IMG/VR virus record: IMGVR_UViG_3300020187_000150
Location: 1-29,437 of that record
Source of the DNA: a virus
Direction: 5' to 3' (one strand)
DNA: 29,437 nt
This document shows positions 1 to 29,437 of the stretch, piece after piece. Made by a program: the position numbers and the translations under genes. How positions within the stretch are numbered: position 1 is the stretch's first letter; each line of letters begins with the position of its first letter. Below the pieces are notes generated by a model. It made no database searches, was not told the origin of the DNA, and was given only the letters and a program-made list of their open reading frames with translations.

Positions 1-1
1 C

Positions 2-511
2 ACTGATGCTTTTAAATTGAAAATTATCGACGACAAAGGTAACAGGATAAAAGCTACTTCGATTGACTCTTCCGACAAGAAATCTGCTTATACCGCATTT
101 CATCGGTTGACATTTAACATTAAAAAATTATTGGCGAAAGCACCTGGAGGCCAGTCAAAATTGGCTTCCTATGCTGCAGCGCTTTATCTATTAAAAGAAA
201 AGTACAACGTCAATGACAACAATTTACAAAAGATCGTGGAAGCGTCGGAAATCGACATCTTGGATATCTTACAAGAACAGTCCGAATGGTTCTTGTTGCA
301 TGATAAAATGCTGTCTCCAGGAATGTACCGAATACGCCACGAAAAAGTTCTATCCAGCACACTGGAAGAAATGGCCCGCCCGAATGATCGGATTAGAATA
401 GAGCAAGATTGTTATCCGGTCGGTAACATATTCGGTATTGATGTGTATGAAGCTACGCATGTCAATACCAACCAACGAGTAGTGATTACCGTTGGAGAGA
501 TTTATCGTTAA
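2..511 (+). CDS. Conserved phage protein of unknown function, 5' end outside window
   Basis: The reading frame is open from the left edge of the window to a TAA at 509-511, so this is probably the C-terminal 169 residues of a longer protein. A TTG at 17 is the only start-like codon near the edge and has no ribosome-binding site that can be judged. The sequence is mixed charged and helical, with a conserved-looking stretch FNIKKLLAKAPGG followed by an Ala-rich helix (LASYAAALYLL). It ends in a beta-rich tail (VYEATHVNTNQRVVITVGE). There is no signal peptide or membrane segment. I do not recognise a characterised family. The next gene starts five bases downstream. Confidence 0.75.
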   Translation, partial: TDAFKLKIIDDKGNRIKATSIDSSDKKSAYTAFHRLTFNIKKLLAKAPGGQSKLASYAAALYLLKEKYNVNDNNLQKIVEASEIDILDILQEQSEWFLLHDKMLSPGMYRIRHEKVLSSTLEEMARPNDRIRIEQDCYPVGNIFGIDVYEATHVNTNQRVVITVGEIYR

Positions 512-516
512 GTTGT

Positions 517-735
517 ATGATGAAAAACAAGTTAGACCTACATGGTGTGAGACACATAGAAGTTGATCGTATTGTTGAGAATTTTATTCTCTGTAATCAA
601 GACGATGCGCCACTTACAATCATCACCGGTGCGAGCAATAAAATGTTCGAAATCGTCACTGAAGTTGTCTTCAGAATTGGATGTGATGATGTCCAATATT
701 TCCGTGAAGGGTATCTTAAGATTTACCGCGTATGA
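517..735 (+). CDS. Stand-alone Smr (small MutS-related) domain protein, 72 aa
   Basis: The N-terminus carries the Smr hallmark LDLHG (residues 6-10), followed by a helix with conserved Glu and a hydrophobic strand LTIITGAS where Smr domains have their (T/H)GxG turn. The remaining helix-strand pattern (VTEVVFRIG...YFREGYLKIY) fits the rest of the fold. Smr domains of MutS2 and relatives bind or nick DNA or RNA. This protein is about one Smr domain long, with no other module. The last motif is ITGASNK rather than a clean GxG, so catalytic activity is uncertain. Two ATGs lie in tandem at 517 and 520. GGAGA in the end of the upstream gene is the nearest SD-like site. The stop overlaps the next ATG (ATGA). 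Confidence 0.72.
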   Translation: MMKNKLDLHGVRHIEVDRIVENFILCNQDDAPLTIITGASNKMFEIVTEVVFRIGCDDVQYFREGYLKIYRV

Positions 736-902
736 ACTCAAAACACCTCAAAGAAGTTGGGATGTCCTACATCAAACATTTAACCCACGCTTGGGTCGTC
801 GGATTCTCTCTACTGATACACGGCGTATTTCCCTTTATTCTAACCACATTTGCCCGCGACCGAATCTGTACCCACCCCCTCAAAGATGAACAAAATCAAT
901 AA
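732..902 (+). CDS. Small membrane protein, 56 aa
   Basis: This ORF starts at an ATG that overlaps the Smr-gene stop (ATGA), which suggests translational coupling. It contains the pattern HLTHAWVVGFSLLIHGVFPF, one hydrophobic segment at about residues 20-44 flanked by basic residues, and a polar tail rich in charge. I recall similar small phage proteins with a HL..H...G..LLIHG..P core (possibly the DUF6356 family; not verified). The stop TAA at 900-902 lies inside the left arm of the stem-loop promoter at 897-942. The role is unknown; an inner-membrane location is inferred from the hydrophobic segment. Confidence 0.7.
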   Translation: MNSKHLKEVGMSYIKHLTHAWVVGFSLLIHGVFPFILTTFARDRICTHPLKDEQNQ

Positions 903-942
903 CTTACCAGTGGTTGTCCCATTAACCAATTCGAGAGATAAT
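897..942 (+). promoter_or_regulatory. Stem-loop sigma70-type promoter cassette, copy 1
   Basis: Left arm CAATAAC (897-903), loop TTACCA (904-909), right arm GTGGTTG (910-916), with one mismatch and one G-T pair. The last TTG of the arm starts the -35 box TTGTCC (914-919). A 17-nt spacer leads to the -10 box GATAAT (937-942). It is followed by the shared leader and SD-like AAGGAAAGGG in front of the ATG at 974. Confidence 0.85.
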
Positions 943-973
943 ACTCTTGTAAATAAGGAAAGGGAAACGAAAC

Positions 974-1225
974 ATGATCGATTTTATCTCAATTCACGAA
1001 GGTCGTTTAGAATTGTATTCTGGTGAAGAATTAGTTTTTGCTGGTCGCGACCCACAAACTCTTGCAGATGTTGCTGTTCGTCGTGGTGGTATGGATTTTC
1101 AAGTTATGAGTTCGTCGACCTTTATCGAAGCTTCTTGTGGTTGTGAAGAATCTGCTCTTGAAGCTGGTTTCCGTTCCTCCAAAGAAGTTGCTGATCTTTG
1201 GGACAGCGTTTGTGACCTAGTTTAG
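974..1225 (+). CDS. Hypothetical accessory protein, 83 aa
   Basis: The ATG is preceded by a strong purine-rich site (AAGGAAAGGG) directly downstream of stem-loop promoter copy 1, so this is likely an early-transcribed accessory gene. The protein is small and acidic, with a beta-rich N-terminal part (FISIHEGRLELYSGEELVFAG) and a helical C-terminal part, and two close cysteines (SCGC). No recognisable motif, signal or membrane segment is present. It is the only gene between two promoter cassettes, as expected of a swappable single-gene module. Confidence 0.72.
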   Translation: MIDFISIHEGRLELYSGEELVFAGRDPQTLADVAVRRGGMDFQVMSSSTFIEASCGCEESALEAGFRSSKEVADLWDSVCDLV

Positions 1226-1234
1226 TAATAAAAT

Positions 1235-1280
1235 CAACAAGTTACCAGTGGTTGTTTTAATTACAGATTCGAGAGATAAT
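1235..1280 (+). promoter_or_regulatory. Stem-loop sigma70-type promoter cassette, copy 2
   Basis: CAACAAG (1235-1241), loop TTACCA, GTGGTTG (1248-1254); this stem is the imperfect version with two mismatches. The -35 box is TTGTTT (1252-1257), the spacer is 17 nt, and the -10 box is GATAAT (1275-1280). The leader AAATAAGGAAAAGGAAGCG precedes the ATG at 1312. Confidence 0.84.
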
Positions 1281-1311
1281 ACTCTTGTAAATAAGGAAAA
1301 GGAAGCGAAAC

Positions 1312-1707
1312 ATGACTAACGTAATCAAAGTTTACCAGTGGCATTTAAATGAACAAGACCGCGCAGCTCTCGAAGCTGGTGGCTGGGGCGCGAATGAGAC
1401 TACTATAGCGTATGCTGATAAAGGCATGGATCGGTTCGACGCTGCGGCTTGGTTTCATAAGTTTTCTCACGTCGCAAACGTTGCCACTGGCACCCAGTTT
1501 GATGAACAATACCAGTCAGATTATTCTGCCCTCGAAGAAAGCTTTGAGATCATGAATCATTGGAACAATCCTGAGCTCGTCGAGCGGTTGGGTAAATGCG
1601 CCTCTATGAGTGTAGGCGATATTGTTGAATTCAAGGGTCGATTCTTCGTAGTTGCCGGTATGGGGTTTGAGGAAATTGCAATAACTCAACAAGGTATGGC
1701 TAGTTGA
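1312..1707 (+). CDS. Conserved phage hypothetical protein, 131 aa
   Basis: The ATG has a strong SD region from promoter copy 2. The protein starts KVYQWHLNEQDRAALEAGGW and ends with a compact motif, SVGDIVEFKGRFFVVAGMGFEEI (residues ~100-122), that looks like a small beta-barrel. I recall proteins of this layout (a short N-terminal strand, 'F.IMN.WN', then SVGDIVE.....V...GF..) as widespread in phages and plasmids, without an assigned function. No signal peptide or membrane segment is present. The stop TGA (1705-1707) is embedded in the -35 box of promoter copy 3. Confidence 0.78.
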   Translation: MTNVIKVYQWHLNEQDRAALEAGGWGANETTIAYADKGMDRFDAAAWFHKFSHVANVATGTQFDEQYQSDYSALEESFEIMNHWNNPELVERLGKCASMSVGDIVEFKGRFFVVAGMGFEEIAITQQGMAS

Positions 1708-1732
1708 AACAAGAGGTAGAATGTACTAGAAT
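1687..1732 (+). promoter_or_regulatory. Stem-loop sigma70-type promoter cassette, copy 3 (divergent)
   Basis: CAACAAG (1687-1693), loop GTATGG, CTAGTTG (1700-1706), with one mismatch in the 7-bp stem. The -35 box is TTGAAA (1704-1709), the spacer is 17 nt (1710-1726), and the -10 box is TAGAAT (1727-1732). The element lies across the end of the upstream gene. Its loop and leader differ from the main group, but the geometry is identical. Confidence 0.65.
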
Positions 1733-1781
1733 AGTCTCATAAGCATTGAGTCTTATACACACAAACACAAAGGAGCGTAAA

Positions 1782-2153
1782 ATGTTCTATAATGTAATAA
1801 AAGTAACAGTACTCGCGTCATTCATGTATATGATGTTTTCCATGGTGCAAATCATGGAACGAGTCAACACAAAGCTCGATAACAGAGCACAAGTCCCCAC
1901 CGTACCTATCGACAGACCCGTTGAGCGGATTCAGCTAACTCCTGAGTACGATTTCCGTCCAGTGCCTCTGCTGTCGGAAGACCTCGCGAAACCAGAGACT
2001 GCAGAATACATAGAAGAAGTGCTGCACGATTTTGGTAATGGTATGTCTCTTTACAAGCTAAGTAGCCCTCAACCAGCCAACGCGGAGAATCAGATAGAAT
2101 TTACTGATCGAACAACTGGTCTTCGGTATGTTGTAATTGGAGGCGAGAAATGA
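1782..2153 (+). CDS. Membrane-anchored hypothetical protein, 123 aa
   Basis: I chose the ATG at 1782 because AAGGAGCG lies 6-13 nt upstream; a TTG at 1746 would be possible but lacks such a site. A hydrophobic stretch at residues ~4-22 (VIKVTVLASFMYMMFSMVQ) predicts a signal anchor. It is followed by a Pro- and Glu-rich segment and a short beta-rich C-terminus (ENQIEFTDRTTGLRYVVIGG). The bulk is probably periplasmic. It is the first gene of a likely transcript from promoter copy 3 through the exported proteins at 2150 and 2555. The stop overlaps the next ATG. The function is unknown. Confidence 0.75.
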   Translation: MFYNVIKVTVLASFMYMMFSMVQIMERVNTKLDNRAQVPTVPIDRPVERIQLTPEYDFRPVPLLSEDLAKPETAEYIEEVLHDFGNGMSLYKLSSPQPANAENQIEFTDRTTGLRYVVIGGEK

Positions 2154-2452
2154 TTTATACTAAAAGATTCACTCAATTGATTGTTGCCGTGTTTTTTCTC
2201 GCGATGTCTTTCGACGCGTTCTCTGACTCGAAAGCTAAGACCTTCGGACCAAATTGCACCTATGAAACTACGCAGATAATGAAAAATGGCGTTATTGTAG
2301 AGACAATCAAGGTCAAGAAATGTAAAGAAGAAACACAAATGGGTAAACAGAAATTTGACCCAAAAAACAATGGTAAACATGAGATGATCGCAGAGACCTA
2401 CAAGGTTGGTTTATACTCGGTATTCATCTACGCTATGACGAAAATGGATTAA
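2150..2452 (+). CDS. Predicted secreted small protein, 100 aa
   Basis: A classical signal peptide is visible: basic N-terminus (MIYTKR), hydrophobic core LIVAVFFLAMSF, and a cleavage-like AFS at residues 23-25. The mature part has two cysteines (GPNC..., VKKC...) that could form a periplasmic disulfide, and many lysines. It starts by ATGA overlap with the preceding membrane-anchored gene and is followed closely by a membrane micro-ORF and a lipoprotein. All four would act in the envelope. I do not recognise the family. Confidence 0.75.
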   Translation: MIYTKRFTQLIVAVFFLAMSFDAFSDSKAKTFGPNCTYETTQIMKNGVIVETIKVKKCKEETQMGKQKFDPKNNGKHEMIAETYKVGLYSVFIYAMTKMD

Positions 2453-2457
2453 GTATT

Positions 2458-2577
2458 ATGAACTTATTTGTTGGAATTGTTATTGGTATTTTGATTTGTT
2501 GGTATGAGCCGTCTATCGGCATTAAAGTGATGGAAATTATTAAGGAGATTATGAATGTTATCGCTTCAAAGATTTAA
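2458..2577 (+). CDS. Micro membrane protein, 39 aa
   Basis: This short ORF (ATG at 2458) encodes a hydrophobic N-terminal half (NLFVGIVIGILICWY) and an amphipathic tail (IKVMEIIKEIMNVIASKI). It sits five bases after the previous stop and overlaps the lipoprotein start at 2555 by 23 nt. A clear SD is not visible, so it may be translated by coupling. A similar gene (short, 'GV/IVIGI' segment) exists at 4133. It is probably real given phage packing and the coherent membrane profile, but its length alone gives little support. Confidence 0.5.
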   Translation: MNLFVGIVIGILICWYEPSIGIKVMEIIKEIMNVIASKI

Positions 2578-3151
2578 AGTAATTACTGCTGGTGCAATTA
2601 TTCTATTGGCTACTGGCTGTGCGAGCACGAAACAATATAAAGTGCAGGAAGAAGCCAAGGATGATAGTTCTGTATTGAACCAAGTACCTGCTTGGTATAT
2701 CGACCATGACGTCGACAAGGGGTTGGTGAAGAACAGAGACGCGGACGAATTCATTTATGGGGTTGGTTCTGCAGTATCCGCTGACTTGCAGCTCGCGATG
2801 GAAAAGGCTCTGCTTGCTGCTAAAGCAGATCTGGCTGATCAACTTGCAGGTGTGATCAATAAGAGCACTGAAGTCTTTATTGCGGAAGGCAGTGAAAGCG
2901 AGGGTACAGCTTCTCTCGCCTCTCGAGCGGAGTCTACGACGGTTAATACAGTAACTGACATGCGTGTTACTGGTTACCACGAATGGAACAAAGCAGTATA
3001 TGTAACGAGAAACGACCAATATCGAGTATACGTCGGGTTACGCTGGACACAAAGCAATAAGAATCGCTTACAGGAATATATTGACAATCCGTCTAACCGT
3101 CCTCGAACACAGACTATCTCATACGTTGAACCTATCATTGAGGTAAACTGA
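2555..3151 (+). CDS. LPP20-like outer-membrane lipoprotein, 198 aa
   Basis: The N-terminus is a lipoprotein signal: hydrophobic VITAGAIILLATGC with the lipobox cysteine at residue 22. Asp is not at +2 (A23, S24), so outer-membrane sorting is plausible. Residues ~44-115 carry a VPAWY...YGVGSA pattern followed by a long Ala-rich helix ending in DLADQ, which resembles the LPP20 family found in Gram-negative bacteria. The C-terminus has beta strands (DQYRVYVGLRW) like the second half of that family. SD TAAGGAG lies just upstream of the ATG. The gene is unusual in a phage. Possible roles are surface modification of the infected cell or superinfection exclusion; both are inference. Confidence 0.72.
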   Translation: MLSLQRFKVITAGAIILLATGCASTKQYKVQEEAKDDSSVLNQVPAWYIDHDVDKGLVKNRDADEFIYGVGSAVSADLQLAMEKALLAAKADLADQLAGVINKSTEVFIAEGSESEGTASLASRAESTTVNTVTDMRVTGYHEWNKAVYVTRNDQYRVYVGLRWTQSNKNRLQEYIDNPSNRPRTQTISYVEPIIEVN

Positions 3152-3153
3152 TC

Positions 3154-3870
3154 ATGGAAAGAATCTTAGTAACCGGCGCTGAGGGATTCATTGGCCGCAA
3201 CTTTGTTCGAATGTATAGCGACAAATATGATATTACTTCATTTGACCGAAACCATGGGGATATTAGAACCGCTGAATGGAATTTTCTCGAATTTGATTGT
3301 GTAGTACACTTGGCTGCTTTGGCTGGGGTTCGGCGCTCTCATAAAATTCCCGAGGAATATTGGGATATTAATGTGAATGGTAGCCAACAAATATTCGAAC
3401 AGTTCACAGACATCCCCGTAATCTATGCGTCCTCTTCTTCGATATATGAATGGTGGTTGTCACCATACGCGACAACAAAGAAAGTTATGGAAGAAATCGC
3501 GGGGCGTAATACTCTTGGGTTGAGATTTCATACCGTCTACGGAGAGGATAGTCGTTCTGATATGTTATATGACCAGCTGTTACGAAAGAAGGTGAATTAC
3601 CTGACAGATCATTCGCGTGATTGGACTCACGTCGAAGACGTAGCAGACGCTATAGATATTTGTATTGAAAAATTTAGTTTACTGTCTGATGTTCCGGCAA
3701 TTGATGTTGGTAACGGCAGACCAGTACTAGTAGTTGACATGGCTGAACGCGTTTGGCCAGACAACAACCTTCCTGTAAAGGAAGTATCAGGTGAACGGTA
3801 CAGCACCTGTGCTGATGCGAGTATATTGACTCAGCTCGGATGGGTACCAAAACACTTTATTTTAGATTAA
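3154..3870 (+). CDS. NAD-dependent epimerase/dehydratase (extended SDR), 238 aa
   Basis: The Rossmann motif TGAEGFIG (G8-G11-G14) opens the protein, and Asp31 at the end of strand 2 is suited to NAD ribose binding. The active-site set is present: serines in YASSSS (residues 91-96) and YATTK (Y105...K109). WTHVEDVADAI and the C-terminal substrate-lobe remnants match the sugar-nucleotide epimerase/dehydratase group. At 238 residues it is shorter than typical UDP-glucose 4-epimerases (about 330), so the substrate-binding part is reduced and the exact sugar cannot be named. It would act in the cytoplasm and could supply sugar donors to the glycosyltransferases at 11577-17225. It starts two bases after the lipoprotein stop. 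Confidence 0.88.
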   Translation: MERILVTGAEGFIGRNFVRMYSDKYDITSFDRNHGDIRTAEWNFLEFDCVVHLAALAGVRRSHKIPEEYWDINVNGSQQIFEQFTDIPVIYASSSSIYEWWLSPYATTKKVMEEIAGRNTLGLRFHTVYGEDSRSDMLYDQLLRKKVNYLTDHSRDWTHVEDVADAIDICIEKFSLLSDVPAIDVGNGRPVLVVDMAERVWPDNNLPVKEVSGERYSTCADASILTQLGWVPKHFILD

Positions 3871-3899
3871 GCACACAAAAACACACTTAGGAGTTTATT

Positions 3900-4121
3900 A
3901 TGCCCCCACCTACTGGAAGAACAGGTTTCGAAATCCGCGCTGAATTATTGGCTCGAGCACAAGAAATCCTAGATAATAACAGAGCGCAAAAAGTAAATGC
4001 ATGGTATGAATGGAACGTTCTACACCCAGAAGAAAAACGAGACCCTGTCATCAATATTGTCTCTGCTGAAGACGTAATCGCAGTGGCACGACAGTTGAAA
4101 GGCTTTGTTGACGAGAAATAA
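3900..4121 (+). CDS. Conserved small phage protein, 73 aa
   Basis: SD TTAGGAG lies upstream of the ATG. The sequence PTGRTGFEIRAELLARAQEIL, followed by a charged helix and ending SAEDVIAVARQLKGFVDEK, matches a small-protein type I recall from T4-type marine phages, all without known function. It is predicted to be mainly helical, soluble and without cysteine. A micro membrane ORF and the dioxygenase gene follow closely. Confidence 0.75.
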   Translation: MPPPTGRTGFEIRAELLARAQEILDNNRAQKVNAWYEWNVLHPEEKRDPVINIVSAEDVIAVARQLKGFVDEK

Positions 4122-4132
4122 GAAGAGGAACT

Positions 4133-4255
4133 ATGGAATTTGGCGCGGGAGTTATTATTGGAATTTGCTTAGGGTATCTCGTAAGGAGCTTTATGATGCT
4201 TTACGAGCTAGACCGAGTAATGCTCGAATCAGAAGAAGAAAATAAAAAACCATAA
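4133..4255 (+). CDS. Micro membrane protein, 40 aa
   Basis: The ATG at 4133 has AAGAGGAA upstream. The N-terminus is one hydrophobic segment (FGAGVIIGICLGYLV) followed by an acidic, Lys-ending tail (SEEENKKP), a single-span topology. The stop TAA overlaps the next ATG (TAATG at 4253-4257), which supports a real coupled gene. The function is unknown. Confidence 0.6.
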   Translation: MEFGAGVIIGICLGYLVRSFMMLYELDRVMLESEEENKKP

Positions 4256-4893
4256 TGTATAAGCGTTGGTATGTACCTTTTCACCAGTCGTTTGTCCACA
4301 GTTCTTCTGATCCTACGATAATAACTATCCCGTCATTTTTCACAGAAGAAGAATGCGACAATATAATTTCTAAGTCAACCAAGTTCACCTCGGGTTCTGT
4401 AGCCTCAAATACAAATAACACCAGAAAAGATATTAAAGACCAGTCGGTGCGCGAGTGCCAAGTTGCGTGGTTTGACCCTAAAAGGGCACTCTTTGCAAAG
4501 GAATTGCGCGAAAGAGTAGCAAAGATACTTGGCGTTTCTCCAGAAACCGGAGAGAACATACAAGTAGCTAAGTATGAGTCAGGTGGATTTTTTGTTCCGC
4601 ATTTTGATTCTTTCGATGAAAATCTAATGAAAGTTTACGGTAACGTTGGTGGGTTTGGCCCAACGGGACAAAGGATATATACTGCAATAATTTACTTGAA
4701 TACCTGTGTTGGAGGTAGTACAATCTTTCCAGAGCTTGGGATTAAGATTCCTCCAGAAAAAGGCAAATTGTTGTTGTTCAATCTCGTTGATGTAAACAAT
4801 AAGATGCTGCCTTCTCATCTACATGAAGGTGCAAAGGTTCTCGAAGGTCAGAAATGGATTTGTACTCTTTGGTTTCGTGAGGGGTTCAGGTAG
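4255..4893 (+). CDS. Prolyl 4-hydroxylase-like 2OG-Fe(II) dioxygenase, 212 aa
   Basis: The facial triad is visible: H116-F-D118 in VPHFDSF and a distal His in SHLHEG (H190). The 2-oxoglutarate-binding Lys is K200 in EGQKW. The supporting strands (YTAIIYLNTCVGGSTIFPE, KGKLLLFN) follow the P4H-alpha pattern, and length 212 is typical of bacterial and viral P4H-like enzymes. Such enzymes hydroxylate prolyl or lysyl side chains using Fe(II), O2 and 2-oxoglutarate; the substrate here is unknown. The start overlaps the upstream stop. T4-type phages often carry this family. Hydroxylation of a phage structural protein before glycosylation is one possibility given the GT25-like genes downstream. Confidence 0.9.
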   Translation: MYKRWYVPFHQSFVHSSSDPTIITIPSFFTEEECDNIISKSTKFTSGSVASNTNNTRKDIKDQSVRECQVAWFDPKRALFAKELRERVAKILGVSPETGENIQVAKYESGGFFVPHFDSFDENLMKVYGNVGGFGPTGQRIYTAIIYLNTCVGGSTIFPELGIKIPPEKGKLLLFNLVDVNNKMLPSHLHEGAKVLEGQKWICTLWFREGFR

Positions 4894-4902
4894 GTCGCTA
4901 AC

Positions 4903-5091
4903 ATGTATAGAGTAATAAGCTACTATAATAACAAGTTTGTAAGGAATGACGACTTCGATACATTCGAAGAAGCCATGGTGAACTTCAAGACATATACCTT
5001 TACTGGATTGACTACAGGTAAACCGAAACAATGTCTTAAAAGATTGCTGCTTCTCGACGAAGAAGGTCGGAAATGGGAATTTCGCGAGTAA
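4903..5091 (+). CDS. Hypothetical protein, 62 aa
   Basis: AGGTAGG lies about 11 nt upstream of the ATG. The protein begins MYRVISYYNNKFVRNDDFDTF and ends LLLLDEEGRKWEFRE, an alpha/beta pattern with no transmembrane segment. It lies between the dioxygenase and nrdA, in the same direction, and could be co-transcribed with nrdA. No family is recognised. Confidence 0.65.
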   Translation: MYRVISYYNNKFVRNDDFDTFEEAMVNFKTYTFTGLTTGKPKQCLKRLLLLDEEGRKWEFRE

Positions 5092-5133
5092 TAGATAATT
5101 AACAAATAATGAAATTGAAAGGCAGAAGCTTTA

Positions 5134-6933
5134 ATGGCCAAAGAAGAATATAATGGTGTAATGATCGACAGATCTAGAGATAACCTATTCGACAAATTAG
5201 GTATGGCTAGATTATCAGAAAGTTACATGAAAGAAGACGAATCTTCACCACAAGAAAGGTTCGCGTTTGTAAGTAAAGAATTCAGCTCAAATCCAGAACA
5301 CGCCCAGCGATTGTACGAATACTCATCGAAACATTGGCTGTCATACTCAACCCCGATACTATCATTCGGAAAATCATCCCATGGAATGCCTATATCTTGT
5401 TTCTTAAATTTTATCGATGACACCGCAGAAGGGTTAGTGCAAAACCTCGCAGAAACAAATTGGCTGTCGATGCTTGGGGGAGGTGTGGGAATTGGATTCG
5501 GTATTCGCTCAGCAGGCGAGAAATCCACCGGTGTTATTCCTCACCTTAAAACATACGACTCTTCCTCACTTGCATATAGGCAAGGTAAGACTCGTAGAGG
5601 GTCGTATGCAGCATACCTAGACATAACTCACCCCGATATCATCGCATTCTTGGAGATGAGAAAGCCCACTGGTGATCAAAATATGCGATGTCTTAATCTG
5701 CATCATGGCATCAATATCTCTGATCGATTCATGGAGCAAGTCGAGAGATCAATGATCGACCCGAACGCAGATGACGGTTGGAACCTTTGTGATCCACACA
5801 CAGGTGAAGTTCGCGATACCGTCTCTTCCCGAGAATTGTGGCAACGTATTTTAGAAATGCGGATGGAAACTGGAGAGCCTTACCTACACTTCATTGACTC
5901 TTCGAACCGAGCAATGCCACAATTCCAAAAAGACTTAGGATTAAAAATTCATCAGTCTAACCTGTGTTCTGAAATCATTTTACCAACTAATAAAGACCGC
6001 ACGGCTGTCTGTTGTCTGTCTTCTGTCAACTTAGAATACTATGACGCGTGGTCAAAAGACCCGTTATTTCTAAGAGATATGGCAGAAATGCTTGACAATG
6101 TATTGCAATACTTTATTGATAACGCACCAGACTCTGTCAGTCGCGCCAAATTCTCTGCTGCCAGAGAACGTTCTATTGGTATCGGCGCGCTGGGCTTCCA
6201 CGCTTATCTACAGCGTAAGGGAATACCTTTCGAGAATCCAATGGCCAAGTCTGCGAATATTCGAATGTTTAAGCTGATCCGAGAGAGACTAGATGCAGCA
6301 AACCTTGAGTTGGGTGCCGAACGAGGTGAAGCTCCTGATGCAGAAGGAACAGGTCAGAGGTTCTCTCACGTAATGGCAATTGCTCCGAATGCGAGCTCTT
6401 CTATTATTATGGGTAATACTTCTCCCTCGATAGAACCGTACAGAGCCAATGCATACAGACAAGATACCCTCTCGGGTTCTTTCTTGAACAAGAACAAGTA
6501 TCTCAACGAACTAATTACAACGCTATGTGAAGAAAACACTAAGCTAGACTATGACGATATTTGGTCTTCGATCATAGCGAACGACGGGTCAGTACAACAT
6601 GTTACCGCGCTAGACGATTATACTAAGAGCATTTTCAAGACTTCCATGGAAATCGACCAACGTTGGGTCATTGAACACGCCTCTGACCGCCAAACGTATA
6701 TCGACCAAGCACAATCATTAAATCTGTTTCTCCGACCAGACGTAAATGTTAAGTATCTGCATGCAGTACATTACATGGCGTGGAAAATGGGATTGAAGAC
6801 CTTGTACTATTGTAGGTCAGAAAAACTCGGTAAGGCTGATCGAGTCTCTAAGAAAATTGAAAGAGAAGTAATTAAAGAATTGGATTTTCAAGCAATGATT
6901 GACGATTCAGTTTGTATCGCTTGTGAAGGATAA
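5134..6933 (+). CDS. nrdA: Ribonucleoside-diphosphate reductase, large (alpha) subunit, class I
   Basis: Reduces ribonucleoside diphosphates to deoxyribonucleotides together with NrdB. Catalytic residues are recognisable: C89 (PISCFLN) and C293 (TAVCCLSS), the redox pair equivalent to E. coli C225/C462; N276-L-C278-S-E280 (NLCSE), the radical site; a YYCR tyrosine pair near the C-terminus; and a terminal CIAC pair that re-reduces the active site. It has 599 residues versus about 760 in E. coli and starts directly before the barrel, so the N-terminal ATP-cone (allosteric activity domain) is missing, as in several phage enzymes. That would make it insensitive to dATP shut-off. nrdB starts four bases after the stop. 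The SD (AAAGGCAG) is weak. Confidence 0.97.
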   Translation: MAKEEYNGVMIDRSRDNLFDKLGMARLSESYMKEDESSPQERFAFVSKEFSSNPEHAQRLYEYSSKHWLSYSTPILSFGKSSHGMPISCFLNFIDDTAEGLVQNLAETNWLSMLGGGVGIGFGIRSAGEKSTGVIPHLKTYDSSSLAYRQGKTRRGSYAAYLDITHPDIIAFLEMRKPTGDQNMRCLNLHHGINISDRFMEQVERSMIDPNADDGWNLCDPHTGEVRDTVSSRELWQRILEMRMETGEPYLHFIDSSNRAMPQFQKDLGLKIHQSNLCSEIILPTNKDRTAVCCLSSVNLEYYDAWSKDPLFLRDMAEMLDNVLQYFIDNAPDSVSRAKFSAARERSIGIGALGFHAYLQRKGIPFENPMAKSANIRMFKLIRERLDAANLELGAERGEAPDAEGTGQRFSHVMAIAPNASSSIIMGNTSPSIEPYRANAYRQDTLSGSFLNKNKYLNELITTLCEENTKLDYDDIWSSIIANDGSVQHVTALDDYTKSIFKTSMEIDQRWVIEHASDRQTYIDQAQSLNLFLRPDVNVKYLHAVHYMAWKMGLKTLYYCRSEKLGKADRVSKKIEREVIKELDFQAMIDDSVCIACEG

Positions 6934-6936
6934 TAA

Positions 6937-7920
6937 ATGTCTACCAAAGTAAACTTATTAGAAGAACGCTCATACTTCAAACCATTCAATTACCCATGGG
7001 CGTACAACGCTTGGTTAAAACATGAGCAGTCACATTGGTTACACACTGAAGTGCCGATGGCAGAAGATGTTAAAGACTGGAAACAAAAATTAACCGATAA
7101 TGAGAAGGGATTTCTTACTAACATATTTCGGTTCTTTACTCAAGGAGACATCGATGTTGCTGGTGGGTATGTTAAGAACTACTTACCGTATTTCCCGCAA
7201 CCAGAAGTTAGAATGATGCTGACTGGGTTCGCTGCAAGAGAAGCGTTACACGTGGCAGCATACGCACACTTAATTGAAACACTGGGTATGCCAGAGTCAA
7301 CTTACAATGAATTTCTAGAGTATGATGCAATGCGAGACAAGCATCAATACTTCATGGACTTATCACATTCGAATGGAACAAAGGAATCTGTTGCAACTAA
7401 TATTGCAGCTTTCTCCGCGTTCACTGAAGGTATGCAACTGTTCTCTTCCTTCATCATGCTCTTGAACTTCCCCCGCCATGGTAAGATGAAAGGAATGGGC
7501 CAGATTGTTACGTGGTCTATTGTGGACGAGACGATGCACGCAGAATCTATGATTAAGCTGTTTCGAACATATGTCGAGGAGAATCTAGAAATTTGGAACG
7601 ATTCATTGAAATCTCAAATTTATATTATTGCCGAACAAATGGTAGAGCTAGAGGACAAGTTCATTGACCTCGCTTTTGCAATGGGGCCAATGGAGGGGTT
7701 GACACCTGCTGAAGTCAAACAGTATATTCGTTACATCGCAGACCGTCGATTAATTTCTCTTGGACTGAAGGGTATCTTCAAAGTTAAGAAAAATCCAATC
7801 CGCTGGGTTGAAGAGATGATCAACGCTCCGACGCACACCAACTTCTTTGAAAACAGAGCCACAGACTACGCTCGGGGCGCTCTGTCGGGCGATTGGTCAG
7901 AAGTTTGGGGAAGTGTTTAA
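6937..7920 (+). CDS. nrdB: Ribonucleoside-diphosphate reductase, small (beta) subunit
   Basis: Four-helix ferritin-like radical subunit. The di-iron ligands can be placed by spacing: D71, E102 and H105 (REALH), E164 (TEGMQ), E198 and H201 (DETMH). The radical tyrosine is Y109 in EALHVAAYAH, at the E+7 position as in E. coli Y122, so this is the tyrosyl-radical type. It has 327 residues, near the usual 330-375. The gene is coupled to nrdA and must form the alpha2beta2 complex with it. The start follows GAAGGATAATAA. After the stop come 76 non-coding bases with one weak late-promoter-like box. Confidence 0.97.
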   Translation: MSTKVNLLEERSYFKPFNYPWAYNAWLKHEQSHWLHTEVPMAEDVKDWKQKLTDNEKGFLTNIFRFFTQGDIDVAGGYVKNYLPYFPQPEVRMMLTGFAAREALHVAAYAHLIETLGMPESTYNEFLEYDAMRDKHQYFMDLSHSNGTKESVATNIAAFSAFTEGMQLFSSFIMLLNFPRHGKMKGMGQIVTWSIVDETMHAESMIKLFRTYVEENLEIWNDSLKSQIYIIAEQMVELEDKFIDLAFAMGPMEGLTPAEVKQYIRYIADRRLISLGLKGIFKVKKNPIRWVEEMINAPTHTNFFENRATDYARGALSGDWSEVWGSV

Positions 7921-7958
7921 CAATAATTCTTCCTTCCTCCGAGGGGTCGAGAGACACA

Positions 7959-7966
7959 TATAAGTA
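7959..7966 (+). promoter_or_regulatory. Possible late promoter box (TATAAGTA)
   Basis: TATAAGTA differs at one base from the T4 late-promoter consensus TATAAATA and lies 31 nt before the ATG at 7997, in the gap after nrdB. Single 8-mers with one mismatch are frequent by chance, so support is weak. Confidence 0.25.
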
Positions 7967-7996
7967 AGTCTTGTACGTTATTATCGAGACTTTGAC

Positions 7997-8407
7997 ATGT
8001 GGATCTATAAGGGTGAACCCTTCGACCCCGAACAGGATTATCTGGAACAATATGTCGGATTTGTGTATACGATTCGAGAAAAAACTACTGGTATGAAATA
8101 TATCGGAAAGAAGTTGTTTTGGAAACCAAAAACCCTGCCTGTAACTAAAACAAGAAAACGCAAAGTTAAAACCAAAGTCTTGTCTGATTGGAAAACCTAT
8201 TTCGGGTCAAGTAACGTTCTGAAAGAAAGGGTTGTAGAGAAAGGCGAAGATGAATACGAACGCACCATTCTCAGGCTCTGTATTACTAAAGGCGAGTGTT
8301 CTTACTACGAAGCAAAATGGCAGTTTGAAACTGACGCCATTTTAAGAGAAGATTACTATAATGAACTCATAATGTGTAGGATAAACTCAAAACACATAAA
8401 AACCTAA
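7997..8407 (+). CDS. GIY-YIG-type endonuclease-like protein (Seg-like), 136 aa
   Basis: The GIY-YIG hallmarks appear in order: FVY at 22-24 for 'GIY', a ten-residue link, then YIG at 35-37. A Lys/Arg-rich stretch (TKTRKRKVKTK) follows, and a Glu at 105 (SYYEAKWQFE) is in position for the metal-binding catalytic residue. The domain ends with YNELIMCRIN, as phage GIY-YIG enzymes often do. Phage members are annotated as Seg-like homing endonucleases or DNA-nicking enzymes. No separate DNA-binding domain is present, so a free-standing homing role is uncertain. It stands after nrdAB, a common neighbourhood for homing nucleases in T4-type phages. Confidence 0.75.
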   Translation: MWIYKGEPFDPEQDYLEQYVGFVYTIREKTTGMKYIGKKLFWKPKTLPVTKTRKRKVKTKVLSDWKTYFGSSNVLKERVVEKGEDEYERTILRLCITKGECSYYEAKWQFETDAILREDYYNELIMCRINSKHIKT

Positions 8408-8435
8408 ATATTATTGTATCGTGAGGATTAAAACG

Positions 8436-8867
8436 ATGGCTTACAAAAATACACTCGAAGTGCATGAAATTTTCGAACTGGTCTCGAAAGCAAAAAATCG
8501 AACAGACCGTATTTCAGCGCTTCAACAAAACGCGACTCCTGCGATTAAAGACATTCTGCGAGGATTGTACGACGATCGAGTTCAGTGGAATTTACCTGGA
8601 GGCGAACCACCATATACCCCCAATGAGCCAGAATCCCCACCCAGCAGTTTACGAAAGATGCATTTGAATTTTAAGTATCTGGTCAAAGGTATTGCGGCCA
8701 GTGATTCGTTAATATCTGTTAAGAGAGAAAAAATCTTTTTAGATATGCTCGAATCAATTCACCCAGCTGACGCTAAATTGATGGTGTCTGTAATCAACAA
8801 AAAGAACCCAGTGAAGGGATTAACCAAAAAAATCGTACAGGAGGCAATTCCTGGATTGATCCCCTAA
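8436..8867 (+). CDS. Conserved T4-type marine phage protein, 143 aa
   Basis: I start at ATG 8436 because GTGAGGATT upstream looks like the ribosome-binding site rather than a GTG start at 8421. The sequence NTLEVHEIFELVSKAK, a Pro-rich middle (GGEPPYTPNEPESPPS), then LLESIHPADAKLM and KGLTKKIVQEAIPGL, matches a family I recall from T4-type cyanophages and relatives (possibly DUF6433; not verified). It is predicted to be two helical halves joined by the Pro-rich linker. The function is unknown. Confidence 0.85.
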   Translation: MAYKNTLEVHEIFELVSKAKNRTDRISALQQNATPAIKDILRGLYDDRVQWNLPGGEPPYTPNEPESPPSSLRKMHLNFKYLVKGIAASDSLISVKREKIFLDMLESIHPADAKLMVSVINKKNPVKGLTKKIVQEAIPGLIP

Positions 8868-8905
8868 TTTATATAATGTTCAAGAAACTAATAAAAGGAG
8901 TGCTA

Positions 8906-8992
8906 ATGGTAGTAAACAATCCAATAGAAGAATTTAAAAAAGACTCATTTAAACTTGGACACAACGTAATATCGTTGAATAGAATAAATTAA
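8906..8992 (+). CDS. Micro-ORF, 28 aa
   Basis: AAAAGGAG sits ideally (5-8 nt) upstream of the ATG at 8906, which is the main evidence for translation. The product VVNNPIEEFKKDSFKLGHNV... is charged and soluble, with no motif. It might alternatively act as a leader ORF for the structured element at 8999-9056. Treat it as tentative. Confidence 0.45.
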   Translation: MVVNNPIEEFKKDSFKLGHNVISLNRIN

Positions 8993-8998
8993 TAAGGG

Positions 8999-9056
8999 GG
9001 TGATCATCATCTCGGTAGGAGCTTCTGTTAGAGGCTCCTGCTGTTAATAAATCACC
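8999..9056 (+). promoter_or_regulatory. Structured RNA element in the leader of the 9072 gene
   Basis: An outer stem GGTGAT (8999-9004) / ATCACC (9051-9056) encloses an inner stem GTAGGAGCT (9015-9023) / GGCTCCTGC (9033-9041), nine pairs including two G-U, with a 9-nt loop. No U-run follows, so it is not a normal terminator. The outer 3' arm ends right next to AAAGG, the likely SD of the methyltransferase gene, so folding could control its translation. Confidence 0.55.
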
Positions 9057-9071
9057 AAAGGTAAAATAATT

Positions 9072-9656
9072 ATGATGAAGGGTACGAACACGCAGGTCAA
9101 TCAAATCCTGCATAAGATACCAACCAATTCGATTGGAGCTGAAATCGGAATCTGGAAAGGCCAGACTAGTCGAAAATTTCTAGAAAAAAACCTATCACAT
9201 TTCCATATGGTTGATCCATACAGCATGGGTGTCAACTCAGGAAGAACATTAGATCAAAAACTGGACCGATATAAAGATATTGTCGGCAGCAAGAACCCCG
9301 AAGATTTCCAGGAATATTACGATCGGCTCTACCTAGAAATTGAAAAAGAATTTGGTTCCAAAAATAATGTCACTGTACACAGATCTTATTCAAAAGAATT
9401 CTTTGATTCCATCGAAGATAATTATCTAGACTGGATATATATTGACGGTGACCATACCTATGAAGGCTGTTTGTTTGACCTACAAATGTCACTCAAGAAA
9501 GTTAAGTCAGGAGGGAGCATCTTCGGAGACGACTACCGAAACCAAGGTGGTGGTGGTAAAGCAGGAGTAATAAAAGCTGTTCCTGAATTCGCCTCCAAAC
9601 AGAACCTCAAATTGATCCCATATGGTCTAACACAATTCGAATTCAAGGTGCCATAA
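9072..9656 (+). CDS. Class I SAM-dependent methyltransferase (TylF/Methyltransf_24-like), 194 aa
   Basis: Motif I is GAEIGIWKGQTS (residues 22-33), and the acidic residue after strand 2 is D48 (MVDPY). The DWIYIDGDHTYEG motif (~120-132) and a late SGGSIFGDDY strand are typical of sugar O-methyltransferases with a metal-binding DGxH...DD set. It is compact, without extra domains. It resembles the protein at 12381 over its whole length (GAEIG.W.G, YKDIVG, DWIY.DG.H.YEG, GG.IFGDDY), so the two are paralogues. It may methylate a sugar made by the adjacent glycan genes; the substrate is inferred. Tandem ATGs occur at 9072 and 9075 after AAAGG. Confidence 0.85.
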   Translation: MMKGTNTQVNQILHKIPTNSIGAEIGIWKGQTSRKFLEKNLSHFHMVDPYSMGVNSGRTLDQKLDRYKDIVGSKNPEDFQEYYDRLYLEIEKEFGSKNNVTVHRSYSKEFFDSIEDNYLDWIYIDGDHTYEGCLFDLQMSLKKVKSGGSIFGDDYRNQGGGGKAGVIKAVPEFASKQNLKLIPYGLTQFEFKVP

Positions 9657-9890
9657 ATGCCAACATATGATATGAAAAACACCAAGACTGGTGAAGTGAA
9701 AGAAATGTTCTTAAAAATAGCAGAGAAAGAAGAGTTGGTTGCAGCCGGAGAATGGGAGCAAGTGCATCTCGGATCCTACTCTATTATTACCCATACAGGC
9801 AGTATTATAAATAAAACTTCAGGAGACTGGAAAGATCTATTGAAAGCGGTCAAGAAAGGATCCGGCAGAAACAACACGATTAAAACATAG
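9657..9890 (+). CDS. FmdB-like small phage protein without zinc cysteines, 77 aa
   Basis: The start MPTYDMKNTKTGEVKE parallels the MPTYDY.C..CG..FE start of FmdB-type zinc-ribbon proteins, but the cysteines are replaced. The end, TSGDWKDLLKAVKKGSGRNNTI, is a pattern I recall from small T4-type marine phage proteins. The ATG directly follows the preceding TAA. A TATAAATA box lies inside it at 9806. A structural or regulatory role cannot be told apart. Confidence 0.78.
   Translation: MPTYDMKNTKTGEVKEMFLKIAEKEELVAAGEWEQVHLGSYSIITHTGSIINKTSGDWKDLLKAVKKGSGRNNTIKT
9806..9813 (+). promoter_or_regulatory. Possible late promoter box (TATAAATA)
   Basis: A perfect match to the T4-type late promoter TATAAATA, inside the 9657 gene and upstream of the lysozyme group, which would be expected to be late. 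One or two such 8-mers are expected by chance in this window. Confidence 0.35.
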
Positions 9891-9893
9891 ACG

Positions 9894-10076
9894 ATGGAAT
9901 TATCAAAGATGCATAATTTAACCCACATAGAAGAGGAAGTACTATCGCTTCTTCCTCCCTGCTTACCCCATGGGTTAAAGGTTGCTGTGTTGTCGAAGTT
10001 GGGGATACTACAAACTCCTAAACCCGCGCCTGTCGCATTAAAATCCAACGTAGTGTACTTGAGGAAACAACAATGA
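9894..10076 (+). CDS. Hypothetical protein, 60 aa
   Basis: The ATG is three bases after the previous stop. The stop overlaps the lysozyme start by four bases (ATGA). The protein is helical in its first half (NLTHIEEEVLSLLPPCLPHGLKVAVLSKLGI), with Pro-rich and short beta segments after. No motif is recognised. The tight coupling to lysozyme suggests co-expression in the lysis phase. Confidence 0.65.
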   Translation: MELSKMHNLTHIEEEVLSLLPPCLPHGLKVAVLSKLGILQTPKPAPVALKSNVVYLRKQQ

Positions 10077-10519
10077 ACCGAAACGAAGTATTTGAAACAC
10101 TAAAGATTGACGAGGGGGTAGAATATAAAATCTATCTTGATCACCTCGGTTACCCCACCTTTGGCGTAGGACATTTAATTACAGAAGCCGACCCTGAATC
10201 CGATCAACCGGAAGGCTCTGAAATCAGTGAAGAAAGAGTTTGGGAAGCGTTTGAACAAGACCTAGATACATCTATTGCTGAATGTCATCAATTATTTCCA
10301 GGTGGTCAATTCGACAACTTCCCTGAAGAAGTCCAGCAGATTATCGTTAATATGATATTTAACATGGGCAGACCACGTCTGTCTAAGTTCAAGAAAATGA
10401 TCGCAGCGATTGAAGCTGGTGATTGGAAAACTGCCGCTGTTGAGGGGCGCGACTCGAGATGGTATAATCAAGTATCAAACCGAGCGGAAAGATTAATGTC
10501 TAGATTGGAGAATGTATAA
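10073..10519 (+). CDS. T4-type lysozyme (GH24 endolysin), 148 aa
   Basis: Cleaves the beta-1,4 MurNAc-GlcNAc bond of peptidoglycan at lysis. The T4 catalytic triad is kept: E14 (IDEG), D23 (IYLDHLG) and T29 (YPTFGVGH), equivalent to T4 E11/D20/T26. Further matches are NMIFNMGRPRLSKF and SRWYNQVSNRAERL, the T4 NMVFQMG and SRWYNQTPNRAKR segments. The length is 148 versus 164 in T4. No signal peptide is present, so export needs a holin, which I cannot identify nearby; the micro membrane ORFs elsewhere are only candidates. It is followed by TAATG coupling to a small basic gene and then a lipase. Confidence 0.96.
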   Translation: MNRNEVFETLKIDEGVEYKIYLDHLGYPTFGVGHLITEADPESDQPEGSEISEERVWEAFEQDLDTSIAECHQLFPGGQFDNFPEEVQQIIVNMIFNMGRPRLSKFKKMIAAIEAGDWKTAAVEGRDSRWYNQVSNRAERLMSRLENV

Positions 10520-10653
10520 TGGCGCTACATGGCGGAAGTGACAAAGTTGAAAAGGCACCGAAGGGGACTTCTATTGGTAGAGGTCGTATGAAGATGTCAT
10601 CAATGAATAAATCTAAAAAACGCAATTTTAAAAAATATAGAGGCCAAGGGTAA
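10519..10653 (+). CDS. Small basic conserved phage protein, 44 aa
   Basis: The ATG overlaps the lysozyme stop (TAATG). The product is very basic: PKGTSIGRGRMKMSSMNKSKKRNFKKYRGQG. The pattern 'GTSIGRGR..MS.MNK.KRR..K.YRGQG' is one I recall from T4-type marine phages, adjacent to other conserved small genes. Nucleic-acid binding is plausible from charge alone. The function is unknown. Confidence 0.78.
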   Translation: MALHGGSDKVEKAPKGTSIGRGRMKMSSMNKSKKRNFKKYRGQG

Positions 10654-10655
10654 TC

Positions 10656-11387
10656 ATGAACATCAGCGAAATTCGATACTTTGCAAAGATATCTCAATTA
10701 ACATATAGTGATCCGAGCAAGTTGGTAACAGCTTCATTTAAGCAGCTTGGGTGCAAAATAGAGAAATTCTATGATAAGAAAGGCGCACAGGCGTATTTAC
10801 TTAAAGCAGCCGACCATTATGTCCTGTCCTTCAGAGGAACAGAAGTAACTGAACCGAGCGACATCAAAGCTGACTTGTACGCGGGAAAGAACAATGCACA
10901 AGCGGGTGGTAAGATTCATGTTGGGTTCAAGAAAGAGCTCAGTAAGATCTGGACTGAAATTCGAGATGATCTGGTAAAGATCAAGAAAACCCCAGTTTAT
11001 TTGACTGGCCACAGTCTTGGTGCTGGTATGGCAACAATCGCCGCTTCTAGGCTCGCGCCATCGAAGATCACAGCTCTTGTTACATTTGGGTCTCCTAAAG
11101 TGGGCACCCAAGAGTTTGTCGACGCTTGTACCTTTACTCACTACCGCGTTCAGAACAATCGAGATATTGTAACTCGAGTGCCTCCTCGCGCGATGGGTTT
11201 CATACATCAAGGCATAAACGTTTGGATGGACTATGATGGCATAATCACTACCAAATCAACTATGTCTTTGTTAATAGGATACGTAAAGGGGTTTATGGCT
11301 GGCAATAAATTTGTTGGTTTGTCTGACCATAAGATGGAAAATTATCTCGCGAAGCTGGATAAGCTTCCGAGCGAGTACGAAGTCTAA
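10656..11387 (+). CDS. Class 3 (alpha/beta-hydrolase) lipase-like protein, 243 aa
   Basis: The lipase_3 signature is complete: VLSFRGTE (oxyanion strand, ~56-63), the nucleophile elbow GHSLGAG with Ser120, the acid D170 in QNNRDIVTRVPP, and His225 in SDHKMENY. ALVTFGSPKVG (~140-150) is the typical strand after the nucleophile. No signal peptide is present, so it would act in the cytoplasm unless released at lysis or packaged. A phospholipase or lipase that damages host membranes or the outer envelope is plausible beside lysozyme. The substrate is unknown. The residues 190-220 form a hydrophobic lid-like stretch. Confidence 0.9.
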   Translation: MNISEIRYFAKISQLTYSDPSKLVTASFKQLGCKIEKFYDKKGAQAYLLKAADHYVLSFRGTEVTEPSDIKADLYAGKNNAQAGGKIHVGFKKELSKIWTEIRDDLVKIKKTPVYLTGHSLGAGMATIAASRLAPSKITALVTFGSPKVGTQEFVDACTFTHYRVQNNRDIVTRVPPRAMGFIHQGINVWMDYDGIITTKSTMSLLIGYVKGFMAGNKFVGLSDHKMENYLAKLDKLPSEYEV

Positions 11388-11406
11388 CAACAAGAGAGCA
11401 ACACCA

Positions 11407-11580
11407 GTGGCAAAGTATACACGTTTCGATCCAAGAAACAAAAAGAAAGACAAGAACAAGATTAGTAAGAATGGTGATCAAAGTCGAACGAGGTTCGTTA
11501 AAGATCTCGACGACTGGGGCGCTGATATAAAAAAGGTACCACCAGCAAGATTACAACAAATTATAGAGAGTAACGGATGA
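11407..11580 (+). CDS. Small basic hypothetical protein, 57 aa, GTG start
   Basis: I choose the GTG at 11407 (AAGAGAG upstream), because upstream sequence in this frame belongs to the lipase-coding strand. The protein AKYTRFDPRNKKKDKNK is strongly basic in its first half and acidic/hydrophobic after (FVKDLDDWGADIKKVPP). No domain is recognised. The TGA stop overlaps the next ATG (ATGA at 11577), so it is translationally coupled to the first glycosyltransferase. Confidence 0.68.
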   Translation: MAKYTRFDPRNKKKDKNKISKNGDQSRTRFVKDLDDWGADIKKVPPARLQQIIESNG

Positions 11581-12368
11581 AACGTCTCATATATCAAGTT
11601 TCTGTTGGAACACCTTCTCTTCTTTATCAATTTTGCATAGATTCTGCTAAGAGATATTGTGGGTTGCACGGGATCGATCATCACGTCCAAACATTTCCTA
11701 TGTTACGCATTAAGCCCGATGTTTTTGTTACAAACAGAAGCGAAGAATCTTACCAAAAATATGGTGGGTACTTGCCCATCTACGAAAAAGAAAACGCCTT
11801 TGCCCATTTTGACGAATACGATCAAATCGCCATTGTAGACGCAGACATATACATTAAAGGTTCTGCTCCAAATATCTTTGACGAGATGACTCCAGAATAT
11901 GATTTCGGCGCGGTTTGTGAGCGGGAGATGCCTCTTACCGTAGAATATGTCAATAAAATAAAGAATTACTCTCGTATGCAATACTCCTCTCTCAACGATG
12001 TTGACTGGAAATGGAACGAGCGTGGTGGCGAATTCTTCAACATGGGTTTAATGGTCATGAACAAAGAAGGATTTCAAAAATATTTGAGAGGGCAGTCGCC
12101 TAAAGAGTTCTTGAATCGATACGAGTTCAAACGATTCATTGACGGCGATGGTGCTTGGAAGTGGTCGACAGACCAAACATTACTCAATTGGTGGATAAAG
12201 AAAGAAGGAATGAGCATCAAGCATCTTCCTTGGAAATACAACGCTTTGTATAAGGGTGTTGTCGATGAAGTCATTACCGAAGCACATTTTGTGCATTTCT
12301 TTTTAAGAGACAAACTTCCCAACAAAGGGGAAGACATTCCTCAGCTTTGGGAAATAATAAACAAATAG
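11577..12368 (+). CDS. Glycosyltransferase, GT-A fold with DxD, 263 aa
   Basis: The nucleotide-sugar site is D88-A-D90 in IAIVDADIYIKG, preceded by a Rossmann-like first half. FFNMGLMVMNK (~153-163) and WSTDQTLLNWW are typical of GT8-like retaining transferases, and a C-terminal EAHFVHFF supplies the His often paired with the DxD metal. It is probably a cytoplasmic enzyme; donor and acceptor are unknown. It opens the glycan block and starts by overlap with the preceding small gene. The related DxD enzyme at 15743 has a similar core (CWLDTD). Confidence 0.85.
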   Translation: MKRLIYQVSVGTPSLLYQFCIDSAKRYCGLHGIDHHVQTFPMLRIKPDVFVTNRSEESYQKYGGYLPIYEKENAFAHFDEYDQIAIVDADIYIKGSAPNIFDEMTPEYDFGAVCEREMPLTVEYVNKIKNYSRMQYSSLNDVDWKWNERGGEFFNMGLMVMNKEGFQKYLRGQSPKEFLNRYEFKRFIDGDGAWKWSTDQTLLNWWIKKEGMSIKHLPWKYNALYKGVVDEVITEAHFVHFFLRDKLPNKGEDIPQLWEIINK

Positions 12369-12380
12369 AGGAATCATGCC

Positions 12381-12986
12381 ATGATGGTTGGGTCTAATGG
12401 ATGGTCTCGGGCAATTCTCCCTTGGTTGCATGCAGAATCTATTGGTGCTGAAATTGGCGTGTGGCGTGGAGACTCTTCTCAGCTTTTCTTAATGTGTCCA
12501 ATTAAAGAATTACATCTAGTAGATTCATGGCACCTGGACGCTTACCGTGATGCTCTAGTCGAAGACAAAGAATTCCGAAAAAGGTTCTTCGAACGTTATA
12601 AGGATATTGTCGGTGGCACCGGCGCGAGTCATTTCTTAAAATACTATGACCAAGTCTACAAAGAAGTGGTTGAAAGGTTCAGCAACGACCCTCGAGCATT
12701 TATATACAGAATGACATCAGATGAATGGTTTAAAGACAGAGAGACAAACTCTCTCGATTGGATTTATCTGGACGGTAGCCATAAATACGAGGGAGTCAAG
12801 AAAGACCTTATTAGTGCTCTACGAGTTGTCAAACCTGGAGGAAATATTTTCGGCGATGATTATTCGTGGAGAGTAGATGGGCCAGGAAAATCAGGAGTAA
12901 CTCAAGCGGTTAACGAGATTGTCGAAGAAAACTCACTAACGTTGATCCAGCACGGACCTACGCAAATACACATACCAGTGGAATAA
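12381..12986 (+). CDS. Class I SAM-dependent methyltransferase, paralogue of the 9072 gene, 201 aa
   Basis: Motif I GAEIGVWRGDSS (22-33), LHLVDSW with the ribose-binding Asp, DWIYLDGSHKYEG, and PGGNIFGDDYSW place it in the same TylF/Methyltransf_24-like group as the gene at 9072. It has an insert after motif I (HLDAYRDALVEDKEFRKRF). GAGGAA lies upstream of the tandem ATGs at 12381/12384. Its position between a glycosyltransferase and a sulfotransferase suggests that it O-methylates a sugar in the same glycan. Confidence 0.85.
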   Translation: MMVGSNGWSRAILPWLHAESIGAEIGVWRGDSSQLFLMCPIKELHLVDSWHLDAYRDALVEDKEFRKRFFERYKDIVGGTGASHFLKYYDQVYKEVVERFSNDPRAFIYRMTSDEWFKDRETNSLDWIYLDGSHKYEGVKKDLISALRVVKPGGNIFGDDYSWRVDGPGKSGVTQAVNEIVEENSLTLIQHGPTQIHIPVE

Positions 12987-12992
12987 AGAAAG

Positions 12993-13676
12993 ATGGTATA
13001 TTTCATTTCATATCCTAAATCAGGAAGAACTTGGTTACGCAAATTAATCGAACAGTACGCTGTTTACTCTGGTCAAAAGCCAGTAGCGTATAAATTCACT
13101 CATGTAGGGTTTTCGGTTAATTCTGACCGAGATTCAATTAAATCGATAAACACTAGACTCCAAGGGAAGAATCCAAAGGATAAAGTCGTGGTGCTGAGTC
13201 GTGGGGTGGCGGACACAATTGTGAGCTACTATGACGATTGTTGCAAACGATATATAATGTATAAGGGCACTGTAAGCGAATTTATCCGAGATAATGATGT
13301 GGGCCTACCAAACATCATTAACTACTACACCGCGTTACAAGAAATTAAAGAAATTGAAATCGCGGTGAGTTATGAGCAATTAAAAACTGCTCCGATTAAG
13401 GCATTAACTCCCATCATAAAACTACTATTCGAGGGTAAGCCAAATAACGCGTGCATTAAGAAAACAATTGAGTACTGCTCATTCGATAATCTATATGACC
13501 TAGAAAGGAAGAAAGAAATAGATATGAGAAACGACGGCTTCAACAATTTCTATAAAACTCGAAAGGGAAAGGTTGGTAGTGCTCGTGAAGAACTAACTCC
13601 TGTAGATTTTAAATATATTAGACACAACACTCCAGAAGATATCCACAGCTACATTGGCCAAGTAAAGGTACAATAA
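12993..13676 (+). CDS. PAPS-dependent sulfotransferase, 227 aa
   Basis: Transfers sulfate from PAPS to a hydroxyl or amine. The 5'-phosphosulfate loop YPKSGRTWLRKLI (7-19) and the 3'-phosphate motif VVVLSRGVADTIVSYY (R70, S78) are clear. Near the C-terminus FYKTRKGKVGSAREELT (~190-205) matches the RKGxxGDW region, with the usual D/W altered. Length 227 is at the short end of the sulfotransferase family. The usual catalytic His would be expected near TRLQGKN and cannot be assigned. Sulfation of a phage- or host-directed glycan is inferred from the neighbouring glycosyltransferases. AAAGAAAG precedes the ATG, and the stop overlaps the next ATG. Confidence 0.85.
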   Translation: MVYFISYPKSGRTWLRKLIEQYAVYSGQKPVAYKFTHVGFSVNSDRDSIKSINTRLQGKNPKDKVVVLSRGVADTIVSYYDDCCKRYIMYKGTVSEFIRDNDVGLPNIINYYTALQEIKEIEIAVSYEQLKTAPIKALTPIIKLLFEGKPNNACIKKTIEYCSFDNLYDLERKKEIDMRNDGFNNFYKTRKGKVGSAREELTPVDFKYIRHNTPEDIHSYIGQVKVQ

Positions 13677-14395
13677 TGAAAGGTAGAATAATTTATATAG
13701 AAGGCCATAAGGCATCTGAGGCGCAATCGAAAGAAGCTTATAACTCATTTGTGAAGCATGGTTATGAGGTTGAGCTCTATCCTGGTCTCACTCCAGAGAC
13801 GATCGATGAGTCAGAATTCCCATTTAAAGATTTACCTGGAGGAAGACTCGAAAGTTTTAAGACCAACGAACCAGAAAAATATCTGTTGAAGAAAAGTTGC
13901 GTTTTTAATAACCTGAGATTCTATAGAGATGTTATTGAAGCAGATGAGACTATGCTGTTTATAGAACATGATGCAATTTGCATCGCGCCATGGAACGTTA
14001 GATGGCAGAATTTTGATGACTACTGCTTCCTGTCCTACGAGTATTGTTGGCAAAAACCGAACGTTTTGAGTGGGTTCCAGCCACTGGTAAACTATATGAT
14101 CGGCCACGTCAGAACAACTCCGCTACCATATTTTAATGGTGTCAATAAGTTTAAAGAAAACTATCCTTTGAAATATTACAAAGACAGTATCTATCACGGT
14201 GCTGTCATGTCTCCAGGAACTGCAGCATATGCAGTTACTCCAGCTGGCGCCAAGAAGATGCTCGATGCTGCAAAAAAGAACGGCATTGACCAATCAGATT
14301 TTCAAATCAATTCTAAAGTACTCGGAATGACATTTGCCTTTCCAAGTCCAGTAAAGTATAATAAGGAAAATCTAAATACTTCTCATAATCTATAG
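13676..14395 (+). CDS. GT25-like glycosyltransferase, first of three paralogues, 239 aa
   Basis: Domain order follows the LPS/GT25 family: an N-terminal strand (RIIYIEGHKASEA), an acidic motif LFIEHDAICI (E97-H-D99), and a C-terminal 'YAVTPAGAKKML' acceptor-side motif (~185-200). Canonical GT25 enzymes have EDD where this has EHD. The middle contains an aromatic insertion (YEYCWQKPNVLSGFQPL) not seen in the next two paralogues. GT25 members transfer galactose or glucose to LPS, and animal relatives glycosylate hydroxylysine. The TAATG overlap couples it to the sulfotransferase gene. Confidence 0.8.
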   Translation: MKGRIIYIEGHKASEAQSKEAYNSFVKHGYEVELYPGLTPETIDESEFPFKDLPGGRLESFKTNEPEKYLLKKSCVFNNLRFYRDVIEADETMLFIEHDAICIAPWNVRWQNFDDYCFLSYEYCWQKPNVLSGFQPLVNYMIGHVRTTPLPYFNGVNKFKENYPLKYYKDSIYHGAVMSPGTAAYAVTPAGAKKMLDAAKKNGIDQSDFQINSKVLGMTFAFPSPVKYNKENLNTSHNL

Positions 14396-14407
14396 AGTCC
14401 ACATATA

Positions 14408-15118
14408 ATGAAAGCACTAGTGATAACGATTGCCGGCAATGAGCAATCAAAGTCTGCCGCTGATCGATGCATCGAAAGTTCGAAGAGCAACGACAACGAA
14501 TTCGAAATAGAAAAATTTAAAGCAACTATACCCGAAGAAGTTAAGAATATACTGATGCAACGCGGCATTGTCTGGAATTATCCTTGGACGGGCGAAGAGC
14601 TAGATTTAAAGTCTGGTATGTTAAAGTCTGCGTATGAAACAGCAGATCCGTTAAAGAGGATTGCATGTTTCCTGTCTCACTGGAGACTTTGGAATGTTGT
14701 TGCTTCAGTGTCAGAACCAAGGATAATCCTCGAGCACGATGCAATCTTCACTTCTAAAGTTGATGTCGATTCGTTAGTAAACTCCAGCTACCAAATCATC
14801 GGGTTGAACAACCCAATCGGCGCGACGAGACAGTCTCAGAGATTTCATGAAATGATTCAATCCGCAGAGATCGAATTACCTGGAGTTGTCCCTGTTCCCA
14901 CTATCGACAAGGATCAAGTGCCACAGGGTCTGGCGGGAAATTCTGCGTATATGATCAAACCTGAAGGTGCACGAAAGCTTCTCAAAGCAGTGCGGGATTT
15001 TGGCGCTTGGCCAAATGACGCCATAATGTGTAAACAATTATTACCTGGAGTTTTGGGTTGTTCTAAGCCATATTACACGGCAATTCAAGCAGGGTTAACA
15101 TCGAGCACAACAAGATGA
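14408..15118 (+). CDS. GT25-like glycosyltransferase, second paralogue, 236 aa
   Basis: LVITIAGNEQSKSAADRCI is the N-terminal GT25-like strand-helix. CFLSHWRLWN (~87-96) is the conserved SH-x-x-LW helix, and IILEHDAIF (E109-H-D111) is the acidic site. NSAYMIKPEGARKLL is the C-terminal family motif. The set matches the genes at 13676 and 15115, so the three form a tandem family that has diverged. No membrane segment is present. No SD is obvious. The stop overlaps the next ATG. Confidence 0.82.
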   Translation: MKALVITIAGNEQSKSAADRCIESSKSNDNEFEIEKFKATIPEEVKNILMQRGIVWNYPWTGEELDLKSGMLKSAYETADPLKRIACFLSHWRLWNVVASVSEPRIILEHDAIFTSKVDVDSLVNSSYQIIGLNNPIGATRQSQRFHEMIQSAEIELPGVVPVPTIDKDQVPQGLAGNSAYMIKPEGARKLLKAVRDFGAWPNDAIMCKQLLPGVLGCSKPYYTAIQAGLTSSTTR

Positions 15119-15759
15119 AATCATTTGTAATTACATTAAACACAGAGCCGTCCATGCGAGTGGCTAAACGATGCGTCAATTCTTTACCTGATTTTGCTGT
15201 GCGCGCTTTCGCTGCGATTACTCCAGCTGACGATCCCGCTGGGATGATGAAAGAACGAGGAATATCTCCGGAGAACTTTCACGAGAAATATTCATTCCCC
15301 GATTCTTGTATGGCAGCGTTTATGTCGCACCATACGCTTTGGGAGATGTGTGTGGCTGACAATGAGGAATATCAAATCTTTGAGCATGACGCAGTTTGTA
15401 TCGGGCATTTACCTGCATTCATTCCTTATGATAAATGCATCAACCTTGGTTACCCGAGCTATGGTAAGTTTAAAACCCCAGAATCTTTGGGTGTCGGACC
15501 ACTAATAAGCAAGAACTATTTTCCTGGTGCACATGCGTATAGAGTTAAACCCGCTGGTGCTCGAGAGCTCATCGAGCGCGCTAAGATTGACGCTGGCCCG
15601 ACAGATATTTTCATACACTCAGCAAGATTCCCTTGGCTACAAGAATACTATCCTTGGCCGATGAAAGCGGATGATAGTTTCTCCACCATTCAACGCGAAG
15701 AAGGCTGCTTGGCAAAGCATAACTGGAATGGGGGAGAGAACTTTGAAATCCTTAGATAG
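15115..15759 (+). CDS. GT25-like glycosyltransferase, third paralogue, 214 aa
   Basis: The same architecture as its two upstream neighbours: SFVITLNTEPSMRVAKRCV, AFMSHHTLWEM (SH-x-x-LW), IFEHDAVCI (E90-H-D92), and AYRVKPAGARELI. The shortest of the three. The ATGA start overlap and adjacency favour one polycistronic mRNA. The next gene begins inside its 3' end in another frame. Confidence 0.82.
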   Translation: MKSFVITLNTEPSMRVAKRCVNSLPDFAVRAFAAITPADDPAGMMKERGISPENFHEKYSFPDSCMAAFMSHHTLWEMCVADNEEYQIFEHDAVCIGHLPAFIPYDKCINLGYPSYGKFKTPESLGVGPLISKNYFPGAHAYRVKPAGARELIERAKIDAGPTDIFIHSARFPWLQEYYPWPMKADDSFSTIQREEGCLAKHNWNGGENFEILR

Positions 15760-16405
15760 ATGTTTTATCACCGGCTGTGATAGAAACACAGAGTGGATGC
15801 TTCCTTGGTTCTTGAAGAATTATGTCAAGCATAACACTACTCCGATTGTCTTTGCTGACTTTGGTGTAAGCGATGAGATGCGCGCATGGATCTATCAGGT
15901 ATCTGAATTTGCTGATATTCTGAATGTTACTAAACAACGAGTAAATGGTTGGTTCCTTAAACCTCGTTGTCTAGTCGAATGTAACGCTAAGGAAGTCTGT
16001 TGGTTAGATACCGACATGCATGTATTAGGCGATCTAAGTAATATCTTCTCACACCTCGAAGAAAACAAATTGGGCATGTGTGAAGACAAACCTTGGATCG
16101 CGCGACGTGGCGAAACGTGGCACAATTCAGGGACAATTGCCTTTAAAGGTAAACCAGATATTCTACTCAAGTGGGCAGAGCAGTGTAAGAATAGCCCTAA
16201 CACTGGTGACCAAGAAGTGCTACATGAAATGGTAAGTTTGACTCCACTATTACGAACAAGATATATAACTACATTACCAAACATCTATAACTGGTTACGT
16301 ATACAACTATTAGATGGGCAAGATAACCCAAATAAGTTGGTAATGCACTGGACGGGGCCGAAAGGCAAAGAGCAAATTAAGAAGTTGATGTATAATGACC
16401 AATAA
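15743..16405 (+). CDS. Glycosyltransferase with DxD motif, 220 aa, TTG start
   Basis: I choose TTG 15743, which has GGGGGAGAG 5-14 nt upstream; an ATG at 15728 is in frame but has no SD. The protein opens with RCFITGCDRNTEWMLPWFL, has VCWLDTDMHVLGD with D89-T-D91, and ends with VMHWTGPKGKE, where the His-Trp pair is typical of GT8-like enzymes. HNSGTIAFKG is the acceptor-side 'N.G....' segment. It overlaps the third GT25-like gene by 17 nt and the next gene by 11 nt. Donor and acceptor are unknown. Confidence 0.8.
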   Translation: MKSLDRCFITGCDRNTEWMLPWFLKNYVKHNTTPIVFADFGVSDEMRAWIYQVSEFADILNVTKQRVNGWFLKPRCLVECNAKEVCWLDTDMHVLGDLSNIFSHLEENKLGMCEDKPWIARRGETWHNSGTIAFKGKPDILLKWAEQCKNSPNTGDQEVLHEMVSLTPLLRTRYITTLPNIYNWLRIQLLDGQDNPNKLVMHWTGPKGKEQIKKLMYNDQ

Positions 16406-17225
16406 AGTTTTTCACATTGTAGGTAACGGCGACAACGCTATTCTTTTCAAACGAGCACCCAGAGAAGGTAAGGTGTTGATCTGTAACATGCCTCCGTTTG
16501 AGATCGAGAATGTGTTTGCTTCTTGCATGGTCGATTTCAAAATGATGCATGCTCTCACAGAAGGTTCATTGCGGCTCGATCAGTACGATTGGATTCTCGG
16601 CACCCGCCCACAAATCTGGATGCAAGAGCAACCAGGTTTCTATCTAAAGTATGCCAAGAATGTACGGGAAATGTATCCACATGTTCCTGAATATGCAGGT
16701 GGCGCAACAAACTTTAATTGTGGTATGATGGCTGTGCACTATGCGGCGGCTCGACAAGGCGCTACAGAAATCCACCTGTATGGGTTTGACTCTTTGTTTG
16801 ATTTTAATATGCGAAGCGTTACTGATTTGTATCTAATGGCCGATCGAGATAATAATAATAATTATCGGTTGATTGAGAACTGGCGACCTGTCTGGAAAAA
16901 CCTATTTGAAGAATTTCCTAACACTGAATTCCATCTACACCACACTCATGATGGATTTAAAATTCCGACGTCAGGAAACGTAACAATTGAGGTCTACGAG
17001 AAACGCCAACCCAAGGCTCCAAAAGAGCCAAGGAAAGAAATTAAATTGGCAATGTCTCGCCTCAACAATTTCCAAGATGGTGTCTCGAATGATGTGATTG
17101 ATGGCATTCTAGACGAACCTTCCACTCCACCCGTTGAAACTCCTGAAGTTCAATTGCCTCAGGTTCCACTCAACAGAAATCAACGCAGACATCTAGAGAA
17201 GCTCGAGAGGGCTAAGAAGAAATAA
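16395..17225 (+). CDS. Sialyltransferase-like (GT29/DUF115-like) conserved phage protein, 276 aa
   Basis: The N-terminus HIVGNGDNAILF is a GN-type nucleotide-binding loop as in sialyltransferase-like and DUF115-like proteins. Further conserved blocks are VDFKMMHALTEGSL, DWILGTRPQIWM, TNFNCGMMAVHYAA, LYGFDSLFDFNMRS and FHLHHTH. Marine T4-type phages carry this family, often labelled glycosyltransferase family 29; the label is recalled, not checked. The C-terminus is a Pro/Glu-rich linker followed by NRNQRRHLEKLERAKKK, a basic tail that could tether the enzyme to a capsid or nucleic acid. It closes the glycan block. Confidence 0.68.
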   Translation: MTNKVFHIVGNGDNAILFKRAPREGKVLICNMPPFEIENVFASCMVDFKMMHALTEGSLRLDQYDWILGTRPQIWMQEQPGFYLKYAKNVREMYPHVPEYAGGATNFNCGMMAVHYAAARQGATEIHLYGFDSLFDFNMRSVTDLYLMADRDNNNNYRLIENWRPVWKNLFEEFPNTEFHLHHTHDGFKIPTSGNVTIEVYEKRQPKAPKEPRKEIKLAMSRLNNFQDGVSNDVIDGILDEPSTPPVETPEVQLPQVPLNRNQRRHLEKLERAKKK

Positions 17226-17239
17226 ATCCACTTACTAAT

Positions 17240-17285
17240 CAACAGGTTGCGCCTTGTTGATAAATTGCTCAAGATATAGTATAGT
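17240..17285 (+). promoter_or_regulatory. Stem-loop sigma70-type promoter cassette, copy 4
   Basis: CAACAGG (17240-17246), loop TTGCGC, CTTGTTG (17253-17259), seven pairs including one G-T. The -35 box is TTGATA (17257-17262), the spacer is 17 nt, and the -10 box is TATAGT (17280-17285). It lies in the gap after the glycan block and drives the nuclease gene at 17313. Confidence 0.8.
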
Positions 17286-17312
17286 ATTGTAAATTGAAAT
17301 AGAGTGATAAAG

Positions 17313-18005
17313 ATGCAAGCAGCAAACTTCGAACACACCCCAATCGACCTTGGCTATGAAGACCTTGGTTGTATCACAGAGTCTACTGGTCGAAGATACC
17401 AGACACCGAAGGGTAAAGCATACCCGTCAATAACTACTGTGCTCAGCGTCTTGTCCAAAGATTCTATTGCTAAGTGGCGCGCCAAGGTTGGCGACGCAGA
17501 AGCTGACAAGATATCGTATCGCGCTTCTACTCGAGGCAGTCTTGTTCATGAATGTATTGAAGAGTACATCAACAACGAAGATTGGTCTTTGCTGCAAGCT
17601 AAGTATACCCCCGATATCATCCAGTCACTAATCTCTGTAAGGAGTATCTTAAATGAAAGAATCGGAAAGGTTTATGGCCAAGAATTACCGCTTTATTCAG
17701 ACCACCTTGGCATTGCTGGCCGTGTTGACTGTGTTGCCCAATTCGACGGTAAACCCGCCATCATCGACTTCAAAACAAGTAAACGCCCCAAGCCAAGAAA
17801 ATTTGTCAAGAGCTACTTCCAGCAAGAAGCTGGTTACGCGATCATGTGGGAAGAACGCACCGGTATGCCAATTACCCAACTCGTTACCATAATTGCGGTG
17901 GATAATGAAGACCCGCAGGTGTTCATAGAACATCGAGACGACTGGGCTGAAGAACTCCTCAAGACAATAGAACTCTATAAAAATCAACCAGTTACGCTTT
18001 GTTGA
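17313..18005 (+). CDS. PD-(D/E)XK exonuclease, RecB/MGME1-like, 230 aa
   Basis: The RecB-family nuclease core is clear: RGSLVHE with H79, GIAGRVDCVAQ with D139, AIIDFKTSK with D152 and K154, and the downstream QEAGY (Q171...Y175, the QxxxY helix). The N-terminal YPSITTVLSVLS followed by a Lys-rich helix is typical of the mitochondrial-genome-maintenance-exonuclease-1-like phage group. It probably digests single-strand ends in recombination, replication or host DNA breakdown. ATG 17313 is chosen over GTG 17304; the SD is poor. The stop TGA (18003-18005) lies inside the -35 box of promoter copy 5. Confidence 0.88.
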   Translation: MQAANFEHTPIDLGYEDLGCITESTGRRYQTPKGKAYPSITTVLSVLSKDSIAKWRAKVGDAEADKISYRASTRGSLVHECIEEYINNEDWSLLQAKYTPDIIQSLISVRSILNERIGKVYGQELPLYSDHLGIAGRVDCVAQFDGKPAIIDFKTSKRPKPRKFVKSYFQQEAGYAIMWEERTGMPITQLVTIIAVDNEDPQVFIEHRDDWAEELLKTIELYKNQPVTLC

Positions 18006-18030
18006 CATTTAACCTTCATTGCGCGATAAT
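17985..18030 (+). promoter_or_regulatory. Stem-loop sigma70-type promoter cassette, copy 5 (consensus -35)
   Basis: CAACCAG (17985-17991), loop TTACGC, TTTGTTG (17998-18004), one mismatch and one G-T. The -35 box is the perfect TTGACA (18002-18007), the spacer is 17 nt, and the -10 box is GATAAT (18025-18030). The left arm and loop are coding sequence for the end of the nuclease gene. Confidence 0.85.
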
Positions 18031-18059
18031 ACTCGTCCATTGAAAAGAAGGTTGTAAAA

Positions 18060-18272
18060 ATGTTTAGAAAAACCCCGTTAACTGAACGAATTTCACGCTT
18101 TTTAGAAAATTCACCTGAAGCCTCAAAAATTCCGCTTCACCCTGATGATTTTAATATTTTAAAAAACGCCGGTTGGTTAAATGAAAACCCGCCTGCTGAT
18201 GCAGTTAAAATTTTAAAGGGTTTACCGGTTACGCGGTTGGGTGATAACCCTCCTGGCCTACCCGATTTCTAA
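18060..18272 (+). CDS. Hypothetical accessory protein, 70 aa
   Basis: AAAGAAGGTTG precedes the ATG, just after promoter copy 5. The protein has a helical N-terminal half (TPLTERISRFLENSPEASKI) and a Pro-rich C-terminus (GDNPPGLPDF). Lys/Asn codons lean on AAA and AAT (a run of aaaattttaaaa-like bases), giving a more AT-rich look than the neighbours, which fits a recently acquired module. No family is recognised. Confidence 0.68.
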   Translation: MFRKTPLTERISRFLENSPEASKIPLHPDDFNILKNAGWLNENPPADAVKILKGLPVTRLGDNPPGLPDF

Positions 18273-18286
18273 AACTCTATAAAATT

Positions 18287-18332
18287 CAACGGCTTACGGG
18301 CCGTTGTCTTATTTATGTTTTTAAGAGATAAT
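18287..18332 (+). promoter_or_regulatory. Stem-loop sigma70-type promoter cassette, copy 6 (GC stem)
   Basis: CAACGGC (18287-18293), loop TTACGG, GCCGTTG (18300-18306), a perfect 7-bp stem whose inner pairs differ from the other copies on both arms. The -35 box is TTGTCT (18304-18309), the spacer is 17 nt, and the -10 box is GATAAT (18327-18332). The standard leader AAATAAGGAAAAGGAAGTG follows. Confidence 0.88.
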
Positions 18333-18361
18333 ACTCTTGTAAATAAGGAAAAGGAAGTGAA

Positions 18362-18628
18362 ATGGCAGCAATAGAATACAGAAAGTTTGAAGCAGCTGAT
18401 CTTGGTGACATCTTAGGATGGAAATCTGCTGCGGGGTACCTCGAAGGTAAGATCACTCGGATCGACCGAATGAAGAACACTGCCTGTAAAAAGACTCTCA
18501 GCGATTGGGTCATGGTTGAAGTCCTTCCTTACTTCGCGCGGTTTGAAGGTGAGACTGCTTACCTGAATGCAAATTTCCTGCTTGATCAAGCCAAGCCTCG
18601 CATAATGAAAAAAGAAGAGGTCGCGTGA
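18362..18628 (+). CDS. Hypothetical accessory protein, 88 aa
   Basis: The ATG follows the conserved purine-rich leader of promoter copy 6. The protein starts AAIEYRKFEAADLGDILGW and has a charged, Lys/Arg-rich C-terminal half. No recognised domain, signal or membrane span. The stop TGA overlaps the next ATG (TGATG at 18626-18630). Confidence 0.68.
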   Translation: MAAIEYRKFEAADLGDILGWKSAAGYLEGKITRIDRMKNTACKKTLSDWVMVEVLPYFARFEGETAYLNANFLLDQAKPRIMKKEEVA

Positions 18629-18846
18629 TGACGAACAAAGTTGATAACCTTGGGCGATTACAAGAAATCATTGAAGAATTGAAGATGCTAGGAGGAGAAG
18701 CGAAATATATCATGCGTGAATGTTTTCCGGACTCGTTTGAGACAGCAGATTCGTATGATGTGTTCAACTTCTCTGGCAGCATGAACCCTTACGATACTAC
18801 CTTCGAATCTTGTGTTCAACAAGCTGCTGATGAAGAGATGTTCTAA
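18628..18846 (+). CDS. Hypothetical acidic protein, 72 aa
   Basis: I take ATG 18628 rather than GTG 18625, with AAGAAGAGG upstream. The N-terminal half is a helix (RLQEIIEELKMLGGEAKYIMRE), and the rest is acidic and aromatic (SYDVFNFSGSMNPYDTTFES). Coupled to the 18362 gene. No family is recognised. Confidence 0.66.
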   Translation: MTNKVDNLGRLQEIIEELKMLGGEAKYIMRECFPDSFETADSYDVFNFSGSMNPYDTTFESCVQQAADEEMF

Positions 18847-18860
18847 AAGCACAATAATAT

Positions 18861-18906
18861 CAACAACTTACCAGTTGTTGTCTCGTTAATGTTTTTAAGA
18901 GATAAT
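18861..18906 (+). promoter_or_regulatory. Stem-loop sigma70-type promoter cassette, copy 7
   Basis: CAACAAC (18861-18867), loop TTACCA, GTTGTTG (18874-18880), a perfect stem. The -35 box is TTGTCT (18878-18883), the spacer is 17 nt, identical to that of copy 8, and the -10 box is GATAAT (18901-18906). Confidence 0.9.
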
Positions 18907-18936
18907 ACTTTTGTAAATAAGGAAAGGAAGTGAAAT

Positions 18937-19101
18937 ATGGTCCCATGGTATGCAAAAGGCGAAGTCGGTGAATACTTGATTCACGCGCTTGATTTGATTC
19001 AAGACGGGCAGATCAACGATGCTATCAGTGCTTGTCTCAGTGTTGGTATGAGCGACGAAGAAATTGATGAGTTTTTATCTGACGAAGGAGTTACACAATG
19101 A
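18937..19101 (+). CDS. Hypothetical small acidic protein, 54 aa
   Basis: The ATG is preceded by AAGGAAAGGAAG from promoter copy 7. The product (VPWYAKGEVGEYLIHALDLIQDG...SDEEIDEFLSDE) is acidic and probably all-helical, resembling short helix-turn-helix-like dimerisation stretches, but without a firm motif. The stop overlaps the next ATG (ATGA at 19098). Confidence 0.65.
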   Translation: MVPWYAKGEVGEYLIHALDLIQDGQINDAISACLSVGMSDEEIDEFLSDEGVTQ

Positions 19102-19328
19102 GAGATTTGAAAGGTAAGATTTGCGAAATCGATTATGTCGGTTCGAATGTGAGAGTTCTCGGCAAGATCACCGAATCGCGTTACAGTTCTTATGCTGGTG
19201 TAACGCACCACTTTGAGTTCATGACTCCGTTTCGATGGGAACAGAACGGATGCGAGATTGTAAGGGAAGTTGGTGAGGGTTCTTGCACCGATGATAACAT
19301 GGTCGTAAAGGTATGGGAGACAGTGTAA
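19098..19328 (+). CDS. Hypothetical beta-rich protein, 76 aa
   Basis: ATGA overlap at 19098 couples it to the upstream gene; GAAGGAG is the SD. The sequence is beta-rich from its start (GKICEIDYVGSNVRVLGKITESRYSS) with aromatic residues and an acidic end. It could form a small beta-barrel. The stop TAA overlaps the next ATG (TAATG). Confidence 0.65.
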   Translation: MRDLKGKICEIDYVGSNVRVLGKITESRYSSYAGVTHHFEFMTPFRWEQNGCEIVREVGEGSCTDDNMVVKVWETV

Positions 19329-19492
19329 TGGGTAATGAAATGTTTATTTTTCTGGACAAGTTGCGTGAAAGTGGTAAAATCAATATGTTTGGTGCACCCA
19401 AACTTCTGCAAGAAACCTTCGGTTTGAGTAAGAAAGAATCCATACAAGTGTTCCAAGCTTGGGCAGAAGCGTTCAAAGCACCCCCCGAATAG
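19328..19492 (+). CDS. Hypothetical small helical protein, 54 aa
   Basis: Starts within TAATG at 19326. The product (MFIFLDKLRESGKINMFGAPKLLQETFGLSKKES...VFQAWAEAF) has the layout of a small helical protein with a 'L...FGL...E....F..W...F' pattern. The related gene at 20186 shares the spacing (FKLTRSESYSVFHNWKASF), so the two are probably divergent paralogues. The role is unknown; DNA binding is only a guess. Confidence 0.66.
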   Translation: MGNEMFIFLDKLRESGKINMFGAPKLLQETFGLSKKESIQVFQAWAEAFKAPPE

Positions 19493-19515
19493 GAGAAGTA
19501 AGTTGCGTGTGATAT

Positions 19516-19561
19516 CAACAACTTACCAGCTGTTGTCTCGTTAATGTTTTTAAGAGATAAT
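19516..19561 (+). promoter_or_regulatory. Stem-loop sigma70-type promoter cassette, copy 8
   Basis: CAACAAC (19516-19522), loop TTACCA, GCTGTTG (19529-19535), one mismatch. The -35 box is TTGTCT (19533-19538), the spacer is 17 nt, identical to that of copy 7, and the -10 box is GATAAT (19556-19561). The conserved leader leads to the ATG at 19591. Confidence 0.9.
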
Positions 19562-19590
19562 ACTCTTGTAAATAAGGAAAAGGAAGCGAA

Positions 19591-20106
19591 ATGTCTACTA
19601 GAGCAACTTACCAATTTGTTTCATCTCTTGGTGATACCGATGCAGCAACTAAAACCTTCTACCTTCATTATGATGGTTATCCCGAAGGCGCTGCGAAGTA
19701 TTTTTCCTCTGCGTTGAAATGTCAAGCAAACGACACCCCATGTGGTTACCAGTTGCAGGACGATTTTATTCTTAATCACAATCCGTCTGAAATTGAAGAT
19801 CACGAGGAACACGGTGATACTGAATTTCGTTATACTTTCAATCGTGACACCCTCAATATCCTAGTCGAGAAAAGAGCTGGTTCATTGCCTCGGGACTTTG
19901 ACAACTACTTTGACGGCGCTCTCATGGATTTCATTGAACAAGAGACTGACACTTACTACGAGTCAACAGACTATCGCGACCTGATGATGAGTATGGTAGA
20001 TGATGGTGTTCTCTCTGCCGAGGACGCGCTCCGAGCGTGCCTTGTATCAATGTCACAAGACGATGTCCGTGACACCATGATTCTCAATGAGCTAAAAGCT
20101 TTCTAA
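19591..20106 (+). CDS. Conserved phage protein of unknown function, 171 aa
   Basis: A strong SD (AAGGAAAAGGAAG) follows promoter copy 8. The sequence starts STRATYQFVSSL and has FYLHYDGYPEGAAKYF (~22-37), a pattern I recall from widespread phage and bacterial small proteins, possibly nucleotide-related, though no function is assigned. The middle is acidic (EIEDHEEHGDTE), and the C-terminus is helical (SAEDALRACLVSMSQDDVRD). No membrane part. Confidence 0.78.
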   Translation: MSTRATYQFVSSLGDTDAATKTFYLHYDGYPEGAAKYFSSALKCQANDTPCGYQLQDDFILNHNPSEIEDHEEHGDTEFRYTFNRDTLNILVEKRAGSLPRDFDNYFDGALMDFIEQETDTYYESTDYRDLMMSMVDDGVLSAEDALRACLVSMSQDDVRDTMILNELKAF

Positions 20107-20109
20107 TTC

Positions 20110-20155
20110 CAATGAGTTACCACTGGTTGTCGGGTTAGCTGATTTGAACGATAAT
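20110..20155 (+). promoter_or_regulatory. Stem-loop sigma70-type promoter cassette, copy 9
   Basis: CAATGAG (20110-20116), loop TTACCA, CTGGTTG (20123-20129), one mismatch and one G-T. The -35 box is TTGTCG (20127-20132), the spacer is 17 nt, and the -10 box is GATAAT (20150-20155). The leader (AAAGAAAAGGAAACGC) precedes the ATG at 20186. Confidence 0.86.
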
Positions 20156-20185
20156 ACTCTAGTAATTAAAGAAAAGGAAACGCAA

Positions 20186-20386
20186 ATGCGAATGATAGAA
20201 GAATGGGAAAAACACATGATGTACGAGGCGTTGGTGACAATGCAAGAGTACGGCGAAAGTAAGTTTGAATGTATTAATATGTTACGAGAAGAGTTTAAAC
20301 TCACTCGTAGTGAATCATACAGCGTCTTTCATAACTGGAAAGCAAGCTTTCGAGTCACATCATCAAGATATTCAATCTGCGCGTAA
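20186..20386 (+). CDS. Hypothetical small helical protein, 66 aa
   Basis: I start at 20186, after AAAGGAAACGC of promoter copy 9; an upstream TTG would sit inside the promoter. The protein is helical with a Glu/Met-rich first helix and a second half FKLTRSESYSVFHNWKASF that parallels the 19328 product (FGLSKKESIQVFQAWAEAF). A paralogous pair in the same accessory region supports duplication of single-gene cassettes. Confidence 0.68.
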   Translation: MRMIEEWEKHMMYEALVTMQEYGESKFECINMLREEFKLTRSESYSVFHNWKASFRVTSSRYSICA

Positions 20387-20396
20387 GGAGAGTTAA

Positions 20397-20594
20397 ATGG
20401 ATAATTTTGCGATCACCAAGTTTTTAAGAGTTATGCTCAACCGATTCGGCGACGAGCTGAGCACCACCGAAGTTATCGACGCCACTCTGCGCAGGTTCAC
20501 CCTATTTCCGAAAGATCGGTTTTATGGAGATGCCTTAGATCAAGAGATGGTTCGCGATATCGCTCTTGCTGATAGGCTTCGGAAAGCCTCGTGA
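20397..20594 (+). CDS. Hypothetical protein, 65 aa
   Basis: TAAGGAGAG lies upstream of the ATG. The protein (DNFAITKFLRVMLNRFGDELSTTEVIDATLRRF...) is probably a compact three-helix bundle with acid and Arg residues. The stop TGA overlaps a GTG start of the next small ORF (GTGA). No family is recognised. Confidence 0.66.
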   Translation: MDNFAITKFLRVMLNRFGDELSTTEVIDATLRRFTLFPKDRFYGDALDQEMVRDIALADRLRKAS

Positions 20595-20698
20595 ACGACT
20601 ACAGATCAGAACTTTTTATGAAGTTTTGGATGGGATTCTTGTGGGGTGTAGCCACCGCGGATATCCTTTTGTTGGCGATATTTTTGATCTTTAGGTAG
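20591..20698 (+). CDS. Micro membrane protein, 35 aa, GTG start
   Basis: The GTG at 20591 overlaps the preceding TGA (GTGA), and no other start fits. The product has a polar head (NDYRSEL) and a hydrophobic segment FWMGFLWGVATADILLLAIFLIF. The next gene has AGGAGAG after its stop. Membrane profile and coupling make it plausible despite its length. Confidence 0.5.
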   Translation: MNDYRSELFMKFWMGFLWGVATADILLLAIFLIFR

Positions 20699-20707
20699 GA
20701 GAGTTTA

Positions 20708-21049
20708 ATGGGAAAGACGAAGAAAAAAGCTGGCGCATATCAGTTCCCGAATCCAGAGAGCGAGGTAGGAGAACTCATCAAGCGCAGAAGGTTACAAATG
20801 CTTGTTCACAGCTGTCTCTACTACGCTCTCGACGAGAATATTTGGGCTGACCACCAGTTCGACGCTGCAGCGAAAGAGCTCGCAGAGCTCCTCCAAGCCT
20901 CTCCAAACGCCTATTCAGACCAGTATGACAAGTATTTTGAAGGGTGGGACGGAAGCTCGGGGTATCACTTACCTCACCGAGACCCATGGGTGATGGCTTC
21001 GGCGCGTAACCTATTGATTTCACACGAGAAAAACAAAGAAACCTATTAA
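20708..21049 (+). CDS. Small protein resembling the Ia domain of NAD+-dependent DNA ligase, 113 aa
   Basis: The segment EVGELIKRRRLQMLVHSCLYYALDENIWADHQFDAAAKELAELL (residues ~20-63) parallels the N-terminal Ia domain of LigA (helix, 'YY..D.P...D..YD.L..EL..LE'), which binds NMN of NAD+. The C-terminal part (FEGWDGSSGYHLP) is what I recall from phage relatives. The adenylation domain is absent, so it cannot be a full ligase. A role in NAD+ or nucleotide handling is possible. AGGAGAG precedes the ATG. Confidence 0.6.
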   Translation: MGKTKKKAGAYQFPNPESEVGELIKRRRLQMLVHSCLYYALDENIWADHQFDAAAKELAELLQASPNAYSDQYDKYFEGWDGSSGYHLPHRDPWVMASARNLLISHEKNKETY

Positions 21050-21060
21050 TCTTTACTAAT

Positions 21061-21106
21061 CAACAACTTACCAACGGTTGCCTGATTAGTGTATATGAGC
21101 GATAAT
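21061..21106 (+). promoter_or_regulatory. Stem-loop sigma70-type promoter cassette, copy 10
   Basis: CAACAAC (21061-21067), loop TTACCA, ACGGTTG (21074-21080), stem weakened to the outer 4 pairs plus isolated pairs. The -35 box is TTGCCT (21078-21083), the spacer is 17 nt, and the -10 box is GATAAT (21101-21106). The standard leader follows. Confidence 0.87.
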
Positions 21107-21136
21107 ACTCTTGTAAATAAGGAAAGGGAAGTGAAT

Positions 21137-21286
21137 ATGTACGGGAATGCAGTCGGTTCAATCTATAAGAAGCCAGAAGTTGTTGAAGAAGTGGTATTCT
21201 ACGAATCAGAATTAGAAACCTTCATTGGGTTTATCTTCTGTGTTGTGATCGGGTTTGGCACCATTTACCTCAGTCATTTTCTCTAA
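21137..21286 (+). CDS. Small membrane protein, 49 aa
   Basis: I take ATG 21137, just after the AAGGAAAGGGAAG leader. The N-terminal half is acidic (PEVVEEVVFYESELE), followed by one transmembrane segment, FIGFIFCVVIGFGTIYLSHF. A tail-anchored topology is predicted. No family recognised. Confidence 0.66.
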   Translation: MYGNAVGSIYKKPEVVEEVVFYESELETFIGFIFCVVIGFGTIYLSHFL

Positions 21287-21295
21287 GGATTTAAG

Positions 21296-21523
21296 ATGAC
21301 CTACGCGCCAATTGACGATGTTCTAAATGAATACCGAGAAAATGGATGTCCCAAGGAAGACGATAAATACTTCTTGAGATTGGCCAGACTGGGCTTCTCT
21401 GATGCCTTAGCGGCTTGTCTATTGGATGACGTCGAACAGGCTGTCTTAAATGGTGCGCAGGAGCGACAATGCCACAACGTAATTCAAATTCAGAAGGATC
21501 TAAACTGCTCCAACAATTACTAG
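21296..21523 (+). CDS. Hypothetical protein, 75 aa
   Basis: CTAAGGA is the SD. The protein (TYAPIDDVLNEYRENGCPKEDD...) is helical with four cysteines spread along it, and it has no CxxC pair. It overlaps the next gene by 55 nt in a different frame, a large overlap even for a phage. No family is recognised. Confidence 0.6.
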   Translation: MTYAPIDDVLNEYRENGCPKEDDKYFLRLARLGFSDALAACLLDDVEQAVLNGAQERQCHNVIQIQKDLNCSNNY

Positions 21524-21750
21524 AATTTAATTTTATGACTCTAATTGTTACGCCGTTCGACGACGGTAGCGGTAAAGAAGAAATTATTCTGGAGTTATAT
21601 AGAGAGCTAGACGACGATCCCATATATGGGTTGACGACTGGTCCATACAAAGACCAAGGGTTGTTAGAAGCAAGATATAGACAGCTGATGGAGCAATTAG
21701 AAAGGTATGTTACCATACAAACCATTAAGGCTACTACCCACGAACACTAA
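21469..21750 (+). CDS. Hypothetical protein, 93 aa
   Basis: CAGGAGCGACA directly before the ATG at 21469 is a strong SD and decides this start despite the 55-nt overlap with the upstream gene. An in-frame ATG at 21535 is weaker. The protein has a Ser/Gln-rich start, acidic middle (YRELDDDPIYG) and helical Arg/Gln-rich C-terminus (EARYRQLMEQLERYVTIQ). Confidence 0.65.
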   Translation: MPQRNSNSEGSKLLQQLLEFNFMTLIVTPFDDGSGKEEIILELYRELDDDPIYGLTTGPYKDQGLLEARYRQLMEQLERYVTIQTIKATTHEH

Positions 21751-21785
21751 CAAGAGCATATATAATAAGGGTAAAAGGAAGTAGA

Positions 21786-22226
21786 ATGTACGAATATCGA
21801 TGCATCATTAAGAGAGTAGTAGACGGAGATACCGTCGATGTGGACATCGACCTTGGTTTTCACGTTGTGCTCAAAAACCAAAGAGTAAGGCTGCGAGGAA
21901 TAGACACACCCGAGTCGCGTACTCGCGACAAAGTTGAAAAGAAATTTGGACTCGCTGCAAAGAAATATCTCGAGTTAATGCTCAGTCATGGTGACGCAAC
22001 GCTTGTGACGCACAAAGATGGAAAGGGTAAGTTTGGTAGAATCCTAGGCGACTTTATGGTCTATGATTCTAAAGCCGATGCCCGTCGTAGCGTCAACACT
22101 ATGATGGTCGAACAATACTTCGCCGTGCCGTATTTTGGTAACAGCAAAGAAGACATAGAAGTGATGCATCTATTAAACCGAGTGTTGTTAGCAGAACATT
22201 GGTTGGAAGGTATAGAAGTTAAATAA
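21786..22226 (+). CDS. Staphylococcal-nuclease-like (thermonuclease) enzyme, 146 aa
   Basis: The SNase fold signature is complete: VVDGDTVDVDID (D13-G-D15), RVRLRGIDTPESR with R37, D40, T41 and E43, and GKFGRILGDF with R85; these are the counterparts of the S. aureus Ca2+ ligands and R35/E43/R87. It cuts DNA or RNA with Ca2+. No signal peptide is present, so a cytoplasmic role in host DNA or RNA turnover is likely. AAAAGGAAG precedes the ATG; TATAAT (21761-21766) lies upstream but has no -35. The tRNA cluster begins five bases after it. Confidence 0.93.
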   Translation: MYEYRCIIKRVVDGDTVDVDIDLGFHVVLKNQRVRLRGIDTPESRTRDKVEKKFGLAAKKYLELMLSHGDATLVTHKDGKGKFGRILGDFMVYDSKADARRSVNTMMVEQYFAVPYFGNSKEDIEVMHLLNRVLLAEHWLEGIEVK

Positions 22227-22230
22227 TAAA

Positions 22231-22306
22231 TTGGGGCTGTAGCTCAGTTGGGAGAGCGGTTCCCTTGCACGGAACAGGTCGTAGGTTCGATCCCTATCAG
22301 CTCCAC
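22231..22306 (+). tRNA. tRNA-Ala (UGC)
   Basis: A complete cloverleaf: acceptor GGGGCTG pairs with CAGCTCC, anticodon stem GTTCC/GGAAC encloses loop CTTGCAC (anticodon TGC), and the T-loop is GTTCGATCC. The CCA end is encoded. It is the first of six tRNA genes in the cluster. Confidence 0.97.
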
Positions 22307-22325
22307 CACTTTATTAGGAACGGTA

Positions 22326-22454
22326 ATGAAAACTAAAGCAGTTGTGCGACATAACCCTGTAGCAAAACATGCACATAAGTTTAACAAAGCAGTAGTAATG
22401 CAGGACAAGAAGCGCGTGGCATCAAAACGAGCATGTAGAAAGAAAATATTATGA
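22326..22454 (+). CDS. Small basic conserved phage protein, 42 aa
   Basis: TTAGGAACGG lies upstream of ATG 22326. The product (KTKAVVRHNPVAKHAHKFNKA...) is strongly basic and His-rich, and the start resembles a small-protein family I recall from phages (possibly DUF7230; not verified). It probably binds nucleic acid or a protein by charge. Lies between tRNA-Ala and tRNA-Ser, and its stop overlaps the next micro ORF (ATGA). Confidence 0.7.
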   Translation: MKTKAVVRHNPVAKHAHKFNKAVVMQDKKRVASKRACRKKIL

Positions 22455-22558
22455 CATTCATATTACTATTTTGGATTGGCATCATTACGGCTTGCTGGAT
22501 CAGCGTAAAAATTCAAGATAGAGAAGATCGTCTCATAAACGAGAAAAATAAAAAATAG
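22451..22558 (+). CDS. Micro membrane protein, 35 aa
   Basis: ATGA overlap at 22451. The product has one hydrophobic segment TFILLFWIGIITACWIS and a charged tail (KIQDREDRLINEKNKK). The final G of its stop codon (22556-22558) is also the first base of the tRNA-Ser gene. Its reality is supported by the coupling and by several other micro membrane ORFs in the window. Confidence 0.5.
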   Translation: MTFILLFWIGIITACWISVKIQDREDRLINEKNKK

Positions 22559-22648
22559 GAAGATTGGCAGAGTGGTTGAATGCACTGGTCTTGAAAACCA
22601 GCATACCTTAATAGGGTATCGAAGGTTCGAATCCTTCATCTTCCGCCA
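22558..22648 (+). tRNA. tRNA-Ser (UGA)
   Basis: Acceptor GGAAGAT pairs with ATCTTCC, the anticodon stem ACTGG/CCAGC-type encloses loop CTTGAAA (anticodon TGA), a long variable arm (ATACCTT...AGGGTAT) is present, and the T-arm is GAAGGTTCGAATCCTTC. The CCA end is encoded. The 91-nt length is normal for serine tRNAs with a long variable arm. Confidence 0.96.
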
Positions 22649-22664
22649 TTTATAACGGAATCAA

Positions 22665-22877
22665 ATGAGCTGGAATTACAGAGTAGTAAAGAAAACCATA
22701 GAAGGCGTTACGTGGTACGGCATACATGAAGTCTATTATGACGAAAAGGGTAAACCTAACATGTGCACCCAAGACGCAATTGATTTGCAAGAAGAGTCGA
22801 TTGAAGATCTTGAATTTACTATCAATAAGACGAGAGAAGCTCTCAGTCACCCAGTACTTGATTACGAGGAGTTCTAA
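22665..22877 (+). CDS. Conserved phage hypothetical protein, 70 aa
   Basis: The sequence MSWNYRVVKKTIEGVTWYGIHEVYYDEKG is a pattern I recall from small proteins found widely in phages and bacteria, with a beta-strand start and helical acidic end (ALSHPVLDYEEF). No function is known. It sits between tRNA-Ser and tRNA-Tyr, as small genes often interrupt phage tRNA arrays. The SD is weak (AACGGAATC). Confidence 0.75.
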   Translation: MSWNYRVVKKTIEGVTWYGIHEVYYDEKGKPNMCTQDAIDLQEESIEDLEFTINKTREALSHPVLDYEEF

Positions 22878-22878
22878 C

Positions 22879-22962
22879 GGAGGGGTGGGTGAGTGGTTAA
22901 AACCGTCGGACTGTAAATCCGATCCGCGAGGTACGCTGGTTCGAATCCAGCCCCCTCCACCA
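22879..22962 (+). tRNA. tRNA-Tyr (GUA)
   Basis: Acceptor GGAGGGG pairs with CCCCTCC, anticodon stem TCGGA/TCCGA encloses CTGTAAA (anticodon GTA), and a variable arm and T-loop GGTTCGAATCC are present. The CCA end is encoded. The length is 84 nt. Confidence 0.96.
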
Positions 22963-22977
22963 ATTTTAGATTTTGTT

Positions 22978-23054
22978 GCAGCGGTAGTTCAGCTGGTTAG
23001 AATGCTGGCCTGTCACGCCAGAGGTCGCGAGTTCGAGTCTCGTCCGTTGCGCCA
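22978..23054 (+). tRNA. tRNA-Asp (GUC)
   Basis: Acceptor GCAGCGG pairs with CCGTTGC, anticodon stem CTGGC/GCCAG encloses CTGTCAC (anticodon GTC), and the T-loop is AGTTCGAGTCT. The CCA end is encoded. Confidence 0.97.
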
Positions 23055-23072
23055 GTTATATATAAAGATATT

Positions 23073-23148
23073 GCCGCTATAGCTCAGTTGGTAGAGCAAC
23101 TGATTTGTAATCAGTAGGTCCCGAGTTCGACTCTTGGTGGCGGCACCA
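23073..23148 (+). tRNA. tRNA-Thr (UGU)
   Basis: Acceptor GCCGCTA pairs with TGGCGGC (one G-T), anticodon stem ACTGA/TCAGT encloses TTTGTAA (anticodon TGT), and the T-loop is AGTTCGACTCT. The CCA end is encoded. A TATAAAGA box lies 14 bases upstream and may be chance. Confidence 0.97.
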
Positions 23149-23169
23149 ATTTATTATTGAGGAAGTATC

Positions 23170-23355
23170 ATGGCAAGGAAAGATAACGATATCGTCTACC
23201 TGATTCCAGAAGGACAAACTCGTGAGTCTCACGATTATCATTACACTGTTTCTAAAAACAAAAAGAAAGATAAGATGCGTCTGAAGAAATACAACCCAAA
23301 GACACAGAAGCATGAATGGTTCGTAGAGATTAAGAAACCAAGCCATTCCAAGTAA
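23170..23355 (+). CDS. bL33 ribosomal-protein-like protein, 61 aa
   Basis: The C-terminal two thirds align by eye with bacterial bL33: YHYTVSKNKKK corresponds to the bL33 FYTTTKNKR block, KMRLKKYNP to KLELKKFDP, and KHEWFVEIKK to the H..YKEAK end. It has no CxxC zinc pair, as in E. coli RpmG. It is slightly longer than host bL33 (about 50-55) because of the N-terminal insert EGQTRESHD. bL33 sits near the ribosomal E site. A phage copy could enter host ribosomes during infection. It lies inside the tRNA cluster, between tRNA-Thr and tRNA-Asn, next to other translation genes. ATTGAGGAAG is the SD. Confidence 0.8.
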   Translation: MARKDNDIVYLIPEGQTRESHDYHYTVSKNKKKDKMRLKKYNPKTQKHEWFVEIKKPSHSK

Positions 23356-23369
23356 GAGCAAAGTTAATC

Positions 23370-23543
23370 ATGGAATACAAAGAACTAGTAGAAATCGAAA
23401 CTCCTGAAGAAATGGTCGAAGAGCTACAAAGAGTATTTCCTAACTTACCCAACGTCTTACAATACCCGTCTACTGTCCTTTGGTATATTAAGCTGTACCG
23501 ATTCTATAAGAAGAGAAAGGAAACATACGGCGATTTCACTTAA
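23370..23543 (+). CDS. Hypothetical protein, 57 aa
   Basis: ATG at 23370 after AGAGCAAAG. The product has an acidic N-terminal half (LVEIETPEEMVEELQRVF) and a basic aromatic end (YIKLYRFYKKRKETYG). The frame fills the whole gap between the bL33-like gene and tRNA-Asn. No domain is recognised. Confidence 0.6.
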   Translation: MEYKELVEIETPEEMVEELQRVFPNLPNVLQYPSTVLWYIKLYRFYKKRKETYGDFT

Positions 23544-23545
23544 AT

Positions 23546-23621
23546 TCCCTGTTAGCTCAGTTGGTAGAGCGTGTGACTGTTAATCACAATGTCCTTGGTT
23601 CGAGCCCAAGACAGGGAGCCA
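23546..23621 (+). tRNA. tRNA-Asn (GUU)
   Basis: Acceptor TCCCTGT pairs with ACAGGGA, anticodon stem TGTGA/TCACA encloses CTGTTAA (anticodon GTT), and the T-loop is GGTTCGAGCC. The CCA end is encoded. Starts two bases after the previous stop. Last of the cluster. Confidence 0.97.
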
Positions 23622-23641
23622 TTCTTTTATGAGGTGTTGAA

Positions 23642-23890
23642 ATGACAGAAGAAAAGAAAATTCTTTTATTGACAGACATCATTGAACAAAGACTCCGCAA
23701 AGAAAAGGAACTTGAATTCTATCAAGAACAACTTGAAGAAATAAAAAGAAAGATGTGGTTTCTGCAGAAAGAATTAGATGTCACAAATACAATAATGGCG
23801 TTGATTGAGCAAGAAAAAATTGCTATAGTTGGATCTTCGAATAACGACAAAAATTTATTATTAGAGGAAATTGATAATGACATATCGTGA
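23642..23890 (+). CDS. Coiled-coil hypothetical protein, 82 aa
   Basis: ATGAGGTGTTGAA upstream contains GAGGTG as SD. Residues ~10-60 (IIEQRLRKEKELEFYQEQLEEIKRK...) are a strongly heptad-like Glu/Lys-rich coiled coil, followed by an acidic tail. Likely oligomeric or a protein-interaction module. The stop lies 14 nt inside the next gene. Confidence 0.68.
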   Translation: MTEEKKILLLTDIIEQRLRKEKELEFYQEQLEEIKRKMWFLQKELDVTNTIMALIEQEKIAIVGSSNNDKNLLLEEIDNDIS

Positions 23891-24062
23891 TATGTTTAAA
23901 GATGAAGTTTTAGATGATATAATTCTCCAAGACCTACTAGAGCAATCAGCGATGCTCGAACAAGACGGCACAGAACAAGACGCGGCGCTTGCGCGCGCGT
24001 TACATGTTGTGATTGCATTTTATTCAGTTCCAGGAACATACATGGAGGGTGCATATGACTAG
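23877..24062 (+). CDS. Hypothetical acidic protein, 61 aa
   Basis: AGAGGAAATTGATA upstream of ATG 23877 decides this start over the TTG at 23871. Acidic helical protein (DMFKDEVLDDIILQDLLEQSAMLEQDG). The stop overlaps the thyX start by eight bases, so the two are probably translated together. No family is recognised. Confidence 0.62.
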   Translation: MTYRDMFKDEVLDDIILQDLLEQSAMLEQDGTEQDAALARALHVVIAFYSVPGTYMEGAYD

Positions 24063-24738
24063 AGTAAGCCTAGTAGGTCTAACACAACCAAGCGCGGCGA
24101 CAGGATGTCACTCAGCAAATGAGCTGATTGCGTACGCTGCTAGGGTCTCCAACCCAGCAAACCAGAATAACACCAAGACCGCCAAGAAGCTACTCGGGTA
24201 TTTAATTAAAGAAGGCCATTGGTCTCCCTTCGAGATGGTTAGTGTTACGATGGAAATCGTAACCACTCGAGACATCTCTCGTCAGATTCTACGACATCGG
24301 TCATTCTCTTTCCAAGAATTCTCTCAGCGTTATGCGGTGAGTGAGAACTTCACGGTCAAACGAGAAGCTAGAAAACAACACGCAACAAACCGACAGTTGA
24401 GCATGCTTGATGAAGACGTAACCCGTCAAGCCAAGGCACAAGAAGTTTTCAACGAGCTACAAGCAGAGGTCGCTAGGGCAGCAAAGGACGGTTACGAGAT
24501 GGCGCTGAATATGGGTATTGCAAAGGAACAAGCTCGAGCGTTGCTACCTGAAGGTCTTACTGAAACTACATTGTACATGTCGGGCACTCTGCGCTCTTGG
24601 ATTCATTACTGTGAATTACGGATGGGTAATGGCACGCAGAAAGAACATATGGAAGTTGCTGAGATTGCTTGGGATATTCTTAGAACACACTTCCCAGATG
24701 TAATCGCTGCTTGTGAGGCATTAGGAGAAGATGAATGA
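24055..24738 (+). CDS. thyX: FAD-dependent thymidylate synthase (ThyX), 227 aa
   Basis: Makes dTMP from dUMP with methylene-tetrahydrofolate, FAD and NADPH, supplying DNA synthesis without forming dihydrofolate. The ThyX signature RHRx7SxR is exact: R80-H81-R82, S90 and R92 within RHRSFSFQEFSQR. ARALLPEGLTETTLYMSGTLRSW (~162-184) is the second conserved ThyX region. Start 24055 is chosen by GGAGGG nine to four bases upstream; an earlier ATG in frame would sit in the previous gene. Together with NrdAB it completes deoxynucleotide supply. The stop overlaps the next ATG. Confidence 0.97.
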   Translation: MTRVSLVGLTQPSAATGCHSANELIAYAARVSNPANQNNTKTAKKLLGYLIKEGHWSPFEMVSVTMEIVTTRDISRQILRHRSFSFQEFSQRYAVSENFTVKREARKQHATNRQLSMLDEDVTRQAKAQEVFNELQAEVARAAKDGYEMALNMGIAKEQARALLPEGLTETTLYMSGTLRSWIHYCELRMGNGTQKEHMEVAEIAWDILRTHFPDVIAACEALGEDE

Positions 24739-24926
24739 TCCAATACCCCGAAGTATATAATTGGAAGTTTTTCTATGGAGACTTAGGTTACAAACTCCTT
24801 TGCAAACAAAAGATGTATTGGGAAACATATAAATTTAAAGCCAGTGACATCAAGCTTTTAGATAAAGAAGCACCAAAGGAACTGAGACAAGAAATCGCGG
24901 ATAGTTTAAACGAGGAAATCAAATGA
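24735..24926 (+). CDS. Hypothetical protein, 63 aa
   Basis: ATGA overlap with thyX at 24735. The product starts QYPEVYNWKFFYGDLGYKL (aromatic, beta) and ends in a charged helix (EAPKELRQEIADSLNEEIK). The stop overlaps the next ATG in the same way. No family is recognised. Confidence 0.66.
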   Translation: MIQYPEVYNWKFFYGDLGYKLLCKQKMYWETYKFKASDIKLLDKEAPKELRQEIADSLNEEIK

Positions 24927-25159
24927 ATGGTAAAAAAGCAAAGCAGCTGAGAAGAAGTTGTCGTGGAAACGAAACTGTTACCAAAGAGCTCAAAAGAATG
25001 TACAACTCTTTGAATCACGTTGAGAAGGAAATTCTCAACTATCTAACTGATGGTGGTGTTAAGCCTGTGTCTTTCATGAAAGAAGAAGATATAGTAGAAT
25101 CAGTATCATTTCCAGCTAAATTTATAGATACGGGTGAGAAACCAGAAGAAAATCAATAG
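24923..25159 (+). CDS. Hypothetical basic protein, 78 aa
   Basis: ATGA overlap at 24923. The N-terminal half is basic (NGKKAKQLRRSCRGNETVTKELKRMYNSL), with a helix that could bind nucleic acid; the C-terminal half is acidic. The TAG stop lies inside the left arm of promoter copy 11 (25154-25160). Confidence 0.66.
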   Translation: MNGKKAKQLRRSCRGNETVTKELKRMYNSLNHVEKEILNYLTDGGVKPVSFMKEEDIVESVSFPAKFIDTGEKPEENQ

Positions 25160-25199
25160 GTTATAAGAGATTGTTCTGTTAGTGTTTATGAGAGATAAT
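25154..25199 (+). promoter_or_regulatory. Stem-loop sigma70-type promoter cassette, copy 11 (stem degraded)
   Basis: CAATAGG (25154-25160), loop TTATAA, GAGATTG (25167-25173): only the outer four pairs (CAAT/ATTG) remain. The -35 box is TTGTTC (25171-25176), the spacer is 17 nt, and the -10 box is GATAAT (25194-25199). The leader is not the standard one. Confidence 0.8.
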
Positions 25200-25231
25200 A
25201 CTCTAGTAATTTCGATCGAAGGAACACTAAC

Positions 25232-25786
25232 ATGAACATCTTTTATCTACACACAGATCCAGTGATTTGCGCAATGCAACACTGTGACACGCATTCCTCT
25301 AAGATGTGTGTTGAATACGCACAACTGCTCAGTACAGCGCATAGAGTTATCGATGGCGAAATGGTCATTGGCAGGTCTAAGAGCGGCAGCAGAATCAAAC
25401 GATATGTCTTCCAAGACACAACCAAAGACTCTCTGATTTACAAAGCCTCACACGCCAACCACCCCTCTAATATCTGGGTGAGGCAATCTGTTGAGAACTA
25501 TAATTGGCTCTACCAATTGTGGATTGCTTTGGGTGCCGAGTACACTTATCGTTATGGTAGAGAACACGAATCTCTAAGAAAGCTCTCCGAGGTGCTTGAA
25601 ACACCTCCACAAAACCTCAAAGAAAATGGATTCACCCAGCCTACACCTGCAATGAAAGCATACCCCCATTGTATTATACCGAACGACTCTGTATCGTCTT
25701 ATCGTAATTTTTACCGAGAAGACAAGAAAGAATTCGCCAAATGGTCTAAAAGAGAAGTACCAGAATGGTGGAGTGTCGCAGCTTAA
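25232..25786 (+). CDS. Uncharacterised conserved phage protein, tandem paralogue A, 184 aa
   Basis: SD GAAGGAAC lies upstream. The sequence begins MNIFYLHTDPVICAMQHCDTHSSKM and continues VEYAQLLSTAHRVIDG, SHANHPSNIWVRQSVENYNWLYQLW, and a C-terminal FYREDKKEFAKWSKREVPEWW. I recall this layout (FYL..DP..CA..HCD.H..KM..E.AQLLSTAHR) in many tailed phages, with no function known to me. The clustered His, Cys and Asp residues near the N-terminus (H17, C18, D19, H21) suggest a metal or nucleophile site. The downstream gene is a paralogue. Confidence 0.85.
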   Translation: MNIFYLHTDPVICAMQHCDTHSSKMCVEYAQLLSTAHRVIDGEMVIGRSKSGSRIKRYVFQDTTKDSLIYKASHANHPSNIWVRQSVENYNWLYQLWIALGAEYTYRYGREHESLRKLSEVLETPPQNLKENGFTQPTPAMKAYPHCIIPNDSVSSYRNFYREDKKEFAKWSKREVPEWWSVAA

Positions 25787-25794
25787 TATAAATA
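25787..25794 (+). promoter_or_regulatory. Possible late promoter box (TATAAATA)
   Basis: A perfect TATAAATA immediately after the stop of paralogue A, 28 bases before the ATG of paralogue B at 25823, a distance suited to a T4-type late promoter. About one or two such 8-mers are expected by chance, so the case rests on position. Confidence 0.42.
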
Positions 25795-25822
25795 ATCTTG
25801 ATTCACAAATTAAGATTTACAG

Positions 25823-26449
25823 ATGCAGATATTTTATTTACACGAAGACCCACAACGCATAGCACAAATGTATCACGACATACATGTTGTTAAAATGATC
25901 GGAAGATATGCAACGATACTCGGAACGGTTCATCGTGTGTTGGATGGTAAAATCTGGGTCGGTGCAACCCAGACGGGAAGAGTCATCAAGGCACATTATC
26001 TCGAAGACGCGGAAATGAATTATCGCCTGCCCAAAGCGATGTGGGCAGGTCACCCCTCTATTGTATGGGCTTGCTCCAGCCTCGAGAACTACAATTGGCT
26101 TTACACCCTTTGGGCAAGTCTGTGTAACGAATACTTTGTAAGGTTTAAGCAGAACTGTATTCCATACGTACAATACAACACGTTCCTCCAAGAAGAACCG
26201 TACCACATAGACATAGAACAAGCTTGGACAGATCCCTCAGAAGCTTTGCTGTTTACCGAAGCGTTCTCTAAATATTGGGATGAAAACGATACGATCGGCT
26301 CTAATAGAAAATTCTATTATGAGGACAAAAAAGCTAATGCCGTATGGAGCGTTCGAGATACGCCAAAATGGTGGAAAAAACTAGCAGAACAAGAGCGAAT
26401 AGCGTTAAAGACTCAAGGGCAAGAGAAAAACACAAACAAGGAAAAATAA
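25823..26449 (+). CDS. Uncharacterised conserved phage protein, tandem paralogue B, 208 aa
   Basis: Resembles paralogue A along its length: QIFYLHEDPQRIAQMYHDIHVVKM, TVHRVLDG, ENYNWLYTLWASLCNEY, and FYYEDKKANAVWSVRDTPKWW. The Cys18 and Cys13 of paralogue A are replaced, while the D/H pair (H18, D19, H21) persists. It has a longer Lys/Glu-rich C-terminal tail. It likely arose by tandem duplication and has diverged. It may have its own late promoter, TATAAATA at 25787. The start is preceded only by a weak SD (AAGATTTACAG). Confidence 0.82.
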   Translation: MQIFYLHEDPQRIAQMYHDIHVVKMIGRYATILGTVHRVLDGKIWVGATQTGRVIKAHYLEDAEMNYRLPKAMWAGHPSIVWACSSLENYNWLYTLWASLCNEYFVRFKQNCIPYVQYNTFLQEEPYHIDIEQAWTDPSEALLFTEAFSKYWDENDTIGSNRKFYYEDKKANAVWSVRDTPKWWKKLAEQERIALKTQGQEKNTNKEK

Positions 26450-26450
26450 T

Positions 26451-26774
26451 ATGAACGGCAAAGGTGATACACCTAGACCAATTTCAGTTGATCAAGAAGA
26501 ATTTGACGCAAATTGGGACACCATCTTTGGAGGCAAAGGCGCGAAACACACACGTGAAACAGAAATCATTGAGATATCAAAGCATGTCTCAGACAACGGC
26601 AGAAGGTCTGCCAGTGTTATCAGAACACCAGAAGGATATTCTGTAGAGCTTTTCGAACAAAGCAGATACATCAGAACAATTACCATCGACTCCAGAGCGC
26701 GGGCAGCGGTTAGTCTAGGTCAATACGCAGAAGATGTCGCCGAGGAATACGTTCTGGGGTACAACCCTTACTAG
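26451..26774 (+). CDS. Conserved phage protein with GKGDTPRP N-terminus, 107 aa
   Basis: ACAAGGAAAAATAAT contains the SD. The first ~28 residues (MNGKGDTPRPISVDQEEFD...NWDTIFGG) are a motif I recall as a free-standing small phage protein; here it is followed by a second segment (SKHVSDNGRRSASVIRTPEGYSVELFEQ...) that looks like a beta-rich domain, so this could be a fusion. The stop TAG shares the palindrome CTAG with the stop of the convergent minus-strand gene. No function is known. Confidence 0.72.
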   Translation: MNGKGDTPRPISVDQEEFDANWDTIFGGKGAKHTRETEIIEISKHVSDNGRRSASVIRTPEGYSVELFEQSRYIRTITIDSRARAAVSLGQYAEDVAEEYVLGYNPY

Positions 26775-27025
26775 TCGCTGCTTACGATATTGAAGATATA
26801 GTCTTCGAAAGCTTCGACTTTCTCCAAACGATTCGGCCAATATATATAATCTTTTTCTGGATTCTTTTTGAGGTTGTTTAGGAGGGGTTGGACCGCGTTA
26901 TAAAGTTTCTCTAGTCTAGCTTGCACCTCAACGCCTTCTTGCATTGTAAGTGACGCTTGTTGTACAATCTCAAGCTCTTCTTCATTTACCGCAGTGAATC
27001 CAAAATCAAATATGTCTTCTGACAT
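26771..27025 (-). CDS. Conserved acidic T4-type phage protein, only minus-strand gene, 84 aa
   Basis: On the minus strand, the ATG (complement of 27023-27025) is preceded by AGGAAA. The product starts SEDIFDFGFTAVNEEELEIVQ and has a helix then KLYNAVQPLLNNLKKNPEKDYIYWPNRLEKVEAFEDYI, a pattern I recall from small proteins conserved in T4-type marine phages. It is acidic and mostly helical. It is convergent with the 26451 gene (both stops share CTAG at 26771-26774) and divergent from the 27084 gene, so its regulation is separate from the plus-strand stream. Confidence 0.8.
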   Translation of the reverse strand: MSEDIFDFGFTAVNEEELEIVQQASLTMQEGVEVQARLEKLYNAVQPLLNNLKKNPEKDYIYWPNRLEKVEAFEDYIFNIVSSD

Positions 27026-27083
27026 GATGTTTCCTATAATTATTGTATGGGAGTTATTTATTAATAATATTAAGGATGTAAAA

Positions 27084-27863
27084 ATGACAACAGAAACAAA
27101 TGCTGGAGCAGACGCGGAAGCTACTGCAGGAACAGAAATCACTGATTCGAGCGTAGCCGCGACCGCTGGCGCTGGCGCTAGTGCTGAAGCTTCGGGTTCG
27201 GCTTCTACTACCGTAGGTGATACGGAGTTGTCTACAGAAGGGCACGCTGACGCTTCTGCGAAGGTTGATGCTGGTGCTGCAGCAGGGTTTGATGGACGCA
27301 ACGCTTCGGTTGAAGTCGGCGCTGGAGCTGAAGTAAAGGCCGAGACGGGCGCGAGCGCGAGCGTAGAAACAGGCGATGTTACTACTACAGTTGAAGCGGG
27401 TGCATACTCAGAGGCGCACGGCGGTGTTAGTGCTGGGGGTCAAGTGGGTCTCGACGGAGCAGAAGGACACGCAGGAGCGTCTGTCGGCACAAGTGTTGGT
27501 GTTGAGGCTGGGGTTGGAACTTATGATGAGCAAGGCAACGGAGCGTCCGTAGGAGCCGGTGCCAGTGTAGGACTTCAAGCTGGTGTCAACGTGGGCGGTG
27601 GCGCTACGATGGACGACGGTGTCGCTACGGTAGGTGTTGACGGCAAGATTGCGTTGCTCGCTGGTGTTGATGTCGACGCGAGCGTAAGTGTCGACACGAA
27701 ACCCGCTCAAGAAGCTGTCGTTTCTACTGGTAAAGCGGCGGTGGATACAACAACTCACGTTGTCGAACAAGCTGCAGCTCCTGTGAATGACGCGATTTCG
27801 GTTGTAGACAAATCTGTATCAGACGGCGCGAAGAAAGTTAAGAAGAAATTAAAGTTTTGGTAA
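27084..27863 (+). CDS. Ala/Gly/Val-rich alternating-repeat protein, 259 aa
   Basis: I take ATG 27084, with TAAGGATG upstream. From residue ~6 to 215 the sequence is a low-complexity alternation of small and hydrophobic residues (e.g. GAGASAEASGSAS, VGAGAEVKAETGASASVETG, GASVGAGASVGLQAGVNVG), poor in aromatics. The two-residue period predicts long beta-strands or a beta-helix/beta-roll. The end is different: a short amphipathic helix (AVDTTTHVVEQAAAPVNDAISVVDKS) and a basic tail KKVKKKLKFW. No signal peptide or cysteine. A fibrous virion or assembly role is plausible. The codon composition is GC-richer than neighbours. Confidence 0.85.
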   Translation: MTTETNAGADAEATAGTEITDSSVAATAGAGASAEASGSASTTVGDTELSTEGHADASAKVDAGAAAGFDGRNASVEVGAGAEVKAETGASASVETGDVTTTVEAGAYSEAHGGVSAGGQVGLDGAEGHAGASVGTSVGVEAGVGTYDEQGNGASVGAGASVGLQAGVNVGGGATMDDGVATVGVDGKIALLAGVDVDASVSVDTKPAQEAVVSTGKAAVDTTTHVVEQAAAPVNDAISVVDKSVSDGAKKVKKKLKFW

Positions 27864-27873
27864 TGCCCGCGTA

Positions 27874-27911
27874 ACATTCCTAAATAAACTAGTATTTATT
27901 AAACGGAATGT
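27874..27911 (+). terminator. Possible intergenic hairpin after the 27084 gene
   Basis: ACATTCC (27874-27880) pairs with GGAATGT (27905-27911); inside, AATAAA (27883-27888) pairs with TTTATT (27895-27900), leaving loop CTAGTA and a small internal loop. It lies ten bases after the stop. There is no U-run, and the inner stem is A-T only, so terminator activity is uncertain; it could also be an RNA-processing or stabilising 3' structure. Confidence 0.4.
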
Positions 27912-27912
27912 G

Positions 27913-28071
27913 ATGGTTGTGAACGATGGCTCAGATCGTCCTGAAAAAATCTATGAAGATCGTGTTGACGAGTACGGTGATATTCGAGACAAGTGGATGC
28001 CCTACCAAGATTTTGTTACCAAGTATGGTGAAAACCTAATCCCAATTCTCAAGCGGTTGAAGGACAAGTAG
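27913..28071 (+). CDS. Hypothetical acidic protein, 52 aa
   Basis: ATG 27913 lies immediately after the hairpin at 27874-27911, whose right arm (ACGGAATG) overlaps the possible SD region. The product is VVNDGSDRPEKIYEDRVDEYGDIRDKWMPYQDF...ILKRLKDK, charged and helical. Follows the 27084 gene by 49 bases and precedes the 28083 gene closely. No family is recognised. Confidence 0.62.
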   Translation: MVVNDGSDRPEKIYEDRVDEYGDIRDKWMPYQDFVTKYGENLIPILKRLKDK

Positions 28072-28082
28072 GAGTAAAGAAC

Positions 28083-28532
28083 ATGAAAATCCACATTGAT
28101 CGATTCACCAGCAACAACCCAGAACTCACATTTGACGATGTGGTACAGAACATTCGTATGGGTGTTACTGATAAAGGAACCGTGAATGTTCATTTCGAGA
28201 CTCGCGACAAATACATAGAGGTGGAAGCCAACGGTACAGTTGGTGGCCCAGACTATAAGGGCCAGACGATTCATCTTTCTCCTCATCTATGGATTATTGG
28301 GGATGGTGGCCTAGGACGACAGTTGGACGGGACGGATGATGAGTTTTACGATCATCCAAACTTTTGGAGCGTAACACTAATAGTTGACACGGAGGACAAT
28401 AAATATTATACCAGTAGTGTGATTGCATTGAAGCACGAATATTTTGTGAGTTATGTCCTCGACAGTGAAGTGATGAACCATGATTGCCTTGGTGAAGTTG
28501 AAATTATTGAATGGGTGGAGGAGAGTGAGTGA
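28083..28532 (+). CDS. Hypothetical protein, 149 aa
   Basis: GTAGGAGTAAAGAAC gives a good SD before the ATG. The protein has a beta-rich core with aromatic and acidic residues (TIHLSPHLWIIGDGGLG, FWSVTLIVDTEDNKYYTSSV) and an acidic C-terminus (CLGEVEIIEWVEESE). No recognised motif, signal or membrane segment. Confidence 0.75.
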   Translation: MKIHIDRFTSNNPELTFDDVVQNIRMGVTDKGTVNVHFETRDKYIEVEANGTVGGPDYKGQTIHLSPHLWIIGDGGLGRQLDGTDDEFYDHPNFWSVTLIVDTEDNKYYTSSVIALKHEYFVSYVLDSEVMNHDCLGEVEIIEWVEESE

Positions 28533-28566
28533 TTATGAATGATGTTAAACTGGAGAAGGGTGCACG

Positions 28567-28809
28567 ATGAAAGAAATCACTGATGAAGAATACAATCTCT
28601 TCAAAAAACTGACTAAGATTTGGTTCCACACACAACCTGATGGGTGGAAAGCTTTCCACCCAGCCAAGAGTGGTTCATTCTTTATATGTGGTGAAGGTGG
28701 TGACCACGATGAGAACGGATTACCTGATACTATATTAGTATGTCCTCAAATGGGTGCGAATATTACAGCAATCTATGAAAAGAAAACTATAGGAAGAAGC
28801 GGACAATGA
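28567..28809 (+). CDS. Hypothetical protein, 80 aa
   Basis: GGAGAAGGGTGCACG precedes the ATG. The protein (KEITDEEYNLFKKLTKIWFHTQPDGWKAFHPAKSG...) has Trp/His-rich aromatic segments, and two cysteines far apart (ICGEGG, LVCPQMG). The C-terminus is basic. Follows the 28083 gene in one stream and precedes the tetrapeptide-repeat gene. No family is recognised. Confidence 0.7.
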   Translation: MKEITDEEYNLFKKLTKIWFHTQPDGWKAFHPAKSGSFFICGEGGDHDENGLPDTILVCPQMGANITAIYEKKTIGRSGQ

Positions 28810-28844
28810 AGTGCTTAGAAAAGAAAAGCTAAAGGGTGAAAACA

Positions 28845-29321
28845 ATGAAACTAACAGATAAAGAAATCCTAGACTTTGTAAAAGAAAACATAACAATAGC
28901 TAAAGGCATGACTGGCCATATCGAAATAAAAGGAGTGCACTGCTCCATTCGTGGCGATGTTGATGGCGATGTTAATGGAGATGTTGGCGGCAATGTTGGT
29001 GGTAATGTTTGTGGCAATGTTGATGGAGATGTTGGTGGCGATGTTGTTGGAGATGTCCATGGTAATGTTAATGGAGATGTTGATGGCAATGTTCGTGGCG
29101 ATGTTGATGGCGATGTTAATGGAGATGTTGATGGAGATGTTGGTGGCGATGTTGTTGGAGATGTCCATGGTAATGTTAATGGAGATGTTCGTGGCGATGT
29201 TGGCGGCAATGTTGGTGGTAATGTTTGTGGCAATGTTGATGGAGATGTTGGTGGCGATGTTAATGGAGATGTTGGCGGCAATGTTGGTGGTAATGTTTGT
29301 GGCAATGTTGATGGCTCTTGA
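28845..29321 (+). CDS. GDVx tetrapeptide-repeat protein, 158 aa
   Basis: I take ATG 28845, after AAGGGTGAAAACA. Residues 1-36 form a short helical/beta head (KLTDKEILDFVKENITIAKG...). Residues 37-156 are exactly 30 tetrapeptides G-[D/N]-V-x (x = D, N, G, C, V, H or R), ending GS. Higher-order copies are visible: the run GNVGGNVCGNVDGDVGGDV occurs twice and the last copy ends after GNVD; GGDVVGDVHGNVNGDV occurs twice. Such repeats suggest a beta-solenoid, reminiscent of bactofilin-like or viral fibre proteins, and D-rich faces could bind divalent cations. The reverse-strand and third forward-frame ORFs over the repeat are products of the 12-bp period. Confidence 0.82.
   Translation: MKLTDKEILDFVKENITIAKGMTGHIEIKGVHCSIRGDVDGDVNGDVGGNVGGNVCGNVDGDVGGDVVGDVHGNVNGDVDGNVRGDVDGDVNGDVDGDVGGDVVGDVHGNVNGDVRGDVGGNVGGNVCGNVDGDVGGDVNGDVGGNVGGNVCGNVDGS
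28953..29312 (+). repeat. Tandem 12-bp coding minisatellite, 30 units
   Basis: Thirty units of the form GGNRATGTTNNT, encoding GDVx/GNVx, with larger blocks of up to about 60 bp repeated. Such arrays can change unit number by slippage or recombination, so length may vary among related phages. Confidence 0.93.
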
Positions 29322-29338
29322 AGTTGGAGTGGTAAATT

Positions 29339-29437
29339 ATGAGCGTTATATTAAGCAATAGAATGAAGACACCTGATGGAACAATACTAGAATCCATCAA
29401 TCGTCACGACTATGTTACGCATATAGATGCTAACGGC
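29339..29437 (+). CDS. Conserved small phage protein, 3' end outside window
   Basis: The ATG at 29339 has GGAGTGG upstream, 17 bases after the previous stop. The 33 visible residues (SVILSNRMKTPDGTILES..., RHDYVTHIDANG) match the start of a small conserved phage family I recall with 'NR..TPDGT.LES..RHDYV...D.NG' (possibly DUF7695; not verified). The frame runs off the right edge. Confidence 0.7.
   Translation, partial: MSVILSNRMKTPDGTILESINRHDYVTHIDANG

Follow-up and report, generated by a model that had tools for sequence, protein, structure and literature searches.

Repeated promoter-like copies in the window

The stretch analyzed here, referred to as the window, comprises all 29,437 nt of IMG/VR virus record IMGVR_UViG_3300020187_000150 and contains eleven promoter-like copies, each named after the start of its element (Table 1). 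At all eleven sites a 20-nt element of the form CAAY-N12-RTTG ends in a TTG that supplies the first letters of a -35 hexamer, and a 17-nt spacer separates this hexamer from a -10 (GATAAT at nine sites, TATAGT at 17240 and TAGAAT at 1687). Most ORFs behind these copies have no family matches, and the protein of 974-1222 found none in the phage collection searched. The expectation that repeated sigma70-type copies head small accessory genes is supported.

Table 1. Promoter copies of the window and the segment absent from relative L003
Position	Strand	Elements	Downstream ORF	Remarks
893..942	+	box, -35 TTGTCC, -10 GATAAT	974-1225	
1231..1280	+	box, -35 TTGTTT, -10 GATAAT	1312-1707	
1683..1732	+	-35 TTGAAA, -10 TAGAAT	1782-2153	doubtful; within 3' end of ORF 1312-1707; 49 nt before ATG of downstream ORF
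17236..17285	+	box, -35 TTGATA, -10 TATAGT	exonuclease (17304 or 17313-18005)	divergent copy; 7-pair stem complete
17981..18030	+	box, -35 TTGACA, -10 GATAAT	18060-18272	overlaps 3' end of exonuclease ORF
18283..18332	+	box, -35 TTGTCT, -10 GATAAT	18362-18628	7-pair stem complete; terminator-like (consensus scan)
18857..18906	+	box, -35 TTGTCT, -10 GATAAT	18937-19101	7-pair stem complete
19512..19561	+	box, -35 TTGTCT, -10 GATAAT	19591-20106 (MSTRATY family)	
20106..20155	+	element, -35 TTGTCG, -10 GATAAT	from 20180	A-rich box part weak (ATTC); missed by 16-nt box matrix
21057..21106	+	box, -35 TTGCCT, -10 GATAAT	from 21137	
25150..25199	+	box, -35 TTGTTC, -10 GATAAT	25232-25786	stop of upstream ORF inside box
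18365..20149		three promoter-headed gene groups		missing from L003; flanks meet inside -10/leader of promoter copies

A search for TTG, a -10 with at least five of six matches and at least five of seven stem pairs returns 11 places on the plus strand and none on the minus strand; 40 dinucleotide shuffles yield a mean of 0.35 and a maximum of 1, bearing out the expectation that shuffled DNA would not reproduce such arrays. These places differ from the eleven copies in that 3302 and 10664 are included and 21061 and 25154, with four pairs each, are left out; lowering the threshold to four pairs gives 16 places, with a shuffle mean of 0.90 (maximum 4). A 46-nt position matrix of nine copies gives each left-out copy 17-57 bits; in simulated DNA, a score over 14 bits turns up once in 3 Mb. 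Site 1687 reaches 2.3 bits and site 17240 7.2 bits; the latter has a counterpart at 547 of relative L003, and 1687 lacks comparable support. Nine window sites are tight copies, 17240 is divergent yet conserved in a relative, and 1687 is doubtful. The repeated layout that had been predicted thus stands in its coordinates, fixed distances and -10 hexamers, apart from the doubt over 1687 and from the stem discussed below.

A generic sigma70 scan of 16,900-25,300 finds 20 matches against 16.3 in shuffles (sd 4.3), which is no enrichment, so the signal resides in the shared element and leader and not in the -35 and -10 alone. With a matrix of the element only, 55 places have a good -10; the -10-like hexamer lies 20 nt downstream in 48 of them and 19 nt in 5, the matrix having been trained on gap-20 sites and the five gap-19 places lying outside that training. 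The first start codon follows the -10 by 24-34 nt at 44 of 52 sites. In each long record, box and -10 are confined to one strand (plus/minus: window 9/0, G016 10/0, G017 0/5, G018 0/6, G008 0/10).

The upstream box and the unconserved stem

The conserved piece is a box of about 15 bp, AAATCAAYARSTTAC, located immediately upstream of the sigma70-type -35 and -10. It precedes all ten distinct loci of a downstream gene family, the MIDYIS type, five of which lie outside the matrix; among simulated stretches the frequency is 1 in 2000. Upstream of MSTRATY family genes it occurs in only 7 of 59 distinct stretches (five above the score limit, L178 and L218 separately), which indicates that the box goes with a phage clade and not with that gene. 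Its letters are kept between genomes despite diverged spacers and leaders and a changed distance to the -35. That CAA and TTA never vary is in part an effect of ascertainment, as these letters stood in the search patterns and the training set.

The claim that the distances never differ holds inside the window and fails among relatives. There the gap from element to -10 is 19 or 20 nt, the -35/-10 spacing is 16 or 17 nt, still within the sigma70-type range of 16-18 nt, and in a second spacing class the -35 lies at position 15, not 18, which brings it 3 bp nearer to the box. In G017 the distance from box to -10 ranges over 38-42, a variation ill suited to rigid contact. The promoters of G016 and G017 carry TTTACT as their -35 (GGTTTACT).

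In the original prediction the conserved and functional unit was an exact 7-6-7 stem-loop with which the -35 is fused; neither half of that description is supported. All seven pairs form at only three of the eleven sites (17240, 18287 and 18861), with four to six pairs at the other eight. Pairing covariation does not rise above shuffles in a 52-site set, in which the doubtful 1687 is counted and 17985 is represented once, by the L003 copy identical to it. In 18 hand-picked rows of a 22-site set, 53 of 500 shuffles are equally good, and in 21 hand-picked rows of a 30-site set, 449 of 500. Pair 4-17 is nominally enriched in the window's lineage (13 of 19 Watson-Crick vs 9.8, p 0.047), and in a covariation scan of all columns the top pairs involve position 20 and track lineage, not pairing. 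As RNA, the element of the window's lineage folds with a mean z of -1.47 (z under -2 at 8 of 22 sites and at none of 22 in each flanking control), and that of the sister lineage with a mean z of 0.05 (2 of 30 below -2), no better than shuffles. In sister phages the 3' arm is GTTT or the -35 sits 3 bp nearer, so that a stem does not form; in the position-15 class the 3' arm is absent altogether. Pairing counts, missing covariation and loss in sister lineages together lead us to reject the stem as a conserved unit and leave the 5' box alone as the conserved part. The apparent stem comes from CAAY in the box lying opposite RTTG, with which the -35 begins.

These data also bear on whether the stem-loop acts as RNA, terminating transcription of the gene before it or marking that gene's 3' end, or instead as a protein-bound DNA cruciform. 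The three complete stems and the low folding z values in the window's lineage would suit such a role, as would the one terminator-like site, 18287, that a consensus scan of 16,900-25,300 (eight of the eleven sites) detects among the plus-strand copies. By eye most copies lack a U-tract, so that the stem plus U-tract of an intrinsic terminator does not recur at each copy, and this, with the incomplete stems and the sister phages, makes the reading very improbable.

That the element is an operator, through which a repressor of phage or host origin (or a switch protein) silences the gene set during some stage, is likewise unlikely, if less so. One element does stand over the same gene set, and the conserved sequence adjoins and partly overlaps the -35; yet the box itself lies upstream of the -35 and not over the -35 and -10, and a candidate repressor was not found. 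The half-site-like inner dyad ACC-N3-GGT is weak (76.5% paired vs 71.9%, 109 of 500 shuffles as high) and not significant.

The gp23 family is matched in relatives G008 and G016 and in the nearest isolate, C48C1, which marks the relatives as T4-type genomes; in the window, a fragment of 29 kb, gp23 finds no match. No convincing site occurs in C48C1. One weak hit there, antisense within a long gene, scores 17.0 bits, more than anything in 2 Mb of simulated DNA; like a single box that has no promoter, it was judged chance. Sites in L110 and L111 that have element and -10, with no ORF after them, are probably chance as well. Among isolates, the window has no nucleotide relative apart from tRNA genes in 8 records. 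A host regulon was set aside, one stringent 46-nt form giving 0 matches in a collection of 84,980 species genomes.

Gene cassettes between promoter copies

Relative L003 lacks window positions 18365-20149; the changeover from the 18287 copy to the 20110 copy falls within the promoter/leader. This is a single event, a gain or a loss, and it provides the one clear case of the predicted cassette boundary at a synteny break. A second phage, G001, matches the window by blastn at promoters alone. Both observations support the predicted exchange of cassettes through shared flanks, and the phages seem, judging from their sequences, to gain or lose genes through the promoter repeats.

In 60 of 84 ortholog pairs, a promoter resembles other promoters in its genome more closely than it does the promoter of the corresponding gene in another genome; with spacer and leader alone the count is 56 of 84. 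The comparison used ungapped anchors and 66 sites entered by hand, a subset of those known, excluded window/L003 pairs and includes at least one doubtful, automatically placed -10 (G016 21597). Such grouping by genome need not mean gene conversion; copies made of a resident promoter could produce it.

The likeness of promoters within a genome, the L003 junction and the G001 matches would all be expected if the box were non-regulatory and just the conserved end of a promoter-leader unit, copied and spread by recombination, whose likeness homogenization maintains. We regard this as quite unlikely, as the box is conserved across genomes despite diverged spacers and leaders and stays constant while its distance to the -35 changes.

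A proposed mechanism and its known counterparts

We favor, at a probability of roughly 60%, T4 early-type promoters that bear a clade-specific upstream box read as double-stranded DNA, their copies recombining as gene cassettes. In this model, host sigma70-type -35 and -10 hexamers would be accompanied by the additional box AAATCAAYARSTTAC, some 40-55 bp upstream of the expected start. Its most likely reader would be the C-terminal domain of RNA polymerase alpha, for which it would serve as a UP-like element, or else another factor; this reading would boost the transcription of small accessory genes or set when it occurs, presumably early in infection. Since one genome carries box, promoter and ribosome-binding leader many times over, homologous recombination between the copies could add, remove and homogenize gene cassettes.

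A bolder and distinctly more tentative proposal is that, in a clade of marine T4-like phages without detectable MotA/AsiA, the box and a phage-encoded reader coordinate an accessory-gene regulon, with the repeated unit as the main port for entry and exit of small genes. Among 12 ORFs of G008 that are common to at least two box genomes and absent from C48C1, no evident regulator was seen by eye.

A misleading hairpin picture thereby gives way to a testable DNA box that would mark a regulon in uncultured T4-like phages and offers a sequence handle for their accessory genes in metagenomes. Promoter repeats here seem to be both regulatory and recombining.

The closest counterparts are the promoter-early stem-loops (PeSLs) of T4-type phages, said to have been described by Arbiol in 2010 and by Comeau in 2014, the latter reportedly under a title naming terminator activity of the stem-loop. 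PeSLs resemble the window copies as repeated early-type promoters before ORFans with shared flanks for gene shuffling, and one citing paper describes them as dense where shuffling is intense. The T4-type relatives and the shuffling at cassette flanks seen with L003 agree with PeSLs; at the window sites, sequence and position would fit early promoters before ORFans. The copies differ in that the stem-loop is not conserved, a terminator-like U-tract is mostly absent and conservation falls on a linear box upstream. The literature searched, which excluded the primary PeSL papers, gave no description of AAATCAAYARSTTAC, and the papers returned for it do not, by their titles, concern phage promoters. 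In the haloarchaeal virus HGTV-1, a TATA-like region and an inverted repeat precede most ORFs of one genome arm, and its authors liken this motif to PeSLs (PMC3950731); it is archaeal, and the likeness noted here is one of described layout.

T4 middle promoters also set a phage-specific box beside a host -10, but there the MotA box (TGCTTtA) is centered at -30 and replaces the -35 (PMC2988021), whereas here the -35 is present and the box lies upstream of it. A search for AsiA and, with the C-terminal MotA model only, for MotCF gave no match in seven records, most of them fragments, with T4 as a positive control. T4 and T4-like early promoters share with the window copies sigma70-type -35 and -10 hexamers, an A-rich, UP-like upstream region and a position before novel ORFs, and their -35, GTTTAC (PMC2988021, PMC1524935), is similar to the TTTACT of G016 and G017. 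What sets the present promoters apart from these is the additional conserved CAAYARSTTAC upstream of the -35 and, in the window, a TTGTCT-like -35.

The promoter layout and its upstream box

The original prediction described one promoter layout repeated at eleven sites, and in this it was largely right: all eleven carry CAAY-N12-RTTG, with a -35 box opening at that TTG, followed by 17 nt and a -10 box, far beyond what shuffled sequence provides. A mechanical test for the TTG, a -10 with at least 5/6 matches and at least 5/7 stem pairs yields 11 places on the + strand of the window and 0 on the - strand, against a mean of 0.35 over 40 shuffles; this set takes in 3302 and 10664 and leaves out 21061 and 25154 (four pairs each). 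Nine copies group tightly together (left-out matrix scores of 17-57 bits), and their matrix exceeds 14 bits once per 3 Mb of simulated DNA. Site 17240 is divergent, with a counterpart at 547 in the related record L003, and site 1687 (2.3 bits, ATG 49 nt off) is doubtful.

Scanning viral contigs with the gap left free at 15-25 nt gives six matches on three contigs, all with a gap of 20 nt, and iterating the matrix gives 62 places (47 distinct). When the 20-nt element alone is sought, 55 places have a good -10, at gap 20 in 48 and gap 19 in 5; the remaining gaps are 24 and 15, the last at 17240, where a -10 is readable at 20 too.

A 16-nt matrix of the upstream box, cut at 12.5 bits, finds 158 places, including chance matches (simulated DNA gives 43-69 per 3 Mb at 13 and 12 bits). 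Seventy-three have a promoter, ribosome-binding site and start codon, and their distances from box to -10 are 41 (48 places), 40 (9), 42 (3), 38 (8), 37 (1) or elsewhere (4); at the other 85 the best -35 position is more widely scattered. The invariance of CAA and TTA is partly built in, because both letter groups sat in the search patterns. In a less biased test, upstream of the MIDYIS-type gene family, whose starting proteins were picked for lying behind such promoters, the box scores at least 14.6 bits in 10/10 distinct stretches, five of them outside the matrix; 1/2000 simulated stretches exceeds 14 bits. For the MSTRATY family the box stands in 7/59 distinct upstream stretches, the rest, many from other phages, being without it. 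Seventy-eight viral contigs (L150-L227) encode a small protein of the MSTRATY type, mostly behind other kinds of upstream sequence. Tandem boxes exactly 36 nt apart, with a promoter after the second only, occur at four places in two phage records.

Positions and strand counts of boxes, and individual features of the window
Feature	Record	Position or count	Remark
Tandem boxes	G018	42110/42074	36 nt apart
Tandem boxes	G018	40099/40063	36 nt apart
Tandem boxes	G018	12599/12563	36 nt apart
Tandem boxes	G017	70721/70685	36 nt apart
Box with -10 (+/-)	G016	10/0	
Box with -10 (+/-)	G017	0/5	
Box with -10 (+/-)	G018	0/6	
Box with -10 (+/-)	G008	0/10	
Box with -10 (+/-)	window	9/0	
Box with -10 (+/-)	C48C1	0/0	
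ORF	window	20708-21049	113 aa, DNA ligase N-terminal NAD+-binding domain alone (PF22745, E 9.4e-27)
tRNA genes	window	22233-23621	six, amid small ORFs
ORF	window	25232-25786	matches phrog_624, DNA binding protein; start similar, by eye, to adjacent ORF in next row
ORF	window	25823-26449	no Pfam match
ORF	window	26994-27863	repetitive, Gly/Ala-rich
ORF	window	28836-29321	nearly all short GDVNGDV-like repeats

Pairing of the element arms

The exact 7-6-7 stem proposed for all eleven copies does not hold, the full seven pairs being present at 3/11 sites only. A sister lineage has GTTT, not GTTG, at the end of the element. No inner pair rises above shuffled expectation across 52 sites with 48 distinct elements: pair 5-16 forms in 10/48 (9.9 expected), 6-15 in 26/48 (26.4) and 7-14 in 23/48 (19.7, p 0.18). 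Pair 4-17 is nominally enriched in the window's lineage (Watson-Crick in 13/19 versus 9.8, p 0.047). Paired cells amount to 76.5% of that lineage's alignment versus 73.5% when shuffled (53/500 shuffles as high), and to 57.8% versus 58.8% in the sister lineage (449/500). Within the window's lineage RNA folding beats shuffles (mean z -1.47, 8/22 below -2); within the sister lineage it gains nothing over them (mean z 0.05, 2/30). A third phage set, found by searching with proteins of a downstream gene family, retains AAATCAAYRRSTTR with its -35 (TTTACT or TTGACA) three bp nearer the box, and consequently has no 3' arm. The apparent stem arises as a by-product of box plus -35.

Genome placement and proposed exchange of promoter-headed genes

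The window is an entire virus record. Its proteins, its tRNAs and relatives carrying T4 gp23 (G008, G016 and the nearest isolate, C48C1) place it with marine T4-like phages; gp23 itself has no match in the window's 29,437 bases. C48C1, annotated as Kyanoviridae, is the nearest named genome by exonuclease protein (57.7%). Megablast of window 1-25000 against the phage collection matches at 23065-23155 only (8 records), a tRNA-Thr gene with its flanks.

The chosen start codon lies 24-34 nt past the -10 at 44/52 sites, and the preceding ORF's stop codon falls within the box at 11/52 (CAATAA or CAATAG). Boxes with a -10 are confined to one strand in each long record, and boxes lacking a -10 occur as well. 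In G008, 9/12 sites lie within 70.4-77.5 kb. The T4 late octamer TATAAATA has 19 copies in the whole of G008, 17 on the strand with most large ORFs, both being raw counts, uncorrected for chance occurrence.

L003 contiguously matches window 16694-18364 (93.5%) and 20150-22449 (90.4%), both alignments including L003 1631-1667, and lacks window 18365-20149 with its three promoter-headed gene groups. At the junction, element and spacer resemble the 18287 copy, and the sequence from the leader onward the 20110 copy. The difference is one event, either loss in L003 or gain in the window. The proposed exchange of single-gene cassettes through shared flanks has this one good junction in its favour. 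Contig G001, represented whole by L100 and L101, matches the window by blastn at promoters only, up to 96% over 77 nt. Among 66 promoters listed by hand, likeness is highest within a genome (0.582), ahead of members of one gene family from separate genomes (0.521) and of different genes (0.497); in 60/84 ortholog pairs both promoters are nearer their own genome.

Proposed recognition of the box and comparison with known systems

The likeliest account is a promoter of the T4 early type whose upstream element is recognised on duplex DNA. In location the box corresponds to an UP element; its fixed C and S positions are needless for a plain A-rich element, so its reader would be either an alpha-CTD that prefers certain sequences or a distinct factor. 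The distance of the box within G017, which varies from 38 to 42, speaks against rigid contact. Neither the MotA C-terminal domain nor AsiA has a match in seven records, mostly fragments, although the T4 control was positive. It is conceivable, if rather improbable, that a marine T4-like clade without detectable MotA/AsiA coordinates its accessory genes by a box of its own and a phage-encoded reader, the same unit acting as a gene port; we hold this reading low because no reader protein for the box was found.

The promoters work like T4 early promoters, for which PMC2988021 lists UP, -35, TGn and -10 elements. According to PMC1524935, the -35 of T4-like early promoters is GTTTAC, with an A-rich stretch spanning -40 to -44, and such promoters frequently stand ahead of novel ORFs; the G016 and G017 forms TTTACT and GGTTTACT fit this -35 pattern. 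PMC4177764 and PMC3486835 mention regulatory signals as sites of recombination, as well as an early promoter ahead of an RB43 ORFan. The units also work like PeSL cassettes, as described in the citing papers PMC4503421 and PMC3950731 and in titles from reference lists, but differ in having no conserved stem-loop: they are a stem-less or stem-optional PeSL variant.

Follow-up and report, generated by a model that had tools for sequence, protein, structure and literature searches.

A bL33 gene within a tRNA cluster

The window, meaning the whole stretch of 29,437 nucleotides analysed here, contains a 61-aa open reading frame inside a tRNA cluster, as the sequence-only reading had placed it. Six tRNAs were found by both ARAGORN and Rfam, five of them upstream of this frame and tRNA-Asn downstream. 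The features around the gene are as follows.

22233-22308, + strand: tRNA-Ala (tgc), by ARAGORN and Rfam
22558-22648, + strand: tRNA-Ser (tga), by ARAGORN and Rfam
22879-22962, + strand: tRNA-Tyr (gta), by ARAGORN and Rfam
22978-23054, + strand: tRNA-Asp (gtc), by ARAGORN and Rfam
23073-23148, + strand: tRNA-Thr (tgt), ending 21 nt 5' of the bL33 start codon, by ARAGORN and Rfam
23159-23165, + strand: Shine-Dalgarno-like GAGGAAG of the bL33 gene, 4 nt upstream of it, read from the sequence
23170-23355, + strand: bL33 (rpmG-like) gene, 61 aa, ATG start, by PF00471, TIGR01023 and fold
23209-23241, + strand: codons for the beta1-beta2 loop (residues 14-24, EGQTRESHDYH), the so-called insert, common to SAR86 chromosomal bL33, by alignment and model strands
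23260-23277, + strand: codons for the beta2-beta3 loop (residues 31-36), counterpart of the human bL33m loop that touches the tRNA acceptor arm (PMC7438116); its length varies across the family, by alignment and model
23370-23543, + strand: 57-aa ORF immediately 3' of bL33, without a confident family
23546-23621, + strand: tRNA-Asn (gtt), 190 nt 3' of the bL33 gene, by ARAGORN and Rfam

Between tRNA-Ala and tRNA-Ser, a 42-aa basic protein (22326-22451) matches a family of unknown function (Pfam DUF7230 at 38.1 bits with a cut-off of 27; phrog_1359).

Judged by sequence profiles and a predicted structure, the 61-aa ORF is a real, intact bL33 homologue with a bL33 fold. The three ordered blocks on which its identification had been based are real, and the proposed search against Pfam Ribosomal_L33 (PF00471) gave 37.5 bits (E 3e-9), above the curated cut-off of 25 and far above chance. 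TIGR01023 gave 31.2 bits (cut-off 23.95), while scores with the narrower subfamily models PRK00595 and PRK00504 were under their cut-offs. Matches to Pfam VTC (19.9 bits, cut-off 23) and DUF5859 were below cut-off and were rejected. No usable family for the protein was found in PHROGs. Its closest sequence matches among solved structures were bL33 chains of ribosomes in every case.

An AlphaFold2 model was built from 40 sequences (window, phage, SAR86 and SAR11) with a mean pLDDT of 78.8, and has four strands at residues 6-13, 25-30, 37-42 and 47-54. When the model was compared with the PDB by Foldseek and VIA-align 2, all 50 entries listed by the aligner were ribosome structures, bacterial or organellar, with bL33-sized chains in nearly all listed rows. 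The best rows had Z of 7.0, by itself a middling value, and superposition on an E. coli ribosome chain, another proposed check, gave an rmsd of 1.5 A over 50 of 52 residues. The sequence profile agrees with this structural match. As deduced from the aligned ranges, the beta1-beta2 loop is about 4 residues longer than in E. coli bL33 and the beta2-beta3 loop about 2 shorter.

The placing of bL33 near the ribosomal E site agrees with published structures, where it touches tRNA near that site. In human bL33m, Arg36 in the ss2-ss3 loop touches the leaving tRNA at its acceptor arm (PMC7438116). We infer that the Arg36 position would be K31 of the phage protein (query 22-56 on chain 27-61 of 3j7y).

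Viral relatives and selection

In IMG/VR, 24 loci carry bL33 relatives with 72-100% identity to the window protein, and across diverse T4-like contigs with differing gene contexts the identity is at least 74% over the full length. Among 12 distinct full-length versions, 39 of 61 positions are invariant. A second viral set comprises 30 loci with 53-81% identity to SAR86 bL33. The nearest relative of the window is L002/L026, whose DNA is ~90-94% identical over long shared stretches. Between the window and L002, the bL33 genes differ by 6 synonymous and 0 non-synonymous substitutions. For the two phage groups and the bacterial ones alike, pN/pS is far under 1, with many pairs saturated at synonymous sites. 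Because of these low ratios and the lack of amino-acid changes relative to L002, the gene is judged to be kept for its protein.

The tRNA arrangement is not kept in the same way. Just 1 of the 24 relatives, the near-identical L002/L026, has tRNAs directly beside bL33. Four more (L004, L009, L010 and L013) carry one or two tRNAs at a distance of 2.5-3.4 kb, and in the remaining 19 the fetched flank contains no tRNA. The neighbours vary as well, including peroxiredoxin, ribonucleotide reductase, primase, ThyX and small ORFs (names partly read from sequence). Since both tRNAs and neighbours differ among relatives, the arrangement is local rather than a conserved unit. A conserved translation-takeover module of tRNAs and bL33 is thus not supported, the adjacency being confined to the window and L002/L026 among related loci.

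Two other contexts were noted. In L187 (8161-9972, also in L183), a predicted 603-aa TonB-dependent outer-membrane receptor-like protein lies directly 5' of bL33 on a T4-like contig. In L196 and L197, around 9491-11953, bL33 is flanked by small heat-shock-like and SufB-like proteins (names read from sequence).

Searches of ~50,700 phage records gave no match to the window protein or to SAR11-type bL33, and SAR86-like phage bL33 gave weak matches only (E > 0.5). Canonical bL33 matches in these records were set aside, as they look like host contamination or whole bacterial contigs. A pattern search of IMG/VR from one SAR11 protein yielded no SAR11-like viral bL33, a search that diverged ones could escape.

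Phage nature and host

The window contains genes for a SegE-type endonuclease, a phage exonuclease family protein, a phage ThyX and SNase families. Ribonucleotide reductase, SegE-type endonuclease, SNase, ThyX and others are common to the window and the contigs of the first viral group. The T4 gp23 capsid gene is present on four long contigs with the closest bL33 relatives; no gp23-type major capsid gene was seen on the 29-kb window fragment itself. One contig of the second group has terminase, single-strand binding, UvsX-like and helicase genes. A T4-like marine phage is the best reading of the bL33 carrier.

Host naming by tRNA similarity was rejected. The window tRNA-Thr and tRNA-Asp are 90-91% identical to those of SAR86 genomes with the phage-type bL33 (below), but the window tRNAs reach up to 96% identity in several other gammaproteobacteria. 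Because these match better, the tRNA match is not specific to SAR86. The bL33 tree points to SAR86, and in it the second viral group falls with SAR86. The host of the window phage is likely gammaproteobacterial, with SAR86 as one candidate. GC content is 42% in the window and 34-38% in the second viral group except in the divergent L198.

The same bL33 type in SAR11 and SAR86

The bL33 type of the window was searched for in ~85,000 species genomes. The matches were in SAR86 (55-60% identity) and in SAR11/Pelagibacterales or alphaproteobacterial records (45-56%), with one SAR86-like copy in a MAG labelled Rickettsiales. No bacterial genome among these species had the window's own subtype at >60% identity. 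Among these genomes, the bacterial carriers of the type were confined to SAR11 with its nearest relatives and to a portion of SAR86.

SAR86 bL33 of this type reads VYLIPEGETRDSHTYHYTV...KHEWFVEAKLPPHSK and shares both its N-terminal segment and its tail with the phage protein. The N-terminal insert had been described as not seen in host bL33, but the VYLIPEGETRDSHTYHYTV segment is also found in the chromosomal bL33 of many SAR86 and so is not peculiar to phages. SAR86 chromosomal bL33 (e.g. CP097968.1, L056) resembles the window protein over the full length, at 57-60% identity, and likewise has the PPHSK tail. Unlike in the window, its beta2-beta3 loop is longer and its gene lies beside glycine-cleavage-type genes and a membrane protein gene.

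Just two of 398 Pseudomonadota genomes gave strong full-length matches: the SAR86 centre genome, at 92 bits, and a genome at 53 bits that reappears in the Pelagibacterales order; the remainder scored at most 29 bits, nearly all over the core alone. The SAR11 form was found in 71 of 78 Pelagibacterales genomes. One of these (G1025) has two full-length SAR11-type copies (C21:9478-9666 and C13:81326-81514), either a real duplication or a binning artefact. Four alphaproteobacterial sequences (L202-L205) are intermediate (KYDP...KHVWFVEKKMPPHSK) with a PPHSK-like tail, which suggests an alphaproteobacterial origin of the unusual tail.

Probable replacement of native rpmG in part of SAR86

In the SAR86 order, 37 of 101 genomes have the phage-type bL33 (107-125 bits). 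A PF00471 search found canonical bL33 in 51 of the 101 (58-65 bits), whereas the same 37 genomes had the phage type only and lacked native rpmG. None of the 101 had both full genes (types counted by hand from listed rows). Of 14 SAR86 and SAR11 genomes tested, 12, including a complete SAR86 chromosome, have one bL33 gene only, of the phage/SAR11 type; in the other 2 the second bL33 matches are weak and partial.

In canonical SAR86, rpmG lies directly 3' of rpmB (overlapping it in L296). In two phage-type SAR86 genomes read in detail, rpmG is missing there and a maf-like gene directly follows rpmB. Their phage-type bL33 gene is elsewhere, ~436 kb off in the complete genome.

bL28 served as a control. 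The two SAR86 types are 70% identical on average in bL28 and 41% identical to SAR11, so that bL28 is, by these sequences, inherited normally. In bL33, the two SAR86 types are just 35% identical, and the phage type is 52% identical to SAR11 and 62-69% to phages. Because bL28 keeps the two SAR86 types together and bL33 does not, genome mislabelling does not explain the pattern. We infer that the phage-type bL33 took the place of native rpmG in part of SAR86.

Tree and direction of transfer

A bL33 tree was made from 105 sequences over 65 columns, and its few columns and long branches call for caution. A branch with 100/95 support separates canonical bL33, including that of canonical SAR86, from SAR11, the four alphaproteobacteria, both phage groups and phage-type SAR86. 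Another (97/80) puts both phage groups and phage-type SAR86 on one side. A constraint joining the two SAR86 bL33 types was rejected (p-AU 6.5e-55); constraints to one clade of phage-type SAR86 (p 0.164) or to one clade of phages (p 0.205) were not.

Taken together, the tree and the rejected SAR86 grouping make a transfer of bL33 into SAR86 well supported. Its route could have been direct from a SAR11-like bacterium or via phages, with either direction possible between phage and SAR86. That T4-like phages brought a SAR11-lineage bL33 across classes, displacing native rpmG in much of the SAR86 order, is a tentative proposal that we consider less likely than not. If true, the ribosomes of an abundant marine group would run with a phage-borne bL33 type.

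Discussion

We consider it probable that the gene encodes a functional SAR11/SAR86-type bL33 of a T4-like marine phage, which substitutes for host bL33 in ribosomes, and that phages and bacterial chromosomes have exchanged this gene, with native rpmG replaced by it in part of SAR86. Within this reading, homology, the predicted fold, purifying selection and the status of only clear bL33 type in its bacterial carriers come from the results above. The phage protein most likely takes the place of host bL33 in the 50S subunits of infected cells. During infection, it would be made together with the phage tRNAs, compete with the host's loosely held bL33 and enter the 50S subunit beside the E site, possibly keeping ribosomes active while host gene expression is shut down. 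Alternatively, it might slightly alter E-site tRNA release in concert with the phage tRNAs.

The ribosomal proteins that are loosely bound and can be exchanged include bL33, and E. coli ribosomes take up viral bS21 and bL12 (PMC6375957). Incorporation need not mean support of the ribosome, since viral bS21 had a strongly impairing effect on E. coli ribosomes in vitro. E. coli reportedly tolerates bL33 loss (Maguire and Wild 1997, cited in PMC6375957), so a strong effect on translation is not assured either.

The protein might instead be derived from bL33 but bind RNA away from the ribosome, acting for instance on phage tRNAs or as a regulator. Its coding among tRNA genes in the window phage and loop lengths (beta1-beta2 and beta2-beta3) that depart from canonical bL33 would fit such a role. 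However, the tRNA neighbourhood is not conserved, and SAR86 and SAR11 genomes that carry the same unusual form have it as their sole clear bL33, which makes the loop differences compatible with ribosomal work; we regard the off-ribosome role as unlikely. Even less probable, and already disfavoured, is chance pick-up of a host gene without lasting function. Hosts' ribosomal protein genes can be sampled at random, a view found in PMC6375957, and the position of the gene differs among phages; yet full-length identity of at least 74% persists across diverse T4-like contigs in different contexts, and none of the 6 substitutions between the window and L002 changes an amino acid.

The closely similar genes on SAR86 chromosomes could also mean that the window is bacterial chromosome wrongly called viral and the gene a host rpmG. 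We give this hardly any credence: the surrounding genes are of phage type (SegE-type endonuclease, phage exonuclease family, phage ThyX and SNase), genes are common to the window and related viral contigs, T4 gp23 capsid genes being present on some of the latter, and the window's subtype occurs in none of the ~85,000 species at >60% identity. No bacterial genome with the whole window in place was seen.

A viral bL33 is less novel than the sequence-only reading had implied. Mizuno et al. 2019 reported bL33 in >10 aquatic viral contigs (PMC6375957), and that of phage PhiMa05 was described in 2026 (PMC13157829). As here, the bL33 of Mizuno et al. is aquatic and viral, usually the sole ribosomal protein gene, and under purifying selection; their main text does not mention the SAR11/SAR86 bL33 type, the SAR86 replacement or T4-like groups, and their contigs may overlap with ours (PMC6375957). 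In the Microcystis jumbo phage PhiMa05 and in Vampirovibrio prophages, bL33 likewise lies near a tRNA gene (PMC13157829), and the authors propose that viral ribosomal protein genes became sole copies in some bacteria. Unlike here, the hosts in the PhiMa05 system are cyanobacteria and the jumbo phage carries six ribosomal proteins; the bacterial copies stay inside the related Vampirovibrio prophages, and bL33 is the gene that decayed in one prophage, whose host kept its own copy (PMC13157829). Phage bS21 is also a ribosomal protein homologue with proposed late-stage ribosome substitution (PMC9723584; PMC6375957), but it belongs to the small subunit, acts in translation initiation and has a conserved structural-gene neighbourhood, whereas phage bL33 has no fixed one.

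A literature search of partial coverage, over main texts, found no account of the SAR11/SAR86 bL33 type or of the replacement in SAR86. Viral ribosomal proteins are known; what appears to be new is a swap of bL33 across bacterial classes, for which viruses are possible carriers. Such proteins are usually discussed as infection tools. In this case the gene type also serves as the sole clear bL33 in two marine bacterial groups that are very abundant and belong to different classes, and in one of them the native gene was replaced. Because SAR11 and SAR86 share this type and the native gene was replaced, phage movement of core translation genes between bacteria becomes directly testable with genomes.

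Repeats elsewhere in the window

An intergenic repeat of ~79 nt occurs in eight + strand copies (897-975, 1235-1313, 18287-18365, 18861-18939, 19516-19594, 20110-20188, 21061-21139 and 25154-25232). In each copy a hairpin, CAACAACTTACCAGTTGTTG, precedes a conserved GATAATACTCTTGTAAATAAGGAA stretch that lies just 5' of start codons, and the whole looks like a cassette of terminator, promoter and ribosome-binding site. Near the end of the window (28836-29321), an ORF is made of 12-nt repeats in ~25 registers, and its product is GDV/GNV-rich.
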